Shown here piece after piece: positions 1-64,000 of a stretch of 64,000 nt of DNA (positions are counted from its first letter, which is position 1; every line of letters begins with the position of its first letter). The stretch lies in contig JAIQFN010000007.1 in NCBI GenBank assembly GCA_020073265.1, positions 62,001-126,000 of the forward strand, read 5' to 3'. The notes below the pieces were generated by a model. It searched no databases and was not told where the DNA came from. It was given only the letters and a program-made list of their open reading frames with translations. Made by a program: the position numbers and the translations under genes. The stretch is from Terriglobia bacterium. Its GTDB lineage: Bacteria; Acidobacteriota; Terriglobia; Bryobacterales; Bryobacteraceae.

Positions 1-1
1 C

Positions 2-1240
2 GACGCCGGAATCGATGTCAGCGCGAAACATTTCGGCCCCCTGGTTGGACTCGCTTACCGGCTAGGATCTAGCACCGTGCTGCGGGGCGGCTACGGGATG
101 ACAATCGATCCCACTAGTACATGGAGCGCGTCGCAGCGCGACTATCCGGTCGCATTTGGAAACACATTTGTTGGACCGAACAGCTTCACGCCATATCGGC
201 CCATTGAGCAAGGAATCCCGGCTCTAGCCGGGCCTGACATCAGCACAGGCGTGATCGACTTGCCGGCGGCCGCCAACGACACGACGCTTCCGGCTGGACT
301 CCTTCGGCGGGGATATATCGAGTCATGGAACCTGATCGTCGAACGCAAGCTGCCGGCCAGCTTGACTGCGAGCGTGGGCTACGTCGGAACGCACACTGTC
401 CGGCCCTTCGTGACGGTCGATATAAACGCCGGCAGTCCCGGATTGGGAACCGCGGGCCGGCCTGCCTTCGCCACCTTTGGACGATCGGCTGCAACGAATC
501 TGCTGGAGCCGCAGTTCGGCGCCATCTATCACTCACTCCAGGCGACCTTGAATCGTCAATTCTCCGGTGGACTTTTCGTCAAGGGAAGCTATACGTTCTC
601 GCGCGCCATTGATTTTACCGATGATGAGCCCGGCGGGCTTACCTTCAACACACCCAGCCAGATTGGGCGCAACCGCGCGCTGGCAGGCTACGATCGTACG
701 CACTCGTTCCAGATGTCGGCCATCTACGAATTCCCATTCGGACCGAAAAGACGATTGTTGAACAGCGGGATTGCCAGCCTGCTGTTACGAGACTGGCAGG
801 CGAATGCGGTGTTCAGCGCGGTGAGCGGCAGTCCATTTACCGTTACCGCTTCCAGCGCATCGCTCAACGCACCAGGCAACACGCAGACCGCGGACCAGGT
901 GAAATCGGACGTCGCGATCCTGGGTGGCATCGGCGTTGGGAATCCGTGGTTCGATCCGACTGCATTCAAGGCCGTCACTGACGTTCGCTTTGGCACCACT
1001 GGTCGCAACGTACTGCGCGGACCTGGCATTGGAAACACAGACGCTGGTCTGTTCCGGAATATCCCGCTGACGGAGCGCTTGAACATGCAGTTCCGGGCCG
1101 AGGCCTTCAACCTCACGAACACGCCGCACTTCGATAATCCCAACGCGAGTCTGGCGTCGCCCGCAAGTTTCGGCACCATCACGAGTGCGTCGCGGAATGA
1201 TCAACGAGTGTTCCGGTTTGCTCTCCGGTTTGCGTTCTAG
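2..1240 (+). CDS. TonB-dependent receptor (Oar-like), C-terminal part, cut by window edge
   Basis: The reading frame is open from base 2 of the window, so the gene begins upstream and only the last ~412 residues are present. The text is typical of the large Oar/CarboxypepD_reg TonB-dependent receptors that are abundant in Acidobacteria: a 'GLAYRLG...TVLRGGYG' barrel strand near the left edge, aromatic strand repeats, an 'FRAEAFNLTNTPHF' stretch near the end, and a terminal Phe as expected for Bam recognition. It would be an outer-membrane beta-barrel importing a large ligand, possibly a glycan fragment; the substrate cannot be read. The first ATG/GTG inside the window (77) is not a real start. 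Confidence is high for family, low for ligand. Confidence 0.88.
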   Translation, partial: DAGIDVSAKHFGPLVGLAYRLGSSTVLRGGYGMTIDPTSTWSASQRDYPVAFGNTFVGPNSFTPYRPIEQGIPALAGPDISTGVIDLPAAANDTTLPAGLLRRGYIESWNLIVERKLPASLTASVGYVGTHTVRPFVTVDINAGSPGLGTAGRPAFATFGRSAATNLLEPQFGAIYHSLQATLNRQFSGGLFVKGSYTFSRAIDFTDDEPGGLTFNTPSQIGRNRALAGYDRTHSFQMSAIYEFPFGPKRRLLNSGIASLLLRDWQANAVFSAVSGSPFTVTASSASLNAPGNTQTADQVKSDVAILGGIGVGNPWFDPTAFKAVTDVRFGTTGRNVLRGPGIGNTDAGLFRNIPLTERLNMQFRAEAFNLTNTPHFDNPNASLASPASFGTITSASRNDQRVFRFALRFAF

Positions 1241-1261
1241 GAGACCGGATCGCGCGCCGGT

Positions 1262-1453
1262 GTGAGTCAAGCGAAAGAGCCATCTGACTGCAGCAGCCGG
1301 CTGGGGCAACACTGAAAGGCGAGCATGGCTGCTGCCGGGTGGCAGACCCACAGCGTGCGTGGCTTCGTCAGTGGACACCTGGTCAAGAAAACGGTCCTGC
1401 GGGTGAAATCGTTCCGACCAAATGGCGAGCGAGTCTATGCGATCAAAAGCTAG
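1262..1453 (+). pseudogene. Decayed DUF3489 gene, C-terminal remnant
   Basis: An in-frame stretch from ATG 1325 to TAG 1451-1453 encodes 42 residues starting MAAAGWQTHSVRGF and ending with GERVYAIKS. This matches the conserved end of DUF3489 proteins (the 'MxATGWQxHxVRGF..G.L.KK' helix-turn-helix-like end). Immediately upstream in another frame (cag at 1291) is QQPAGATLKG, resembling the preceding 'RPEGATL' segment of the same family. The domain is therefore split by a frameshift and lacks the N-terminal part. It is most likely a remnant; the 42-residue piece could still be translated but would be incomplete. Confidence 0.6.
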
Positions 1454-1509
1454 CTGGCCGTTCGTCTCTGTTGGTCACGTCGTGGGAACATGAAACCATC
1501 GAATAGGTT

Positions 1510-1824
1510 ATGCCCAAGGAATACGTGACCAGCGATCAAAACGTCTACAGGGTAGGCGCCACAGGAGTCTCGTTAGACTCGCTCGTTTACTTGTACCGCG
1601 AGGGAATGTCGCCCGAGAGCATGGTGGAGAGCTACCCGACCTTGACCCTGGAAGAAGTGCATGGAGCGCTTGCGTTCTATCTGGCCCACCAAGCGGAAAT
1701 CGACGCCTACGTTGCTGAGGGCGATCGGATCGCTGAGTCGCAGCATGCAGAGTCGAGACGGACCAATGCGGAACTAATCGCGAAGTTGCGACGGGCGCGG
1801 CATGAAAGTCAGATACCAGGCTGA
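1510..1824 (+). CDS. DUF433 domain protein, antitoxin-like
   Basis: A 104-residue protein with the DUF433 helix-turn-helix-like core: a short N-terminal strand, then 'GVSLDSLVYLYREGMSPESMVESYPTLTLEEVHGALAFYL', followed by a long charged helical tail. DUF433 proteins are paired with PIN-like proteins in VapBC-like modules and are presumed antitoxins and autoregulators. The gene overlaps the next ORF by 23 bases, so translation is probably coupled. The tail (residues ~65-104) would be the toxin-binding part by analogy. The pairing is well supported; toxin-antitoxin activity is inferred. Confidence 0.85.
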   Translation: MPKEYVTSDQNVYRVGATGVSLDSLVYLYREGMSPESMVESYPTLTLEEVHGALAFYLAHQAEIDAYVAEGDRIAESQHAESRRTNAELIAKLRRARHESQIPG

Positions 1825-2152
1825 TGCCGATCTGGACGGGCGGGTGCTGCGAGGCCTGAAACGCGCTGCGCCCGAGATGGACATTCAAACGGCCGTCGAA
1901 GCCGGTCCGGCGGGAATGGAAGACCTGCTGGTATTGGACATTGCTGCGAAGGCTGGCCGAATTCTCGTGAGTCAAGATCGACGCACAATGCCGGCGCATT
2001 TCGCACATTACCTCCTCGCTGCCAAGAGCTCCGGAGTGATCCCCTTGCGCGGAGGGATCTCGATTGCAAGGGCGATCGACGATCTTCTCCTGATCTGGAG
2101 CGCCAGCGAGGCCGAGGAGTGGACCGATCGCTTGGTATGGATGCCGCTTTGA
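1802..2152 (+). CDS. DUF5615 PIN-like protein, toxin-like
   Basis: A 116-residue protein of the DUF5615 (PIN-like) family. The N-terminus 'MKVRYQADADLDGRVLRGL' carries the first acidic residues and 'ILVSQDRRTMP' the later Asp typical of Mut7-C/PIN-like folds. It overlaps the 3' end of the DUF433 gene by 23 bases, the usual antitoxin-first order. By family it would be an RNase toxin of a VapBC-like pair; the exact catalytic set is not proven for DUF5615. About 120 bases without a gene follow. Confidence 0.83.
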   Translation: MKVRYQADADLDGRVLRGLKRAAPEMDIQTAVEAGPAGMEDLLVLDIAAKAGRILVSQDRRTMPAHFAHYLLAAKSSGVIPLRGGISIARAIDDLLLIWSASEAEEWTDRLVWMPL

Positions 2153-2276
2153 AGGCCACGTTAGCGAACCTTTGTGAAGGACAACATGAGCGGGCCCGGC
2201 CTTGGGCGGTTCCTGATCGGCTAAACTTAACTTCGGCTCGATCCAGGATCTCGCCCCACCTGATACTGTATTCCGT

Positions 2277-4076
2277 ATGAGGATCGCTCCCTTTTTGTTT
2301 CCCTTGGTGTTGTGGGGCGCCCCGCCTTCAGGCGAAGCGGTGTATCAGAAGCGCTGCTCGGGCTGCCATGAGCAGACCGATCCCCGCATCCCGCATCGCG
2401 AGGCGCTACAAAAGATGCCTGCAACGCGGATCGTGCGCGCTCTCGATTCCGGCGCCATGATGTCGGTAGCGTTCACCATGAGCCGGGACGAAAGAATCGC
2501 GGTCGCCTCCTACCTGGGCACCGACGCGCCGGCTGCTCCGCCGCCTGCCTCGGCATTCTGTGCGGATCGCAGCGTGAAGCTCTCGGGCGCGCCGAAGTTC
2601 GCCTGGAACGGATGGAGTCCGGGATCGAGCAACGCGCGCTTCCAACCGGATCAGGCCGCCAAGTTGAGTATCGATCAGGTTCGAGGTCTGCGGTTGAAAT
2701 GGGCGTTTGGCTTCGATGGCGATGTCACCGCGTTCGCGCCGCCGACTGTCATTGACGGCCAGGTATTCGTTGGCAGCGCGGCGGGGCTGATCCATGCGAT
2801 GCGGGCCGAAAGCGGATGTCTCCAGTGGGTGTTTCAGGCCAACGGGCCGGTGCGTTCGTCGATCCTGGCGGCGCGTCAAGGCAAGCAGCATGTCTTATTG
2901 TTCGGAGATATGACGGGGTGGTTCTACGCGCTCCAGGCCGAAACGGGGAGGCTGTTGTGGAAGCAGCACATAGAAACACACGATTCTACGCGGCTCACCG
3001 GCGCCCCGGTCGCTTACAACGGTACGGTCTACGTGCCAGTGGCGTCATGGGAGGAGACTCGTTCGGCCGACCCGGACTATCCCTGTTGCACGTTCCGGGG
3101 AAGCGTCGTCGCTCTCCGCATCCGCGACGGCCAGCAACTCTGGAAAACCTACATGAGCCCGGTCCCCCAGGAGACCGGCAAGAACGCGCGCGGGATCTCT
3201 CAATTCGGGCCGTCCGGTGTCGGGGTATGGGCCTCGCCGACGCTGGATCCGAAACGGCGCCTGCTCTATGTGACCACCGGCGACAATTACTCAAAGCCCG
3301 CCACGAATAACAGCGATGCAGTCATGGCGCTGGATCTCGCAACGGGACGCATCGTTTGGTCCAAGCAGATTTTAGCCGCGGACGTGTTTAACGGCGCTTG
3401 CCGCAGCGACTCTAGTTGCGGCCCGGACTTCGACTTCGGATCCTCAGCGATTCTGGTCACCGCCGAGGACGGCCGCGAATTGCTGCTGGCCGGCCAGAAA
3501 TCGGGAATTGTTTTTGGGCTGGATCCGGCCAAGCAGGGCGAAATCGTCTGGCAGACCCGGGTCGGGAAGGGCAGCACCAACGGCGGTGTTCAATGGGGCA
3601 TGGCCACGGATGGCCAGCGAGTGTACGCCGCGGTTTCCGATCTGGTCCGCACGCGCCTGACAAATCCTGTTGGCGCGCGACGCTCGGGTGTGGACCCCAA
3701 GCAGGGAGGCGGGCTTACCGCCCTGCGCATCGCTGACGGTAGCCAGGTTTGGCACGTTGCGGCGGCGCCCTGTGCGGAAAACGCACCCATGGGTTGCAGC
3801 CCCGCACAACCGGGTGCAGTGACAGGCATTCCCGGAGTTGTTTTCGCTACCTCCGTGGACGGGCACCTTCGCGCGCACTCGGCCGAGGACGGCCAGGTTC
3901 TGTGGGATTTCGACACCGTCCGCGATTTCGATACCGTGAACGGTGTGAAGGCCCGAGGAGGGTCCATCGATGGCCCAGGCGCGGTGGTCGTCAATGGCAT
4001 GGTTTTCATCACATCTGGCTATCCCCGTAATGGAGGCATTCCGGGGAACGTGTTGTTGGCCTTCGGAAGCCTCTGA
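2277..4076 (+). CDS. Exported cytochrome c-PQQ beta-propeller dehydrogenase-like protein
   Basis: A 599-residue protein with a short signal peptide, then a class I cytochrome c domain (heme motif C27-S-G-C30-H31) and, from about residue 105, a PQQ-type eight-bladed propeller with repeated 'GxVYV..' and 'LDLATGRIVW' Trp-docking blades. The domain order resembles polyvinyl-alcohol-dehydrogenase-like quinoproteins, which have the cytochrome at the N-terminus. It should act in the periplasm, oxidising an alcohol and passing electrons through its own heme. It lacks an obvious canonical ADH size (about 700 residues). The start at ATG 2277 is supported by the signal peptide, not by a clear Shine-Dalgarno. 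It is followed by another cytochrome protein. Confidence 0.82.
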   Translation: MRIAPFLFPLVLWGAPPSGEAVYQKRCSGCHEQTDPRIPHREALQKMPATRIVRALDSGAMMSVAFTMSRDERIAVASYLGTDAPAAPPPASAFCADRSVKLSGAPKFAWNGWSPGSSNARFQPDQAAKLSIDQVRGLRLKWAFGFDGDVTAFAPPTVIDGQVFVGSAAGLIHAMRAESGCLQWVFQANGPVRSSILAARQGKQHVLLFGDMTGWFYALQAETGRLLWKQHIETHDSTRLTGAPVAYNGTVYVPVASWEETRSADPDYPCCTFRGSVVALRIRDGQQLWKTYMSPVPQETGKNARGISQFGPSGVGVWASPTLDPKRRLLYVTTGDNYSKPATNNSDAVMALDLATGRIVWSKQILAADVFNGACRSDSSCGPDFDFGSSAILVTAEDGRELLLAGQKSGIVFGLDPAKQGEIVWQTRVGKGSTNGGVQWGMATDGQRVYAAVSDLVRTRLTNPVGARRSGVDPKQGGGLTALRIADGSQVWHVAAAPCAENAPMGCSPAQPGAVTGIPGVVFATSVDGHLRAHSAEDGQVLWDFDTVRDFDTVNGVKARGGSIDGPGAVVVNGMVFITSGYPRNGGIPGNVLLAFGSL

Positions 4077-4156
4077 AGGCGAACTGGCCTCGCCAGATCA
4101 GAGGGCTGCTGAAGGTATATACTGCATGCATGCCGAAGATCTTCTGGAGGTGTGCG

Positions 4157-5629
4157 ATGCCTGGCACAAGTTCTTTCGGGCCTCGAGCATCCAGGCTCGG
4201 GCTCGTCGCCATCCTTATAGGTCTGCTCGCGCCAGCGGCCGCTCGTGCACAGACGCCTGCCTCCGCGGGCAACGTCACGTTCGCGAAAGACATCGCGCCG
4301 ATCCTGCAGCGCAGTTGCCAGGAGTGTCATCGGCCGAACGGCGTCGCTCCGATGTCGCTGGTCACCTACGAAGAGGTCAGACCTTGGGCGCGCGCCATCA
4401 AAGAGCGGACTCACATCGGTCCGCATGCCGGCGTCATGCCGCCGTTTTTCGTGGAAAAAGACATCGGCATTCAGAAGTTCAAGAACGATCCCTCATTGAC
4501 TGACCAGGAGAAAGCCAGGATCCTGAAGTGGGTCGATAGCGGAGCGCCGCGCGGCAATCCGGCCGACATGCCGCCGCCGCTGAAGTTCGATGATTCGGAC
4601 CAGTGGACCATCGGCGAACCGGACCTGGTGGTGAGATCCAAAGATGTAACGGTTCCGGCCAAAGGCCCGGATTGGTGGGGAGACACCGGGCTCGTTCCGA
4701 CCGGCCTCAAGGAAGACAGGTATGTCTCGGCCCTCGAAGTTAGAGAAGTCAACGACATCCCGAAAGACGTTCCAATCAAGACCGTGGGGGGACGCTATGT
4801 CTTCCACCACATGACGTATACCAGCATCGTGCCGGGCGACCGCGATTCCGGCACCCCCGATGAAGGGGCGACGAGCTGGCCGATTCACGAAGTCGGGCGC
4901 AACGCGGACATATTTCCGCCCGAAGCCGGCCGCCTGTTAGCCGCGAATTCGTCCCTCTCGCTGGCCGCGGGCCACATTCACCCGAATGGCCGCGAAACGA
5001 TAGCGCATCTTGAGTTCGCCTTCAAGTTTTTTCCAAAAGGCTACAAACCGCTCTACCGCCCCGCTCGGCTGCGCCTGGGCAACGGCGTCGACCTGGACGT
5101 CAAGCCCAATCAGTCGAAGCAGGAGCTGCACTCCTACGTTACGCTGACTGAGCACACCAAGATCATCGCGTTCGAGCCTCATCTGCACGCTCCCGGAGTG
5201 CGCATGTGCCTGGAAGCGAGCTGGGGCTTCACCATGCAGACGCTGACCTGCGTCGGCTACGACCACAATTGGGTGAAGCAATATGTGTACGACGACGATG
5301 CGGCGCCGCTGCTGCCCAAGGGCACCATCGTTCACCTGATTGGTTTCCTCGACACAACCGCGGCCAACAAGAACGTCGCCGATTCCAGGAACTGGGCCGG
5401 CGGCGGGCGGCGCTCCATCGCGAACATGTTCAGTGACCTGGGGTATGCCGTCGCGCTTACCGAAGCGCAGTTTCAGGCCGAGATGGCCAAGCGGCGCGAG
5501 AAAATGAAGAGCCGGAACGTTTACGATATCGGCTGTCCGCTGTGCTGGGCGCCCCCCGTGCCGACTGCGTCGCCGACGGGCGCTGCTCTAATAAAGAACG
5601 GACCAAGCCCTGCCGCACCAGGCAACTAA
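4157..5629 (+). CDS. Exported cytochrome c protein with copper-monooxygenase-like C-terminal part
   Basis: A 490-residue secreted protein. ATG 4157 is chosen because GGAGG lies at 4146-4150, six bases upstream; the in-frame ATG at 4130 has no such site. A Sec signal peptide (cleavage near AARAQ) is followed by 'TFAKDIAPILQRSCQECHRPNG', a heme-binding CxxCH (C54, C57, H58) typical of the wide acidobacterial family with 'VAPMSLVTYEEVRPWARAIKER'. The rest contains clustered His motifs (HHMTYTS, GHIHPNG, HLHAPG) resembling type II copper monooxygenase-like domains. It probably sits in the periplasm and exchanges electrons with the upstream quinoprotein. The reaction is unknown. Confidence 0.78.
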   Translation: MPGTSSFGPRASRLGLVAILIGLLAPAAARAQTPASAGNVTFAKDIAPILQRSCQECHRPNGVAPMSLVTYEEVRPWARAIKERTHIGPHAGVMPPFFVEKDIGIQKFKNDPSLTDQEKARILKWVDSGAPRGNPADMPPPLKFDDSDQWTIGEPDLVVRSKDVTVPAKGPDWWGDTGLVPTGLKEDRYVSALEVREVNDIPKDVPIKTVGGRYVFHHMTYTSIVPGDRDSGTPDEGATSWPIHEVGRNADIFPPEAGRLLAANSSLSLAAGHIHPNGRETIAHLEFAFKFFPKGYKPLYRPARLRLGNGVDLDVKPNQSKQELHSYVTLTEHTKIIAFEPHLHAPGVRMCLEASWGFTMQTLTCVGYDHNWVKQYVYDDDAAPLLPKGTIVHLIGFLDTTAANKNVADSRNWAGGGRRSIANMFSDLGYAVALTEAQFQAEMAKRREKMKSRNVYDIGCPLCWAPPVPTASPTGAALIKNGPSPAAPGN

Positions 5630-5638
5630 CAGCGAATA

Positions 5639-6643
5639 ATGATTCGACGCCGGATTTTCGCAGCGAGAGCCGGGGCGATCGCGCTTGGCTCTTTAGCGCT
5701 CCTCTGCTTAGCGCAACCCGCCGGCGCCCAGACGAGATTTACCTACTCCACCGGGCAGGACGTTTCGCCGTCGTACGAAGGCTGGATGCCGAACGAGGAC
5801 GGTTCCTTCACTTTGTACTTCGGCTACATGAACTCGAACTGGCTGGAGGAATTCGACGTCCCCATCGGTCCGGAGAACGACATCCAGCCGGGAGGCCCCG
5901 ATCAAGGGCAGCCAACGCACTTTTATCCGCGCCGGAATCCCTTTCTGTTCACCATTCGCGTGCCGAAGGACTTCGGAGCCAAAGAGCTGATCTGGACCCT
6001 GACGACACACGGCAGAACCCAGAGAGTCTATGCCTCGCTCAAGACCGACTACCAGATCGATAAGCAGGTGATTTCAACTGAGGTGGGCGGCGATCTCGGC
6101 AGCCTGAAAGACGAGCTTCGATCCAACATCCCGCCGGAGCTCGAGGTCCAGGGCGATACGCAGCGGCATGTCAAAGTCGGAGAACTGTTGACGTTGGTGG
6201 CATTGGCAGGCGATCCCGACAACCTGCCCGCTCGGCGCGATGGCAAGCCACAGCCGCGTCACCCCGGAAAACCGACGGAGCAACCGCGGAAGCCGGCAGC
6301 TCCGCGCGCTGAGTCCGCCTCAGCGATCGCCAACCTCGTCTACAGGCAGCCCTTTTCGCAAGCCATCGCCAGCGGACCCGGCTTGCGGATGTCGTGGATC
6401 GTCTATCGGGGCAATGCCTCGACGGTCCAGTTCAGCCCGGACCAATTTAAGACCTGGACGGACAGCCGCCCGTTTGCGAACTCGCCCTGGTCGCCCCCCT
6501 ACACGATACCCGAGCCGCCTCCAGAGGGAAAATGGGTGACGCAGATCACCTTCCAGGAGCCGGGCACCTACGTGTTGCGTGCCGTGGCAAGCGATGGATC
6601 GTTGTTTACCTACCAGAACGTGACGGTTACCGTCACGCGCTAG
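5639..6643 (+). CDS. Secreted hypothetical protein, partner of the cytochrome c gene
   Basis: A 334-residue protein starting only nine bases after the cytochrome c gene, so it is probably in the same operon. It has a Sec signal peptide (cleavage near QPAGA-QTRF), a mature N-terminal domain with 'EGWMPNEDGSFTLYFGYMNSNW', a Pro-rich linker near residues 205-225 and a C-terminal beta-sandwich-like segment with 'GTYVLRAVASDGSLFTYQNVTVTVTR'. Similar genes often follow this cytochrome family in Acidobacteria, but no function is established. It may be a structural or binding partner of the redox proteins. Confidence 0.7.
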   Translation: MIRRRIFAARAGAIALGSLALLCLAQPAGAQTRFTYSTGQDVSPSYEGWMPNEDGSFTLYFGYMNSNWLEEFDVPIGPENDIQPGGPDQGQPTHFYPRRNPFLFTIRVPKDFGAKELIWTLTTHGRTQRVYASLKTDYQIDKQVISTEVGGDLGSLKDELRSNIPPELEVQGDTQRHVKVGELLTLVALAGDPDNLPARRDGKPQPRHPGKPTEQPRKPAAPRAESASAIANLVYRQPFSQAIASGPGLRMSWIVYRGNASTVQFSPDQFKTWTDSRPFANSPWSPPYTIPEPPPEGKWVTQITFQEPGTYVLRAVASDGSLFTYQNVTVTVTR

Positions 6644-6708
6644 CCCTTTGAGGTCGGGACCGCTCTGGTGAGGTCTACTTCCCGGACGGAAGAGCGCGAC
6701 CGGTAGGC

Positions 6709-7803
6709 TCAGTCCCCGGTCACCACTTTCACTTTCGCGAAAAAGGCCTTCTTCCGGCTGGTGTTGATGCCCCAATTCACCGGAGGACACTGATAGCCTT
6801 CCACGTAATCGCTCTTGCCGGGATCGAAGTATCCCCAGGAGCAGTGGGACGCGATCGCCGCCGTCATATTGTTCGACGGTTCGTCGAAGCGAAAGTGATC
6901 ATCCTCGTTGATCAGGATTGGCATCGGCCTGTACCCATCCACCCGACGAGTCCGCCCAATCATGCTTGAGATACGAGCCGGGCCCTGCACGCCGTTGCCG
7001 TGCAATAGCAGGAAATCGGAAGCCCTCACCACGTTGGCCGTCGGTACGCTGCCTCCGCTAAAGCTCGTGCCGGCAAGAAGCCGCCGTCCGCTGCGGGTTT
7101 GGTCTTTCGCCAGTTGGATAAGCTCATCGATGCGCGGCGGCCTTAGAATCGCGTGGTCGTAATCGCGCACATCGCACTCGTTCGCTATTTCGAGCATCAC
7201 GTTCCGGTAGCCGCGGTCGAGCAGCCAGTTGGCGGTATTGATAACGCCGCGCCGGACCGCCGCCTCATCTTTCAGCCGCTGATCCTGTCCGAAGTAGTAA
7301 CATCCGACCATCGGCGCCATACCGAGCTGGTCGGCGCGATCCAAGACCAGCGCAAGCCGGGCCATGTAGTCTGGCCGCAGATCGCCTTGCGGGTCCAACG
7401 CGGAATTCTCCCATGGCTGGGATGTCGAGTAGCCTTCCGGGCTGCCGCCCTGGAGGTTGATGGTGAAGGTCAGCAGCCCATTGCGCCTCCACTCCGGGAG
7501 GGCGGCGACGAACTCGCGAGTGTTCCGTTCCGGATCCCATTTGCCCGTGTCGGGATAGGCCCATCTGTCCCGGGTGGCTGGGTTGAGATCGTCGAAAATA
7601 GCCTGCACTGCTCGAGCATTCAGGAGCAGCCCTTCTACCTTCATGCCATTCCAGGTTCGTCCGGCGTAGGTTGGCTTGCCGTTCAGAAGGAAATCGTCGC
7701 CGCGAATGGACAGGTTGGTGAGACGAGGGGAGGGTGCAGCGTTGATCGCCGCGGTAAACCACGGTGCTGCACTCGAGAGCGAAAGGAACGTTCTGCGATT
7801 CAT
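6709..7803 (-). CDS. Tat-exported GH-A-clan-like glycoside hydrolase
   Basis: A 364-residue protein from ATG 7803 (an upstream ATG at 7827 adds eight residues; the later start puts the twin-arginine 'NRRTFLSLSS' at the very N-terminus). The body has a cellulase-like TIM-barrel pattern: 'RTWNGMKVEG' early, 'MLEIANECD' around residue 205 carrying an Asn-Glu pair as expected for the acid/base, and 'PILINEDDH' around residue 300 carrying a Glu at the nucleophile position. This suggests GH5/GH-A-type chemistry on a glycan, but the CAZy family is not assigned. It converges on the gene at 5639-6643 with a 65-base gap. Confidence 0.62.
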   Translation of the reverse strand: MNRRTFLSLSSAAPWFTAAINAAPSPRLTNLSIRGDDFLLNGKPTYAGRTWNGMKVEGLLLNARAVQAIFDDLNPATRDRWAYPDTGKWDPERNTREFVAALPEWRRNGLLTFTINLQGGSPEGYSTSQPWENSALDPQGDLRPDYMARLALVLDRADQLGMAPMVGCYYFGQDQRLKDEAAVRRGVINTANWLLDRGYRNVMLEIANECDVRDYDHAILRPPRIDELIQLAKDQTRSGRRLLAGTSFSGGSVPTANVVRASDFLLLHGNGVQGPARISSMIGRTRRVDGYRPMPILINEDDHFRFDEPSNNMTAAIASHCSWGYFDPGKSDYVEGYQCPPVNWGINTSRKKAFFAKVKVVTGD

Positions 7804-8034
7804 CTTCAACGACGGCGCGGCAGCCATGTGCGCCCGCGCGTGCTGGTTCAGCGTGAAATGGAGAATTGGGCGCCCTGTTAGCGACTATAACGCCATTTTC
7901 GGGGGCCAGTTTGCACCGTCAGCTCAGTGGCGGCCCCGCGCGAGGGGCCGCGCCGAAACTTAGCGGGAGCCCGCCGGACTCCAAAGCCGGATGGGCGCTG
8001 CTCGGAACCTCACTCGCGCATGGACTGCTGGACG

Positions 8035-8096
8035 CGCCCGCGCCTGCCCGAGTGCTGCGACACGCCCGCGCCTGCCCGAGTGCTGCGACACGCCCG
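8035..8096. repeat. 28-bp tandem duplication plus 6-bp partial unit
   Basis: The unit cgcccgcgcctgcccgagtg + ctgcgaca occurs at 8035-8062 and again, identically, at 8063-8090. A six-base partial third copy follows at 8091-8096. It lies in non-coding DNA and probably arose by replication slippage. Confidence 0.9.
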
Positions 8097-8469
8097 AGGC
8101 CGATCGCGCCCCTCAGCGCCTGGCCCGCAACGTCGAACCATCGCTGTTCGCGCAACCGGCCGCGACCGGCGACCGGGCCCTTGCCCGCGCGCTCGCGTCC
8201 TTATGTATTGCCGGCTACATGTATTGCCCGCTACCACGCCTTTCGGGTCCTGGAGAAGTACGGCCTCAAGTCGCTGAAAAGCAGCCAGTAACATGGATCA
8301 GCGCCTCGGCAAATGGGACCATCGACGGCGGGCGGCGTCGGGCCGGAAGAGCAGCCCCGTCGGGCACGAAGCGCCGCGTGTGGGGCAAATGCCCCAATAT
8401 GTTATCCACACCGGAACCCATGGTACGCGGACGTTGTAAAAGATTGATGCAATTGTATGTGATCGGACA

Positions 8470-8475
8470 TATAAT
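8470..8475 (+). promoter_or_regulatory. Putative -10 box for the PEP-CTERM ice-binding-like gene
   Basis: A perfect TATAAT lies 24 bases upstream of the ATG at 8500, in a locally AT-rich patch within otherwise GC-rich DNA. A 17-base spacing gives only atgcaa as the -35 element, so it would depend on an activator or be a weak -35 promoter. The leader would be about 18 bases, containing the ribosome site gagagg. Confidence 0.5.
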
Positions 8476-8499
8476 CAAACAGAACTGAGAGGATGTGAT

Positions 8500-9279
8500 A
8501 TGAACTTTGTGAAAAGCTTGGCGTTGGCCGCTATTCTCGTCGCGCCTACATTTGCTGACTCGATTCCGAGTCTCGGCTGTGCCTCCTCTTTTGGAGTCCT
8601 GGCGGGTGCGATCTTTAACACGAGCGGAACGCTGAATGTCACCGGGGATGACGGAACGACGGCGGCCACCAAATACACAAATTCGGGTACCGTCATTGCT
8701 TCCGGCACAAATTTCCTAGACGCCGCTCCAGCCTGCGCATCCACCGACTTCGTCTCGGCGTTAACGACCGCCGAAGGGTTCACGCCCACTGTGACGGCGC
8801 CCGTGGGCGGTGCCCCTCCGTCTGCGACGTTCACGCTGGGCAGCGGGAACACTGTCTTTTCGTTGACCAACTCCGGTTTCACTGCTGGCTCCACCTTCAC
8901 CTTTAACGACGCCGCCGACCCGGGCGGGCAATTCATCATCGAAATGTCCGCGCTGACGATCTCGGGCATACCGACCTTTTCACTGGGCGCCGTGTCGCCG
9001 GCCAACATCCTGTGGGTGGTGACGGGCGACGTCGGCATCTCCGGCGCTGGCACCTGGGATGGCAGCATTTTCTCGGGCGGCAACATCGGCATCAGCGGTG
9101 CGGTCACCTATAACGGCGGCTTGTATGCCGAGAACAACTTTGTTCACAGTGGCAGCAACACTGTCATCGACGAGTTAGGTGGGCAGGCCGTCCCCGAACC
9201 CTCGTCACTCGGTTTCCTGGCGGGCGCGATCGCCCTCGGTTTTGCGGCGCTGAAGTTCCGGCGCCAAAGTGTAGCCTAA
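8500..9279 (+). CDS. Ice-binding-like (DUF3494) secreted protein with PEP-CTERM anchor
   Basis: A 259-residue protein. It has a Sec signal peptide (MNFVKSLALAAILVAPTFA), then a Ser/Thr/Gly-rich beta-solenoid domain whose late part ('ILWVVTGDVGISGAGTWDGSIFSGGNIGISGAVTYNGGLYAENNF') resembles the DUF3494 ice-binding-like fold. The C-terminus reads VPEPSSLGFLAGAIALGFAALKFRRQ: the PEP-CTERM signal of Pro-Glu-Pro, transmembrane helix and basic end. The PEP-CTERM tail predicts processing by an exosortase and display or release to the exopolysaccharide layer. DUF3494 proteins bind ice or serve as adhesins; which applies here is open. A ribosome site gagagg lies just upstream. Confidence 0.8.
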   Translation: MNFVKSLALAAILVAPTFADSIPSLGCASSFGVLAGAIFNTSGTLNVTGDDGTTAATKYTNSGTVIASGTNFLDAAPACASTDFVSALTTAEGFTPTVTAPVGGAPPSATFTLGSGNTVFSLTNSGFTAGSTFTFNDAADPGGQFIIEMSALTISGIPTFSLGAVSPANILWVVTGDVGISGAGTWDGSIFSGGNIGISGAVTYNGGLYAENNFVHSGSNTVIDELGGQAVPEPSSLGFLAGAIALGFAALKFRRQSVA

Positions 9280-9389
9280 TTACACTCCCCCGCAGCCGAT
9301 CCGATCCGGAACGCTGACCGCCGGGCAACCCAGGCGGTGTGTGGTTTTCACAAACGCGCGATCAGGCATAGTAATATAGGGCGGAGCAT

Positions 9390-9869
9390 GTGATCAGACA
9401 GCGCGGACGGAAAAAGCGAGACGGTGGAAATGCCATCATCGAATTCGCGCTGATGGCACCCTGGATTCTCTTCCTCTTCATCGGCACATTCGACTTGGGT
9501 TTCTACTTCTACGCCGGAATCTGTACCTCGAATGCCGCGCGAGTTGCGGCAATTGCCAACGCCGTGAGCCTTAGCAGCGCCACCGACAGTGCCGGTGCCT
9601 GCTACAACGTTGTGGGGGAGATGAACAAGCTTCCAAATACGCAGGCTCTGGTGCCTGGCAGCTACGCCTGCCCAAGCTCGCCTAGTAGTGGCTCTCCCAT
9701 CGCGTTGGTCACGGTGGGCACGGAAGTGGAATCGGATGGTTCAACCGCGGCCGTCGTGCAGGTTGGTTATCTTCCACTGCAGATGATCCCGATTCCGGGC
9801 GTCATCAACGGACAAATGACCATTTATCGAACCGCAAAGGTCCCGATCCTCAACACGACGCCGCCCTAG
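9390..9869 (+). CDS. TadE-like pseudopilin protein
   Basis: A 159-residue protein starting with GTG 9390; an ATG at 9388 is out of frame and meets a stop at once. The N-terminus is basic, then 'GGNAIIEFALMAPWILFLFIGTFDLGFYFY' matches the TadE/pseudopilin signature: a short leader, Glu about five residues into the hydrophobic helix, then an aromatic-rich helix. The remainder is a small extracytoplasmic domain with two Cys (C77-region and C103-region). It is first of three adjacent genes of this class and ends seven bases before the next. It is probably a minor pilin or surface assembly component. Confidence 0.82.
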   Translation: MIRQRGRKKRDGGNAIIEFALMAPWILFLFIGTFDLGFYFYAGICTSNAARVAAIANAVSLSSATDSAGACYNVVGEMNKLPNTQALVPGSYACPSSPSSGSPIALVTVGTEVESDGSTAAVVQVGYLPLQMIPIPGVINGQMTIYRTAKVPILNTTPP

Positions 9870-9876
9870 GATCGTT

Positions 9877-10386
9877 ATGACGCACCAAACCCATCGCTGG
9901 CGGGGAAGCGCCACCCTCGAGATGACACTGGTCGGGATACCTCTGATATTTGTGCTGATCTCGACTTTCGAAATGGCACGCGGCATGTGGATCTATCACA
10001 CGCTGGCCTACGCGACTAGAGCAGGCACTCGCTTTGCTGTTGTGCACGGTCAGAACTGCAGTGTTGCTGGGAACAACTGCGCAGTCACCCGGGCAACGAT
10101 AGCTGGCGTAATTCAGAGCGCTGGCTTGGGTCTTGACCCCGGCCTGTTGAAGGTGCAGATGAAGTCACTTTCGGAAGACACCGGCCTCGTAACGCTGGCT
10201 TCGCTATTGAATGATTCCGCCACATTTCCCACCGGAGCGGGTGCGGTGCAACAAGCTCCCATCACAGTTTATGCGCAATATCCGTTCCAGTCGGCAATTT
10301 CCATGTTCTGGCCGGGCGCGCGCGGGGGAATCCAATTCGGCAGCTTCGCGCTTCCGGCTTCGTCTCAGGAGCGAGTGCAGTTTTAG
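9877..10386 (+). CDS. TadE-like pseudopilin protein, second copy
   Basis: A 169-residue protein with the same plan as its neighbour: basic leader, 'GSATLEMTLVGIPLIFVLISTFEMARGMWIYHTLAYATRAGTRFAVVHG' (Glu within the hydrophobic stretch, then the TadE continuation), and a soluble C-terminal domain. The start ATG 9877 lies seven bases after the preceding stop. Its 3' end is 22 bases from the TadG-like gene start. It is presumed to be an inner-membrane or pilus minor component of a tight-adherence-like system, but no secretion ATPase, platform or prepilin peptidase genes are in the window. Confidence 0.82.
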   Translation: MTHQTHRWRGSATLEMTLVGIPLIFVLISTFEMARGMWIYHTLAYATRAGTRFAVVHGQNCSVAGNNCAVTRATIAGVIQSAGLGLDPGLLKVQMKSLSEDTGLVTLASLLNDSATFPTGAGAVQQAPITVYAQYPFQSAISMFWPGARGGIQFGSFALPASSQERVQF

Positions 10387-10408
10387 GCGTATGTCTAGGG
10401 GGGCGCAC

Positions 10409-12160
10409 ATGATTCTTTACGGGGCGAAAGGCCGGGGGCAAGCTCTCATCATGGTGACTCTGGCCATCTTGGCGATGTGTGGTGTGCTGGGTCTTGCGGT
10501 CGACCTGGGCTGGTCTTACTATGTAAGGAGGAACGCGCAGGCAGCGGCCGATTCGGCGGCGCTTGCGGCGGTCGCCACCGCCCAGAGACTCGGTCTCACG
10601 TATTCCTGCGGAGCTGTTGGTTGCAACGCCACGCCGAGCTCGTGTGCCAGCCCCACCAAGTTCGACGGCACCAACTTGGACAGTGCCTGCGTGTACGCGG
10701 CACAAAACGGCTTTTCGCAAGGCGGCAACGTCAATGTGACGGTGGCTTCAAACGTGTCGAGTCCAGCTCCGACCGTTCCCGGCGTTGCGGTGATCTATTG
10801 GGTGACAGTCCGGGTCAACCAGAGCATTCCGCAGCTCTTCTCCGCCGTGCTGGGCAACCCGACTGCATTGGTGAGCGCCCGTGCGACGGCTGCCTGGACC
10901 AATGTAGTGTTCCAGGGTTCGCTCAGTCTCTTGAATCGACAGTTCGATTCGAGCGGCGATCCCAATCTGGGCGCGGGAACGGATCTTTATTGGACCGGCT
11001 CCGGCAGTCTCAATGTGCCGTCGGGTATAATGATCGCCTCGCAAAAAAATCCCGGTGCCGGCGTCCTCTTGGGCAGTCAACACGTCACCGCCCCCTTCAC
11101 GGACATTCTGGGCGGTGGAACAGTAGAAAATAATAGTCCCTCAATTGTGTGCCCGCCATCGTGCTCTTCGCCGGCCTCCTGGAGCACCCCCCCTGTGAGC
11201 AAGAGTGACGGTCCGATCTTTTGGGACCCTTTCTCGGGAAAGGGACAACCTCCCTTGGTCGCCCCCTCCTTGCCCGATGTCCCGGTACTTCCGACGCCGG
11301 GTTTCCCGCTTGGGGGCAATCTCCCAGCAGGAACCTATGGGCCCGGGAATTACTACGCGGTGGACTCCAAAGGCATCGCGACCGGAGTCCCAATCAACCT
11401 TAGTAGCACCTCCGGCTCATACACCTTTAACAATAGCAGCGGCTTTGGTGAGTACGTCTTCTACGGCGGATTCGTCGCCAACGGCAGTCAGCACATCACT
11501 ATGGCGCCGGGACAATACGTTTTCGCCGGGACCATCGGATCGGCCACGTCCAACGGAACGAATGTGTTGTATACCAATGGCAGCCCCTCAATCACTGAGT
11601 CGGCATCCGGCGGGGGGGCAGGTATAATGTTTGTATTCGCCGGCATGAACTATCCGGGCTTGCCGATTCCAGGGCCCGTTCAAGCCATCTCCCAGCAGTT
11701 AGGATATGGATCTGTATACATGGATGGAAGCGGCCCCGTTACTTTGCACGGCTTGAATGCGAGCCAACTGCCCGGCTTCGCCGATGCTCTTCAACCGTTT
11801 GCTCCGGTCGTCTTCTGGCAGGACCAAGGCAATTCACACATCGCCTACGACGGTAGAGGCTACGTCCAGGACGGCACTTTCTGTGGAGGCGACGGCACCC
11901 TCGATCATCCCTGCACCAACCCGGCGGTAGCCACGAACAGCACCACGCCACAATTGTATTTGAACGGGAGCAGTACTATCACCAGCATTAACGGTGCCAT
12001 CTACCAACCGCGCGGGGCGTGGTTCAAGTTCAATGGTAGTGGCTTGAATAGCGCGGTGCAGCTTGTCACCGGAGGGATGGACTTTAACGGAAGCCCAAGC
12101 CTCAACATTACTGGCGTCAGCAACTCGATCACGACTCTGCAGATCGCTCTCATCGAATAG
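10409..12160 (+). CDS. TadG-like protein with long repetitive extracytoplasmic region
   Basis: A 583-residue protein from ATG 10409, chosen because aggggg lies seven bases upstream; in-frame codons back to 10211 run inside the preceding gene and are not used. The N-terminus 'GQALIMVTLAILAMCGVLGLAVDLGWSYYVRRNAQAAADSAALAAVATAQ' is the TadG signature. The long remainder is rich in Ser, Gly, Asn and Pro, with repeated 'FNNSSG', 'FNGSG' and 'FNGSPSLNITG' strands, suggesting a beta-solenoid adhesin-like part exposed outside. TadG proteins support Flp/Tad pili. The system is incomplete here, so these three genes may be an accessory set. Confidence 0.8.
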   Translation: MILYGAKGRGQALIMVTLAILAMCGVLGLAVDLGWSYYVRRNAQAAADSAALAAVATAQRLGLTYSCGAVGCNATPSSCASPTKFDGTNLDSACVYAAQNGFSQGGNVNVTVASNVSSPAPTVPGVAVIYWVTVRVNQSIPQLFSAVLGNPTALVSARATAAWTNVVFQGSLSLLNRQFDSSGDPNLGAGTDLYWTGSGSLNVPSGIMIASQKNPGAGVLLGSQHVTAPFTDILGGGTVENNSPSIVCPPSCSSPASWSTPPVSKSDGPIFWDPFSGKGQPPLVAPSLPDVPVLPTPGFPLGGNLPAGTYGPGNYYAVDSKGIATGVPINLSSTSGSYTFNNSSGFGEYVFYGGFVANGSQHITMAPGQYVFAGTIGSATSNGTNVLYTNGSPSITESASGGGAGIMFVFAGMNYPGLPIPGPVQAISQQLGYGSVYMDGSGPVTLHGLNASQLPGFADALQPFAPVVFWQDQGNSHIAYDGRGYVQDGTFCGGDGTLDHPCTNPAVATNSTTPQLYLNGSSTITSINGAIYQPRGAWFKFNGSGLNSAVQLVTGGMDFNGSPSLNITGVSNSITTLQIALIE

Positions 12161-12210
12161 CGCGAACGCTCACATTCCTCAGCCACTTGAGCGCGCCCCG
12201 GCGATTTCAA

Positions 12211-12239
12211 TTGGAATGCAACGCCAATAGGCGTAAAAT
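12211..12239 (+). promoter_or_regulatory. Putative sigma-70 promoter with palindrome in the spacer
   Basis: TTGGAA (12211-12216) and TAAAAT (12234-12239) are separated by exactly 17 bases, next to the ATG at 12249. Inside the spacer is a perfect inverted repeat, ACGCC-aata-GGCGT (12221-12234), that would suit a repressor. The predicted transcript has almost no leader. Confidence 0.45.
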
Positions 12240-12248
12240 GGAATTAAG

Positions 12249-12911
12249 ATGTTGCTAGAACGGCTGCGCGGGCTGCTGGGGTTCTGGCCTGATCGAGGAC
12301 GCTCGAATCCAAGCAGTTCGCTGGAACTTCCCGCGCCGGAAATGCCTGCCTCCACTCCCCCCAAGGCGCATCCCTCCGGTGTCACGGTGCACGTGGGAGT
12401 CTTGCCCAGTCCCAAGGAAGGTGTTCGAAGACAGCGTGGCGCCGGCCGCGACTACTGGGACTACCTGGTCGCGTGTCTGGTCATCGGTGCGGTTTTCCTG
12501 GCGGGGCGCTACTGGCTGGCGCAGGCCTCCAAGCCGGAGGGAGCACCTCCCGGGTCGCTGTCCGAGTCGTTCTCGAAGCTATTCCCTTTTCGAAAGCCGC
12601 CCGCCACTCCAGTGGTCCATGCCAACACCGCCGAACGCTTCCCGCAGCCGGACACTGCGCCCGTAGCAACCAGCATCGTGCCCGCCGCGTATACCCAACA
12701 AGCGCGCTACGCAGGCTTCCAAGGCAAAGTGTTCGTCACCGTTCTGGTGGACGAGCGTGGCGTTCCGTTCCAGGTCGAGCCGACCGGTCCCATCCCATTT
12801 GACCTGGAGATTCCGGTCAGAGACGCGGTGCTCCACTGGCGTTTTTCTCCCGCGCTGGTGGCGGGCAAGCCGGTCGAATCCCGAACGGTCGTCGAAGTGC
12901 CCTTGCACTGA
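12249..12911 (+). CDS. TonB-family energy transducer-like protein
   Basis: A 220-residue protein with a cytosolic N-terminal ~70 residues (Pro/Ser-rich), a transmembrane segment at about 76-93 ('YLVACLVIGAVFLAGRYWL'), a Pro-rich periplasmic linker and a TonB C-terminal domain ('ARYAGFQGKVFVTVLVDERGVPFQ...AVLHWRFSPALVAGKPVESRTVVEVPL'). TonB C-terminal domains contact the TonB boxes of outer-membrane receptors such as the one at the left edge of the window. The long N-terminal cytosolic part is unlike classical TonB and typical of acidobacterial variants. No ExbB/ExbD is adjacent. Confidence 0.8.
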   Translation: MLLERLRGLLGFWPDRGRSNPSSSLELPAPEMPASTPPKAHPSGVTVHVGVLPSPKEGVRRQRGAGRDYWDYLVACLVIGAVFLAGRYWLAQASKPEGAPPGSLSESFSKLFPFRKPPATPVVHANTAERFPQPDTAPVATSIVPAAYTQQARYAGFQGKVFVTVLVDERGVPFQVEPTGPIPFDLEIPVRDAVLHWRFSPALVAGKPVESRTVVEVPLH

Positions 12912-13211
12912 GCGCTTCGCCGGCGAGACCCACGATTTGGCAACCGTACTGGCTCCGTCGCCGAGCGCGTCATGACGACGACTTTGGCATAGCCGCGGCG
13001 CTTCCCTGAAGCCTCCTCCGGGTTCTGCCGGCGGCGTCAGGCGCTCCATCAATGGATCAAGAGCTCTTGACAACCCACCCGTTTCCTTTTTACAGTGAGG
13101 CCGGACCTTCGCGCAATCGTGGGCTTGATCGAAGAGCTATGCAGCGGGCCGGCCTGCTTGCGCGATGGTCTGGTTCCATAGCGTCGCGACGTCACCCAAC
13201 ATGGAGAATAC
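12912..13211. other. 300-base gene-free leader of the SDR operon
   Basis: No ORF here looks coding. The stretch ends with a candidate promoter and the leader of the following operon; otherwise I see nothing in it. Confidence 0.5.
13067..13096 (+). promoter_or_regulatory. Putative promoter of the SDR-dehydratase-cyclase operon
   Basis: A perfect -35 hexamer TTGACA (13067-13072) is followed after 18 bases by TACAGT (13091-13096), a 4/6 match to the -10 box. It lies about 115 bases upstream of the GTG start of the SDR gene. Confidence 0.4.
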
Positions 13212-13976
13212 GTGAGAATAGAAAACAAAGTGGCAGTCATTACGGGCGGGGCCTCGGGGATTGGACGGGCGACCTGCAATCTGTTCGCGCGCGAGGGCGC
13301 CCGCGTGCTGGTAGCGGATCTGGCAGGCGACCGCGCCGAGCAAGTCGCACGCGATATCCATGGACAGGGAGGCACGGCGCATGCGATCGGCCAGGACATC
13401 TCCAGCGAACGCGGCGCAGAGTCGATCATCTCTGTCGCGCTCGAGCGCTGGGGGCGCCTGGACATCCTGGTAAACAACGCGGCGTCGTTCCTTCACAAGC
13501 GACTGGAGGATGCTACGCGCGAGGAGTGGCTGTCGGTCTTAGGTGTGAACGTGATCGGTACCGCTCTCTGCTCGAAGTACGCCGTAGCGGCAATGCGGAA
13601 GGAGGGGCACGGGTCGATTGTGAACGTTGCCTCGATCAACGGCCTGGTCGCCATGCCCAACTGGGTGACTTACAACGCCACCAAAGCCGCGATCGTGAAC
13701 ATGTCGAAATCGATGGCGCTGGATCTCGGCCCGTTCAATATCCGCGTGAACTGCGTGTGTCCGGGGATTACTCGCACGCCGGCGCTCGACGTGGTTCTGG
13801 GTGAGATGGGGCTGACCGTGCAAGAGGCCGAGAAAATCTTTGCCGAGCCGCGCTGCATCATCAAGCGCTTCGGCACGGCCGAAGAGATCGCACCCGCCAT
13901 TCTGTTCCTGGCGTCGGATGAGGCGTCCTACATGACCGGGGCGACTGTGGTGGTGGACGGCGGATTCACGGCCTAG
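13212..13976 (+). CDS. SDR-family NAD(P)-dependent dehydrogenase
   Basis: A 254-residue classical short-chain dehydrogenase. It has TGGASGIG (11-18) for cofactor, D36 after the second strand suggesting NAD preference, 'VNNAAS' (88-92), Ser141 and the YxxxK pair Y154/K158, and a C-terminal 'YMTGATVVVDGGF' typical of FabG-like enzymes. The GTG start at 13212 is preceded by ggaga. It is first of three closely spaced genes with an enolase-superfamily dehydratase and a cyclase-family hydrolase, suggesting oxidation of a sugar or keto-deoxy sugar acid. Substrate is inferred from context only. Confidence 0.9.
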   Translation: MRIENKVAVITGGASGIGRATCNLFAREGARVLVADLAGDRAEQVARDIHGQGGTAHAIGQDISSERGAESIISVALERWGRLDILVNNAASFLHKRLEDATREEWLSVLGVNVIGTALCSKYAVAAMRKEGHGSIVNVASINGLVAMPNWVTYNATKAAIVNMSKSMALDLGPFNIRVNCVCPGITRTPALDVVLGEMGLTVQEAEKIFAEPRCIIKRFGTAEEIAPAILFLASDEASYMTGATVVVDGGFTA

Positions 13977-13992
13977 GAGCGCTAGAAGAAAC

Positions 13993-15090
13993 ATGAAGAT
14001 TACCAAGGTGGATGCTTTCGATCTGCACGTGCCGCTCGGACGAGCGATTGCGGATTCCTTCAATGTGACCGACCACGTCGGTCTGGCGGGCGTGCGGCTG
14101 TTTACCGATGAAGGGATCGTCGGCACCGGGTTCACTACCACTCTCGCCTCTGGCGATGATCTGATTCGCGAGGCGATCGATCGCTACTACGCGCCCGTGG
14201 TGATGGGTCAGGACCCGTTTCAGGTGAAGAAGATCTGGCATGACCTTTACTGGTCGAAACTGCACTGGGTCGGCCGGCAGGGGATCACCACCATGGCGAT
14301 GGCGGCGGTCGACATCGCGCTCTGGGACGCGATGGCCAAGGCTCTGGGAAAGCCGCTGTGGAGAGTGCTGGGCGGAGCCAAGGACAAAAAGATCAAGACC
14401 TACAACACCGACGGCGGCTGGCTCAACAAGCCGGTGGACGACATCCTGGAGCACATGAAGCGGATACTGGATCAAGGCTGGACGGGAGTGAAGATGAAGG
14501 TCGGCAAGCCGAATCCGCGGGAAGACTACGAGCGCGTGCGTCGCGTGCGCCAGGCCATCGGCGACAACATCGACCTCATGCTCGACGTCAACCAAACCTG
14601 GGATTTGAATACCGCGATGGTTTGGGGAAAGCGCCTGGAAGAGTTCGATATCGGCTGGCTGGAAGAGCCCCTGCACCCCGAGGATATTCGTTCTCATCGC
14701 ATCCTGGCCCGGGAGCTCAACACACCCATCGCGCTCGGCGAGCACATCTACACCTGCCAGGCGTTCCGCGATTATCTGCAGGAGGAGGCGGTTGAGATCA
14801 TCCAGGTGGACGTCACGCGCGTCGGCGGCATTACCGAGTGGATGCAGGTTGCCGCCCTGGCGGGTTGTTTCAATGTTCCGGTGATCCCTCATACCGCCGA
14901 TGCCGGGCTGGTCCACCAGCATTTGGTGGCGGCGACGCTGAATTCGCCCATGCTGGAGCATGTTCCGTTTGGCAAAGATGTCTTCAAGGAACCGGTCGAC
15001 ATTCGCGAGGGCTATCTGCACCTGCCCGAGACGCCGGGCGCGTCGACCGACTTCATTCCGGAGATGTTCGAGAAATACCGGGTCGCGTAG
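13993..15090 (+). CDS. Mandelate racemase/muconate lactonizing enzyme family dehydratase
   Basis: A 365-residue enolase-superfamily enzyme with all expected active-site elements: K167-x-K169, the metal ligands D198, E224 and E250, D273, and H300 in 'VIPHTAD'. The KxK and His/Asp dyad set is that of the mandelate racemase subgroup, which contains sugar-acid dehydratases (for example rhamnonate, fuconate or galactonate dehydratases). It lies 16 bases after the SDR gene and 29 before the cyclase gene. The likely reaction is dehydration of an aldonic acid to a 2-keto-3-deoxy acid, feeding the aldolase encoded at 18462-19271. Specificity is not assigned. Confidence 0.9.
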   Translation: MKITKVDAFDLHVPLGRAIADSFNVTDHVGLAGVRLFTDEGIVGTGFTTTLASGDDLIREAIDRYYAPVVMGQDPFQVKKIWHDLYWSKLHWVGRQGITTMAMAAVDIALWDAMAKALGKPLWRVLGGAKDKKIKTYNTDGGWLNKPVDDILEHMKRILDQGWTGVKMKVGKPNPREDYERVRRVRQAIGDNIDLMLDVNQTWDLNTAMVWGKRLEEFDIGWLEEPLHPEDIRSHRILARELNTPIALGEHIYTCQAFRDYLQEEAVEIIQVDVTRVGGITEWMQVAALAGCFNVPVIPHTADAGLVHQHLVAATLNSPMLEHVPFGKDVFKEPVDIREGYLHLPETPGASTDFIPEMFEKYRVA

Positions 15091-15119
15091 TTGCGGGCAA
15101 AAAATAAGAGGAGCATCGG

Positions 15120-16040
15120 ATGGCTCAGTGGCAGAAGGGAAAAGGTTGGGGTTGGATCTGGGGCGCTGAAGACGAGATCGGCGCGTTGAACGCGATCACA
15201 CCGCAGACCGTTTTGGAAGCTCTGAGGCTGATCCGGCACGGGAAAACCGCCGACCTCGGACTCGTGGTGGATCGAAGCTCGTTCCGATGGCCAGGTCATG
15301 CGGCGACGGAAGTGATGTCGTACCGCACTCCATCCGGGGAACGCGCCGCCGGAGACGACGTGCCTGGTTCCAACGACACGCGCTGGCACAGCGCCGTGGT
15401 GTTCACGTGCGATCACATCGGCACTCATCTGGATGGGCTGGCCCATATCACGGTCGGCAAGGGAGCCGACACGCACTGGTACAACGGATTCCAGGAGCCG
15501 CGTTTCGGAGGTGACTTCGGCGTGATGAGGGCCGGCGCCGATAAGTTTCCCCCGATCATCGCGCGAGGGATCCTGCTGGACGTAGCCGGTTGGAAGGGAG
15601 TAGAGGCTCTGCCCTCGAGCTACGCCATCACTCCTGACGATCTTCGCCAGACGCTAGCGTGGGAGAACGTGGAACTGCGGACCGGAGACGTCGTCCTGGT
15701 GCGGACTGGAACCGGCCGGTTCTGGGGTGAGACTGGCGCGGACCACGAGGCGATCCACCGGCACGACACCGCCGGAATCAGCCTGGAAAGCGCGCACTGG
15801 TTGATCGAGGAGTTCGGCCCGATTGTGCTCGGATCCGACACCACCACGGTAGAAGTGGTGCCATTCGTGGAGAGCGTGCATGCCTATTGCCTGGTGGAGC
15901 AGGGAGTGCCGCTGGCGGAGCTGCACTATCTGGAGCAACTCGCCACCGAAAAGGTCTACGAATTTGCCTACGTCGCGATGACCAACAAGATCAAGGGCGC
16001 GACGGCGGGCATTGCAATGCGGCCCGTAGCGATCTATTAG
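15120..16040 (+). CDS. Cyclase-family (kynurenine formamidase-like) metal hydrolase
   Basis: A 306-residue protein of the cyclase family (PF04199). The metal-binding motif HxGTHxDxxxH is present as HIGTHLDGLAH (99-109). Other conserved parts are 'VVLVRTGTGRF' and 'VLGSDTTTVEVVP' near the C-terminus. Family members hydrolyse formamides or isatin, and several are encoded in sugar-acid or aromatic pathways. Here the operon with an SDR and a dehydratase suggests hydrolysis of a lactone or keto compound. Function beyond hydrolase is open. The start ATG 15120 is preceded by gaggagc. Confidence 0.85.
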   Translation: MAQWQKGKGWGWIWGAEDEIGALNAITPQTVLEALRLIRHGKTADLGLVVDRSSFRWPGHAATEVMSYRTPSGERAAGDDVPGSNDTRWHSAVVFTCDHIGTHLDGLAHITVGKGADTHWYNGFQEPRFGGDFGVMRAGADKFPPIIARGILLDVAGWKGVEALPSSYAITPDDLRQTLAWENVELRTGDVVLVRTGTGRFWGETGADHEAIHRHDTAGISLESAHWLIEEFGPIVLGSDTTTVEVVPFVESVHAYCLVEQGVPLAELHYLEQLATEKVYEFAYVAMTNKIKGATAGIAMRPVAIY

Positions 16041-16133
16041 TTGAGATTCACTGGCCGGCTACCATCCCAGATGACATCGCTGGGAACCTCTTCGCTATGG
16101 GGCAGGTGCGCGGAGGCGGTCTCGGATCGTGTG

Positions 16134-16162
16134 TTCACGATGGCGTGCGGCTCAGGTACAAT
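16134..16162 (+). promoter_or_regulatory. Putative promoter of the tandem DUF4185 genes
   Basis: TTCACG (16134-16139) and TACAAT (16157-16162) are separated by 17 bases, 45 bases upstream of the ATG at 16208. Matches to consensus are 4/6 and 5/6. Confidence 0.4.
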
Positions 16163-16207
16163 GCACAGGGGCGGCAGCGGAATCAGTCAGCCCAACAGGG
16201 AGGCATC

Positions 16208-17341
16208 ATGCGATTCGTCGCCGCGTGTTTTTCGCCGCTTCTGTCGGTGGGCGTCCTGCTGGCGCAAATACCGAAGGACCTGCCACGCAGCCCGGTGATC
16301 CAGTCCATTTCGCTGGCGACCCCGCCTCTCACGCCGTTCCCGTCGATGGGCGATCTTTGGTTCACCACCTGGGCCGAAGATGACAATCTTTACGGAAGCT
16401 GGGGTGACGGCCGGGGGCCCGCCGACGAGAAGTCCGGGCCGTTCCTTTCCGAGCGTCAGATAGGAAAGTCCAACGAATCCTACGACAATCGCTTCGACGG
16501 GCCGACGGCGCTGTGGTCGTGGAGCCTGGTGACCGATTGCGGCGCCGTAAAGTATACCGGCGATCCGCCCAACCTGAAGCCGACCGTGATGCGCCGCGAC
16601 TCCCCGACGCAGTTTGAGCCGCGCGTGGACGACAAGCCTTCGAGCTTTCTGTCGATCGACGGGCGGCTGTACGGCCAGTTCCACTCGCCGCTCGGGGATG
16701 CGCGCATCGGCTACCTGGCGTATTCAGACGACTACGGATCGAACTGGTCGCGGGTCGGGTTCTTTCTGCCAGGCGCAGCGAAACCCGCCAACGCTTCGCC
16801 GTGGACCAAGGAGGCGAACTCGAATTTCCGCTGCCTGTTCTTCATCAACATGGGCAAGAACTACAGCCTGAACTCGGACGGGTACGTGTACGGGCTCGGC
16901 ATCGGCAAGGAATGGAATTGGGACAACGCCGTGTACCTGGCCCGAGTGAAGAAGGCGGACATCCTGCGCTACCAAGCCTGGGAGTACTTCACCGGCCTGG
17001 ATGCGAGCGGCAAGCCGCGCTGGTCGAGTGTCGAGAGCGAAGCGAAGCCCGTTCCGGACCTTTACACGCCGGGGCAGGGGTCGGCCATCTACCATCCGGG
17101 TATGAAGCGCTACCTGTTCATGAACCAGCAGAAGCTGTGGGACGCTCCCGAGCCCTGGGGACCGTGGACGGTGGCGGGCGATTTTCCGTCTGAACCCCCG
17201 GAATGGCAGAAAGGCTACCAGCCCGGAATCATCAGCAAAGGTCTGGGGCCGGATTCCTTCTGGTTTACGATTGCGGGTCAGGGCGCGCCTCCCAACATCT
17301 CGTATTCGTTTCACATCGGCAGAATGGTGATGCACCGATGA
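16208..17341 (+). CDS. Exported DUF4185-like protein, copy 1
   Basis: A 377-residue secreted protein. The frame is open back to 15887 inside the cyclase gene, but ATG 16208 follows GGGAGG by six bases and gives a clean signal peptide (MRFVAACFSPLLSVGVLLAQ). The mature protein opens with 'PSMGDLWFTTWAEDDNLYGSWGDG', the signature of DUF4185, a five-bladed sialidase-like propeller of unknown activity. Compared with its neighbour it has an extra ~28 residues after 'GDG' (GPADEKSGPFLSERQIG...). It overlaps the next gene by four bases (ATGA). It may bind or cleave a glycan outside the cytoplasm. Confidence 0.72.
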   Translation: MRFVAACFSPLLSVGVLLAQIPKDLPRSPVIQSISLATPPLTPFPSMGDLWFTTWAEDDNLYGSWGDGRGPADEKSGPFLSERQIGKSNESYDNRFDGPTALWSWSLVTDCGAVKYTGDPPNLKPTVMRRDSPTQFEPRVDDKPSSFLSIDGRLYGQFHSPLGDARIGYLAYSDDYGSNWSRVGFFLPGAAKPANASPWTKEANSNFRCLFFINMGKNYSLNSDGYVYGLGIGKEWNWDNAVYLARVKKADILRYQAWEYFTGLDASGKPRWSSVESEAKPVPDLYTPGQGSAIYHPGMKRYLFMNQQKLWDAPEPWGPWTVAGDFPSEPPEWQKGYQPGIISKGLGPDSFWFTIAGQGAPPNISYSFHIGRMVMHR

Positions 17342-18408
17342 GGATACTGCTTCGGGCTGGCTGCGCGGCGCTGCTGCTGTGTGCGGGCACGCTGCCGGCG
17401 CAGATTCCCAAGGAACTGCCGCGCAGCCGGGTAGTAGAGTCCATATCGATTGACGCCGCGCCGTTCGCTCCGTTCCTGTCGATGGGCGATCTGTGGTTCA
17501 CCACCTGGGCGGACGACGACAAGCTGTACGGAGCCTGGGGCGACGGCACCGGGCCTGTGCCCCTGACAACCTGGAGCCTCATGACCGACTGCGGCATCCT
17601 GGAGTACACCGGTGATCCGCCCAAGCTGACGGCGACCGTGGTGCGTCGCGACGCTCCCACGCAGTTTGAGCCGCGTGTGGATGACAAACCGTCGAGTCTT
17701 TTGGCCGTGGATGGGCGGCTGTACGGCGCGTTTCACTCGCCGCTCGGGGATGCGCGCATCGGCTACCTGGCATATTCGGACGACTACGGATCGAATTGGT
17801 CGCGTCTCGGGTTCTTTCTGCCGGGCGAAACGAAGCCCGCCAACGCTTCGCCGTGGACCAATGAGGCGAACTCGAATTTCCGCTGTTTGTTCTTGATCAA
17901 CATGGGCAAGAACTACAGCCTGAACTCGGACGGATATGTGTACGGGCTCGGCATCGGCAAGGAGTGGGATTGGGACGGTCCGGTGTACCTGGCGCGGGTG
18001 CAGCGGGTGCGCATCGTAAGCTACTCGGCGTGGGAGTATTTCAGCGGCCTGGACGCGTCAGGCAAGCCGCACTGGTCCAAGGCGCAGAGCGATGCGAAGC
18101 CGGTTCCAGGCCTTTACACTCCGGACCAGGGTTCGGCCATCTATCATGCGGGTGTCAAGCGCTACCTGTTTCTGAATAAGGAGCACCTGTGGGAGGCGCC
18201 TCAGCCTTGGGGGCCTTGGACGGTAGCGGGTGATTTTCCGTCAGAACCCGAGGCCTGGCAAAAAGGCTACCAGCCGGGGATCATCACGAAAGGCGCAGGG
18301 CCGGATTCCTTCTGGTTTACGATCGCGGGGAAGGGAACGACTCCGAATCTCTCGTACTCTTTGCACATCGGTAAGATGGTGATGCGCTTGGCGCCGGGAT
18401 CACAATAG
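17338..18408 (+). CDS. Exported DUF4185-like protein, copy 2
   Basis: A 356-residue tandem paralogue of the preceding gene, starting in its stop codon (ATGA). Signal peptide MRILLRAGCAALLLCAGTLPAQ. Most of the protein aligns residue for residue ('LYGSWGDG' versus 'LYGAWGDG', 'NANSNFRCLF.INMGKNYSLNSDGYVYGLGIGKEW'). It lacks the ~28-residue insert and ends with a six-residue extension. Long nucleotide stretches are nearly identical (for example 16817-16920 versus 17870-17965), indicating recent duplication or gene conversion. No function is known. Confidence 0.72.
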   Translation: MRILLRAGCAALLLCAGTLPAQIPKELPRSRVVESISIDAAPFAPFLSMGDLWFTTWADDDKLYGAWGDGTGPVPLTTWSLMTDCGILEYTGDPPKLTATVVRRDAPTQFEPRVDDKPSSLLAVDGRLYGAFHSPLGDARIGYLAYSDDYGSNWSRLGFFLPGETKPANASPWTNEANSNFRCLFLINMGKNYSLNSDGYVYGLGIGKEWDWDGPVYLARVQRVRIVSYSAWEYFSGLDASGKPHWSKAQSDAKPVPGLYTPDQGSAIYHAGVKRYLFLNKEHLWEAPQPWGPWTVAGDFPSEPEAWQKGYQPGIITKGAGPDSFWFTIAGKGTTPNLSYSLHIGKMVMRLAPGSQ

Positions 18409-18461
18409 CTCCTGGAATATCGGCGACCCACAGCCGACGCGATTGTTGGCGATGTCGAGTT

Positions 18462-19271
18462 TCACACCGCCGGCGGCGCCAGTTCCCGCAAGCGGGAGAC
18501 GGTGGACTTCAGCGCCTTGAGCAACAGCACCGTGTCCACCGAATAGCAGAGGTAGCGAACGCCGGCATCCAGCCAGCGGCGGGCTTCAGGCTCCGCATTC
18601 ACAAAGACGCCCAGCACGACGTCGTGGTCGGCGGTCGCGGCGGCGATCCGCGCCCCGGCTTCAAAAACGCGGGGATTGGTTACGTCGCCGGGTATTCCCA
18701 GGCTCTGAGACAGGTCGTATGGGCCGACGAAGAGGACGTCGAAATTGCCCAAGCGCAGAATCTCCGGCAAGGCCTGGATTCCATCGACACTCTCGATCTG
18801 AAGGCTGAGGATCTGCTGGTTGGAGGACGCGAGGAAGGCCGGCGTGGGGCAATCGGAAAAGTCGGCGGCGCGGACAAACGGGTTGAGTCCTCGGCGTCCA
18901 AGCGGGTGGAAGCGGGAGGCGGAAATGGCGGCGCGCGCCGCCTCGACACTGGACACCTGTGGAATCTGGAGTCCGGCCGGCCCGGCGTCCAGCACGTGTT
19001 GAATCGCGCTCGGCTCATTCGACGCTACGCGCACCATCGCGGGGATGCCTGCTGCCGCTGCGGCCCGCAAAAGGGGAGGCAGGCTGGTGTCACTGATGGG
19101 GGCATGCTCGCAATCGATCAATACAAAATCCCAGCCTGCGATGCCGGCGATCTCGATCACTTCCGGGCAGGGAAGTTCGCAAAAAAGGCCGAACAACGGA
19201 GTCTTGTCGCGCAGCCTGGTCCGAAGAGATTGTTCGCGCAGGAGGGTGGGCCGCTTCGGGTCCTCGGTCAT
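18462..19271 (-). CDS. HpcH/HpaI-family class II aldolase
   Basis: A 269-residue TIM-barrel aldolase of the HpaI/RhmA/GarL type. Visible signature elements are 'FVLIDCEHAPIS' (catalytic His56 region), 'GLQIPQV', 'LSLQIESVDG' with the metal-binding Glu and 'VLFVGPYDLSQSLG' with the metal-binding Asp. These enzymes cleave 2-keto-3-deoxy acids into pyruvate and an aldehyde with a divalent metal. It is the last gene of an eight-gene minus-strand cluster, and its start overlaps the preceding stop by four bases. With the dehydratase at 13993 it would complete a non-phosphorylative sugar-acid pathway. Confidence 0.87.
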   Translation of the reverse strand: MTEDPKRPTLLREQSLRTRLRDKTPLFGLFCELPCPEVIEIAGIAGWDFVLIDCEHAPISDTSLPPLLRAAAAAGIPAMVRVASNEPSAIQHVLDAGPAGLQIPQVSSVEAARAAISASRFHPLGRRGLNPFVRAADFSDCPTPAFLASSNQQILSLQIESVDGIQALPEILRLGNFDVLFVGPYDLSQSLGIPGDVTNPRVFEAGARIAAATADHDVVLGVFVNAEPEARRWLDAGVRYLCYSVDTVLLLKALKSTVSRLRELAPPAV

Positions 19272-19756
19272 CCGGAGTCCCGGGTCAAAGGCGGCGACAA
19301 CGGATAGCCGCGCCCTTCATAGTCGAAACCGCCCAGTTCGAGTCTCGTAAGCCGCGCATCGGCAGGCGACGCATAATAGGCGCGGATTTCACGGATCAGC
19401 CCGCTGGCCGGATCGAAGAGGTACCATTCGTCGCCGCGCAGCACGGTTCCGACCTTGGTCTTGAAATGGGTCCATTCGATGACGGCGCGTGAAGTGTCCG
19501 GATCGACGATGACATGGTCCACCGTCCACACGGAACCGAGTTGCTCCACCGCGCCTTTCCATTTGTTGGCGATGGTAAGGGCGCCGCGGAACGGCCCCTC
19601 GTACATTCCGGGCGGGAAATAGTGGACGGCGTGTTCGACAAAACAGGATCGAATCCGCTCCACGTCGGCGGCGTTGCAGGCGTCGAAATAATCCCGGATC
19701 CGCCGTTCCATGGCCTGCGCTTTCTTAGCCCTGTCCTCTTCGGTCATTGCTGGCAT
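19268..19756 (-). CDS. SnoaL-like (NTF2-fold) protein
   Basis: A 162-residue protein from ATG 19756, chosen because GAGG lies eight bases upstream and because the longer frame would run into the neighbouring gene. The N-terminal helices ('RIRDYFDACNAADVERIRSCFVEHAVHYFPPGMYEGPFRG') and later strands fit the NTF2/SnoaL fold. Such proteins act as isomerases, hydratases or binding partners. It is translationally coupled to the aldolase gene (ATGA overlap) and sits ten bases after the FAH-family gene. A role in handling a sugar-acid intermediate is inference. Confidence 0.78.
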   Translation of the reverse strand: MPAMTEEDRAKKAQAMERRIRDYFDACNAADVERIRSCFVEHAVHYFPPGMYEGPFRGALTIANKWKGAVEQLGSVWTVDHVIVDPDTSRAVIEWTHFKTKVGTVLRGDEWYLFDPASGLIREIRAYYASPADARLTRLELGGFDYEGRGYPLSPPLTRDSG

Positions 19757-19766
19757 GCTTGAGTCC

Positions 19767-20594
19767 TCAACTGAACTTGCAGCGAACGCTTCCGAGGCCC
19801 GCGAAGGAAGCCTCGAAGAAATCACCGGGCTTGGCGGGGATGGCGGTTGTGAGCGCGCCCGGCAGCACCAGGTGTCCCGCGTCGAGGAATGCGCCTCTCG
19901 ACGCGAGGGTGTTGGCCAGCCAGGCGACCGCAGCCGCCGGATGGCCGAGGGCAGCCGCGCCGGCGCCGGTGGCGGCTACTTCGCCGTTCTTTTCCAACAC
20001 CACTCCCACCAGCCGAAGATCGAGGCCGCCGACCGGCGTGACCCGGTCGCCCAGGACGCATCGCGCGCTGCTGCCGTTGTCGGCTACGGTATCGACGAAT
20101 TGGATGCGCCAGTTCTCGATACGGCTGTCGATGATCTCGAAGCACGGGACGACGCCTTCGGTGGCAAGCAGCACTTCGGTGGGCGTCACGCGCGGGCCGC
20201 GCAAGGCTTTTTTCAGCACGAACCCGATCTCAGGTTCTATGCGCGGCTGAATCAGGCCGCTGAACCGAATCTCCGCGGAATCGGGCAGCACCATGTCGTC
20301 CAGGAGCTGCCCGTAATCGGGTTGGTGGATGTTGAACAACTGCTGGACCACTGGATTCGTGCAGCCGACTTTATGGCCGCATACGCGGGCGCCGGACGAG
20401 ACGCGCCGCCGGATGTAAGCGACCTGAATCGCGTAGGCGTCGGAGAGCGTCATCGACGGGTACTCGTCACTGAGCGGCCGTCCCATTCGGCAGGCGCGCT
20501 CGTCGTCGAACAGTCGCGCCGCAAGGTGGTCAACCTCGGTGGGGGAGAGCGTAAGCTCGCCGTCGTGGTCTTCGATCACAGGTAGGTATCCCAA
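19767..20594 (-). CDS. FAH-family hydratase/hydrolase (2-keto-4-pentenoate hydratase-like)
   Basis: A 275-residue protein with the fumarylacetoacetate-hydrolase/MhpD fold: 'GHKVGCTNPVVQ', 'RIEPEIGFVLKKAL' (metal-binding Glu pair), 'VPCFEIIDSRIENW' (metal-binding Asp region) and the C-terminal 'KPGDFFEASFAGLGSV'. Members hydrate 2-keto-4-pentenoates or hydrolyse diketo-deoxy sugar acids in oxidative rhamnose or fucose routes. The outermost start is TTG at 20594, with a GTG at 20579 as alternative; neither has a strong ribosome site. It lies between the SMP-30 lactonase and SnoaL genes. Confidence 0.85.
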   Translation of the reverse strand: MGYLPVIEDHDGELTLSPTEVDHLAARLFDDERACRMGRPLSDEYPSMTLSDAYAIQVAYIRRRVSSGARVCGHKVGCTNPVVQQLFNIHQPDYGQLLDDMVLPDSAEIRFSGLIQPRIEPEIGFVLKKALRGPRVTPTEVLLATEGVVPCFEIIDSRIENWRIQFVDTVADNGSSARCVLGDRVTPVGGLDLRLVGVVLEKNGEVAATGAGAAALGHPAAAVAWLANTLASRGAFLDAGHLVLPGALTTAIPAKPGDFFEASFAGLGSVRCKFS

Positions 20595-20607
20595 CCGAAT
20601 TGTGTCA

Positions 20608-21507
20608 TCAACCAGCCCGATTAAACATCCTGATCCCGGGCGTCTTGACCCGAACCCGGTAGAGCGAGTGACTCGCGGTGATAAACAGAGACTTCAAGTC
20701 ATCCTCGCCCCAGAAGAAGTTAGAGCATACCTGCGGGACATAGATAATTCCGAGAGAAGCGGCATCGGGCGCGAAAACATGAATGCCGCCGGGCCCGGTG
20801 ATGAAGAGATTCCCCTGGCTGTCCACCTTCATACCGTCGGCGTGACCCTCGCGATCGCCGGTCAGCGTTGCCCAGACTCGCCCGTTCGAGATGGAGCCGT
20901 CTTGGTTCACGTCGAAGACACGGATATGCGCTCGGGTTGTGTCATCGATGAACAACAGCTTCTCGTCCGGCGAAAAGCACAAGCCGTTGGGCTGATCGAA
21001 GTCATCCACCAGCAGCTTCAAGGCTCCGGCCTTGGGATCGAACCGGTAAACGCCGCGGAAGTTGAGTTCCGGTTCTCGTGGAACTCCGAAGTATTCCATT
21101 CGCCCGAAGCTGGGGTCGCTGAAATAAATCGAACCGTCGCTCTTGACGATGATGTCGTTGGGGCTGTTGAGTTCCTTGCCATCGTAGTGGGTCGCCAGCA
21201 CGGTAACCGAGCCATCGCGCTCGGTCCTGGTCACGCGGCTGGTGGCGTGCTCGCAAGTGACCAGCCGGCCGTCCCGGTCGTAGGCATTGCCGTTGGCCAT
21301 GTTGCTCGGCTGGCGCCATGTTTGGATCCGGCCGTCCGGCGTCCACTTTCGCATGATGTTGCCGGGCATGTCGCTGAAGATCAGGTGCTTCTCGAAGTAA
21401 TGCCAAACCGGACCCTCGGTGAAGTCGAAGCCGGAGGCGAGCTCCTCGACCGCGGCGTCGTCGCCAACCGCGGCACGAAAGCGATCATCTCGAATTTCTA
21501 CGTTCAT
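20608..21507 (-). CDS. SMP-30/gluconolactonase family protein
   Basis: A 299-residue six-bladed propeller of the SMP-30/LRE family. Visible elements are 'FTEGPVWHYFEKHLIFSDMPGN' (metal-binding Glu), 'NSPNDIIVKSDGSIYFSDPSFG' (Asn), 'QPNGLCFSPDEKLLFIDDT' and 'GHADGMKVDSQGNLFITGPGGIHVF' (Asp). These enzymes open sugar lactones to aldonic acids with a divalent metal. GGGAGG precedes ATG 21507. It has no signal peptide, so it acts in the cytoplasm. Placed between a dehydrogenase set and a dehydratase, it is the probable lactonase of the sugar-acid route. Confidence 0.88.
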   Translation of the reverse strand: MNVEIRDDRFRAAVGDDAAVEELASGFDFTEGPVWHYFEKHLIFSDMPGNIMRKWTPDGRIQTWRQPSNMANGNAYDRDGRLVTCEHATSRVTRTERDGSVTVLATHYDGKELNSPNDIIVKSDGSIYFSDPSFGRMEYFGVPREPELNFRGVYRFDPKAGALKLLVDDFDQPNGLCFSPDEKLLFIDDTTRAHIRVFDVNQDGSISNGRVWATLTGDREGHADGMKVDSQGNLFITGPGGIHVFAPDAASLGIIYVPQVCSNFFWGEDDLKSLFITASHSLYRVRVKTPGIRMFNRAG

Positions 21508-21528
21508 GGAATCCTCCCGGCGGATGTC

Positions 21529-21810
21529 TTAGACCGCTTCGAAGATCTTGCCGTCGTAACGAGCGCAATGTGCTTCCATTTGTGGCCAGACCTGCTGATG
21601 TGTATCGGTGGCGACCCACTTCAGCCGCAAATCTTCGTTTTCAAAAGTGATAATGAGCCGATACAAATCCGTCTCGGGATGGGTGCGGAGCAGAGCGCTC
21701 TTCACGAACCCAGGCTGAGCGCGAATCGCGGGGTAGAATACGTCGCGGAAGGTCTTCTGGAGGGCCGGACCGGCATTGGGCTTCACCCACAAGTCAACGT
21801 GCAGGGTCAC
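21529..21810 (-). CDS. Antibiotic biosynthesis monooxygenase (ABM)-fold small protein
   Basis: A 93-residue protein of the dimeric alpha/beta-barrel ABM family. It starts 'MTLHVDLWVKPNAGPALQKTFRDVFYPAIRAQPGFVKSALLR', followed by 'LIITFENEDLRLKWVATDTH' and a final helix. The start is GTG 21810 with only a weak ribosome site. It lies 21 bases upstream of the lactonase gene in the same cluster. Members are small monooxygenases, mutarotases or regulators; the exact reaction is not readable. Confidence 0.72.
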   Translation of the reverse strand: MTLHVDLWVKPNAGPALQKTFRDVFYPAIRAQPGFVKSALLRTHPETDLYRLIITFENEDLRLKWVATDTHQQVWPQMEAHCARYDGKIFEAV

Positions 21811-21847
21811 GATGTGCTTTCGAGTCCTTTCTGGATTGAATTCGATG

Positions 21848-22588
21848 CTAGGTCATCCGCAAAAGCCAGCGGATCGCGTTCTTCTGAATTTTCATGTACT
21901 CCGGCTGCCACAGCGCGTGTATGTTGTGGCCAACCGCCGTGAATGCAACGCGGCCCTTGCCGTAGTCATAGGCCCAGCCGCCGATGGCTTTGGCGCCGTA
22001 ACTGCGGTGGGTCAGGCCATCGACGTTCTCGCTCTCGAGAATTATATTTTTCGGATCCTTGTCGAACGTGAGGTAGTGCTGCTCATCGTTGACCATGAAA
22101 TCCTGGACGCCCTGGGTAATGGGATGATCGCGGACTACCTTGACTTTGAACGGGCGCAGGGGAGGATGCTGCAGCGTGACTCCACCCATTACCTCCCGAT
22201 AATTCTTCGAGTACAGAGAAATGTAGCCGCTGTTGTGGTACGCGTAGAGGCCATTCCCGGCTTCGACGAACTGCTTGATCGCTTCGCCTTGCTCCTCGGT
22301 GATCCACCCCACCGGCTTCTCCGCGGGCCACTTGTTCCGATTTTCGAGAAAGCTCGCATACGGATACATCACGGCGCTCTGGTAGCCGTCCGGCCAGATG
22401 TATCCGTCGCGGAAAGTAATGAACACTCGATAATCCCGAAGGCGAGCGGCTCCGATCTCCTCATAGTTGATGGTGAAATCCACGGCCACATTCAGTTCCT
22501 GGAATATCCGTCCCAGGGCCAGGCGAATGTAGTCGGCGTTGTGATAGCGATCCCCGATCAGGGCCAGCACTGGCGCGCGCGAACTCAT
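21848..22588 (-). CDS. ThuA domain protein, copy 1
   Basis: A 246-residue ThuA-like (trehalose utilisation, class I amidotransferase-like fold) protein starting ATG 22588 (MSSRAPVLALIGDRYHN). The outer frame to 22723 overlaps the next gene and is rejected. Typical ThuA text is visible: 'FVEAGNGLYAYHNSG', 'DHPITQGVQDFMVNDEQHYLTFD', 'GGWAYDYGKGRVAFTAVGHN' and 'QKNAIRWLL'. ThuA proteins are tied to 3-keto-disaccharide metabolism. No signal peptide. It is about 60 percent similar to its upstream neighbour by eye, so the two are paralogues, here cytoplasmic versus exported. Confidence 0.83.
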   Translation of the reverse strand: MSSRAPVLALIGDRYHNADYIRLALGRIFQELNVAVDFTINYEEIGAARLRDYRVFITFRDGYIWPDGYQSAVMYPYASFLENRNKWPAEKPVGWITEEQGEAIKQFVEAGNGLYAYHNSGYISLYSKNYREVMGGVTLQHPPLRPFKVKVVRDHPITQGVQDFMVNDEQHYLTFDKDPKNIILESENVDGLTHRSYGAKAIGGWAYDYGKGRVAFTAVGHNIHALWQPEYMKIQKNAIRWLLRMT

Positions 22589-22622
22589 ATCGACATTCTC
22601 ATTTCTCCGCTGAAAATAGCCA

Positions 22623-23489
22623 TCAGGACATCCGCAATAGCCAGCGTATGGCGTTCTTCTGAATCTTGACGTACTCCGGCTCCCACAAAGCGTAAATCGT
22701 GTGGCCGACCGCGGTGTATGCAACGCGGCCTTCTCCGTAGTCGTACGCCCACCCGGCAGTAGCGGAGGGTCCTCGAGCCCCGTAGTTCAGGCCATCCACG
22801 TTCTCGCTTCTCAGGATCACGTACTTGGCGTCGTTATCGTAGGTGAGGAAGTGCTGTTCGTCGCTTACCACGAATTCCTGCACACCTCGTGTAATGGGGT
22901 GGTCGGGATTGACCACCTTCACTTTGAAAGGGCGCAGCGGCGGGTGGCCGAGATAGAGTCCCCCCATCACCTCCCGATACTTCTTCGAGTGCAGAGAAAT
23001 GTGCCCGGACTGGTGATACGCGTACAGACCGTTGCCCGCCCGGACGAAGTCGGCGATCATTTGGCCCTGGGCTTCCGTGATCGCTCCTTCCATGATCGTC
23101 TCCCCCCAGTCCTTCTCCAGTGAATTCGTGTAGGGATAGGCGTCGGGCCCGAGATAACCGTTTGGCCAATTGAGCGGCGAGCCGAAGGTCACAAACAGTC
23201 GATAGTTCTTGAGCCGGTCGGCATCTATTTCGTCGATGCTGATGGTGAAATCGATAGGCAGGTCGAGTTCGCGGAAGATCGGGGTGAGCGCTACCCGGAT
23301 GTAGTCGGGATTGTGGTAACGGTCTCCGACCAGGGCCAGGACTCGCGGCCGCTTTGCCGGAGCCCGCGTGCTCTGAGCCGCGCCGCTGGCCTGCGCCGGA
23401 CTGGCCGTGTTCAAAGCCACGCCGCTTGCACCCAGAGCGCCGAGCTGCCGGAGCATCTCTCGCCGCATCATTTTGTCTTTCGTGCGCAT
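22623..23489 (-). CDS. ThuA domain protein, copy 2, Tat-exported
   Basis: A 288-residue ThuA-like protein from ATG 23489, preceded by GAGG nine bases upstream. The N-terminus carries 'MMRREMLRQLGALGASGVALN', a twin-arginine-type signal absent from the paralogue downstream. The body repeats the same blocks: 'PRVLALVGDRYHNPDYIRVAL', 'FVRAGNGLYAYHQSG', 'DHPITRGVQEFVVSDEQHFLTYD' and 'GEGRVAYTAVGHT'. It lies 46 bases after the aldo/keto reductase gene and 34 before copy 1. Two ThuA proteins in different compartments, with an exported AKR, suggest extracytoplasmic 3-keto-sugar handling; this is inference. Confidence 0.83.
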   Translation of the reverse strand: MRTKDKMMRREMLRQLGALGASGVALNTASPAQASGAAQSTRAPAKRPRVLALVGDRYHNPDYIRVALTPIFRELDLPIDFTISIDEIDADRLKNYRLFVTFGSPLNWPNGYLGPDAYPYTNSLEKDWGETIMEGAITEAQGQMIADFVRAGNGLYAYHQSGHISLHSKKYREVMGGLYLGHPPLRPFKVKVVNPDHPITRGVQEFVVSDEQHFLTYDNDAKYVILRSENVDGLNYGARGPSATAGWAYDYGEGRVAYTAVGHTIYALWEPEYVKIQKNAIRWLLRMS

Positions 23490-23535
23490 GTTCAAGATCC
23501 TCACTGACCTTAACAGCTTATTGGCCAAACCTCGC

Positions 23536-24564
23536 TCACGGTCCCGTGAACGTCGCATATTTGGACTGTCGCAAGATATGCGGATCCATGGTCTTAAAGT
23601 ACTCAAACTCGCCGGTGCCGCCAACGGCTGCCGTCTTTGCCAGTAAGTTAGCCACCTCGGACTGGTCCATGGGCCTGAAGCTGCGCGCTGCTTTCAGTCC
23701 CTGCTCAAGATCCTTCAGGTTCTCGCAACCGTTGATTACGACGGATGTCTTGAGGTTCATCGCGTAGTGCAGGCACTCGGTTGGCGTGACGTTGCTGGTT
23801 TTGCTCTGGACAATTCGTCCTGCCGCCATGGACTTCATTCCCAAAACCGCGATTCCTTGTTGCAAAGCCTCGGGCACAACCTGTCTTGCAAAGCTGCGGA
23901 AATGCGCGTCCATGACGTTCAGCGGCATCTGCACGGTTGCGAAGCTGAACTTGTTGGCGGCAGCGGTGCGAAGCACTTTCAGGTGCACCTCCGGATCTGT
24001 GTGACCGGTAAATCCGATATAGCGGATCTTGCCCGCTTTTTTTGCCGCGAGGGCAGCCTCAAAGGCGCCATTGGGGCCGAACAGAACATCCGGGTCAGTC
24101 GGAAGATTCATCTCGTGAAACTGAACGAGATCGACTACGTCGGTTTGGAGCCGGCGCAGGCTCTCCTCCAGTTGGGCGTTCCACACGTTCTTGAGCTGGC
24201 CGTTGGTCTTCGTCATGAGGAAGACCTTCTGGCGGTAGCCATCGCGGAGGGCCGCTCCCATGCGGCGCTCGCTTTCGCCGCCGTTGTAGTCCCAGGAGTT
24301 GTCCAGAAAATTGACGCCTCCGTCGATGGCGGTGCGAATAACGCGCAGGCTCTCCTCGGCTGAGGTGGTCTTCAGGCCCAGATGATAGCCGCCCAAGCCC
24401 AACAGGGACACCTTTTCGCCGGTGCTTCCCAAGGTGCGATAGGGCATGTCCCCCGTGGCGGCGTAGGCCCGTACTGGTTCGAGGAGAGGAAGTGCGGCCG
24501 CGGCAGATGCACCGGCCAAAATCAACTGGTCCAGAAATTCCCGGCGCGAAGACTTAGCACCCAT
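23536..24564 (-). CDS. Tat-exported aldo/keto reductase
   Basis: A 342-residue protein from ATG 24564, with GGAGG seven bases upstream; an outer frame to 24645 is rejected. N-terminus 'SSRREFLDQLILAGASAAAALPLLEP' is a Tat signal. The AKR catalytic set is visible: Asp and Tyr in 'NFLDNSWDYNGGESE', Lys in 'FLMTKTNG' and His in 'DLVQFHEM'. The late 'SVVINGCENLKDLEQGL' is typical of this acidobacterial/bacteroidal exported AKR group. It is the first gene of the eight-gene minus-strand cluster and is divergent from the DUF6259-type gene, with a 250-base shared control region. Confidence 0.87.
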   Translation of the reverse strand: MGAKSSRREFLDQLILAGASAAAALPLLEPVRAYAATGDMPYRTLGSTGEKVSLLGLGGYHLGLKTTSAEESLRVIRTAIDGGVNFLDNSWDYNGGESERRMGAALRDGYRQKVFLMTKTNGQLKNVWNAQLEESLRRLQTDVVDLVQFHEMNLPTDPDVLFGPNGAFEAALAAKKAGKIRYIGFTGHTDPEVHLKVLRTAAANKFSFATVQMPLNVMDAHFRSFARQVVPEALQQGIAVLGMKSMAAGRIVQSKTSNVTPTECLHYAMNLKTSVVINGCENLKDLEQGLKAARSFRPMDQSEVANLLAKTAAVGGTGEFEYFKTMDPHILRQSKYATFTGP

Positions 24565-24731
24565 GTGGCGCCTCCAGGCGATCGCAAGCGAATCGAGAAC
24601 GCTGCCCGGAACGCTGACTGACGGAACGTCCCGTCTAACAGCCATTCAGAATCGTCCTGCGAAAGTGCAGTGTACATGAGTTCCGCATTGCATTCAATGG
24701 TGCGAAGAGCGAATTCGAAACGTATTACTGT

Positions 24732-24811
24732 GTGAAACCAGCCGGCATGACTCTCGCAGAGGTTGCTCTCGCGGCATTGTCCTGGTTAAATGTAACCTGC
24801 AGTGAAACCAG
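24732..24811. repeat. Direct repeat and palindrome in a divergent promoter region
   Basis: gtgaaaccag occurs at 24732-24741 and again at 24802-24811, 70 bases apart. Between them lies a perfect inverted repeat GGTTA-aatg-TAACC (24784-24797). Both sit between the AKR operon and the DUF6259-type operon, so they could be regulator sites for both. Confidence 0.35.
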
Positions 24812-24819
24812 AGTATTGC

Positions 24820-26976
24820 ATGCTTAACTACATCACGCATCCGAACTGGATGCGGCAGGTATACCGCGCAGTCGCGAGACGGCGAGGATGGCTCGTGGTG
24901 TTGTTGTCCCTGAGTCTCCTGGTTGCTCCGTCTGTTCGAGCCCAGCAGCCGGTTACCATCGAAAACTCGGAGCTAAGGGTCGCTCTTTCTCCTCAGCATG
25001 GCGGCCTGGTGAGCGTCCAGTCGAAACGGCGAGAGGCGTCATACCTGGGCTCCGCACCGCAGACGGGCTGGTTCCGAATCCAGATCCCGCTTCCTTTTTG
25101 GGAAGGACACGCGGCTCAGAGCAGCGACCAGAAGAACATCACGGTGCGCAAGCGCGGGCCGGACACGGCCGAACTAACCACCAAGCAGCTTCGTTCCAAG
25201 GAAGGGACCTACGCAATCAGCGTCAATGTGACTCTCCGGCTGGAGCGCGACAACCTGGTATGCCGCCTGAATCTGACGAACCAGAGTCAACAGACCGTGG
25301 ACCGGATCAGCTTTCCGATCCTGGCGGTCCCACCGGCAGCGGATTCCAAAGAAGTACTGGTCATGCCGCAGACCTCGTTGCCGTTGCAGGCCGCCTTCAA
25401 CAAGAACGACATTCGGACCGATCACAATCCGTTCGCGCTGCTGGACCCCGGCGCGGGTTGGTTCCTCACCGACCCGCTGATCACAGCCAAGGCCTACACC
25501 TACCCGAACAGTATTCCGACCGCCTGGATTGCGCTGGACGGCGGCGGAAAAGGCGTGGGCATCGATGTACGCGACTCGAAGCTTCAATTTCAGAGGTTCA
25601 TCATCGAGCGCCGGCTTTATCGCGACACGCGATCGGCGGAAGACAATCGCCAGGACTACAACTTGTCGTGGAATTGGTATCCGCTGGTGCGGCCGGCAAG
25701 CTCGTGGGAAAGCCCGGATGTCTACATCAAGTTCGACTCCGGCGATTGGCATGAAATCGCCAGGCAACACCGCGAGTTCATGAAGAAGCAGGTTTCCCGG
25801 CCGTTGATCGCCAAGACGTTCCAGTCGTCGATCGGCTGGATGAGCCGCGGAGTGAGCAATTACGACCAGATTCCCGCCATCGCGCAGCAAGGTCTGGACG
25901 TCGGCGCTCCTTATTTCATCGTGTACCGCTGGTCGGAGGCCGGCGCGGCGGGCATGGTCTGGGGCGCCTACCCTCGCAAGGATCTCGGCGGACTCGCTTC
26001 GCTGCGCACGAACCTTGAGAAGGCGCGCGAGCTTGGCGCGCATCCGCTGGCGTGGTTCAACGGCACATTGAGCGGCGACGACACTCTCGACCACCTGGCC
26101 CAGGGCAAGGACATGGTGTCGAGAGACCGTTGGGGTTCGGGAATCGCCGGAGGTCAATGGACCTACGGTCCCGAGAATAACGTCTGGCTTGAATTCGACC
26201 CCACCGGATCGAAGGATCTGGAGTACGATACCATCCGGCGATTCATCGAGGACTACCATTTCTCGGGATTCGAAATGGACCAGGCCTACAAGTTCTACCT
26301 GTCTTATCGAGATCCCAAGGTCCCGCCGGAACTCGCGTTCCCCATGGGCTACGGCGATTTTTACCGGCGTGTGGATGAACTGGTCAAGAAGCACGACCCC
26401 GACGGGATCATCGTGGGCGAGGGGTATTCCGACTGGCTGGATCAGTATGTGGACTCTAGCTGGGTGTTCAGCGGCGGTGCGCTCGACGTTGCGCAGCTCA
26501 CCCGCCTTCGCTACAGCCTGCCCTGGATCACGGTGCCGGTCCGCGCCGACGCACGAAACCCGGGTCACGCCAATCAGGCGTTCATGCTGAATGCGCCCTT
26601 GGATATTTTCGACGATTTGTCGCGCTATCCCGACTATGCAAAACATCTCCAAAAGCTGCACGCTCTGAAGAAGCTGACCACCGGCTACTTCTACCAGGGC
26701 GAATTCTCCGACGTCGATAATTTCTCCCTCGACGGGCCGAGTCAAGTGCTGGCACGGTCCTACGTCGATCCCGCCGGTAAGTTCGTGACCGCCGTGGTCG
26801 TCAATACTAGCGGGCAACCGCAGAAGGCAACGCTGCGGCCGGCCGGGGACTTCGCCACCAGGAAAGTCCGGCACTACTATCTGGACGGTCGAGATGAGTC
26901 CGAGGACGCGGCTGGGCAACGGTCGCTCAACTTGCAAGGCTTCGACGTCCAAGTGCTGGCTTTTGAGAAACCCTGA
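24820..26976 (+). CDS. Exported DUF6259-type glycosidase-like protein, locus A gene 1
   Basis: About 718 residues. Possible starts are GTG 24802, ATG 24820 and ATG 24850; the signal peptide (RRRGWLVVLLSLSLLVAPSVRAQ) fits any of them and I take 24820. A beta-rich N-terminal half starts 'IENSELRVALSPQHGGLVSV'. Then comes the DUF6259-like block with 'NDIRTDHNPFALLDPG' and a TIM-barrel-like C-terminal part with acidic motifs 'GFEMDQAYKFYLSYRD' and 'DGIIVGEGYSDWLDQYVD' that could hold catalytic carboxylates. It resembles the gene at 36354-38495 closely and is followed after seven bases by a distant relative. Substrate and CAZy family are unknown. Confidence 0.7.
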   Translation: MLNYITHPNWMRQVYRAVARRRGWLVVLLSLSLLVAPSVRAQQPVTIENSELRVALSPQHGGLVSVQSKRREASYLGSAPQTGWFRIQIPLPFWEGHAAQSSDQKNITVRKRGPDTAELTTKQLRSKEGTYAISVNVTLRLERDNLVCRLNLTNQSQQTVDRISFPILAVPPAADSKEVLVMPQTSLPLQAAFNKNDIRTDHNPFALLDPGAGWFLTDPLITAKAYTYPNSIPTAWIALDGGGKGVGIDVRDSKLQFQRFIIERRLYRDTRSAEDNRQDYNLSWNWYPLVRPASSWESPDVYIKFDSGDWHEIARQHREFMKKQVSRPLIAKTFQSSIGWMSRGVSNYDQIPAIAQQGLDVGAPYFIVYRWSEAGAAGMVWGAYPRKDLGGLASLRTNLEKARELGAHPLAWFNGTLSGDDTLDHLAQGKDMVSRDRWGSGIAGGQWTYGPENNVWLEFDPTGSKDLEYDTIRRFIEDYHFSGFEMDQAYKFYLSYRDPKVPPELAFPMGYGDFYRRVDELVKKHDPDGIIVGEGYSDWLDQYVDSSWVFSGGALDVAQLTRLRYSLPWITVPVRADARNPGHANQAFMLNAPLDIFDDLSRYPDYAKHLQKLHALKKLTTGYFYQGEFSDVDNFSLDGPSQVLARSYVDPAGKFVTAVVVNTSGQPQKATLRPAGDFATRKVRHYYLDGRDESEDAAGQRSLNLQGFDVQVLAFEKP

Positions 26977-26983
26977 GGATACG

Positions 26984-29095
26984 ATGCGCACCCTCATACT
27001 GACTCTGCTTCTCGCCGGCATACTTCCACTGCTGGCCGCCGACAACGTCATCGAGAACGACATTGTGCGCCTGGAGGTCTCCCCCCAGAATGGATCCATC
27101 ATCCACCTGGTGGATAAGCGGACCAACACCGACTACATCGGCAACCCCGCTCAGTCAAGGCTTTTCCGGCTTGCGCTTCCCAACCCGGACTACACGGCCC
27201 GGCTCCAAGCTGTCACCCGCCCCAGAGAAATCCGGTCCCAGGAGCAGAAGGTCGCCTCGGTTGGAGTCGAGAACGGCGTCCTGACGGTTCGCTTTCGCAA
27301 GTTGCAGCTCGCTGCCCGGCAGAATGCCTTTGTAGAGACGACGCAGGGTGAAACTTCCGAGGCGCCGCGCAATATCGATGTGACCGCGACGTTTCGACTG
27401 AACGGAAGTCACATCCTGGCTCATCTCGAGGTGGACAATCGCGCCGCGGAGCAGATTTCGGAAGTTACTTTTCCCTGGCTGAGCGGCCTCAAGGACACTG
27501 CCGGCGGGCAACGAGCCAAAGCGGTGATTCCTTCTCTCGCCCAGAAGTCGGTGACCGGCGTCACCGTTCGCTTCCGGCCTGGAGGAGGCGTGAAGTCGTA
27601 CCCTGCCTTGTTAGCGACCAGTTGGGTGAACTACGAACTAGGAAATCAGGGTGTCGGTATCGAGGTCCGGACTGCTCCGGAAACGCAGTCCACGACAGTT
27701 TCGATGGGGGGAGCGGGCGGGGGGCCGCTCATCACCTGGGATTTCAACCCTCATATCCCGGGCCAAGGCCGCTGGACTTCGCCGGATGTTGTCATTCATG
27801 TACACAACTCCGATTGGCATACCATCGCCGCCGAGCACCGGGAATGGCAACGGCAGCAGGCTGCTCCGCCGCGTAGCGACGCTTTCGACAGCGCGATCGG
27901 ATTCGCGACGTATCGGTTGAAGAGAGACGACAATACCGTCAACTGGAGCTATGACGAGATCCCAAAGCTGGCCGAAGCCGCGAAGTCGGCGGGAATCCGC
28001 AAGCTGGTGATCGAAGGCTGGCGCGAGCGAGAAGGGCCGGGTAATCCCAGCCCGTTCGGTGAAATCGCCGATCCTCGCATGGGGGGAGGGGCGCGCCTCA
28101 AGACCTTGATCGCACAGATGCAGCAGCAGGGCATCGAGCTGGTGTTCGCTTTTCATCCCACCCTCATGAACATGGCGACCGAACAGTCGCAAACGCTCGC
28201 ACGCCGATGGGTAGTGAGATCGCGCACTCAAGGGACTCAGCTATCTACCTCGTACATTTTCATTTCGCAGGACTATCCATACGAGGAGATCGGAGCTCAC
28301 TATTGGGCGCAGCTCGATCCGGCCTCTCCCGCGACTGACTATCTTTTGAAGGAGGCCAAGCGACTCAAAGACGAGTACGGATTTCGCAACCTCTTCCTGC
28401 GCGGAGTAGGGCAGCCGTCTTTTCTCTCGTACAACCAGGATGATGCTGTGCCTCCGCAGAAGATTTATGCGGTGGGCTACGAGCGATTCCTCGGCGGTCT
28501 GAAGAAGCTCTATTCCGATGGCATCCTGATGACCGAGGGATATAACGACCTGGTGAATCGATGGTCGAGCGTGGGGTACACCTGGGACCAGAGCGAGGAT
28601 GCCGAGGTGCTCTCCTGGAGCATGCCGTGGATTCCGTTCTCGAATGACGTGGAAGCGCTGGACTACGAAAAAGCGAACGCCAGCTTCGCGCGAAAGATCC
28701 TGATCAACTTGATGGTGGACGGCGGTGACGGCACGGTGGAACGCTATACGGACTTTGCCCGGCACCTGAAAGCGTTGCAGAGTCTCAAGGAAGCGACCGC
28801 CCCTTACTATGCGAACGCCGAATTTCGCGACCACGACGGATTGAAGAAGCTCACTGCCGATTCCCAAGTGATCGCCGCGGCATTTGAGAACCGGTCGAGC
28901 AAGCAGCACGGGGTGGTGCTGGCGAATCTATCCAAGCAGAAGCAGCGCGTATCGCTGGAACTTGACCATACACCAGCGAAAGGCCGCCTGTTCCGGCTGG
29001 CCGGTGAGTCCAAAGAGGTGGAGTTGGCGCCGCAGTTTTCCGTCGAGTTGGAACCGCGGGAAGTCGTCGTCCTAGGGCTGGACCCAACGCAGTAG
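26984..29095 (+). CDS. Exported DUF6259-like protein, locus A gene 2
   Basis: A 703-residue secreted protein from ATG 26984, which follows tgagg by five bases; the outer frame to 26894 lies inside the previous gene. Signal peptide MRTLILTLLLAGILPLLA, then 'VIENDIVRLEVSPQNGSIIHLVDKRTNTDYIG', the same N-terminal beta domain as its neighbour in a diverged form. The C-terminal half reads 'GFATYRLKRDDNTVNWSYDEIPKLAEAAKSAGIRKLVIEGWRERE' and later 'YSDGILMTEGYNDLVN' with candidate catalytic acids. Its close paralogue is at 38507-40651. Likely a periplasmic or outer-surface glycoside-active enzyme. Confidence 0.68.
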   Translation: MRTLILTLLLAGILPLLAADNVIENDIVRLEVSPQNGSIIHLVDKRTNTDYIGNPAQSRLFRLALPNPDYTARLQAVTRPREIRSQEQKVASVGVENGVLTVRFRKLQLAARQNAFVETTQGETSEAPRNIDVTATFRLNGSHILAHLEVDNRAAEQISEVTFPWLSGLKDTAGGQRAKAVIPSLAQKSVTGVTVRFRPGGGVKSYPALLATSWVNYELGNQGVGIEVRTAPETQSTTVSMGGAGGGPLITWDFNPHIPGQGRWTSPDVVIHVHNSDWHTIAAEHREWQRQQAAPPRSDAFDSAIGFATYRLKRDDNTVNWSYDEIPKLAEAAKSAGIRKLVIEGWREREGPGNPSPFGEIADPRMGGGARLKTLIAQMQQQGIELVFAFHPTLMNMATEQSQTLARRWVVRSRTQGTQLSTSYIFISQDYPYEEIGAHYWAQLDPASPATDYLLKEAKRLKDEYGFRNLFLRGVGQPSFLSYNQDDAVPPQKIYAVGYERFLGGLKKLYSDGILMTEGYNDLVNRWSSVGYTWDQSEDAEVLSWSMPWIPFSNDVEALDYEKANASFARKILINLMVDGGDGTVERYTDFARHLKALQSLKEATAPYYANAEFRDHDGLKKLTADSQVIAAAFENRSSKQHGVVLANLSKQKQRVSLELDHTPAKGRLFRLAGESKEVELAPQFSVELEPREVVVLGLDPTQ

Positions 29096-29122
29096 CTGTT
29101 GGTTCGCCAAGGTCTCGTTCGC

Positions 29123-29860
29123 CTACTCGAGGCGGATGATCGATTCATCATAGGTGGCCTCGATGCGTTTGCCCGGAGGTATCACCAGGAACTCGCGATC
29201 GTCCCATTTGCCGTCCAACAGCCGCTGGAAGATCCCCAGGTCGCCGGCCACCTTCTCGAATTTCCAGCCGCGAGCCGCCGCGTCCTCGCGCGCCTCCCGC
29301 TCGAAGCTGCCGTCCGGTTCCACGCCCATCTGGATGAACGTCAACTGGCCGTAGTTGCGGGTGTAGTTGCCGAGCTGTTCCCAGAGGAACTTCGCGTCCT
29401 CCTCGCCGTACTTGTCGACCAGCCCCTCCCAGGTGTAGCCGATGCCGGTTTTGTCGCGCAGGCTCGGCTCTTTGAGCTGCTGGAGACCCGCGCCGCGCTC
29501 GATCCAGCCGGTGGTCTTGAAATACGCACCCGGGTGGGAGGTGAAGTACTCCAGGTAGCGCTCCTTGCTGCCGAGGAACAGCGTGATGCAGTCGTGCCCG
29601 CGCGGAATCACAATCGGGATCGAGCGCGCCGTCAGGCCGACGACGCCCGTCCCGCAAAGCGCATAGCCAAGCACGACCGCCTGGTAAGTGGCCGGGTCCG
29701 CGGCGTCCACCATCGCTTGCAGGCGCGCGCACATGTCGGTTGAAGCGATGTCGTGCAGCCCCTTGGGCAGAAACTCGACGTCCACCTGGTTGGGCGATCG
29801 CGCCAGCACGGTGCACATCTCACGGTACAGGATTTCGCAACTGATCAGTTTCAGGCGCAT
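29123..29860 (-). CDS. DUF1638 protein
   Basis: A 245-residue DUF1638 protein. It has 'LISCEILYREMCTVLA' at the N-terminus, 'VVLGYALCGTGVVGL' and 'PIVIPRGHDCITLFLGSKERYLEYF', which hold conserved Cys and His that could bind a metal. In established genome contexts DUF1638 genes accompany corrinoid-dependent methyltransferases. Here it lies nine bases downstream of the MtaB-type gene, on the same strand, which agrees with that. No signal peptide; cytosolic. Function is not known; a role in metal or corrinoid handling is inference. Confidence 0.83.
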   Translation of the reverse strand: MRLKLISCEILYREMCTVLARSPNQVDVEFLPKGLHDIASTDMCARLQAMVDAADPATYQAVVLGYALCGTGVVGLTARSIPIVIPRGHDCITLFLGSKERYLEYFTSHPGAYFKTTGWIERGAGLQQLKEPSLRDKTGIGYTWEGLVDKYGEEDAKFLWEQLGNYTRNYGQLTFIQMGVEPDGSFEREAREDAAARGWKFEKVAGDLGIFQRLLDGKWDDREFLVIPPGKRIEATYDESIIRLE

Positions 29861-29869
29861 TCGAAGGTC

Positions 29870-31267
29870 TCAGGCCAAGCCATAGCTTGACGGATCGAAC
29901 AGTGCCCCATACGTGTCTCTCATCTCGGCAAGCAACTCATCTTCCGATGTTGGAAGATCTGCGACGGCGGCGATCATCCGATCGAGCCATTGACGCTCGC
30001 TGGCCGGCGGCGTCCAGTGGCCTGCCGCTGCTCCCTCGCGGAGGATCGCGAGCGCCTCGCGTGCCGCCGCGATGGTGCGGGCATAGGCGCCCGATGCGCT
30101 GACGATAGCCGAGGCGATTCGAACAGTGGCCTCGGGCGAAAGAACGGCCGCTTGCGGACTTCGCCATTCGTCGGACTCCGAGAGCCAATCGCGCAGCATC
30201 CTTGCCCCGCCTCGGCGTGCCGCCGTGTTCATCAAGCGGCAGTCGTAGGCGAGCAGTTCAGCGAAGGCCTCCGGTGCGTTGCCTGAAAGCAGCCGGACAT
30301 TTTGCACGGACTCGTTGCTCCACAGGTCGCAAGCAGCGGCGGCGATGTTGCCGACCGGGCTGAAGTGCGCGCAGGTGGCCGACTTGCCTTCCATCGCGAT
30401 CGGGCAGCCGGTGATGGCCTTCAGAATCGGCCCCTCGTAAGCGCAATCCTTCGACGGTCCCACCGCGCCCTGCTCAAACGCCGCCAGGCTGCGCACCGCC
30501 GCCGCCGCGCGGACCATCGCCGCCAGAACCTCGGGCAGCATTTTCTGATGCGCGAGCTGCATGGCGGTGTTGGCGAAGCCGCAGGCTGAATCGCCGCCCG
30601 GCACGGCGCGGGTGCCGCGGCACAATTCGACGATTTGTCCCCACAGCCACGACATATCACGCGGCGCCAGAACTCCCAGCGCGAAGAAAATTCCCCGGAT
30701 GTCGCCGTACATCAGCGCCTGGTCGTGCACCTCTTTTCCGCCCACCGATTCGATGGAGATGATGTCGGCGCCTGCCTGGATACACAGCTCGAAGCTGCGC
30801 TTCAGCTTCTCCCACGGCTCGCCCTTGCGAAGCATCGGCGGTTTGAACTGGTCGCGGATATCGGTCGGCGTGACGCGCAGTGCCGAGCGCAGACCGGACT
30901 TCGCATGCGCCTGCTCGAGGTGCCGATGCAGAAGCGCCGTGATCTCCGCGCCCCATTCGGGCCGGTCGGTCATGGCCGGGAGCAGCTCGAACTCGAGCAC
31001 CACACCGGGCGCATCCAGCGCGGTTATGCGGCGAAGGATCTGGGTGGCCATCTCCTGGTAGTGCGCCACCACCTGAACCCAGGTCTCGCCGTTGATCGCA
31101 ATGGCCGGCAGTGTGAAGTTGACTTCCGGATACACTTCGCCGCCGCCGATGGTGAGGTCGAACCCGCAGCGCAGCGGCCGTGGAGCTCTTCCGAAGATCA
31201 GCTCATCGGGATCGCCGATCGTCAATCGATTCCAAACTTCACAAGGTGCGGGTGCATTGGTCGTCAT
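29870..31267 (-). CDS. mtaB: MtaB-type methanol:corrinoid protein methyltransferase
   Basis: A 465-residue protein from ATG 31267, preceded by GAGG at eight bases; the frame back to 31357 is not used. It aligns along its whole length with methanogen MtaB (about 461 residues), from 'DPDELIFGRAPRPLRCGFDLTIGGGEVYPEVNF' through 'KAITGCPIAMEGKSATCAH' to 'DPSSYGLA'. The three zinc ligands known for M. barkeri MtaB (Glu164, Cys220, Cys269) correspond to E173 (SIESVGGKEV), C229 (GDSACGFAN) and C275 (SKDCAYEG), all present. The enzyme should activate methanol, or a related methoxy donor, and methylate a corrinoid protein such as the one at 44269. It overlaps the homocysteine methyltransferase-like gene by 29 bases. 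True substrate is untested. Confidence 0.88.
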   Translation of the reverse strand: MTTNAPAPCEVWNRLTIGDPDELIFGRAPRPLRCGFDLTIGGGEVYPEVNFTLPAIAINGETWVQVVAHYQEMATQILRRITALDAPGVVLEFELLPAMTDRPEWGAEITALLHRHLEQAHAKSGLRSALRVTPTDIRDQFKPPMLRKGEPWEKLKRSFELCIQAGADIISIESVGGKEVHDQALMYGDIRGIFFALGVLAPRDMSWLWGQIVELCRGTRAVPGGDSACGFANTAMQLAHQKMLPEVLAAMVRAAAAVRSLAAFEQGAVGPSKDCAYEGPILKAITGCPIAMEGKSATCAHFSPVGNIAAAACDLWSNESVQNVRLLSGNAPEAFAELLAYDCRLMNTAARRGGARMLRDWLSESDEWRSPQAAVLSPEATVRIASAIVSASGAYARTIAAAREALAILREGAAAGHWTPPASERQWLDRMIAAVADLPTSEDELLAEMRDTYGALFDPSSYGLA

Positions 31268-32213
31268 GTGTTTTCCTCGGGTGAGCCTGCTGGGATGCTC
31301 GCACGGCCGCCGCCATCGCCCGGATGTGGGCGGGGCTTGTGCCGCAGCAGCCGCCAATCACGTTGGCGCCGGCCTGGAGCAGTTCCGCCACGCGCGACGC
31401 CATGTATTCGGGAGTCTCCAGGAACACCGTCTTGCCGTCTTCGATCACCGGCGTCCCGGCGTTGGCTTGGATCAGAATCGGCGTGCGCGGTGCGGCAGCG
31501 CGCATCTGGCCGGTGATCTCGATCATGCTGGCGATTCCATTGCCGCAGTTCGCGCCGACGACATCGGCTCCGGCGTCGAGCGCCGCCAGCGCGGCCTGGT
31601 CCGGTTTCACGCCCATCATCGTACGAAAACCCTTGGCTCCCGGGTTGAAAGTGAATGTGCAGATCACCGGGAGCTGGGTGTTCTGTTTGGCGGCGCGAAT
31701 GGCCTGGACGGCTTCACGAATCGACGCCATGGTCTCGATGCAGATCGCATCGGCGCCACCAGCGGCCAGGGCGACGGCCTGCTCGGCGAACGCGGCGGAG
31801 AGCTGTGCGGTGGTGACGTCGCCGCCTTCTTCCTCAAGGATGTGGCCGGTGGGGCCTACCGAAGCGGCCACGTATCCTTTGCCCGTGATCGCCCGTTTCG
31901 CCAGGGCCGCGGCAGCCCTGTTGAACTCGCCGCATCGCTCGGCGAAACCGTAGGCCCGCAGCTTGAATGGATTGCCGCCGAACGAATTCGTCTCCACGAT
32001 GTCCGCGCCAGCTTCGATGTAGGCCTCGGCGATCCCTTGCACCAATTCGGGATGAGAAATGCACCAGGACTCTGGACATTCACGCGCCGCCAGACCTTTG
32101 GTATGCAGAAGAGTACCCAGCGCGCCATCGCAGATCAGGAGATCACCCTCGCCGAGCCGCTCGAGCAGAGTCTTCAGAGATTCCTCCTTCGAATCAGGTA
32201 AGAGCGCTTGCAC
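31239..32213 (-). CDS. Homocysteine S-methyltransferase-like protein
   Basis: A PF02574-type TIM-barrel of about 324 residues. The zinc ligands are visible: Cys in 'VGANCGNG' and the CysCys of 'GGCCGTSP' near the C-terminus. The N-terminus 'DLLICDGALGTLL' is the usual first strand. The start is uncertain: GTG 32213 is the last standard start before the domain, an outer frame runs to 32348, and AAGGAGG followed by CTG at 32177 is also possible. It is first in the operon with MtaB and DUF1638, so it could accept methyl groups from the methyl-corrinoid protein onto homocysteine, or serve methionine salvage. It overlaps MtaB by 29 bases. Confidence 0.82.
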   Translation of the reverse strand: MQALLPDSKEESLKTLLERLGEGDLLICDGALGTLLHTKGLAARECPESWCISHPELVQGIAEAYIEAGADIVETNSFGGNPFKLRAYGFAERCGEFNRAAAALAKRAITGKGYVAASVGPTGHILEEEGGDVTTAQLSAAFAEQAVALAAGGADAICIETMASIREAVQAIRAAKQNTQLPVICTFTFNPGAKGFRTMMGVKPDQAALAALDAGADVVGANCGNGIASMIEITGQMRAAAPRTPILIQANAGTPVIEDGKTVFLETPEYMASRVAELLQAGANVIGGCCGTSPAHIRAMAAAVRASQQAHPRKTHDDQCTRTL

Positions 32214-32510
32214 GTAGCTGCCCGGCTGTGCTGGCACCGTCCTCAGCGGGCAACTGCGGCGGCTGGTCTCGGCTCGCCGCCAGCGGTGGCGATCCGATTT
32301 GTGGCTGCATCCGCGAATTGGAAAGCGAGTTGCCATGAGGATTGCCACGATGCGTCAGGCGAACCCAAGAGCCGCAGATTCTAGGGTGTCTGGACCTACA
32401 GCCAGGAGGCGTCAGCCTTGAAAAGACATTGGCAGTCTGAGACGATGCGAGAAATAACCCAAGACTTGTGTGTTTTGACGCAAACCCTTGGTTCCAAGGA
32501 AGTTCAGCCA

Positions 32511-34457
32511 ATGAAACTCACGAACTTTTGGCCGTTTTGTGGTTCGAAATGTCTGTTCAGAATCTCGGCTGTCACGTTCGCGATGGCGCTCGCCGTCACA
32601 GCGCAATCGGGTTCCTCCTGTGTCTCGCTCTACGAGAGTGCGCCTCCCCCTTTGCGTCATGCGGCCGTTCGACTATCCGAGCAAACCGGATTTCCGGTGA
32701 GCCAAGGTTCGCCGGAGCAGCGCTGCGTCCGGATCGAATTGAACGCTATGCAGAATCCGCGAATCGGGTCGCAAGGGTACACCATCGCCTCCGCCAACCA
32801 GGGGAACATCACGATTCGCGGCAACGATGCGGAAGGAGCCGCCAACGGCGTCTACACGCTGTTGCGTACGCTGCTGATCGAGCACCGCACCGATCCGTTC
32901 ACCAGGACCTGGAGCATCGAAGAAAAGCCGCAGTTCTCGATTCGCGCGATCCAGGTGGCGCCCTACCGCTTCGGCGGATCCTTCGGCTTCGCCGTGCTCA
33001 GCTCGGACCGCTGGTCGCTCCAGCAATGGAAAGAGTACGTCGACCTGATGCGGCTGTGCAACATGACCACGCTGTCGCTGGTCCCGGCGCGCGTGTACGA
33101 TCCCGAGTATCCGAATAGCCGCCGGGAAGAATGGCGCTACGAAATCTGGAAGCAAGTGATGGACTACTGCCACCAGGTGGGGATCAAGTTCAACTGGATG
33201 ATCAGTCCCATCATGACTTCCGAGCAGGCCTTCTTCGATAACCCGGACAAGCGCGGCGACAAAGTGGGCGGCGCGTGGTTCGGAAACGAGATGAGCTGGG
33301 CGAACGGAAAAGACATCATCCTCAAGAACCAGAAGCACACGCTCGAGTACTTCCGCGGCCTGGACTCGCTCGAGATCATTTACAACGACGGAGGAGGCAT
33401 CCGGCCCGAGATCCCCGACCCGTCCGCCGCCTTCGCCGACATGACCCGCAGCTACATCCAATTGCTGCACGAGACCGGCAACAACTCGAACTTCGTGTTC
33501 TGGAACTGGTGGATGGACTTGTGGGCCCAGGCGGTTCGGGGCGAGACGGCCAAGCAGTATCCGAAATACACCACGGTGCAGGACGACATCATCCCGCTGC
33601 TGCCGAAGAATGTCGCCTGGCTGGACGCATCGGCGCTGACTCAGATCCAGACCTTCGGCCAAGTGCTTCGAATGCTCGGAAATCCGCCGGTCCGCGAAGG
33701 CTTGCTGATCGGCAAGGAGAACGGATTCAAGCCCGTCATCGATTTCTTCTGGTACATGAATCCCGAGCACTCCATCAACATGTTCCCGCACCCCTATATC
33801 CAGCGCGGGATTCAGGAAGCGCAATACGCCCGCGATGAAATCGGAGCGGACGGCGCCATGGGCTACCGTCTAGCGCCAACGCTGCGGTTCATCGACGACT
33901 ACATCTTTTTCCGCCTGACGTCGGATCCGTCGCTCACCGAGCAGCAGCTGGCCGGAGAAGTCGCCGGTTTGCTATGCGAGAAACCGGAAGATCAGAAGCA
34001 GGCTGCCGAGGCGATCCACACGCTGGAGCGTTTCTGGACTGATCGCAAGCTTGGAGACCTGGTGAAGGCCGAAGAGTTGTTCCGCACGCTGTTGCCGCGA
34101 GAGAAGTCCAAGAATCTCGAGTACGCCAGCAATGGAGTCACGTTTCTCACCTACGTGGTCCGGATGGCTGAGCCCGGAATCACCGAGGCCCGGAAAAAGG
34201 AACTCAAGAATCAGCTATGGGAGGCGGTGAAGCCCATGTACGTCTTCCAGGGCCTGACCGCGGACATCGTCTGGGTCCCGGAAGCGCTGCGGTTCTTTTC
34301 GGCGCGGGTCGACATGATGGTCGAAGACTACCAAGCGGGCTGGATGACCTCGCGGAACGCGGAAGTAGTGGACCGCAGTCTCTATCCCAAGGGCACGCCT
34401 CAGCCGTTCACCGTCAATTGGCAGAAGACCACTGCCAGCGGAGGAACTCATGAATAA
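32511..34457 (+). CDS. Exported glycoside-hydrolase-like protein, tandem copy 1
   Basis: A 648-residue protein from ATG 32511, preceded by aaggaag; the frame to 32418 is not used. After a signal peptide (cleavage near VTAQS) the first ~120 residues have the pattern of the N-terminal domain found before GH20/GH67 barrels: 'RIGSQGYTIASANQGNITIRGNDAEGAANGVYTLLRTL'. A large barrel-like region follows: 'QFSIRAIQVAPYRFGGSFGFAVLSSDRWSLQQWKEYVDLMRLCNMTTL' and 'LEIIYNDGGGIRPEIPD'. I cannot place it in a CAZy family. The stop overlaps the next gene's start by eight bases. First gene of the ten-gene plus-strand run. Confidence 0.66.
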   Translation: MKLTNFWPFCGSKCLFRISAVTFAMALAVTAQSGSSCVSLYESAPPPLRHAAVRLSEQTGFPVSQGSPEQRCVRIELNAMQNPRIGSQGYTIASANQGNITIRGNDAEGAANGVYTLLRTLLIEHRTDPFTRTWSIEEKPQFSIRAIQVAPYRFGGSFGFAVLSSDRWSLQQWKEYVDLMRLCNMTTLSLVPARVYDPEYPNSRREEWRYEIWKQVMDYCHQVGIKFNWMISPIMTSEQAFFDNPDKRGDKVGGAWFGNEMSWANGKDIILKNQKHTLEYFRGLDSLEIIYNDGGGIRPEIPDPSAAFADMTRSYIQLLHETGNNSNFVFWNWWMDLWAQAVRGETAKQYPKYTTVQDDIIPLLPKNVAWLDASALTQIQTFGQVLRMLGNPPVREGLLIGKENGFKPVIDFFWYMNPEHSINMFPHPYIQRGIQEAQYARDEIGADGAMGYRLAPTLRFIDDYIFFRLTSDPSLTEQQLAGEVAGLLCEKPEDQKQAAEAIHTLERFWTDRKLGDLVKAEELFRTLLPREKSKNLEYASNGVTFLTYVVRMAEPGITEARKKELKNQLWEAVKPMYVFQGLTADIVWVPEALRFFSARVDMMVEDYQAGWMTSRNAEVVDRSLYPKGTPQPFTVNWQKTTASGGTHE

Positions 34458-36357
34458 GATCAGAATCGCAGCCGCTGCTTTCCTGGCGGCGATAAGCGGG
34501 GCCATGGCCGCGCCGTTGCCATCCATATCGTCCTACGCGAACGCGCCCACTGCGCTGCGGCATGCCATGCACCGGCTGTCCGACTACACCGGGTTTCCGC
34601 TGGAAGCGGCCGCGAGCGAGCAGCCGGCTATCCGCATCGAGTTGAATGCAACTCCGAACGCCGGCATCGGCGCGCAAGGGTACACCATCGAGTCCACCGG
34701 CGGCGGCATCGCGATTCGCGCCAACGAAGCCGAAGGCGCGGCCAACGGTGTCTACACGCTGCTTCGGACGCTGATGATCGAACATCGCAAGGACCCGTTC
34801 TCGCGGAAGTGGAACATCCAGGAGAAACCGCAGTTTTCCGTTCGGGCCATGCTGGTTGCGCCTTACCGCTACGGCGCCTCCTACGGCTTTGCGGCGCTGA
34901 GTCCGGACCGCTGGTCGATCGAGGAATGGCGCGAGTACGTCGACATGATGCGGCTATGCAACATGACCACGCTGGTGATGGCTTCCACACGCATGTACCA
35001 TCCCGACTATCCCGATAGCCGGCGCGAACAGTGGCGCTTCGAGGTCTGGAAGGAAGTGATGGACTACTGCCACCAGGTGGGAATGAAGTTCAATTGGTTC
35101 ATCTTTCCGAACCTGGTCACTGAGCAAGCCTTTTGGGACAACCCCGACAAGCGGCCGGAAATGAAGGGCGGCGCCTGGCACGGCAGCATGCTGAGCTGGG
35201 CCAAGGCGAAAGACATCATCCTCAAGAATCAGAAATACACGCTGGAGTTCTTCCGCGGCCTGGATGGACTCGAAATTATCTACAACGACGGAGGCGGCGT
35301 TTCGCCCGACATCCCCAACCTGGCGGAATGCTTCGCCGACGAGACCCGCAGCTACATCCAGCTCCTGCGCGACACGGGCAACGATGCGCAGTTCGTCTAT
35401 TGGAACTGGCTGATGGATCTGTGGGCGCAGGGCGTCTCCAAGCGCGATGCCGAGAAATTTCCCAAGTACCGCACGGTGCAGGACGACATTGTTCCTCTGC
35501 TTCCCAAGAACGTCACCTGGCTGGACGCTTCGGCCCTGACTCAGGCGCAGACCTTCGGGCCGTTCCTCAAGGCGTGGGGCAACGCACCGGTGCGCGAGGG
35601 CCTTCTGATCGGCAAGGAAGCTGGATTCAAGCCGGTGATCGATTTCTTCTGGTACATGAACCCCGAGCTGGCGATCAACATGTTTCCGCATCCGTTCATT
35701 CGCCGCGCCATGCAGGAAGCGGTATATGCGCGAGACGAGGTCGGTTCTGAGGGCGTGATGGGATACCGGCTCGCGCCGCCTACACGATTCGTGGACGACT
35801 ACGTGTTCTTCCGCCTGGCTTCGGATCCGTCGCTGACACAGGCGCAACTGGTCGCCGAAGCCGCCGGGTTGCTTTGCGAAAAGCCGCAGAACCAAAAGCA
35901 GGCGGCCGAGGCGATCAACACACTCGAACGGTTTTGGTCGACGCGGCAACTTGAAGACCTCGAGAAAGCCGATCGCTTGTTCAAGGTGCTGTTGCCCGAA
36001 GAGCGCTCGAAGAATCTTGAATACGTCAGCAATGGCGTTACTTTCCTGACCTACGTCGTTCGGATGGCTCAGCCGGGAGTGGGGGCTGCCCGCAAGGCGG
36101 AGCTGAAGCGCGATCTCTACCAGACCGTGAAGCCGATGTACATCTTCCAGGGCCTGGTCGCCGACATCGTGTGGATTCCAGAGGCGGTCCGGTTCTTTTC
36201 GGCGCGGGTGGACATGATGGTCGAGGATTACAACGCGCCGTTCATCACCTCGTCCAATTCGGAATTGGTGGACCGGAGCGTGTATCCCAAAGCCACGTCG
36301 AAGCCGTTCACTTTGCGCTGGCAGCCGGCGCAAACGGCGGGAGGGACTCACGAATGA
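34450..36357 (+). CDS. Exported glycoside-hydrolase-like protein, tandem copy 2
   Basis: A 635-residue paralogue of the preceding gene, nearly colinear over the full length (for example 'EGAANGVYTLLRTLMIEHRKDPF', 'YVDMMRLCNMTTLVMASTRMYHPDYPDSRRE', 'EIIYNDGGGVSPDIPN', 'VIDFFWYMNPELAINMFPHPFI'). Signal peptide MNKIRIAAAAFLAAISGAMAA. It overlaps the preceding gene by eight bases and the next by four (ATGA), so translation of all three is coupled. Conserved acidic residues in 'YNDGG' and 'DDYVFFRLASDPS' are catalytic candidates. Substrate unknown; context suggests a plant or microbial glycan. Confidence 0.66.
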   Translation: MNKIRIAAAAFLAAISGAMAAPLPSISSYANAPTALRHAMHRLSDYTGFPLEAAASEQPAIRIELNATPNAGIGAQGYTIESTGGGIAIRANEAEGAANGVYTLLRTLMIEHRKDPFSRKWNIQEKPQFSVRAMLVAPYRYGASYGFAALSPDRWSIEEWREYVDMMRLCNMTTLVMASTRMYHPDYPDSRREQWRFEVWKEVMDYCHQVGMKFNWFIFPNLVTEQAFWDNPDKRPEMKGGAWHGSMLSWAKAKDIILKNQKYTLEFFRGLDGLEIIYNDGGGVSPDIPNLAECFADETRSYIQLLRDTGNDAQFVYWNWLMDLWAQGVSKRDAEKFPKYRTVQDDIVPLLPKNVTWLDASALTQAQTFGPFLKAWGNAPVREGLLIGKEAGFKPVIDFFWYMNPELAINMFPHPFIRRAMQEAVYARDEVGSEGVMGYRLAPPTRFVDDYVFFRLASDPSLTQAQLVAEAAGLLCEKPQNQKQAAEAINTLERFWSTRQLEDLEKADRLFKVLLPEERSKNLEYVSNGVTFLTYVVRMAQPGVGAARKAELKRDLYQTVKPMYIFQGLVADIVWIPEAVRFFSARVDMMVEDYNAPFITSSNSELVDRSVYPKATSKPFTLRWQPAQTAGGTHE

Positions 36358-38495
36358 CGCTCCGGAGCAGAGTTGTGCTGGTCGCAAAGCTGGCGTCGGC
36401 GGCCCTATTCAGCCAAGCCGCTTTCTCGCAGCCAACCGTCCTGCTCGAAAACGCGCAATTGCGAGTCACGCTCTCGAGCGAAAACGGCAGCGTGCAATCG
36501 GTCGAACGAGCCGGCCAATCCTATCTGGGTTCGGCCGTGCAAGCCGGCTGGTATCGGATACAGATTCCGCTTGCCTATTGGCCGGGACACTCGGCCGCAA
36601 GCGCGGAGCAGAGGACGGTAACCGTTCAGCGGCGGGGACCTGACGCCGTGGACTTCCAGACCGCCGAGCTGGTCACCAAAGAGGGGCGGTACGCGCTGCG
36701 CACAACCGTGAGCTTCCGCCTGGAGGGCGAGAATCTAGTCTGCCGGCTGAGCATCGACAACCAGAGTAAGAACGCGATCGACCGCGTTACGTTTCCGGTT
36801 CTCGGCGTGCCACGCGGAGCGCGTTCCGCCGAATCGCTGATCATGCCGGACAACGTGTTCCCGCTCAGAATGCTGTTCAGCCAGAACGATATTCGAACTG
36901 ACCACAACCCTTTCGACGCGCTCGATCCCATGGATCGGAACGCATGGGTGCTCAACGATCCCAAGGTCCCGGCGCGGGCCTTCAACTATCCCATGATGCT
37001 GGCGACTGCCTGGGCCACCTATGCGAGCGACGGACGGGGAATCGGCTTCGACGTACATGACCGGACATTCCAGTACAAGAAGCTGATCGTGGAACGGCGC
37101 CTCTACCGGGACACGGTGTCGCCGAGGAACAATCGGTCCGACTACGAATTGTCGTGGCAGTGGTTCCCGGTCGTGAGTCCGGGCGCCTCGTGGCAGAGCC
37201 CGGAAATCTATCTCCGGTTTGACGACGGCGATTGGCATGCCATCGCCGGCCAGCATCGCGATTTCCTCAAAACCTGGGTTCGCAAGCCGGACGTTGCGAA
37301 AGAATTTCAGTCGTCGCTCGGCTGGATCAGCCGCGGCGCGGGCAACTTCGACGAGCTTCCCGCCATCGCCAAACAAGGCGTGGATGTCGGCGCTCCCTAT
37401 TTCATCGTCTATAACTGGTCGGCGGAAGGAGCGGCCGAGATGGCCTATGGCACCACTCCGACCATCGCTTCCGGAGGCCTCGAGTCGCTGAAGCGAAACC
37501 TCAAGCAAGCGCGCGAGCTGGGATCGCATCCGATGGCCTGGTTCAACACCACGCTCAGCGGAGACAGCCGGACCGGCCATATGCTCCAGGGCAAGGATTG
37601 GGTGGCGAAAGATCGCTGGGGCGGCGGAGTGCTGGACGGCCAATGGTCGTTGTTCAATTCCATTCTGGTGGCCACGCTGCCCATCAACGAAGCCTGGCTG
37701 CAGTTCGATCCTTCCGGCGCCAAGGACTTGATGGTCGATTCGATCCGGCGGTTCATAGAAGGATACGGATTTTCGGGTTTCGAGATGGACCAGTCCATGA
37801 AGTATTACCTCTCGTATCGCGACACCGACAAGATCCAGCCCGGCATGGCTTACGCCGAGGGCTACGCGGATTTCTACAAGCGCGCCATCGAGATTGTCAG
37901 GAGCAACGACCCTGAGGGGATCATAGTCGGCGAAGGTGTTTCCGACTTTGTCGACCAGTACGTCGACTCGGCCTGGATCTTCGAAGGCGGAGCGCTGAAC
38001 GTCCCCACCCTCACCCGCTGGCGATACAGCCTGCCTTGGGTGGTGGTGCCGGTGCGCGCCGAGCCGACCAACCTGGGCCACGCCAGCACCGCTTTCCTGT
38101 TCAACGCGCCGCTGAATATTTTCGACGACCTGACAAAATATACGCAGTATGCCGGCCACCTGAGGCGCCTAAGTGGCTTGAAGAAGCTGACCAGCCAGTA
38201 CTTCTATCAGGGCGATTTCGCGGATCGCGAGGGCTTCTCACTGGCCGGCGCGGGCGAGAAGGCCGTGTTGGCAAGGTCCTATAGAAGTCGCGATGGCAAA
38301 TTTCTCGCCGTGGTGGTGGTCAACCCCACGGACAACCGCCAGGAAGTAACTCTCAAACCGGACGCCGCGTTCGCGTCCAGATCAATCCGTCACTTTTACC
38401 TGGACGGCAATACGGAGAATGCGAATCCCTCCGGGGAGGTTTCGCTGCGTTTGGCTGCGGCCGACGTGCAAGTGGTGAGCTTCGAGACGCCTTAG
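36354..38495 (+). CDS. Exported DUF6259-type glycosidase-like protein, locus B gene 1
   Basis: A 713-residue protein from ATG 36354, overlapping the preceding stop as ATGA, with GGAGGG nine bases upstream. It is the close counterpart of the gene at 24820-26976, sharing 'NDIRTDHNPFDALDP', 'WISRGAGNFDELPAIAKQGVDVGAPYFIVYNWS', 'GFEMDQSMKYYLSYRD' and 'EGIIVGEGVSDFVDQYVD'. Signal peptide ends near QAAFSQ. It is followed after 11 bases by a DUF6259-like partner, the same two-gene order as locus A. Probably exported and acting on a saccharide; the reaction is not known. Confidence 0.7.
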   Translation: MTLRSRVVLVAKLASAALFSQAAFSQPTVLLENAQLRVTLSSENGSVQSVERAGQSYLGSAVQAGWYRIQIPLAYWPGHSAASAEQRTVTVQRRGPDAVDFQTAELVTKEGRYALRTTVSFRLEGENLVCRLSIDNQSKNAIDRVTFPVLGVPRGARSAESLIMPDNVFPLRMLFSQNDIRTDHNPFDALDPMDRNAWVLNDPKVPARAFNYPMMLATAWATYASDGRGIGFDVHDRTFQYKKLIVERRLYRDTVSPRNNRSDYELSWQWFPVVSPGASWQSPEIYLRFDDGDWHAIAGQHRDFLKTWVRKPDVAKEFQSSLGWISRGAGNFDELPAIAKQGVDVGAPYFIVYNWSAEGAAEMAYGTTPTIASGGLESLKRNLKQARELGSHPMAWFNTTLSGDSRTGHMLQGKDWVAKDRWGGGVLDGQWSLFNSILVATLPINEAWLQFDPSGAKDLMVDSIRRFIEGYGFSGFEMDQSMKYYLSYRDTDKIQPGMAYAEGYADFYKRAIEIVRSNDPEGIIVGEGVSDFVDQYVDSAWIFEGGALNVPTLTRWRYSLPWVVVPVRAEPTNLGHASTAFLFNAPLNIFDDLTKYTQYAGHLRRLSGLKKLTSQYFYQGDFADREGFSLAGAGEKAVLARSYRSRDGKFLAVVVVNPTDNRQEVTLKPDAAFASRSIRHFYLDGNTENANPSGEVSLRLAAADVQVVSFETP

Positions 38496-38506
38496 AGGAG
38501 AACCCG

Positions 38507-40651
38507 ATGCGCACACGGATTCTGACCCTGCTCGCGATGACGCCGCTTTACTTGAGAGGCGCTGTGATGGAGAACGACGTCGTCAGAATCGAAGTCTCTC
38601 CGCAGAACGGCTCCATCACCCACATCCTCGACAAGCGCAGCAACACCGACTACATCGCGGAACCGGACCACGCCAGGCTTTTCCGTCTGCTGGTGCCGCG
38701 GCAGGACTATCCGACGCGCCGCGTCGAGTCTTCCGAACAGAAGGTGGATTCGATCAAGCTGGCCGATGGCGTCCTGACCATCCATTTCACCCAGCTCCAA
38801 ATCTCTCCGCACCAGTTCGTGGCCGGCGCCCGCGAGATTCCTGAACCCGTTTTGAACACCGAGGCCACCGTGACCATGCGGCTGGACGGCGACCACGTTC
38901 ACCTGGGCCTGGTGGTGGTGAACCACGGACCGGAGCAGATCACCGACGTTGCGTTCCCCTGGATCGCCGGATTGGCGAGGAAGTCAGGCGGGAGGCAGGC
39001 CAAGGTCATCTTGCCGTCTCTTGGCCAGCGGGCGTTTTCGCAAACCGCCGATTTCGTGGTCGCCGCGCGAGCCAAGAGCTATCCCGCTCTGCTGGCAGCC
39101 TCGTGGATGAACTACGAGTTCGAGGGCAAAGGATTCGGAATTGAGGCCCGTTCGGCGCCCGAAGCGCAGGACGCGCTCATATCTCTGAACGAGGATACTC
39201 TGGCCCGCAACAGCCCGCACTCCTGGGGAGAGTCGGGGATTGCATACCTGGCCTGGAACTTCTATCCGCACATCGCCGGACAGCAACGCTGGGAAGCGCC
39301 TGAGGTGATCCTCCACGTGCATGGCACGGACTGGCGCACCATCGCCTCCGAACATCGGGAATGGTACCGCGAGCACTTCTCTCCTGCCCGCAGCGCCGCC
39401 TTCGACCACGCCATCGGCTTCGCAACGTATCGGCTCAAGCGCGAAGACAGCACCGTGAACTGGACCTACGACGACATCCCCAAGCTGGCCGAGGAAGCCA
39501 GGTCGGCCGGAATCAGCAACGTCGTGATCGAGGGCTGGCGCGAACGCGAGGGCAACTGGAATCCCGGGCCGTTCGCCGAAATCGCCGATCCTCGCATGGG
39601 AGGCGGCGAGAAGCTCAAGTCCCTGGTCGAGACCCTGCACCAGCAGGGCGTGGAATTAGCATTCGCCTTTCACCCGGCCATGGTGAACACGGCGTCGGAC
39701 CAGTATGCGCAGACGGCCTACCGCTGGACCATCAAAACGCGCATCGACGGGAATCAGATCGCGCCGAACTTCACCTACATCACCTTCGACTATCCGTACG
39801 AAGATTACTCGATCCACTACTGGGCGCTGCTCGACCCGTCATCTCCGGCCACGGATTTTCTGCTCCAGGAGGCGCAGCGCCTGAAAGACGAATACGGTTT
39901 CCGCAACCTGTTTTTGCGCGGCATCGGGCTCGCCACGCATCTTTCTTATAGCCGCTACAACAGCGTGCCGCCGCAGAGGGTGTACGTGGACGGCTACGCG
40001 CGGTTCCTCGGCGGGCTCAAGAAAATGTTCCCTGACGGCATGCTGTTGACGGAAGGAATGAACGACCTGGTGAACCCGTACTCGAGCGCCGGCTATACCT
40101 GGACGCAGTCGGACCATCCGGAAATCCTGGCCCTCAGCATTCCCTGGACGCCTTTCTCCAACGACGTCGATGCGCTGGACTACGATCAGGCCAACGCCAG
40201 CTTCGCTCGAAAGATCCTGATCAACCTCATCGTGGACGGCGGCGATGGTTCGGTGGGTCGCTACCCGGACTTCGCTCGACACCTGAAAGCCCTACAGGCT
40301 CTCAAGGAAGCGACTCAACCGTACTACGCCGACGCCGAATTTCGCGATCGCGAGGGTCTCAAGCCGGGTAAAGCGGATTCGGAAGTCGTAGCCGCCCTCT
40401 TTGAGAACGAACGGGACCAGAAGACCGGTGTAGTTCTGGCGAACCTCGCCGAAGCCAGGAAGAAGGTCTCTGTCTCTCTCGCGTGGAATGAGATTCCCAA
40501 GCAAGGCCACCTGTACCGGTTGGATGGACGCCGCCAAGAAATCGAGATCCAGCCGGAGACAACCATCGAGCTAGGTCCTCATGAAGTGGTTGTGCTGGGG
40601 ATCGACCGGAACAGTGAACCGGGAAGGAGCACGGCCGTGCGCACGCGTTAA
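38507..40651 (+). CDS. Exported DUF6259-like protein, locus B gene 2
   Basis: A 714-residue counterpart of the gene at 26984-29095. Shared text includes 'MENDVVRIEVSPQNGSITHILDKRSNTDYI', 'GFATYRLKREDSTVNWTYDDIPKLAEEARSAGI', 'VIEGWREREGNWNPGPFAEIADPRMGGG' and 'RKILINLIVDGGDGSVGRYPDFARHLKAL'. The N-terminal signal (MRTRILTLLAMTPLYLRGAV) is shorter than in the paralogue but still hydrophobic. The start ATG 38507 follows gagg. The gene ends 27 bases before the transporter gene. Probably a glycan-active enzyme working with gene 1 of the pair. Confidence 0.68.
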   Translation: MRTRILTLLAMTPLYLRGAVMENDVVRIEVSPQNGSITHILDKRSNTDYIAEPDHARLFRLLVPRQDYPTRRVESSEQKVDSIKLADGVLTIHFTQLQISPHQFVAGAREIPEPVLNTEATVTMRLDGDHVHLGLVVVNHGPEQITDVAFPWIAGLARKSGGRQAKVILPSLGQRAFSQTADFVVAARAKSYPALLAASWMNYEFEGKGFGIEARSAPEAQDALISLNEDTLARNSPHSWGESGIAYLAWNFYPHIAGQQRWEAPEVILHVHGTDWRTIASEHREWYREHFSPARSAAFDHAIGFATYRLKREDSTVNWTYDDIPKLAEEARSAGISNVVIEGWREREGNWNPGPFAEIADPRMGGGEKLKSLVETLHQQGVELAFAFHPAMVNTASDQYAQTAYRWTIKTRIDGNQIAPNFTYITFDYPYEDYSIHYWALLDPSSPATDFLLQEAQRLKDEYGFRNLFLRGIGLATHLSYSRYNSVPPQRVYVDGYARFLGGLKKMFPDGMLLTEGMNDLVNPYSSAGYTWTQSDHPEILALSIPWTPFSNDVDALDYDQANASFARKILINLIVDGGDGSVGRYPDFARHLKALQALKEATQPYYADAEFRDREGLKPGKADSEVVAALFENERDQKTGVVLANLAEARKKVSVSLAWNEIPKQGHLYRLDGRRQEIEIQPETTIELGPHEVVVLGIDRNSEPGRSTAVRTR

Positions 40652-40678
40652 GCTGCGCCAGTACGACCACAGACAACC

Positions 40679-41662
40679 ATGTACACGCCACAGACATTCG
40701 CCGCTGCCCTGACATTGGTGATCTTCAGCATGTGCTGCTGGGGTTCCTGGCCGAACTTCCTCAAGGCCATGCCGAAGTGGCGGCTGGAATACTTTTATCT
40801 CGACTACGCAATCGGCTTCCTGATCACCGGCGTCGCAATCGGAGCCACCTTCGGGTCGACGACGGCGTCCGTGCCGCCTTTCTTCACTCGCCTGGCGCAG
40901 GCGGGTGGGACGGAGATGTTATTTGCAGTACTGGGGGGCTTTCTGTGGAGCCTCGGAAACGTGCTCATGATCAACAGCATCGCGATTGCCGGACTGGCGG
41001 TCGCGTTTCCAGTCTCGTCAGTTCCGGCGCTGGTTCTCGGCGTGGGCATGGCCTACTGGACGAACCCGATTGGCAACCCGGCTTGGCTTGCCGGGAGCGT
41101 GGTGGTCTTGTTGGCGGCCGCCGTCGCCAACGCGCAGGCTTATAAACGGCTGACCACCGCAGCGGAGATGAACAAGACCAAAGGAATGCTGCTGGCGCTC
41201 GCTTCCGGCGTCATGGTTGGCATATTTCCGCCCTGCGTAAGTCGCGCGATCAGCGGCGCTCACGCGCTCGATTCCTACTCGGTGTCGGTTTACTTCATGC
41301 TTGGCGCTCTCGCGGCGACGCTGGTCGCGGTTCCCATCCTGCTCGCAAGGCCGTTGGTGGGGAGCGCCGGCAACCTGTGGGGTTACGTTCGGGGGCGGAT
41401 GGCATGGCACGTGCTAGGACTGCTTGCTGGATTCCTGTGGAGTTTCGGAACCGTGTTCAATTTTGTGTCCGCCGGAAAGGTTGGCATGGCGATTAGCTGG
41501 GGAGTTGGCAGCGGAGCCCCGATGGTGGGAGCGCTCTGGGGGATTTTCCTCTGGAAGGAATTCTCGGGGGCCGGACGAAACGCCAAAGTCTTGATTGGAA
41601 CCAGCCTGGCGCTTTACGCTTCCGGCGTGGCTGCGGTCGCGCTGTCGTATACGGGTCAGTGA
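40679..41662 (+). CDS. DMT-superfamily sugar/ureide-type permease
   Basis: A 327-residue membrane protein with about ten predicted transmembrane helices. The N-terminus 'LVIFSMCCWGSWPNFLKAMPKWRLEYFYLDYAIGFLITG' resembles the GRP glucose-uptake and plant ureide-permease group of the DMT superfamily. 'AFPVSSVPALVLGVGMAYW' and 'AISWGVGSGAPMVGALWGIFLWKEF' are matching repeat halves. It lies between secreted glycan enzymes and cytosolic enzymes in one operon, so it probably imports their product across the inner membrane, by proton coupling. Substrate unknown; sugar is the first guess, ureide or nucleobase the alternative. Confidence 0.75.
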   Translation: MYTPQTFAAALTLVIFSMCCWGSWPNFLKAMPKWRLEYFYLDYAIGFLITGVAIGATFGSTTASVPPFFTRLAQAGGTEMLFAVLGGFLWSLGNVLMINSIAIAGLAVAFPVSSVPALVLGVGMAYWTNPIGNPAWLAGSVVVLLAAAVANAQAYKRLTTAAEMNKTKGMLLALASGVMVGIFPPCVSRAISGAHALDSYSVSVYFMLGALAATLVAVPILLARPLVGSAGNLWGYVRGRMAWHVLGLLAGFLWSFGTVFNFVSAGKVGMAISWGVGSGAPMVGALWGIFLWKEFSGAGRNAKVLIGTSLALYASGVAAVALSYTGQ

Positions 41663-41685
41663 ATAGTTGGATCAAAGGAGGCTGC

Positions 41686-43068
41686 ATGAAACACCTCGGA
41701 CATGATTCGCGGGTCAGCGATGGGCGCACCCGCCGCCTGGTCTCGCTGTTGTTGTTTGCTTTTCTCGGCGCCACCGGTTTGCCGGCACAGGAAAAACCGG
41801 GCGGGTTGCTCGACAACCTCTATCAACTGCGCGACACCAAGACCTACCGGATTTCGTCTGCCGACAAGACCGGCGGCAACATCGACTGGATCACCATTCC
41901 GCCTGGTAAAACCCAAACGCTTGCGGAGATCTCGGGCGCGGGCGTAATTCGACGCTTCTACCTGGCGCCGCTCGCCGCCGATCGCATGCGTTACCGGAAG
42001 GCCATCTTGCGGATCTACTGGGATGGCGAAAAAGAGCCGTGCGTGGAGGTTCCCATCGGAGACTTCTTCGGCTCCGGCTTGGGGACCCTCCGATACTTTC
42101 ACTCGCTGGCGGTCGACGTGAATCCCGGCTTCCAGGACTGGGATTTCGATGGGATGGTAAATTACCTGCCGATGCCGTTCGAAAAAGGAGCGCGGATTAC
42201 GCTCGAAAATGACGGCCAGGTTCCGGATTTCCGCCTCTGGTATCACTTCGACATCGAGCAGTTTCCCGACGGAAAGCTGCCCCCGAACACCGGCAGGCTG
42301 CACGCTCAATGGCACGATGCCAAGCAGATGCCCGCCGAGCCGGGCGGCCCCAAGAACACCACGCTCGGGAATGTATTTGTCAAAAATCCCGAAGGCAAGG
42401 GCAACTTCGTAATCCTTGACGCGGAAGGAAAGGGAACCTATGTCGGCCTGTTCCTGACGGTAGACAACGTGGTCGGCGGATGGTATGGCGAGGGAGACGA
42501 CATGATTTTCATCGACGGCGCCAGGCTGCCTACCTTCGCCGGCACCGGCCACGAGGAAGTCTTCAACAGCGGCTGCTGTCCCGACAAGGAATTCTGGGGC
42601 GCTTACACCGGCTTTTATGTCATCCAGAACAGCAACGCGAACTTCGGCGGCAAGAACCAGATGTACAAATTCTACGTGAACGATCCGGTGCGCTTCTCCA
42701 AATCGATTCGCGTGACCATCGAGCACGGGCATGCCAACAATTTCGAGAACGACTATACCGCGACGGCTTTCTGGTACCAGCAGGAGCCGCACAAGGCGTT
42801 CCCGCCGATGCCGAACGCGGCCGAGCGGCTGCCTCGCTGGCCGGCCGAGGTAAGCCAGGCGCTTGCGACGGAGCTGGAGGTGAACCGGATGCTGGCGCGA
42901 GCGAAGGCCCGGCTCAGTCCCGCCGAGTCCAAGCGCGCGGATGCGCTGGTGGCCGAATGCAACCGTTCGTTCCGGGAACTGCGCCATCAGGACTACGTGC
43001 GCGCGGTCAAGGAGCTCCAGGACTTGGTCGGGTACGTAAAGCCGCCGGCGGTTCCAACCGGCAACTAG
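41686..43068 (+). CDS. Exported DUF2961 (GH172-like) protein
   Basis: A 460-residue protein from ATG 41686, with AAGGAGG five bases upstream; a GTG nine codons earlier is not needed. Signal peptide ends near GLPAQE. The double jelly-roll DUF2961/GH172 fold is indicated by 'TYRISSADKTGGNIDWITIPPGKTQTLAEISGAGVIRRFYL', 'GDFFGSG' and 'FAGTGHEEVFNSGC', which aligns with the usual 'GTGTEDYF' block holding a catalytic Glu, and by 'YVNDPVRFSKSIRVTIEHGHAN' with the second Glu. Known GH172 enzymes cleave fructofuranosides or arabinofuranosides. It lies 23 bases after the transporter gene and 16 before the UroD-type gene. Confidence 0.82.
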   Translation: MKHLGHDSRVSDGRTRRLVSLLLFAFLGATGLPAQEKPGGLLDNLYQLRDTKTYRISSADKTGGNIDWITIPPGKTQTLAEISGAGVIRRFYLAPLAADRMRYRKAILRIYWDGEKEPCVEVPIGDFFGSGLGTLRYFHSLAVDVNPGFQDWDFDGMVNYLPMPFEKGARITLENDGQVPDFRLWYHFDIEQFPDGKLPPNTGRLHAQWHDAKQMPAEPGGPKNTTLGNVFVKNPEGKGNFVILDAEGKGTYVGLFLTVDNVVGGWYGEGDDMIFIDGARLPTFAGTGHEEVFNSGCCPDKEFWGAYTGFYVIQNSNANFGGKNQMYKFYVNDPVRFSKSIRVTIEHGHANNFENDYTATAFWYQQEPHKAFPPMPNAAERLPRWPAEVSQALATELEVNRMLARAKARLSPAESKRADALVAECNRSFRELRHQDYVRAVKELQDLVGYVKPPAVPTGN

Positions 43069-43084
43069 TCGAAAGGAAGAAACC

Positions 43085-44218
43085 ATGACGCCCAGACAAC
43101 GTGTGATGGCTGCGATGAATGGAGAAGAACTATATCCGGTGCCGCTCGACGTATTTGAAAACGGCGTTCATCCGCTGCTGCGCGCGAAACTGCTGAAACA
43201 CTTCGGACTTGCAGACGATGACAACGAAGGCCTGTTGAAGGCCCTCCAGGCATCCATTCGCTGGTGCCGGCCTCTATATATAGGTCCGGAACTCGAGGAG
43301 GACCGCGAAAGTTCCCACGTTCCCGTCTATCCTGCGCTGAAGCTGGTGAAGGACATCTGGGGGACCTGGGGCGAATCCGCAGCCACCTACTACGACGGCC
43401 TGCCCCGTCCGTTTCGCGACGCCGAGACCGTCGGCGACATCGATGCGCATCCCTGGCCGAATCCCGATTGGTTCGATTACAACAAGGTCGCCTGGATTCT
43501 CGATCCGCCGGAAGCGTACATCCCAGTCGACCAATGGGCCCGGCGCAACAGCGACTACGCGCGCCTGGCCGGCGGCTGGAGTCCCATCTTCGCCAAGGCC
43601 ATGGACATGTTTGGCATCGAGACCGGTCTCATGAAAATTGCCGAGCGTCCCGACCTGATGGAAGCCACCGTCAACCACATCGGTGATTTTCTGGAAGAGT
43701 ACTACCGCCGCTTTGCGCGTGCCGGCCGCGGCCACTACGACATTCTCGCTTGGGGCGACGACTTCGCCAGCCAGCAAAGCCTGATGCTACGGCCGGCCTT
43801 GTGGCGGCAATGGTTCCTGCCAATCTGGAGACGGCTGTTTGCAATCGCCCACGAAAATGGGATGAAAGCGGCGCTGCATTCCTGCGGCGCGGTGCGTAAG
43901 GTGATCGGCGATCTGGTGGATGCCGGGCTGGACATCCTGGAAAATGTCCAGACCACCTCGACCGGAATGGATCCGGCGGAACTGAAGCGGGAGTTCGGCA
44001 AGCACCTCACGTTCTACGGAGGCATGGACACCCAGGTGATCCTGCCTTTGGGCAGTGTCGAGGATGTGCGACGCGAGGTTCGGCACCTGATCGACACCCT
44101 GGGCAAGGACGGGCGCTATATCTTCACCACGTCGCATTACCTGATGGACGACGTGCCGATAGAGAACGCGCTGGCAATGCACGACGAGGCGTTTTCATAT
44201 CGAGCGGTGTTGGCGTAG
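43085..44218 (+). CDS. UroD-family (MtaA/CmuA-like) methyltransferase
   Basis: A 377-residue protein of the uroporphyrinogen decarboxylase superfamily. The zinc-type motif H265-S-C267-G in 'MKAALHSCGAVRKVIGDLVDAGLDILENVQ' is that of the corrinoid methyltransferase branch (MtaA, MtbA, CmuA), not of heme-pathway UroD. The C-terminal 'TTSHYLMDDVPIENALAMHDEAF' is typical of the branch, but there is no Cys after C267, so the third Cys ligand of MtaA is missing or replaced. Next to a corrinoid protein (50 bases downstream) it should donate to or accept a methyl group from it. It could be the substrate-side or acceptor-side enzyme. Confidence 0.85.
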   Translation: MTPRQRVMAAMNGEELYPVPLDVFENGVHPLLRAKLLKHFGLADDDNEGLLKALQASIRWCRPLYIGPELEEDRESSHVPVYPALKLVKDIWGTWGESAATYYDGLPRPFRDAETVGDIDAHPWPNPDWFDYNKVAWILDPPEAYIPVDQWARRNSDYARLAGGWSPIFAKAMDMFGIETGLMKIAERPDLMEATVNHIGDFLEEYYRRFARAGRGHYDILAWGDDFASQQSLMLRPALWRQWFLPIWRRLFAIAHENGMKAALHSCGAVRKVIGDLVDAGLDILENVQTTSTGMDPAELKREFGKHLTFYGGMDTQVILPLGSVEDVRREVRHLIDTLGKDGRYIFTTSHYLMDDVPIENALAMHDEAFSYRAVLA

Positions 44219-44268
44219 AGCGGCTTCGCCGCCTGCGTGTATGAGATCGATGACTACGGGAGACATTC

Positions 44269-44916
44269 ATGCCTGATCTTCAGAAGCTATACGATGCAAT
44301 TCTCAACGGCGACAACAAGGCCGCCGCTTCGATTACCAAGGAGGCCCTGGCGCAGGCAGTCGAGCCCATGGACCTGGTCAACAAGTACATGATTCCCGCC
44401 ATGGATGAGGTGGGGCGGCGCTTCGAGAGCGAGGACTGCTTCGTGCCGGAGTTGCTGCTGTCCGCGCGAGCCATGAAGGGATCGCTCGAGTTGATCCGGC
44501 CTTTGCTGGCGGCGCGCGGAACCGAGCCAGCCGGCCGCGTCGCCATTGGAACGGTGCAAGGCGACCTGCACGATATCGGCAAAAACCTGGTGGCCTCGAT
44601 GCTCGAAGGCGGCGGCTTCGAAGTGGTGGATCTCGGCGCCGATGTTTCGCCCGAGAAGTTCATCGCAGCCATCCAGAGCCGCAGGATCGATGTCGTGGCC
44701 CTCTCCGCGCTGCTCACGGTGACCATGCCGACGATGAAAACAACCATTGAGGCGCTTACCCTGGCCGGCGTCCGTCAGAAGGTCAAAGTGATCGTGGGCG
44801 GCGCTCCCGTGACCAAGGAGTACGCCAAACAGATCGGGGCCGACGGGTTCGCTGAAAACGCGATCTCGGCCGTCTCGCTCGTGCGCAAGATGCTGGCCGA
44901 GCAGCCGGTGGCGTGA
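44269..44916 (+). CDS. Corrinoid (B12-binding) methyl-carrier protein
   Basis: A 215-residue protein of the MtaC/MtbC/MttC type. Residues 1-85 form the helical cap ('ALAQAVEPMDLVNKYMIPAMDEVGRRFESEDCFVPELLLSARAMK'), and residues 88-212 form the Rossmann B12-binding domain with the base-off/His-on motif D99-L-H101-D-I-G104, then 'LSALLTVTMPTMKTTIEAL' and 'VIVGGAPVTKEYAKQIGADGF'. It carries the methyl group between methyltransferases. It sits between the UroD-type gene and the reductive activator gene. A MtaB partner is 13 kb away on the other strand. Cytosolic. Family assignment is very secure; partner is inferred. Confidence 0.93.
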   Translation: MPDLQKLYDAILNGDNKAAASITKEALAQAVEPMDLVNKYMIPAMDEVGRRFESEDCFVPELLLSARAMKGSLELIRPLLAARGTEPAGRVAIGTVQGDLHDIGKNLVASMLEGGGFEVVDLGADVSPEKFIAAIQSRRIDVVALSALLTVTMPTMKTTIEALTLAGVRQKVKVIVGGAPVTKEYAKQIGADGFAENAISAVSLVRKMLAEQPVA

Positions 44917-44970
44917 TGAACGCGGCTCGGCGACTGCTTCCGCAATGTCGCTGGATTGCGAAACATCCTC

Positions 44971-46482
44971 ATGGACCAGCCTGTACGCATCAGGCTCGAA
45001 CCCCTCGGTGAGGTTATCGAGGTCGCTAGCGGCACGCCGCTCAAGGACGTACTGTTCCTGCGCGGGGTCGAATTCCCGTGCGGCGGCCATGGCCGTTGCA
45101 AGCGCTGCCGCATCAAGGTCCTCGCAGGGAACCTCCCTATTGCCGCGGCGGAGGAGAGCCTGCTATCGCCCGGCGAATTGGCCGAGGGCTGGCGGCTCGC
45201 CTGTCACGCGCGACCTGAAACCGCGGTGACGCTCGAAGTCGCGCAGTGGGAAACCGCCATCCTAGCCGACGATTCGACGTTCGACTTCACGCCCGGCGAG
45301 GGCCTCGGCATCGCGGTGGATCTGGGCACCACCACCCTGGTGGCGCAGTTGCTCGATCTCAGCACCGGCCGCACGCTGGCCGTCAGCAGTACACTCAATC
45401 CGCAGGCCACTTGCGGCGCCGACATCATGAGCCGTGTGCAATACGCGGTGCTGGAGAATGGTCAGCATCGGTTAGAGGCGTTCATTCGCGGCGCCATCGG
45501 ACGGCTGATCCGCAACCTGCTACAAGGCTGGACCGGGCCGGAGGCGCCCCCGGTTCGTCGCATCACGATTGTCGGCAATACCGTGATGCACCACCTGTTC
45601 TGCGGTATTGACGTGACGCCGCTTTCCCGGGTGCCATTCGAGCCGGTACGCGATGGCCTCGAAGTCTTTCGCGCCACGGACCTGGGATGGGAGATCGCGG
45701 GCGACGCTCCGGTGAATTTCCTGCCGTGCCTCGGCGGGTTTGTCGGCAGCGACATTCTGGCTGGATTTCTCGCCACCAGGATGCAGGAGAGCGATGCTCT
45801 GGTCGGCCTCATAGACCTCGGCACCAACGGCGAGATCGCCTTCGGCACTCGCGATCGCATCATCTGTGCTTCGACCGCTGCGGGTCCGGCGTTCGAGGGA
45901 GGGCTCATTTCGATGGGGATGCGGGCTTCCACCGGCGCGATCACCGAGGTCACCGCGTCCGATGGAGGCCTGCAATGCCGCGTCATCGGTAACGCATCGC
46001 CGCGCGGCATCTGCGGCAGCGGGCTGGTGGATGCCGTTGCGGTCGGCCTCGAACACGGATATGTCCAGCCCAACGGCCGGCTGCCGGGTCCCTCGCATCG
46101 CTTCCCGCTGTGCCCTCCGGTCGAGTTGACACAGGGCGACATCCGGCAATTGCAACTCGCCAAGGGAGCGGTTGCGGCGGGTATCCGCATCATCCTGGCG
46201 CGCCTCGGCGCCTCGCCGTCCGACGTCCAGCGCGTCTACCTGGCTGGGGCTTTCGGTAACTACATCAATCGCACCAGCGCGCGCCGCATCGGCCTGATCG
46301 ATTTCCCCAACGATGTCGTCGAGCCTGCTGGCAACACCGCGCTGCTTGGCGCCAAGCTGGCACTGTTCACGCCGGACATCGACTTCGCGTCCATCCGCGC
46401 TCGGGTCCAGCACATCGTGCTGAGCGCCGATCCGAATTTCGAAGAGATATACGTCGGGGAAATGGGCTTCCCTACGGCGTGA
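44971..46482 (+). CDS. Corrinoid reductive activator (RACo/RACE-type, 2Fe-2S plus ASKHA)
   Basis: A 503-residue protein from ATG 44971; TTG 44956 is an alternative adding five residues. The N-terminus has a plant-type 2Fe-2S domain: C37, C43 and C46 in 'FPCGGHGRCKRCRI' plus C78 in 'RLACHA'. A linker and a large ASKHA domain follow, with 'GIAVDLGTTTLVAQLLD', 'GLIDLGTNGEIAFG' and the late 'VYLAGAFGNYINRTSARRIGLI'. Such proteins use ATP and low-potential electrons to rescue oxidised Co(II) corrinoid protein. It is downstream of the corrinoid protein by 54 bases. Its presence argues that the methyl transfer system is functional and in need of repair. Confidence 0.9.
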   Translation: MDQPVRIRLEPLGEVIEVASGTPLKDVLFLRGVEFPCGGHGRCKRCRIKVLAGNLPIAAAEESLLSPGELAEGWRLACHARPETAVTLEVAQWETAILADDSTFDFTPGEGLGIAVDLGTTTLVAQLLDLSTGRTLAVSSTLNPQATCGADIMSRVQYAVLENGQHRLEAFIRGAIGRLIRNLLQGWTGPEAPPVRRITIVGNTVMHHLFCGIDVTPLSRVPFEPVRDGLEVFRATDLGWEIAGDAPVNFLPCLGGFVGSDILAGFLATRMQESDALVGLIDLGTNGEIAFGTRDRIICASTAAGPAFEGGLISMGMRASTGAITEVTASDGGLQCRVIGNASPRGICGSGLVDAVAVGLEHGYVQPNGRLPGPSHRFPLCPPVELTQGDIRQLQLAKGAVAAGIRIILARLGASPSDVQRVYLAGAFGNYINRTSARRIGLIDFPNDVVEPAGNTALLGAKLALFTPDIDFASIRARVQHIVLSADPNFEEIYVGEMGFPTA

Positions 46483-46518
46483 AAAGCACGTTTCCGAGGT
46501 ACACTCGATTGAGCCCTC

Positions 46519-47583
46519 ATGCCTCTGACAACGTTCTTAAACCGACGCGCCGCCTCGATAGACACAGGCACGCACCGCGTCACGGTGCTCGCTGGGGGCG
46601 GGCATGTGGCGGAAATTCTGGACAAGGCGAGTGGCGTCAATCCACTTTGGACTCCGCCCTGGCCCACAACGGATCCCTCGTCTGGCGCTGCGAATAGTCC
46701 GGCCTATGGTTCCGAGGCCGAGGCGAGAATGCTTGCGGGTATTACGGGGCACAACCTTTGCATGGACATCTACGGCGATCCCTCGGTCGAGGAGATTGCC
46801 GCCGGATTGACCCTGCACGGTGAAGCATCCGTGGTAACGTACCAGCTCACCGCGGAATCCGGAACACTGCTGTCGAAGGCGGAACTGCCACTGGCGCAAC
46901 TCGGCATCGAGCGTGAGCTGCGGCTCCAGCCGGATTCCCCGGTGATCCGATTCTCGGAGACGGTGGAGAACCTGTCGGGAACCGACCGGCCAATCGCCTG
47001 GACCGAACACGTCACCGTCGGGCCGCCGTTTCTCGAAAAAGGCGTCACCAGGTTCTGCCTTACGGCCACGCGCTCGAAGACCTTCGAAGGCGAGTTCGGC
47101 GACACCTACCAGATCGACACCGAGTTTGACTGGCCGTACGCGCCGCGCCAGGGCGGCGGAACAATCGATCTGCGCACCTTCACCGATGCTCCATCCTCGT
47201 CCGGCCTCACCACTCACCTGATGGACCCGCGGCGCTTGCAGGCCTACTTCGTCGCGTGGTCGCCGCGATCCAAGCTGGCGTTCGGATACGTTTGGAATCG
47301 ATCGGATTTCCCATGGCTCGGTATCTGGGAGGAAAACTACTGGCGCCAGGCCCCGCCATGGAGCGGCAAGACGCTCACGCGCGGCATGGAGTTCGGCGTT
47401 TCTCCGATGCCCCAGACCCGCCGCAGGATGATCGGCCGCGAACCGCTATTCGGAGTTCCCGGATATCGCTGGATCCCCGCGCGAAGCCGTGTCCGCGTGG
47501 ACTACTGCGCCTTCCTCACCCACGCCGAGAAGCCTCCAGACGATGTCACCTGGGACGGCGGCTGGCAACTGATGCTCAAGTAA
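46519..47583 (+). CDS. Aldose-1-epimerase/mutarotase-fold protein
   Basis: A 354-residue protein with an all-beta galactose-mutarotase-like fold: 'HRVTVLAGGGHVAEILDKASGVNPLW' at the N-terminus, 'FSETVENLSGTDRPIAWTEHVTVGPPF' in the middle (His and Glu in the usual central positions) and 'FGYVWNRSDFPWLGIWEENYW' later. No signal peptide. It lies 36 bases after the corrinoid activator gene, last of the ten-gene run. Probably binds or epimerises a sugar imported by the upstream permease; substrate unknown. Confidence 0.72.
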   Translation: MPLTTFLNRRAASIDTGTHRVTVLAGGGHVAEILDKASGVNPLWTPPWPTTDPSSGAANSPAYGSEAEARMLAGITGHNLCMDIYGDPSVEEIAAGLTLHGEASVVTYQLTAESGTLLSKAELPLAQLGIERELRLQPDSPVIRFSETVENLSGTDRPIAWTEHVTVGPPFLEKGVTRFCLTATRSKTFEGEFGDTYQIDTEFDWPYAPRQGGGTIDLRTFTDAPSSSGLTTHLMDPRRLQAYFVAWSPRSKLAFGYVWNRSDFPWLGIWEENYWRQAPPWSGKTLTRGMEFGVSPMPQTRRRMIGREPLFGVPGYRWIPARSRVRVDYCAFLTHAEKPPDDVTWDGGWQLMLK

Positions 47584-47699
47584 TTCCAGATTCAGTAAGC
47601 CTGGGTGGGAACTCTCGGGGGGACCATCAGACTCGAGCGTCGCGCAGAGCGTCGAATGCGCGCTGCGCGACCTCGGAAAAATCGTTACCAGAGGCGAGC

Positions 47700-47864
47700 T
47701 TACTTGCCGCCATCCTTCTTGGGCGCCTCTTCCTTCTTCTTGCCGCCCTTCTTCTTGCCTTTCTTTTTCGTGTCTTCCTTCTTCGGCGCGTCCTGCGCGA
47801 AAGTCACGGCCGTGGTCGCGCCCAGGAAAGCCAGCGCCAAAGCGATCGTCATCAATCTCTTCAT
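47700..47864 (-). CDS. Small Lys-rich secreted protein
   Basis: A 54-residue protein from ATG 47864 to TAA 47700-47702, with AAGGAGA six bases upstream of the start. Residues 1-23 are a clean Sec signal (MKRLMTIALALAFLGATTAV, cleavage near TFAQD). The mature ~30 residues are almost only Lys, Glu, Gly, Asp, Pro (APKKEDTKKKGKKKGGKKKEE). Short signal-plus-KG-rich proteins are frequent in Acidobacteria but their role is not known; binding of polyanions is one guess. It stands alone between the mutarotase gene and the zinc-ribbon gene. Confidence 0.72.
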   Translation of the reverse strand: MKRLMTIALALAFLGATTAVTFAQDAPKKEDTKKKGKKKGGKKKEEAPKKDGGK

Positions 47865-47965
47865 TCAGATTCTCCTTGTGCAGCGGGACGAGTTGAATCC
47901 CGCCCCTCGAAAGAAGCATACCCCAAGCCGACCATGGCTGACACACAGGCAGCGATTAATATGTT

Positions 47966-49096
47966 TTAACGTGGCGGGGCCAGCAGCACCGGGGGAGGGA
48001 ATGCGGGGCACAGGACGTCCTTCCACCGGTACTCCCGGAGGCCGTCCACCGCCGTCCAGGTGGGATGGTAACTCCCATAAGAGTCCGGCGTATTCACCTC
48101 GCCCCAACTGCCATCCGGGTTTTGAGTACGCAACACGTAATCCATGCCGGTTCGGATCAGCGGATCGGACTCCGTCAACCCGAAGGCGCGCAAGGAATCC
48201 AGAAATTCCCCCATGGTTTCGGGGTCTTTCAAGGCGATGGCCTCGGTTAGCGACGCCTTGAGGAAGTTGAACTCGTCCGGAAGGCAACGCGGCGAGAGCC
48301 GGCTCTTGGAGTAATCGTTCAGCGTATAAACAACATGGGTGACGGCGTAGACCATGTTGACGAACTCCGGATTATTGGCGCGCTGGCGGTAAGGACGCAT
48401 CAGGGGTGCCAGGCGAATGACGTCGCTGTAGCGGGCGCCCATGCTCACCCCGTAGCGCTCGCCCAGCCAGGTGGTGATCAAGGAGTCCAGCCAGATATCG
48501 TAGCGGCTCTGCATTTTGAGCGTGGCCCCACACCGGCGGCAGACCTTCGCGCCGCGCCGGTTCGTCAGTCCGCATCGAGCGCAGGTGTCCGGCACATCGG
48601 AAGGGGGCGGCTCGCGAACGGGGTCGTACCACAAGTAATCCTGTGGCGTGAAGCGGGTTGCCGCGCGACGGATCTGCTCTTTGAGCGCATCGTCGCGAAC
48701 TCCGATCATGTCCGCGCTGTAGCTGCCGTTGGCCAAAGTCGCAAGATCATCCGGGCCGATGTCTTCGGGCAGCACCGGGTTCAACCGGCGGTATTCCCGC
48801 GCCCGCTCCCGGGCCGCGGTCCAAGCCGTCTGGCTCAGTTCAGGATCAGCCGACGTGCTGGCGATGCTGTAAAGACACCACAGCAAATCCGCGCCGTACT
48901 CGCCGAACACCTTCGGGTCGCGCGCCCTTCCGATGATGAATTGCAATCCGCGCCCGACGGCCCGCCTGCGGTCCGCTTCCCTGAATTTCGCCGCGGCCGC
49001 CGGCTGATTTTCAGCAATCCTCGCGCGGAAGGTGAGAAACAATCCCGCTGCGCTAGCCACCAGGAACGCCGCGACGATGAGCTGGGTACGCTTCAC
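47966..49096 (-). CDS. Membrane-anchored protein with zinc ribbon and toroid-like C-terminus
   Basis: A 376-residue protein from GTG 49096, with AGGAG about seven bases upstream. One N-terminal transmembrane anchor (TQLIVAAFLVASAAGLFLTF) is followed by helical repeats, a CxxC-x12-CxxC zinc ribbon ('DTCARCGLTNRRGAKVCRRCG') near residue 175, and a C-terminal part with 'VLRTQNPDGSWGEVNTPDSYGSYHPTWTAVDGLREY', the Q-x-x-D-G-S-W signature of alpha/alpha toroids (terpene cyclase/prenyltransferase-like). It is 26 bases downstream of the MFS/spermidine-synthase gene on the same strand. I do not recognise a known function. Confidence 0.65.
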   Translation of the reverse strand: MKRTQLIVAAFLVASAAGLFLTFRARIAENQPAAAAKFREADRRRAVGRGLQFIIGRARDPKVFGEYGADLLWCLYSIASTSADPELSQTAWTAARERAREYRRLNPVLPEDIGPDDLATLANGSYSADMIGVRDDALKEQIRRAATRFTPQDYLWYDPVREPPPSDVPDTCARCGLTNRRGAKVCRRCGATLKMQSRYDIWLDSLITTWLGERYGVSMGARYSDVIRLAPLMRPYRQRANNPEFVNMVYAVTHVVYTLNDYSKSRLSPRCLPDEFNFLKASLTEAIALKDPETMGEFLDSLRAFGLTESDPLIRTGMDYVLRTQNPDGSWGEVNTPDSYGSYHPTWTAVDGLREYRWKDVLCPAFPPPVLLAPPR

Positions 49097-49122
49097 GTTG
49101 GTCTCCTATCGCTGGCGGCTCG

Positions 49123-51174
49123 TCATCGCAGCACTCCCCACATGCTCGAAAAATCATCGGTCCACATGCGGAAATCGGATCTGGGCGCGAGAACCTGGCC
49201 GGCTTTTACCAGTTCGGGTGCGGTCTGACGAATCGAGGGATCGGCGATGGCCACCCAATCGGACCCGAAGCAGAAGGAGTCGTCGTCTTCGTCGGGTTCC
49301 AGATCGTAATAAATCGCGATCTTGCCAAAGTAAGAGGCGGCGCGCTCCATGACCGGGCGCAAGTCGAGATAGGTGTTGGTGACATTCACAGCCAGCAATC
49401 CGCCCGGCTTGAGGTGGCGCAGATACATTTGAAAGGCCTCGCGCGTGACCAGATGAACCGGCACCGAGTCGCCTGAAAACGCGTCCATCACCAGCAGGTC
49501 GAATTGCTGATTGGGTTCTCGCTCGAGCGAAAGCCGGGCGTCACCCAGGGCGATCTCGACCTTCGCGGGCGTATCCTTGAGATACGTGAAAAGTGTTTCC
49601 GCCAGTGGCGGCACCAGCGGATTGATCTCGTAGATGCGGTAGCTGTCGCCGGGCCGCCCGTAGGCCACCAGCGTGCCGCATCCCATTCCCATGACGCCCA
49701 CCCGCAGCGGACCCGCGTGAGATCGCGCCGTGATCAGCTTGCCGATGCCGGATGACGGGCAGAAATACGTGACCGGCTGGCGGCGATACTTCTCATTCAG
49801 CATCTGCTCGCCGTGATTGATGCGGCCGTGTACCAGCATTCGGTAGGAGTCCTCTTCGGATGCGTTTCCGGATTGACGAACGCGAAGCTGGCCGTAAAAG
49901 TTGCGCTCGACCGCCAGGTAATCGTGGGTAGCATGGCGGATCGCGACGCCCAGATAGACGGCATAACCACAGAAGACAGCCACCAGCGCCGGCCTCCAAA
50001 ACCGGAACCATCGTATATTGAGCCGGCCCGCGGTCGGACCTGGAGCCAGCATGACCACCAGCGCCGCGCAGAATGCCAGCCCAATCGGAAATTCATAGTA
50101 AGCGTTGAAACAATTCGGAGCAATTAGACCGACGAAGATGCCTCCCGCCGCGCCGCCCAGCGAAATCATCAAGTAAAATCCGGTCAAGTGACTCGGGTGG
50201 GGCTTCCGGCGTACTAATTCCCCATGACAGAACATGCACCACGCGAAGAGCGCGACCAGCGCCACAATGATGGTTGGAAGCGCCGGTCTGTGCGGCGCAT
50301 CCAGCCAGTAGGCCGCCAGTGCTAGAGTCACCACGGCCAGAGGGATGAAGATCGGCCGGCTGTATGAGTGAGGAGCGTTGAAGCAAAGGATGAAGCTGAA
50401 CAGGTAAACGGCCAGCGGCAGGATCCAAAGGAAGGGAATCGCCGCCACGTCTTGGGTAAGAAACGTGGTCGCGGCCAGCAGCAGAATGGAAGCGCACGCC
50501 GCCAAGCTGACCCACAGGATCCGCAGTTTCACCGGCGGCCTCCCCGCGCCCACGTCGCTCTCAGTGGAAGCCAGCATGAGCGCTGCCGGGTTCCGTCTCA
50601 CCATCATCCATGCCGCAGCCGCGCACAGGATGGCAAAGCCAGCGTAGGCGATCGACCACACGTTGGCCTGCCAGCGAGTGCTCAACCGGGGCTCGACTAC
50701 CAGCGGATACGTCAGGAGCGCCAGCAACGATGCGAAATTGGACAGCGCAAACAGCCGGTACGGGATCTCGCCGGAATGCGTGCGCGCGTACCATGCCTGG
50801 ATCAGCGAGCTGGTGGTGGAAACCACAAAGTACGGCAGGCCCACGGCGACCGTGAGCAGACCGAGAATCCGAAGCGAAGGGTTGTCACCCGGAGCAGGCT
50901 TCCAGGAGGCGCCGGGCGCGATCGGCAGCACCAGCAGACTCACTGCCAGGACGGCTGTGTGAATGACCGCCTGCCACCGGGGGGCAAACCGGCCCTGCAG
51001 CCAATGTGCGTACGCATAGCCGAACAAGAGCACCACCTGGAAAAAGAGCATGCAGGTGCTCCACACCGAAGAAGACCCGCCGAACCACGCCAGGATCATC
51101 TTGGCGATCATCGGCTGAATCTGAAATAAGAGGAACGCCGACAAGAATACGGTGGATGTGTAGAGCAGAATCAT
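49123..51174 (-). CDS. Fused membrane (MFS-like)/spermidine synthase-like protein
   Basis: A 683-residue fusion. About 400 residues hold a dozen hydrophobic helices ('LLYTSTVFLSAFLLFQIQPMIAKMILAWFGGSSSVW' onward). Residues ~460-640 form a Rossmann methyltransferase-like domain of the spermidine synthase family: 'LRVGVMGMGCGTLVAYGRPGDSYRIYEINP' and 'FDLLVMDAFSGDSVPVHLVTREAFQMYLRHLKPGGLLAVNVTN'. This architecture is common and uncharacterised in soil bacteria. Polyamine synthesis is not certain; a membrane-bound aminopropyl- or methyltransferase is possible. It is divergent from the S4 protein gene with a 187-base spacer. Confidence 0.86.
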   Translation of the reverse strand: MILLYTSTVFLSAFLLFQIQPMIAKMILAWFGGSSSVWSTCMLFFQVVLLFGYAYAHWLQGRFAPRWQAVIHTAVLAVSLLVLPIAPGASWKPAPGDNPSLRILGLLTVAVGLPYFVVSTTSSLIQAWYARTHSGEIPYRLFALSNFASLLALLTYPLVVEPRLSTRWQANVWSIAYAGFAILCAAAAWMMVRRNPAALMLASTESDVGAGRPPVKLRILWVSLAACASILLLAATTFLTQDVAAIPFLWILPLAVYLFSFILCFNAPHSYSRPIFIPLAVVTLALAAYWLDAPHRPALPTIIVALVALFAWCMFCHGELVRRKPHPSHLTGFYLMISLGGAAGGIFVGLIAPNCFNAYYEFPIGLAFCAALVVMLAPGPTAGRLNIRWFRFWRPALVAVFCGYAVYLGVAIRHATHDYLAVERNFYGQLRVRQSGNASEEDSYRMLVHGRINHGEQMLNEKYRRQPVTYFCPSSGIGKLITARSHAGPLRVGVMGMGCGTLVAYGRPGDSYRIYEINPLVPPLAETLFTYLKDTPAKVEIALGDARLSLEREPNQQFDLLVMDAFSGDSVPVHLVTREAFQMYLRHLKPGGLLAVNVTNTYLDLRPVMERAASYFGKIAIYYDLEPDEDDDSFCFGSDWVAIADPSIRQTAPELVKAGQVLAPRSDFRMWTDDFSSMWGVLR

Positions 51175-51361
51175 GGTCCAGGCCGAAGCCGGCAGCCGTG
51201 GTGATGCAAAGACCAGCTTACGACGGGATGACGTCCACTGTAGGAATGCCGCCGGTGCAGGCTAGCGCCGGACCTGGTTTCCAACATCTGGCTTTCTTTC
51301 GGGACAAGATTTGAGGTACTCTGCCTAGCAAGTCCGGCTCTTGTTGGCCGTGTCGTGATTT

Positions 51362-51742
51362 ATGACCCGCGTGAGAATGGACAAGTGGCTCTGGGCCGCC
51401 CGATTCTTCAAGACGCGCGCGCTGGCTGCACGGGCGTGCGAACTCGGCCGGATCGAGTCCAACGGACAACCTGCCAAGTCATCGCGCGAGGTCCGAGTCG
51501 GCGACCTGCTGCGCGTGAAGAACGACAGCGGCGCTTTTGAAGTGGAGGTCCTGGCTCTCAGCGAGATCCGCGGCCCGGCGGCCGTTGCGCAGACACTCTA
51601 CCGTGAGACAGAAGCCAGCCGGGAGTTACGGCTGAAGTTGGCGGAAGAGCGCAAAGCGATGCCGCATTTCGAAGCGTTGCGAGAAGGCAAACCCTCGAAA
51701 CGCGATCGACGTGCACTCGACCGGCTTCGGGGTAAGCGATGA
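51362..51742 (+). CDS. S4-domain RNA-binding protein (Hsp15-like)
   Basis: A 126-residue S4 RNA-binding protein of the HslR/Hsp15 type: 'MDKWLWAARFFKTRALAARACELGRIESNGQPAKSSREVRVGDLLRV', then strands 'FEVEVLALSEIRG' and a basic C-terminal tail. Hsp15 recycles free 50S subunits carrying nascent chains. ATG 51362 is the outer start; ATG 51377 is an alternative just before the domain. It converges on the DUF1501 gene with a 22-base gap. Confidence 0.88.
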   Translation: MTRVRMDKWLWAARFFKTRALAARACELGRIESNGQPAKSSREVRVGDLLRVKNDSGAFEVEVLALSEIRGPAAVAQTLYRETEASRELRLKLAEERKAMPHFEALREGKPSKRDRRALDRLRGKR

Positions 51743-51764
51743 CCTCCAAGGAATCTCCGGATTG

Positions 51765-53144
51765 CTACAAAACCAGCAGGTCCTTCACTACATCGCCGTA
51801 GACGTCGGTCAGGCGAAAATCGCGCCCGGCGTAGCGGTACGTCAATCTCGTATGGTCGATGCCCAGGCTGTAGAGCATGGTGGCGTGGAGATCGTGGATC
51901 GAAACGCGGTTCTCGACAGCCTTGAATCCGAATTCGTCGGTCGCGCCGTAAGCCAGGCCTCCTTTGAAACCACCGCCGGCCACCCACATTGAAAATCCGT
52001 AGGGGTCGTGGTCCCGTCCCGTGCCGCTTTCCGATACCGGCGTGCGGCCGAATTCACCGCCCCAGATGACGATGGTCTCGTCCAGCAGCCCCCGGCGCTT
52101 CAAATCCCGGATGAGCGCGGCCGCGGCCTGGTCCATGTCCGGGCAGCGTTGCTTCAGGCTCTCATTGATGTCTTTGTGATCGTCCCAAACCTGGCCCAGG
52201 CCGTAGTTGATGTGGACGTAGCGAACACCGTGCTCCACCAGCCTGCGCGCCAGCAGGCACCCGTTGGCGAAGGGCGTGTTGCCGTATTCGTTGCGGACCG
52301 ACTCGGACTCTTTGCGGATATCAAAGATGTCGAGCGCCTCAAACTGTATCCGGTAGGCCGCCTCCATGGACTTGATCCGGCCTTCGAGAAACTCATCGGC
52401 GCCGAATGAAGCGCTGAAAGCGCGGTTCAGCGCCTGGATCTCATCCAGTTCGCCGCGCTGCTGCTGCGCGTCGTCCCAGGGATTGCGAAGATCGGGAATC
52501 ATTTTCTCCGGCTCGACCTCGGTGTCGCTGAAGCTGACGCCCTGGTGCTCGGCAGGCAGGAAGCCCGAGCGCGAAAGGGATCCACCGGCGCCGCCGCCCC
52601 CCGGCGTCAGAACGACAAACGCGGGAAGATTTTCGTTCTCTGTTCCCAGACCGTAGGAGACCCAGGCTCCGGTGGAGGGGCGCGTGGCCAGGATGCTGCC
52701 GGTATGAAACAGGCTGCGGGCCGGGGTGTGCGTGGGATTGAAGGTGTACATCGAACGAATGAGGCAGATCTCGTCCATGGTGGCGCCAATTTGGGGAACC
52801 AGCTCGCTGACTTCAATTCCCGCTGCTCCGTATTTCTGAAAGCGGAAGGGCGAAGGCAGCAGACCGGCGGTCTGGCGCTCGGTGCGGAGGTCGACGGAGT
52901 CCGGGCGCTGGCCCTGGTATTTCAGCAACTGCGGCTTCGGATCGAACATGTCGACGTGCGATGGGCCGCCGGGCATGAACAGACAGATTACGTGTTTGGC
53001 TTTGCCGGGCGTGCGGGGGCCGGGGTAGTGCCCGAGCGTCGCCGCACGCGCCTGCTGGTTCGCCAGAATGCCCGTGAGGCCGACCGCGCCTAAACAGCCG
53101 CACAGCGACTGAATGATGGACCGGCGCGAAAGTTTCTCCGTCAT
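51765..53144 (-). CDS. DUF1501 (sulfatase-like) Tat-exported protein
   Basis: A 459-residue DUF1501 protein. N-terminus 'KLSRRSIIQSLCGCLGAVGLTGILA' is a Tat-type signal. The body has 'KHVICLFMPGGPSHVDMFDPKP', 'MYTFNPTHTPARSLFHTGS' and 'IVIWGGEFGRTPVSESGTGRDHDPYGFSMW', all in the alkaline-phosphatase/sulfatase-like fold. It starts in the stop codon of the PSD1-type gene (ATGA), the usual pairing for these two families. The pair is proposed to be cell-surface or periplasmic but has no proven reaction. Confidence 0.9.
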   Translation of the reverse strand: MTEKLSRRSIIQSLCGCLGAVGLTGILANQQARAATLGHYPGPRTPGKAKHVICLFMPGGPSHVDMFDPKPQLLKYQGQRPDSVDLRTERQTAGLLPSPFRFQKYGAAGIEVSELVPQIGATMDEICLIRSMYTFNPTHTPARSLFHTGSILATRPSTGAWVSYGLGTENENLPAFVVLTPGGGGAGGSLSRSGFLPAEHQGVSFSDTEVEPEKMIPDLRNPWDDAQQQRGELDEIQALNRAFSASFGADEFLEGRIKSMEAAYRIQFEALDIFDIRKESESVRNEYGNTPFANGCLLARRLVEHGVRYVHINYGLGQVWDDHKDINESLKQRCPDMDQAAAALIRDLKRRGLLDETIVIWGGEFGRTPVSESGTGRDHDPYGFSMWVAGGGFKGGLAYGATDEFGFKAVENRVSIHDLHATMLYSLGIDHTRLTYRYAGRDFRLTDVYGDVVKDLLVL

Positions 53145-55615
53145 GGCCAGAATATTTCCTCGTTGACTGACAGCAGGATTTGAGCGTACTGGGCGGTGGT
53201 GCCGTTGCTGAGATAGCGAACTCCGCGGTCGAGCTCCGGCTCGGTCGGGTCGCGCGACAAGATCTTTCGGTACAGGATGCGTATCTTCTCCGAGTTGTCC
53301 GATGCGGTTCGAACTGCATCCGCCAGGGCAGCCGCTTGGGTGTGCATGAAAGCGCTGTTCATCACGAAAAGCTGCTGCAGCGAAGTCGTGGTGAGGTCCC
53401 GGTCCGAGCTGGTCTGGGTGGGATCGGGAAAATCGTAAATTCTGAGCAGATCGCTCAGCCGGCCGCGGCTGACCCGGGCGTAGACGGTGCGGCGGGTGTT
53501 CCCGCGAGCATCCACTTCCTGCGAAGGGCCGTACATTTCCTCATTCAGCGTGCCGGCGGCGCGGAGAATGGAATCGCGCCAGGCTTCGATATCCATGCGG
53601 CGCGGATTCATGCGCCAGAGGTAAGTGTTCACCGGGTCGATCTTCGAAGCTTCCGCGCTTGCGTGGCTGGACTGCCGGTAGGCCGCGGAAAGCATGATTT
53701 CCCGGTTCAACCATTTGAGCGACCAGCCGTGGGCGATGAAGCGGGCCGCCAGGTCATCGAGCAAGCCGGGGTTGGCAGGCTTTTCACCCTGCACACCGAA
53801 GTCGCTGGAGGTAGGCACCAGGGCTTTGCCGAAGTGCCAGCCCCACACGCGATTGACGATGACTCGCGAAGCCAGCGCGGCTCCATCGGTGAAGATCCTT
53901 TCGCCTAGGTCCAGCCGTCCGGAGCCATGCTGAAAGGTGCTGTCTCCTTGTGAGAGCACGCTCAGGAAATGGCGCGGCACTAGCTCGCCGGGAGTGCCGA
54001 CGTTGCCGTGCAGCAGCACGGGAAAATCGCGCGCTTCGCCGGGACGGTATTCGATCCAGGTGAAGTGCTCGTCGGAGGCGTTCACGTACTGGGCGGCATC
54101 GTAAACGGCGTTGGCAAACGGCTGCGTAGCCGGGTTTCGATGTGCCGCAGCTGAAGGCGGAGCCGCGGCTGCATTCGCTGGCGGCGCGGCAGGAGCATCC
54201 GGGGCGGCCTTGGGGTAGTATTTTTCCAGGCTCTGGGCGAGCGCGGGATACCGCTGCGCCATGCCATCCATTTCCGACTTCAGCCTTGCAATCTCCGCCT
54301 TCCATTTCTCCACGCGCGGCGCGGCGCCTTCCACCGTGGATGCTTCGTTGGTCAGCAGATCCACCGAATAGTGGAGGTCGAACAATCGGTTTTGGATCCA
54401 GAGATACCGCTGCTCGGTCTTGGGATCGACGTCAAACAGCGGACGTTCAGCGCGCATGGTTGAGGCGAACACACCGACCAGACCGTAGTAGTCCTTGGTA
54501 GGAATGGGATCGAACTTGTGATCGTGGCAGCGCGCGCAGGCCACCGTCATCGCAAGCAAACCGCGAGAGACGGCATCCACGCGCTCGTCCCAATCGTCGG
54601 TCATGAAGCCGCCGATCACCTCGGCCGACAGGCGCTGGTCTTTGTGATAAACGGGAGCCGCGCCTAAGTAGCCGAGCGCGCGAAGATCGGAGCGTGACGC
54701 ACCCGGCATCTGGTCGGCGGCGAGCTGGAGCCTGACGAAGCGGTCATAGGGAACGTCCTTGTTCAGAGCTTCGATGATCCAGTCGCGGTAGCGCCAGGCG
54801 AGAGGATACGGCGGGTTGGTGGCTTCCGAAGTCGGATTATCTTCACCAAACCGCGCGACATCCATCCAGTGCCGGGCCCACTGTTCGCCGTAGTGCGATG
54901 AGGCGAGCAGGCGGTCGATCAATTTCGGCCAGGCATCGGGGGAACGGTCGTTGACGAACGTCTGCACCTCTTCGTAGCTCGGACGGAAACCCAGGAGGTC
55001 AATGAAGGCGCGCGTCACCAGAGTCCGCGGATCAGCCTCGGGAGAAGGCTTGAGACCTTTCTCATCGAGCTTCGAGAGCACGAAAGAGTCAATCTTGGTC
55101 CGGGGCCATGCGGCGTCCTTTGCGGGCGGCGCCGGGATCTCATGCACTGGTTGAAAAGCCCACCATTTCCGGCCTTCCTCAAGGCTCATCCCTTTCAGAG
55201 GAGCGGGGCTGCCGGCGGCCGCGACGTCCTGCCGGGGATCGGGGGCGCCCGCCGCAATCCACTGCTCGAAATCGGCGATCACGCTATCGGGCAGTTTACC
55301 GGAAGGGGGCATCTGCAGCTTCCGGTCGGTATAGCGAAGGGCTTGAAGCAGGAGGCTCTCGGCCGGTTTGCCGGCAACCACCACCGGTCCGTCAGCTCCG
55401 CCCTTGCGCAGGCCGGCGTTCGTATCCAGCACCAGACCACCCATGGGCGCGCTCAGATTCGACGCGTGGCAGGTGTAGCACTTCGCCGCCAGGACCGGCC
55501 GTATCTTCTTTTCGAACAGCTCAACGCCCGGCGACAGGCGTGGGGCTGTCCCCGGCTGCTGGGCACTCGCCGGGACGATTACAGCGGCGGCGAGCAAGAT
55601 GCAAGACTTCAACAT
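53141..55615 (-). CDS. PSD1 protein: cytochrome c (PSCyt1), DUF1549, DUF1553
   Basis: About 824 residues from ATG 55615 (GTG 55633 is an outer alternative). The signal peptide 'MLKSCILLAAAVIVPASAQ' is followed by a planctomycete-type cytochrome c domain ('FEKKIRPVLAAKCYTCHASN' with CxxCH and 'PLSLRKGG'-like text), then DUF1549 ('WPRTKIDSFVLSKLDEKG...WARHWMDVARFGEDN', heme-free 'CARCHDHKFDPIPTKDYYGL') and DUF1553 at the C-terminus ('ASRVIVNRVWGWHFGKALV', 'SAAYRQSS', 'RRMDIEAWRDSIL'). It is coupled to the DUF1501 gene by a four-base overlap. Function unknown. Confidence 0.9.
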   Translation of the reverse strand: MLKSCILLAAAVIVPASAQQPGTAPRLSPGVELFEKKIRPVLAAKCYTCHASNLSAPMGGLVLDTNAGLRKGGADGPVVVAGKPAESLLLQALRYTDRKLQMPPSGKLPDSVIADFEQWIAAGAPDPRQDVAAAGSPAPLKGMSLEEGRKWWAFQPVHEIPAPPAKDAAWPRTKIDSFVLSKLDEKGLKPSPEADPRTLVTRAFIDLLGFRPSYEEVQTFVNDRSPDAWPKLIDRLLASSHYGEQWARHWMDVARFGEDNPTSEATNPPYPLAWRYRDWIIEALNKDVPYDRFVRLQLAADQMPGASRSDLRALGYLGAAPVYHKDQRLSAEVIGGFMTDDWDERVDAVSRGLLAMTVACARCHDHKFDPIPTKDYYGLVGVFASTMRAERPLFDVDPKTEQRYLWIQNRLFDLHYSVDLLTNEASTVEGAAPRVEKWKAEIARLKSEMDGMAQRYPALAQSLEKYYPKAAPDAPAAPPANAAAAPPSAAAHRNPATQPFANAVYDAAQYVNASDEHFTWIEYRPGEARDFPVLLHGNVGTPGELVPRHFLSVLSQGDSTFQHGSGRLDLGERIFTDGAALASRVIVNRVWGWHFGKALVPTSSDFGVQGEKPANPGLLDDLAARFIAHGWSLKWLNREIMLSAAYRQSSHASAEASKIDPVNTYLWRMNPRRMDIEAWRDSILRAAGTLNEEMYGPSQEVDARGNTRRTVYARVSRGRLSDLLRIYDFPDPTQTSSDRDLTTTSLQQLFVMNSAFMHTQAAALADAVRTASDNSEKIRILYRKILSRDPTEPELDRGVRYLSNGTTAQYAQILLSVNEEIFWP

Positions 55616-55773
55616 GAAAGGGCCGCGCAACACTCGCTGTCAGGAGTCTAGCATTTTCTTCAAGGCCAGGAACAAGGCGGCCGGCTGCCGCTAGGGAAGT
55701 CCCGTGTCCGCGAGAAACGGGAGACGAACCCGACCTGGTTCTTTGGTAAGCTGAGCGTTGCAGGGACTGAACG

Positions 55774-56295
55774 ATGCTGTCGGAAGAGGATCTGGAGAAG
55801 CTCAGAGCCAGACTGCGATTCAAAGTCTGTTACGAGGTCGGATTTGCTTGCCCGGATGTTGACGACATCGTGCAGGAGTCCATCGCGCGCTTTCTTTCGG
55901 CCTCCCGGCAAGATAAGGTCAGGAACCGGGACGCGGCCGGCACCTTCCTGCTGGGCGTCTGCCGGAACGTGATCTCGGAATACCGGCGCCGCAGCGCGCG
56001 TGATGGATGCATGCCGGAGGTGGTTCCAGAGCCGGCCGCCAAGGCGCTGCCGGAGACCGATTTGTTTGAGATCCGCCAGGCCATCGCCGCTGGCCTGGAG
56101 CAGCTTCCCGACCGCGACCGCCGGATCCTGCGGGCCTTCTATCTCGAAGAAAAGACAAAAGAACAGATCCTACAGCAGACCGGTCTGACGGACCAGAATT
56201 TCCGGGTGATCCTGTGCCGGGCCAAGGAAAAATTTCGGCGCATTTATGTCGAACAGACGAAACATCGGGCCGCCTTACGTCACTTAGTAATATGA
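55774..56295 (+). CDS. ECF-type RNA polymerase sigma factor
   Basis: A 173-residue sigma-70-family protein. Region 2 is seen in 'FACPDVDDIVQESIARFLSA' and 'AAGTFLLGVCRNVISEYRRR'; region 4 in 'AAGLEQLPDRDRRILRAFYLEEKTKEQILQQTGLTDQNFRVILCRAKEKFRRIY'. No N-terminal region 1. Its stop overlaps the next gene's start as ATGA, so it is co-translated with a zinc-finger/STAS protein likely to control it. ATG 55774 has AGGGA eight bases upstream. Target genes cannot be read. Confidence 0.88.
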   Translation: MLSEEDLEKLRARLRFKVCYEVGFACPDVDDIVQESIARFLSASRQDKVRNRDAAGTFLLGVCRNVISEYRRRSARDGCMPEVVPEPAAKALPETDLFEIRQAIAAGLEQLPDRDRRILRAFYLEEKTKEQILQQTGLTDQNFRVILCRAKEKFRRIYVEQTKHRAALRHLVI

Positions 56296-56816
56296 GCATG
56301 GATTGGCATAGCGATCCAGTTCTCCGGGAAGATCTCATCCGGGACTATGTGCACCGGCGGCTGCCAGATTATCTGGTTGAGCAGTTCGAGGCGCACTATC
56401 TGGATTGCGACGACTGCTTTGAGGAGCTGCGCGCCACCGAATTGCTGATGCTTGGCCTGGGCGAGCCTATCCTCGAGCGCACGCTGGTGAACGATGTCAC
56501 GGTCCTGCGATTCGTGGAAAGCGCGCAACTGCTGGCCTCGTCTCTCGAGTTGACCGAACTGGCCAACGCCATCCGTTTACAAAACGACACCAAGGTCCTG
56601 ATCGATCTCAGCAAGGTGAGCCGCATCGACAGCACCGGTCTGGGCGTGCTCATGAACTGCTATTGCCACGCCGTCAAGAATTCGGGAGTTTTGAAGCTGC
56701 TGAATCCCGACGCGCCTGTCAAAAAGGTCTTGAGCTTGACCAAGGTCGATGGAATACTGCAGAGTTTCGAGGACGAGGCCGCCGCGATCGCCAGTTTCCA
56801 AGGCCTGCCGGCCTAG
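56292..56816 (+). CDS. Zinc-finger (ZAS-like) / STAS fusion regulator
   Basis: A 174-residue protein from ATG 56292, overlapping the sigma factor stop. The outer frame (to 56214) lies in the sigma gene. Residues ~12-50 hold a ZAS-type anti-sigma zinc finger: 'DYVHRRLPDYLVEQFEAHYLDCDDCFEEL' with H35, C39 and C42. Residues ~67-170 are a STAS domain ('VTVLRFVESAQLLASSLELTELANAIRL', 'VLIDLSKVSRIDSTGLGVLM' with D113-S114-T115-G116 at the usual phosphorylation loop). The STAS fold normally belongs to anti-anti-sigma factors. The fusion would combine sigma binding and partner switching in one chain. Its 3' end overlaps the convergent PrsW gene by four bases. Confidence 0.8.
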   Translation: MSMDWHSDPVLREDLIRDYVHRRLPDYLVEQFEAHYLDCDDCFEELRATELLMLGLGEPILERTLVNDVTVLRFVESAQLLASSLELTELANAIRLQNDTKVLIDLSKVSRIDSTGLGVLMNCYCHAVKNSGVLKLLNPDAPVKKVLSLTKVDGILQSFEDEAAAIASFQGLPA

Positions 56817-57871
56817 TGGTCCGTACCCGCCGAGCTCGCTTCCCTGGCCGCCAGGTGTTCGAGTTCCCAGACATCGCGCCGGCTATGCCCGACGAGTGGC
56901 GCCAGAGCCAGTTTGCCTGCGCGCCCGATTTGCGATTCCAGCCAGCGCAGTTCCTTGAGCTGCGAGGGCAGCTCGGGGTCGGGTGGAACCGTGAATCCCA
57001 TTTCACGGCGCAGCAGGTCCCCCTTGGCGCGGGCGCTCAGTTCCAGCGTGAGCTGCAGGTAGGACAGCATGTCGCCCAGGACTTCCGGCGCGAAGGTGTT
57101 CTCCAGCGAATGCAGGTAGCGTCCGGCGTGTGACGAACTGAAAGATCCCGCCGTCATCATCTGGAGCAAATCGATATCCTTGTCCAGCTTGGTTCCCAGC
57201 CATTTTTCCAGCGCTCTTTCGCTGCGCCAGAAGATGAGTGACATTAGCACGGGCAGCATCACCAGCACGACCACCGCGGCGGCCACGGGGCGCCAGAAGG
57301 GCTGGTTGTATAGGCCGTGGATGAAGACCGCGGCGGCAAAGCCCGGCAGAAACATCAGCCACGAGCGCGATGCGCGCATTTCGCTCAAATTCACCGACAC
57401 GATTCCGAAGATGGCCGTCGTGCCGCCGTGCATCATGGCGGTTCCGAGCCCCCGCACGGCGCTGGTCAGCAGCCCGGTCCCGCTCAAGCCCGGAATGTAG
57501 GTTAGATTCTCGATTAGAGCAAAGCCGGCGCCGACCGCAAACCCCGAGATGGCCGCGTCCACCATGAATCCGACGCGATTCCGACGCAGCAGCCACACGA
57601 TGTACAGGCCCTTGGCGAATTCCTCCAGGAACGGCGCACCCGAGCGCGCCCAGATCCCGGGAGAAACCAAACCAGTCTGATAGGCGGCGGTGTTCAAGGC
57701 GTAGCAGGCCAGCGCTACACCGCATCCGACGGCCACGGTGCGGAGCACTCGGCGGAGCGTGAGCAGCTTGTAGGTGTCGATCAACTCGAGCGCGAACAGG
57801 AAGATCAGGACCGGGAGCAGGCTCAGGCCGGCCTCGGCCGCGAGCGATCGGATGGACGGCGAGAACATCAA
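56813..57871 (-). CDS. PrsW-type intramembrane metalloprotease
   Basis: A 352-residue protein with six to eight transmembrane segments. PrsW motifs are present: EExxK in 'PFLEEFAKG' (about residue 82), FxxxE in 'FALIEN', and 'MMHGG' and 'FIHGLYNQ' for the His positions. The last ~130 residues are a cytosolic, charged region. PrsW proteases cleave anti-sigma factors in other bacteria, which is relevant because an ECF sigma and its regulator lie just next to it, convergently. It starts in the stop region of the upstream gluzincin gene (four-base overlap). Confidence 0.85.
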   Translation of the reverse strand: MMFSPSIRSLAAEAGLSLLPVLIFLFALELIDTYKLLTLRRVLRTVAVGCGVALACYALNTAAYQTGLVSPGIWARSGAPFLEEFAKGLYIVWLLRRNRVGFMVDAAISGFAVGAGFALIENLTYIPGLSGTGLLTSAVRGLGTAMMHGGTTAIFGIVSVNLSEMRASRSWLMFLPGFAAAVFIHGLYNQPFWRPVAAAVVVLVMLPVLMSLIFWRSERALEKWLGTKLDKDIDLLQMMTAGSFSSSHAGRYLHSLENTFAPEVLGDMLSYLQLTLELSARAKGDLLRREMGFTVPPDPELPSQLKELRWLESQIGRAGKLALAPLVGHSRRDVWELEHLAAREASSAGTDH

Positions 57872-60798
57872 AGGATGCGAAGCGAGACCATGTATTGAGT
57901 CGAAACGTGGCCGTCGCGCCCGGCCGCCGCGGCGTATCCGCCGGACAGCGTGGTGTTCAGGTATGTGAATAGAACGATCCGGAGATCCAATTGTGTGCCC
58001 AAGTCCGCGTAGTAATTGCGGCTGGATGCGTTCGACAAATCAGTGAACAGGCCGGATGAAAACAGCGTCAAGCGCGCCCAGTTCACGTACAGCCAGGTAG
58101 CCCCCAATTGGCGGAATCTCTTGGGGGGCAGATTGTATTCGCCCAGCAGCTTGCCAAAGCTGCGCGCGCTGATGGCGTCGATGTCCACGCCCGGAAAACT
58201 GTAGTACTCGCGGTAGCGGCTGATCTCTCCGTGATCGACGTAGTTGTTGCCGTAATCGCCGAAGTAAAAGCTGGCGTAGGGGCTGCTGAAATCGCCGAAC
58301 GATTTGCCGGCCGAAGTGCGAATCCAGAACGAGCTGTTGCGCGGCAGCAGAAACCCGCGGTCGTAGTTGGCCCAGACACGGGGAAACGAGCCGCGGCTGT
58401 AGTAGTAGCGCGAGTAAAGGCCCCAGGTTGTGCCGGTCTCGTCGTCCACGGCGCCCTGAGACTTGTCGAGATGGGAGTACTTCAACAGCACATTCCCCTC
58501 CATGAGGTTGGGTGCCAGCGTAGTTACGTTTTGATATTCGGGCAGCCGGTCCAAGCCGGCGTACCCGGCCACGTTCCATTCGAGCGAAAGCGTGCGCGGC
58601 GTATCGAAGAGCAGGAAGCTGGAATGCCCCAGCTTCAAGGATTCACCTTTGCGGCTGACCTTGGTGGGCCCGAACAGATCGTAAAAGTCGGCGTAATTAT
58701 AGTAGCCGCTCAGCTTCCAGTCCCAGAAATGGGCGTCGAAGGAAGCATGCATGCGTTCTTTCGCCGGCAGGCTGGTGTCCGGAGAATAGCTGGCGTCGAC
58801 ATTGACACCGGTGAGCCGCAAGCGATCCGCGAACTCCGCGCGCATTCCCGCGGCGGCGGTATTCTTATAGCCCTGCGCGATGGGATAGGCGGAAATCAAC
58901 TGCACGTTGCGCAATGGATCGTAGCCGCCCGCGCGCGTCACCAGCGCTTCGGAGTTTACGGATGCCGGCGGTGGCAGCTTCCAGGAGCGCAGCACCGGGT
59001 ATTTCTCGAGCGTCGCCTGGCCAAAATACTTGACCGCGCTCACATCCTCCAGCGGCTGCGCCGGCACGCGCGCCGGCACGAATCCTTTGCTGGTGTATTC
59101 GAACGCGATCAGCGAGCCGTCCGCCAGCGGCACGGGCCGGAACAACCCGGTTTCGGCGTTGCTGATCGCGTCCATCTTCTTGGTCTGAAAATCGTAGCGG
59201 AACAAGTTCGACGCGCCGGTGTAGTATGACGATCCGTAAAGATATCGGCCATCCGGAGAGTAGACGAAGTTGCCCGGCGAATTGTAGTCGAAGTCGTAGA
59301 GAACTTCGAACCCAGCGTCCGGCTGCCGCAACTGATCGATGCGAAAGCGGACCAGCTTCTGGCGGCCGCTCACGTCGGTCACCGCGCCGGTCAGGTATTG
59401 GCCGTCCGGCGAGACGTCGATGTCGAAGATGTCGGTACCGTATTCGAAGTTTCGGCGAGTCTTGAAATCTTTGTACGGCGCCGTGATCTCGACCAGACTG
59501 GACAACCCGTTATTGTGACGCACGCCCCATAGCGAGCCGTCGGCGGCATCGAAAGCCAAGTCGCCGGTGCGAACATCCTTGATGAGGCGCCGGGCGTGGC
59601 GGGTTTTCACGTCGTAGACATTCAGGTCGCGCCAATCGTTGTTGTCGCTGGTGTAGTACAGCTTGCGGGCATGCGCATCCCAGGCCAGGGAAGTGACGTA
59701 ATACAGCGCCGGACCCTTGATATCCTTCAGCTCCTCGATGCGTCCGGTATCGACATGGATCGCGGCGACGCTGGCCAGATGCCGGGGATAGCGGATGCCG
59801 GCGTACAGCACCTGATCGCTCGAGTCGTAATAGGCGCGAGACACCGACCCCAGGGGACGTTGTGTGATGCGCCGCGGCCTGGTCACTGGATACTTGCGGA
59901 TCTCGGCCAGGTTCGCTTCCTGAAAGCGCCGCTCGTCGGCGATCCATTTTTCCCAAGCCGTTTCCATGCCCATTCCGTAGACTTGCGAAAAACGCGCCCC
60001 GAAATACCGGCTGGTGTTCTCCCCGCGCGTCACCCATTGCATCAACTTGTCGGGTCCGAAGGCATAGCAGAGCCAGGTCATGAAGCGCGTGCCGTACAGG
60101 TAGGAGTTGGCGCCGGTCTGAAAGTCGGCGGCCGTCCCTTCCGATTCCAGACCGACCACGTGAAAGATGTAGTCGTCGTCCCGGACCAGGGTCCGGAAGA
60201 CCATCTCGTCGTAACCGCCCAGGGCGCGCCCCAGGCCGCCCGACATCCAGGTTTCCATGAACGTCGCGATGCCCTCGTGAAACCAGCGCGTGGCGTAGTG
60301 CCGCGGGCTGGTGAGCGAGCTGTAGAGGACCGAAACCGGCTCTTCGTCGGTAGGCGCCACCTTGCCGAAGAAGAGCGAACGGAACCGCCGGTCGACGCTA
60401 TTGGCCTGGTCGCCCATCACCACGTGGATGGACTCGTGGTTCATGATCCAGGTCATGCGCTCATTGGCGGGCAGCGTCTCGTAGGTATAACTGAACGGCG
60501 CGATGCCGACGTCGATGAAGTTGGATGGCACAGTACCGGCGGCGCCGTGGCCGTAATCGCCGAAGTCCTCGATCAGGACGCTGACTTTTCTGGAGGGCGT
60601 GAAGTGGAACTGGTTGCGCTCGAAATTCAGCGCGTTCTCATAGGCTCGGATCAGGTGCGTGACCAGATATTCATGCTCGGGGCTATAGTAGAGAACCTCG
60701 ATATGTTCGGAGGACTGGATGAAGACCTTCGGCGGCCGCGCCTGCACGGGCGGCGCCAAAAAAAGAAAGAGTCCCGTCAGCCATAACGGGACTCGCAT
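57868..60798 (-). CDS. Exported gluzincin-like peptidase / propeller / beta-barrel protein
   Basis: About 976 residues. ATG 60798 gives a good signal peptide (MRVPLWLTGLFLFLAPPVQA); TTG 60822 is an outer alternative. Residues ~20-300 form a peptidase-MA-like gluzincin: 'MTWIMNHESIHVVMGDQ' carries HExxH and 'WFHEGIATFMETWM' the third Glu. Residues ~330-620 hold TolB/WD-like propeller blades ('VSPDGQYLTGAVTDVSG', 'YSPDGRYLYGSSYY'). The remainder is an amphipathic, aromatic-rich region that looks like an outer-membrane beta-barrel. Four-base overlap with the PrsW gene. Function probably at the outer membrane; substrate unknown. Confidence 0.75.
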   Translation of the reverse strand: MRVPLWLTGLFLFLAPPVQARPPKVFIQSSEHIEVLYYSPEHEYLVTHLIRAYENALNFERNQFHFTPSRKVSVLIEDFGDYGHGAAGTVPSNFIDVGIAPFSYTYETLPANERMTWIMNHESIHVVMGDQANSVDRRFRSLFFGKVAPTDEEPVSVLYSSLTSPRHYATRWFHEGIATFMETWMSGGLGRALGGYDEMVFRTLVRDDDYIFHVVGLESEGTAADFQTGANSYLYGTRFMTWLCYAFGPDKLMQWVTRGENTSRYFGARFSQVYGMGMETAWEKWIADERRFQEANLAEIRKYPVTRPRRITQRPLGSVSRAYYDSSDQVLYAGIRYPRHLASVAAIHVDTGRIEELKDIKGPALYYVTSLAWDAHARKLYYTSDNNDWRDLNVYDVKTRHARRLIKDVRTGDLAFDAADGSLWGVRHNNGLSSLVEITAPYKDFKTRRNFEYGTDIFDIDVSPDGQYLTGAVTDVSGRQKLVRFRIDQLRQPDAGFEVLYDFDYNSPGNFVYSPDGRYLYGSSYYTGASNLFRYDFQTKKMDAISNAETGLFRPVPLADGSLIAFEYTSKGFVPARVPAQPLEDVSAVKYFGQATLEKYPVLRSWKLPPPASVNSEALVTRAGGYDPLRNVQLISAYPIAQGYKNTAAAGMRAEFADRLRLTGVNVDASYSPDTSLPAKERMHASFDAHFWDWKLSGYYNYADFYDLFGPTKVSRKGESLKLGHSSFLLFDTPRTLSLEWNVAGYAGLDRLPEYQNVTTLAPNLMEGNVLLKYSHLDKSQGAVDDETGTTWGLYSRYYYSRGSFPRVWANYDRGFLLPRNSSFWIRTSAGKSFGDFSSPYASFYFGDYGNNYVDHGEISRYREYYSFPGVDIDAISARSFGKLLGEYNLPPKRFRQLGATWLYVNWARLTLFSSGLFTDLSNASSRNYYADLGTQLDLRIVLFTYLNTTLSGGYAAAAGRDGHVSTQYMVSLRIL

Positions 60799-60854
60799 TC
60801 TGGTCGGTTCTGCCTCAGCCAAGTACTTCAGTTTAGCGAAGAGAGCAGGTCTAT

Positions 60855-61559
60855 CTATCTATTGATCATCTCGGCGTGCAGCTCCGCGGCGCTTCTGTTC
60901 AGCAGCTCCTGCCGGAACGAGGCTTGTGAGACCAGGTGGCTGAACGCCTCTTCCTTCATCAACTGGTTGAAGTGAGCGGAGGCCAGCAGCCCGCGGAACG
61001 AGCTATCCCGGGCCATCCGCAGGAAAACCTGGTTGCTCATCAAATCCTGGAAAGTCTTGTCGGCCCTTAACTGCTGGTAGTTTGCATCCTGCTCGAGAGC
61101 TTTGAAATAGACGTCCTGAGCCGCAGTTTTCTTTTTCAGATCCTGTTGCTTCATTGCCGCGAGCGCGCGCTGGAACAGATCGCTCTTCAGAAGATTGGCG
61201 AAGGCATCGTTCTTCACCATCTCGCGGAAGGACACGTCCGAGAGCAGCTGGGCGAATAAGTCATCCTTCCGGAGGCTCTTGAAGGATTCGTCGTTCAAAA
61301 GAGCCTGGAACGCCTCATTGTTGGCGAGCGACTTGAAGTCGCTGCTTTGCAGGATGGCGGCCATCGCGACCGGAGCGGCCCCGGGAGTCGCCACGTCGGA
61401 TGAGTTTACCTGGCCGTCGCGATACACATCGCGTTTGCCGATAGCGCCCTGGGTTTTTTCCGTGCCGACATGCGCGTTCGAGAAGTACACCAGTACGCCG
61501 GCGGCAACCAGGCCGCTCCCAATCAAGATCGCAAATCTCCACTTACGAAATGCGCTCAT
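60855..61559 (-). CDS. Membrane-anchored protein of exact nine-residue repeats
   Basis: A 234-residue protein from ATG 61559, with gtaggaggaaggac upstream; the outer frame to 61613 is not used. A transmembrane anchor covers about residues 8-26. From residue 75 a Phe or Tyr recurs every nine residues: F75, 84, 93, 102, 111, 120, 129, then F152, Y161, F170, F179, F188, F197, F206, F215. A Leu or Met usually stands three residues later and an acidic residue near the unit end ('SFKSLRKDD', 'AFANLLKSD', 'SFRGLLAS'). The result is a long amphipathic helical array interrupted once at 130-149. I know no family with this exact pattern. It is 55 bases upstream of the gluzincin gene on the same strand. 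Confidence 0.75.
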   Translation of the reverse strand: MSAFRKWRFAILIGSGLVAAGVLVYFSNAHVGTEKTQGAIGKRDVYRDGQVNSSDVATPGAAPVAMAAILQSSDFKSLANNEAFQALLNDESFKSLRKDDLFAQLLSDVSFREMVKNDAFANLLKSDLFQRALAAMKQQDLKKKTAAQDVYFKALEQDANYQQLRADKTFQDLMSNQVFLRMARDSSFRGLLASAHFNQLMKEEAFSHLVSQASFRQELLNRSAAELHAEMINR

Positions 61560-61656
61560 TTGGTTGTCCTTCCTCCTACTGTGCTTGGCTGGCCCACTGT
61601 TATAGAGTGACACAGGGCGCGGGCGTGTTACACGGATCGTAAAAAGGTTTTGGCTC

Positions 61657-62088
61657 TCATGGCTCCAGGCTCTGTGGACTGGGAAAGCGGAATGAGACCG
61701 TGTTGCGGTCGTGATCGCGCCGGTAAGTGATCGGGCCAGCCATGCGACGCACCAAAAACAAACCCAGGCCGCCGGTAGGCCGATCCGCCAAGCTGTCAGA
61801 CAGGCCCGGGTCGCTGCTTTCTAACGGATTGAAACTGCGGCCTTTATCTGAAATTTCGATCAGCAGGGCGCCAGGTCCGTCAACTGCGTACGCCAGCTCG
61901 ACGTCCCCGTTTCCGGGCTGGTAGGCGTACCGCGCTACGTTGACGACCAGCTCCTCCAGAACCAGGTCGAGCTGATTCCGCTGTTCCGGCGACAGGCCGG
62001 CGCGCTCCGCTCCAGCATGCGCGAAGTCGAGCAACGCTTTCAGGGAATTGAGACTAGCCGGCAGCGTGAGACGTGCGAAGCGGTCCAT
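61657..62088 (-). CDS. RsbW-like anti-sigma ATP-binding kinase
   Basis: A 143-residue GHKL-type protein of the RsbW/SpoIIAB class. N box 'LDLVLEELVVNVARYAY', G1 'EISDKGRSFNP' and G2 'TGGLGLFLVRRMAG' are all present. Its start directly follows the stop of the STAS gene, so the two are a partner-switching pair. It should phosphorylate the STAS protein and bind a sigma factor or other output. No sigma gene is adjacent; the ECF at 55774 is 6 kb away. Confidence 0.88.
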   Translation of the reverse strand: MDRFARLTLPASLNSLKALLDFAHAGAERAGLSPEQRNQLDLVLEELVVNVARYAYQPGNGDVELAYAVDGPGALLIEISDKGRSFNPLESSDPGLSDSLADRPTGGLGLFLVRRMAGPITYRRDHDRNTVSFRFPSPQSLEP

Positions 62089-62421
62089 TTACAGCCCAGC
62101 GATGGCCTGCTGGGCGGACTCGTAGACCGGGAACACACCAATAAGCCTTGTCATTTCAAAGACTTGTCTGGGCAGTCCGTGTAGTCCGCACAGAATCAGC
62201 GAGCCTGAACTCGACTGCAGCTTTTTGGCGACGGAGAGAAAGGATCGCAGGCCCATGCTGCTGACGTACTCCAGGCCTTCGAGTTCCGCGATCAAATGCC
62301 GGGTTCCCTGGGAGATCCACTGCTCGCAGGCCTGCTCGAACTCATGCGCATTTTCGGCGTCCATGCGACCGGTTACTTTGAGCAGCACGGCCTTATCGAG
62401 TTTGGTCGGTTCGATGTTCAT
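62089..62421 (-). CDS. STAS-domain anti-anti-sigma factor
   Basis: A 110-residue STAS protein (SpoIIAA/RsbV type). 'VLLKVTGRMDAENAHEFEQ' is the first half; 'LEYVSSMGLRSFLSVAKKL' carries the S54-S55-x-G loop where phosphorylation occurs in RsbV. It is encoded immediately upstream of the RsbW-like kinase, with zero gap. By family it would sequester the kinase when unphosphorylated. Ribosome site is weak. Confidence 0.88.
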   Translation of the reverse strand: MNIEPTKLDKAVLLKVTGRMDAENAHEFEQACEQWISQGTRHLIAELEGLEYVSSMGLRSFLSVAKKLQSSSGSLILCGLHGLPRQVFEMTRLIGVFPVYESAQQAIAGL

Positions 62422-62458
62422 GATGTCGGTGGGTACCCGTTGGGTGAAGGTCTTCGGC

Positions 62459-62471
62459 TGTCATTATGACA
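62459..62471. promoter_or_regulatory. Perfect palindrome upstream of the STAS/RsbW pair
   Basis: TGTCAT-T-ATGACA, a perfect 6-1-6 inverted repeat, 38 bases upstream of the STAS start and about 95 bases upstream of the divergent gene at 62566. On the minus strand it contains CATAAT, a possible -10 box, so a bound protein would block it. No good -35 is seen. Confidence 0.4.
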
Positions 62472-62565
62472 CCGCCAGGGCGCTGGGCGCGAGACGCCGC
62501 GCAAGCCGAAAAGGCGCTCTCGATTCGCGCGTACCGTGCCTTTTTCCTGTGTTAGACTCACGCGC

Positions 62566-62976
62566 ATGGGATCTCCGAAACAATCGCCGCTCGATGAAGT
62601 GAAGCTCGCGATGGCGAGCACCAATGAGCTATTCAACACCGAGGTCTTCGGCAAGCGGAACTTCGCCGCGCTTGACCAGATTTACACTTCGAATGCCCGG
62701 ATCCTACCACCCGGGGCGGCTATGGTCGCGGGGCGGGAATCGATCAAGAAGTTTTGGTCGGATCTGATTCAGTCGATGAATGCGAAGTCGGCGGTGCTGG
62801 CTTCCATCGAAGTGCTGCCGGCCGGCGACGGCCTGGTCGAAATAGGACGCGCGACGCTAACGGCGGAGCCTCCCGGCCAAGCGCCGGCGCAAATGGAAGT
62901 GAAGTACGTGGTGTATTGGCGCCAGGAAGACAATCGTTGGAAGTGGCACGTGGATATCTGGAACCAAAGCGCATAG
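62566..62976 (+). CDS. SnoaL/DUF4440-like (NTF2-fold) protein
   Basis: A 136-residue protein from ATG 62566 (a GTG at 62536 is possible). 'STNELFNTEVFGKRNFAALDQIYTSNARILPPGAAMVAGRESIKKFWSDLIQS' and the final 'VVYWRQEDNRWKWHVDIWNQ' are typical of DUF4440/SnoaL-like NTF2-fold proteins. No signal peptide. Ribosome site is not evident. Function unknown; such proteins are often dimeric binding or isomerase units. It is divergent from the STAS/RsbW pair and converges on the aminotransferase gene. Confidence 0.8.
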   Translation: MGSPKQSPLDEVKLAMASTNELFNTEVFGKRNFAALDQIYTSNARILPPGAAMVAGRESIKKFWSDLIQSMNAKSAVLASIEVLPAGDGLVEIGRATLTAEPPGQAPAQMEVKYVVYWRQEDNRWKWHVDIWNQSA

Positions 62977-63002
62977 CGTCTCAATAGCAGTAATTCGGAT
63001 CG

Positions 63003-64000
63003 CTACCGCGCCGCCGTCAGGCTCTCGTCATGGAGACGGGCGAATCGCGCCGCGAGCTGCGGAACGGGCCCCAGCGTCGCTCGCTTCTTCTTCAGGGCCG
63101 CAAACGCTTCGTCCGTGATCTCGAGCGTCAGCTTGACGTCGTTCTCCGTGAGCGCCGCGCAGATGAAATTGTTGTGCCACGGATGAATGTAGACTCCGCG
63201 CGTCAACGCCTCGGACACCCAGCCGTATCCCAGACGCATGTCGGGATCGTCATCAAACAAAATCATCGGCATTTGTACCGGACCAGTCTGCCGCAGGCTG
63301 AATCCGTGGCTCGAAGCCTGCGTCGCCAGGCCGCTCCGCAGCATCGCTCCAGTCTTTTCCATCCGCTCCAGATAGTCCGTCTTCTGAATCTGGTTCAGCG
63401 TGGCGATGGCGGCCGCCATGGGTATGGCCTGAAACCAGAAGGAGCCGGTGACAAAAATCTTTTGGGCTGCGGCGCGCGCCTTTTCAGAACCGAGCAGGGC
63501 GGAAAGTGGGTAGCCATTGGCGATACATTTGCCCCAGGCGCTCAGGTCCGGCTGGATTCCCACCGTCGACCAACTGCAGTCGCGGGCCAGACGGAAGCCG
63601 GCGCGGACGTCGTCGACGATCAGCAGCGCGCCGGTGCGATCACACAGGTCGCGCGCGGACTGTGCGAACTCGGGTGTCGGGAGTTCCTGATCCTCGAAAA
63701 CATCGTGCCGGAACGCGGACGCAAACACACCGGCCACGTCGTCGCCCGCCGCGCGGAACGCGTCCTCCAGGCTCTGCGGATTGTTGTACTCGTAATACAG
63801 CATGTGCGCGCGCTCTTCCGGCACGGTGCCCGCCACATACGGGTTGCACCAGGGCGCGGCGCCGTGATACGCCTTCTTGGCCGCCAGTATCTTTCGCTTC
63901 TTGGTGTGGGCTCGCGCGCACATCATCGCCATGGTGGTTGCGTCGGTGCCGTTTTTGCAGAACATCGCCCAATCGGCGTGGCTGATCATCGAAACAAATC
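63003..64000 (-). CDS. Class III PLP aminotransferase/aminomutase, cut by window edge
   Basis: The last ~332 residues of a fold-type I class III aminotransferase or glutamate-1-semialdehyde aminomutase-like enzyme. The frame is open to base 64000 with no stop, and the text before ATG 63989 (phe-val-ser) fits the family, so the true start is outside. 'FCKNGTDATTMAMMCARAHTKK' is the cofactor phosphate loop, 'LLIVDDVRAGFR' has the Asp, and 'LSAWGKCIANGYPLSALLG' has the PLP Lys. The exact substrate is not assigned. Confidence 0.87.
   Translation of the reverse strand, partial: FVSMISHADWAMFCKNGTDATTMAMMCARAHTKKRKILAAKKAYHGAAPWCNPYVAGTVPEERAHMLYYEYNNPQSLEDAFRAAGDDVAGVFASAFRHDVFEDQELPTPEFAQSARDLCDRTGALLIVDDVRAGFRLARDCSWSTVGIQPDLSAWGKCIANGYPLSALLGSEKARAAAQKIFVTGSFWFQAIPMAAAIATLNQIQKTDYLERMEKTGAMLRSGLATQASSHGFSLRQTGPVQMPMILFDDDPDMRLGYGWVSEALTRGVYIHPWHNNFICAALTENDVKLTLEITDEAFAALKKKRATLGPVPQLAARFARLHDESLTAAR

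Follow-up and report, generated by a model that had tools for sequence, protein, structure and literature searches.

In the window, that is, the whole 64,000-nucleotide stretch of Terriglobia bacterium DNA analysed here, glycan breakdown enzymes and a B12-based methyl-transfer system appear, by their sequence matches, to be combined in one gene cluster (Table 1). All 13 genes of the locus described in an earlier sequence-only reading were recovered by gene positions and a gene caller, with the start of the third operon gene corrected to 36354 because position 36351 does not carry a start codon. The ten plus-strand genes between 32511 and 47583 indeed form a close-packed run, in which neighbours overlap by 8, 4 and 4 bases or stand 11, 27, 16, 50, 39 and 36 bases apart; the glycan-type proteins come first and are followed by a UroD-family protein, a corrinoid protein (CP), a reductive activator and a weak DUF4432 match. 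The divergent trio of MtaB, homocysteine methyltransferase (HcyMT) and DUF1638 is likewise confirmed by a Pfam match for each protein. Moreover, the locus extends leftward, where two genes are paralogues of the third and fourth operon genes in the same order; glycan-type paralogues thus lie on both sides of the methyl trio, so that the methyl genes sit within a glycan locus.

Table 1. Genes and other features of the locus, with positions in the window and the matches on which each assignment rests
Feature	Position	Strand	Evidence
Glycan-type protein, paralogue of 36354-38495	24820..26976	+	DUF6259 below cut-off; 54% identity over 716 aligned positions
Glycan-type protein, paralogue of 38507-40651	26984..29095	+	56% identity over 714 aligned positions
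DUF1638, putative helper of corrinoid reactivation	29123..29860	-	120.9 bits; role by analogy with Phaeobacter (available text of PMC5764234)
MtaB-like methanol:corrinoid methyltransferase	29870..31267	-	PF12176 525.4 bits, cut-off 25; 2i2x_A 312.7 bits
HcyMT, proposed acceptor-side methyltransferase	31239..32213	-	S-methyl_trans 227.5 bits
Presumed regulatory region, divergent intergenic	32214..32510	.	No Rfam match, no promoter-like consensus
GH20b-domain protein A	32511..34457	+	69% identical to protein B
GH20b-domain protein B	34450..36357	+	Pfam GH20b domain
Glycan-type protein	36354..38495	+	No Pfam match; distantly related to 38507-40651 (23% identity)
Alpha-galactosidase-like protein (weak)	38507..40651	+	Melibiase 26.6 bits, cut-off 27; 2yfn E 2.1e-7
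Permease, ureide/sugar transporter kind	40679..41662	+	Ureide permease 65.8 bits (Pfam)
DUF2961 protein, putative glycosidase	41659..43068	+	Pfam 236.2 bits; PDB matches 4kq7, 8ah3, 7v1v, 8ic8
UroD-family methyltransferase, proposed second methyl-donor enzyme	43085..44218	+	URO-D 73.6 bits
Corrinoid carrier protein (CP)	44269..44916	+	B12-binding domains 107.4 and 82.9 bits; GDLHDIGKN motif, which we read as a corrinoid-protein motif
RACo/RamA-like reductive activator	44956..46482	+	RACo C-terminal 214.5 and middle 163.5 bits; N-terminal 2Fe-2S domain
DUF4432-like protein (weak)	46519..47583	+	28.7 bits, cut-off 32.5

The gene spacing suggests that the ten genes of the run are co-transcribed. 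A consensus scan found 7 terminator-like sites against a mean of 14.4 in shuffles, both plus-strand sites falling inside genes; promoter-like sites numbered 2, where 3.1 were expected. The Rfam search of the window gave no match, and hence no cobalamin riboswitch was recognised.

Among the glycan-type genes, whose products were judged by eye from their N-termini to be exported, the DUF2961 protein, of a family that we take to be GH172, is significantly similar to solved glycosidases, namely, difructose dianhydride I synthase/hydrolase and exo-alpha-D-arabinofuranosidase (E 6.3e-59 with 7v1v and 7.2e-30 with 8ic8). The GH20b domain was detected in two operon proteins just above the Pfam cut-off of 26.1 bits (26.9 and 31.8 bits), and structure prediction from three sequences of a GH20b-domain protein gave a pLDDT of 49.5. 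A third member of this family, without a Pfam match of its own, adjoins the second UroD gene of the genome, on the same contig, so that both UroD genes of this genome adjoin members of a rare family. Pfam recognised no pectinesterase among the operon proteins of the window.

In the MtaB-like protein, the residues equivalent to E164, C220 and C269 of 2i2x, presumably the zinc ligands, are conserved, as counted on the alignment, and by homology methanol is the proposed substrate. The window proteins score below the NCBIfam cut-offs for MtaB, MtaC and MtaA, the MtaB-like protein reaching 432 bits against the 720 of the equivalog model NF040651. HcyMT probably starts near 32213 rather than at 32348, given that in the long form the Pfam match starts only at residue 71 and that the gene caller agrees with the shorter one. 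In an alignment with 14 family members, the UroD protein shares only 27-34% identity with them, and its structure prediction from a single sequence gave a pLDDT of 40.6. At the metal-site positions of MtaA, which we take to be an H-x-C motif plus a distal cysteine, it carries H265, C267 and H351, so that a histidine stands at the position of the third ligand, as it does in 43 of the 43 UroD1 sequences that reach this position; 30 of 33 UroD2 sequences, a type absent from the window, have cysteine there. The best PDB match of the CP is 1y80, presumably a Moorella thermoacetica protein (208.2 bits, compared with 86 bits for the MtaC chain 2i2x_B). The DUF4432-like protein at the end of the run has relatives in 124 of the 150 genomes of the family.

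Conservation of the gene order in other genomes, which the sequence-only reading had proposed as a check, was not observed. Beyond the window, the exact arrangement was found neither in the 150 family genomes nor in a genome contig collection; the GH20b-domain family is present in just one of the former, the window's own, and an alignment of this domain retrieved from the latter a single locus, in an Acidobacteria MAG, without UroD beside it. The window UroD protein retrieved no relative from this collection. The methyl-transfer genes themselves recur together. Over the 150 genomes, UroD and CP were both present in 58, UroD only in 3, CP only in 7 and neither in 82; the corresponding figures for DUF1638 and CP are 58, 4, 7 and 81, and those for MtaB and CP are 18, 3, 47 and 82, where CP presence refers to the stronger class (best E < 1e-75, read by hand), the 14 genomes whose CP belongs to a weaker second type being counted as negative.

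We compared 50 CP loci (52 minus 2 without a called CP, genomes with two loci being counted twice), with genes called by a codon-usage caller trained on the window genes, which missed some that BLAST showed, for instance CP in L166 and L169 and HcyMT in L121. UroD1 lies in the same run as CP in 23 of these loci and HcyMT in 29, being missing from the run in the other 21, some of them at contig ends. UroD1, CP, HcyMT, DUF1638, UroD2 and RACo form one run in 8 loci. The association of glycan and corrinoid genes is upheld, in that at least 10 of the 50 CP runs include a carbohydrate gene (sugar porter in 4, Pec_lyase-type in 3 and GH2-type in 3), with no assignable carbohydrate gene in 40 runs, where unlabelled genes were tallied without being placed by locus; 47 of the 55 accessory genes of the runs were scanned, the rest being short, hemerythrin-type or the FCD regulator. 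The sugar porter of L141, a locus whose operon has UroD1, CP, UroD3 and the porter, scores 365 bits in TIGR00879 (cut-off 237.8) as against 126.4 bits in the aromatic acid/H+ symport family (cut-off 418.55), and the other members of its cluster are 55.6-91.2% identical.

MtaB adjoins CP in 4 of 19 MtaB loci, a set that excludes the MtaB fragment of G039, and the 59 scanned neighbours of MtaB (63 less 4 CP genes) include 5 GntR/FCD regulators, 3 GH2 proteins, one fucosidase and 2 BD-FAE esterases, both in one locus. In G037, three UroD-family genes share a single run with a fucosidase and a RhaT-type permease. Of 100 fucosidase genes (those among 130 matches that reach about 99 bits), 3 have a UroD gene within 1.5 kb, at one of the 94 places among the matches listed, against 0.36 expected (p 0.006), a modest and post hoc association. 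No such association was seen for the strongest 23 of 62 rhamnosidase (GH78) matches, with 0 of 23 within 1.5 kb of the same places and 1 of 23 within 5 kb, where 0.33 was expected. For the sets of neighbouring genes, size limits determined which genes were taken, 111 of 133 in the near set and 111 of 135 in the far set, the latter being drawn at random as well.

O-methyl sugars and methyl esters are common in plant, algal and microbial glycans. We propose, with a probability of roughly 0.55, that the locus couples the breakdown of a glycan to the recovery of its methyl groups via MtaB and UroD, a shared CP, HcyMT and the activator. Under this scenario, secreted enzymes and the sugar permease would deliver pieces of a methylated glycan; MtaB, judging by homology, would transfer the methyl group of methanol to the reduced cobalt of the CP; and the UroD-type enzyme may load the same CP from a second donor, perhaps an O-methyl group on a released sugar. 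HcyMT, as its family and the lack of a recognised folate-type partner suggest, would then pass the methyl group to homocysteine, giving methionine, with the RACo-like protein driving the re-reduction of oxidised cobalt at the expense of ATP and DUF1638 assisting, by analogy. The sequence-only reading had the methyl groups pass to homocysteine or folate. The homocysteine branch agrees with the presence of HcyMT in the CP run of 29 of the 50 loci, whereas feeding to folate in this bacterium looks unlikely because the pterin-binding domain PF00809 matches only MetH and a 309-residue frame taken for FolP, no pterin-binding second methyltransferase being recognised in the genome by this domain. MetH is complete and above its curated cut-off, and therefore basal methionine synthesis should be able to proceed without HcyMT and CP. 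Across the wider family, co-occurrence suggests that CP, HcyMT, DUF1638 and the activator form a hub to which UroD-type enzymes, including ones encoded elsewhere in the genome, supply methyl groups. A bolder extension, which we regard as tentative and rather doubtful, is that the entire family possesses such a corrinoid hub fed by an expanded set of UroD-type enzymes, each acting on one methylated sugar from its own glycan locus, so that sugars would be O-demethylated independently of oxygen and the methyl groups would go to methionine.

Methoxylated aromatics from lignin or plant phenolics are another possible class of substrates, on which the UroD enzymes would act as O-demethylases, as such enzymes do in acetogens and in Methermicoccus; the glycan genes would then adjoin them because plant material is the common source. 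Indeed, methoxy-aromatics are the substrates of the characterised UroD-type donors MtvB, OdmB, VdmB and MtoB, according to the available text of PMC13222342 and PMC8630106, the CP of the window is nearest in the PDB to 1y80, and peat Acidobacteriota are described, in the accessible portion of PMC10805028, as expressing methoxy-compound methyltransferase genes. However, the partners in the runs are a sugar porter and proteins of the GH2 and Pec_lyase types, to which the window adds several glycan-type proteins, and no family specific to aromatic catabolism was recognised among 25 of the 64 families listed for the accessory genes of the CP runs, so we consider this explanation unlikely.

The split methionine synthase of Phaeobacter, together with the proteins that reactivate it, includes HcyMT, CP, a RamA-like protein and DUF1638, as far as the available text of PMC5764234 goes, and 8 further family runs of the 50 consist of CP, HcyMT, DUF1638, UroD2 and RACo without UroD1, so that the set might be a split methionine synthase, or a device for general methyl salvage, located in a glycan locus by chance. 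We find this quite unlikely given the complete MetH, the lack of a recognised separate pterin-binding module, the methyl-donor type of MtaB and UroD, and the recurrence of the ties to carbohydrate genes in different contexts. That MtaB alone matters, with methanol from methyl esters as the sole donor and UroD unloading the CP as an MtaA-like second-stage enzyme, seems to us improbable. The weak match of UroD to the MtaA/CmuA subfamily (54.4 bits, cut-off 235.4) and the esterase-like or GH2 neighbours at some MtaB loci of relatives are compatible with it, but the histidine at the position of the third MtaA ligand cysteine and the lack of an MtaB match in 41 of the 61 family genomes that have a UroD match speak against it. 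Apart from function, the genus mates G001-G004 are without UroD, MtaB, DUF1638 and the stronger CP class, which may reflect a recent gain or a mis-binned contig.

The proposed coupling of glycan breakdown to methyl recovery resembles several known systems in part. Like the MtaBC(A) methanol system of methanogens and acetogens, the window encodes an MtaB with conserved ligand positions, a corrinoid carrier and a reductive activator; unlike it, the window has a CP nearer 1y80 than MtaC, glycan-type genes within the operon and HcyMT as the likely acceptor enzyme, and its UroD does not carry the H-C-C site of the MtaA type. The Mtv, Odm, Vdm and Mto O-demethylases and the Cdm dehalogenase similarly have a UroD-superfamily methyltransferase, a CP and an activator encoded together, whereas this genome has no recognised pterin-binding second methyltransferase and the context is carbohydrate, not aromatic. 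With the Phaeobacter split synthase and the Mtg glycine betaine system of marine bacteria, the locus shares separate homocysteine and corrinoid modules, a RamA-like reactivator and DUF1638, to judge from the available parts of PMC5764234 and PMC12478193; it differs in that no pterin module was recognised, a complete MetH is also present, and the proposed donor enzymes are MtaB and UroD in place of methyl-folate or betaine as donors. The route of sugar O-demethylation found in print, in the accessible text of PMC10033563, is the P450-dependent oxidative demethylation of 6-O-methyl-D-galactose during polysaccharide use by marine bacteria, which likewise removes methyl groups from sugars but employs a monooxygenase and releases formaldehyde, in contrast to the oxygen-free corrinoid transfer proposed here.

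The sequence-only reading knew of no described system of this composition. This stands in part: mtaB and methoxy-compound genes of Acidobacteriota are already in print (PMC10805028, available text), and no paper on corrinoid methyl transfer coupled to glycan operons was found in the open-licence library searched; the new part is the proposed glycan coupling and homocysteine route. If the corrinoid route is true, capped sugars would be handled without oxygen and without formaldehyde, and a function would be at hand for UroD-type methyltransferases still lacking a substrate, the published tree of which includes, in the accessible text of PMC13222342, clades with substrates yet to be assigned. 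Such a route would be relevant, too, to the turnover of methanol in peat, where mtaB and methoxy-compound genes of Acidobacteriota are expressed and these bacteria are believed to be competitors of methanogens for this substrate, as stated in the portion of PMC10805028 available.

The divergent trio (29123-32213) and the ten plus-strand genes (32511-47583) delineated in the sequence-only reading are real, and no gap within the ten-gene run exceeds 50 bases. To the left of the trio, two more plus-strand genes (24820-26976 and 26984-29095) are paralogues, with the order kept, of 36354-38495 and 38507-40651 (54% and 56%), so the methyl-transfer genes lie inside the glycan-type locus and not at its end. 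The label 'glycan-type' derives from weak family matches, this paralogy and the glycosidase match of the DUF2961 protein. The gene at 49123-51174 matches the fused MFS/spermidine synthase family (73.8 bits against a cut-off of 40).

Gene content of the locus; order refers to the trio (left to right) or to the ten-gene run
Feature	Position	Order	Strand	Basis
DUF1638	from 29123	trio, 1	minus	family searches
MtaB	29870-31267	trio, 2	minus	family searches
Homocysteine methyltransferase (HcyMT)	31239-32213	trio, 3	minus	family searches
Two GH20b-domain proteins	32511-36357	run, 1-2	plus	family searches; mutual identity 69%
Glycan-type protein without Pfam match		run, 3	plus	family searches
Weakly alpha-galactosidase-like protein		run, 4	plus	weak similarity
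Permease		run, 5	plus	family searches
DUF2961 protein		run, 6	plus	resembles solved glycosidases
UroD-family methyltransferase (UroD)	43085-44218	run, 7	plus	family searches
Corrinoid protein (CP)	44269-44916	run, 8	plus	family searches
RACo-like activator	44956-46482	run, 9	plus	family searches
DUF4432 match, weak	to 47583	run, 10	plus	family search

The alignment of MtaB with 2i2x_A spans the length of the protein and preserves the equivalents of E164, C220 and C269, which we take to be zinc ligands. The CP contains the GDLHDIGKN motif and is closest to the PDB entry 1y80 (208.2 bits), with MtaC far behind (86 bits). In the window UroD, H265 and C267 are followed by a His where MtaA has its third ligand, a Cys. 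Among the kinds of UroD distinguished in relatives, UroD1 shows H, C, H in every row long enough to include the third position (43 of 43), the third residue of UroD2 is Cys in 30 of 33 rows, and all 9 UroD3 rows show H, C, C. The looser group that includes the window protein is heterogeneous: of its 29 rows, 20 have H as the third residue, and the second residue is C in 15 and D in 13. These residues suggest that UroD1 could comprise donor-side enzymes, and UroD2 and UroD3 thiol-type or unloading enzymes.

We compared gene order at 50 CP loci (52 were supplied, two without a called CP; some genomes contribute two), defining a CP run by the same strand and gaps of at most 150 bases. UroD1, CP, HcyMT, DUF1638, UroD2 and RACo form a single run in 8 of the 50, and the identical set minus UroD1 in 8 more; HcyMT is within the run in 29 and UroD1 in 23, and 4-base overlaps are frequent. 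The window contains the parts of this recurrent operon in divided form, except that UroD2 is missing and MtaB is added. Six family loci (L116, L111, L121, L123, L127 and L165) have, beside the RACo gene, a hemerythrin-domain protein (domain confirmed on L116 alone, L116:6515-7042) that perhaps shields Co(I) chemistry from oxygen. In 10 loci, a radical SAM protein (identity checked on L141, L141:16739-17821) is close to the corrinoid module. In loci L155-L159, RACo and a pterin-binding protein (identity checked on L157) accompany a second CP type, 46-48% identical, perhaps a folate-linked version within the same family.

Across 150 family genomes, including the window's own (G000; 6.4 Mb, 131 contigs), MtaB was matched in 21, UroD in 61 (E 1e-10), DUF1638 in 62, the DUF4432 protein in 124 and the GH20b-domain protein in G000 itself only (E 1e-20). 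UroD and the stronger CP class occur together in 58 genomes, UroD only in 3, CP only in 7 and neither in 82 (Fisher p 1e-29, related genomes not being independent); DUF1638 tracks CP likewise (58/4/7/81). Since a search of 396 phylum-wide genomes, of which the family's share is not known, matched the window MtaB only in its own genome, MtaB looks rare in the rest of the phylum.

At least 10 of the 50 CP runs include a carbohydrate gene, and none was assigned in the other 40. Four runs, from two genera, contain a sugar porter (L140, L141, L149 and L165). The L141 protein scores 365 bits in the sugar porter family, above the curated cut-off of 237.8, and 126.4 bits in the aromatic acid symport family, below its cut-off of 418.55; the remaining cluster members are 55.6-91.2% identical to it. 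In a third genus, a porter starts 5 bases after the activator (L093). A Pec_lyase-type protein adjoins CP in three loci of one genus, from genomes with no MtaB match (L119, L120 and, by clustering only, L130), and a GH2-type protein is in the run in three (L093, L108 and, by clustering only, L135). In L119 and L120, an outer-membrane-receptor-like protein, the pectic-lyase-type protein and CP form one run; the L130 run, at a contig end, shows lyase and CP only. Among 47 accessory genes (best 25 of 64 families), the commonest families are sugar transporter, MFS and xylose isomerase-like (4 each), followed by radical SAM and CarboxypepD_reg (3 each), with GH9, GH99, fucose pyrophosphorylase, sulfatase and GntP permease once each; PhyH and TauE (2 each) are among the families unrelated to carbohydrates.

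MtaB directly adjoins CP in 4 of 19 loci, and its 59 scanned neighbours include five GntR/FCD regulators, three GH2 proteins, one fucosidase and two BD-FAE esterases (both in L091). In L099:4167-6582 (G499), the MtaB gene shares 38 bases with a UroD-family gene, and a sodium:solute symporter is encoded upstream of them. Around UroD away from CP, the 111 near genes include fucosidases (4), 3-keto-disaccharide hydrolases (3), GH42M (2) and Rha78A-N (2). In the 111 far genes from these loci, none of the four is among the best 25 of 182 families. The near set also has families without such a link, for example YchF and histidine kinases (3 each). Genome-wide, in 12 genomes with 100 fucosidase genes and 94 UroD places among the matches listed, 3 fucosidase genes lie within 1.5 kb of a UroD place (expected 0.36, p 0.006), 5 within 5 kb (1.21, p 0.008) and 6 within 10 kb (2.42, p 0.037); none of 23 rhamnosidase genes is within 1.5 kb. 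This test, picked after the neighbour tally showed fucosidases, is only supportive. In G037, three UroD-family genes share a run (L172) with a fucosidase and a RhaT-type permease, a composition similar to that of the window.

Methanol and methoxy compounds are well-known donors for corrinoid methyl transfer. We tentatively propose, with a probability of about 0.3, that UroD demethylates sugars. The UroD-type donors characterised in the literature use methoxy-aromatics or halomethanes, some clades having an unknown substrate (PMC13222342); a described sugar O-demethylation proceeds via P450 (PMC10033563); and peat Acidobacteriota are reported to express mtaB and methoxy-compound genes (PMC10805028). 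Our search of one open-licence library found no paper linking corrinoid methyl transfer to glycan operons.

As for the acceptor, initially given as homocysteine or folate, HcyMT is the sole acceptor-side enzyme seen with CP in the window locus, so homocysteine would be the likely one. The folate option loses ground: PF00809 in G000 matches only MetH, which is complete, and one other protein, taken for FolP. The split methionine synthase of Phaeobacter needs, on genetic evidence, a RamA-like protein and DUF1638, whose role there is unknown (PMC5764234).

MtaB and DUF1638 have one match each in G000, and CP has three, only the window's being strong among the matches listed. None of the four genus mates (G001-G004) has UroD, MtaB, DUF1638 or a strong CP, which suggests that the methyl-transfer genes were gained by transfer; mis-binning of the contig into G000 is a possible alternative. 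The window UroD matches two places in G000 (E 0.001), each with a GH20b-domain family gene beside it. This GH20b-domain family was not found in the 149 other family genomes and has one further match, in an Acidobacteria MAG, which makes Acidobacteriota a likely affiliation for G000. The three copies in G000 are on one contig (window 32511-36357 and L151:10418-12346).
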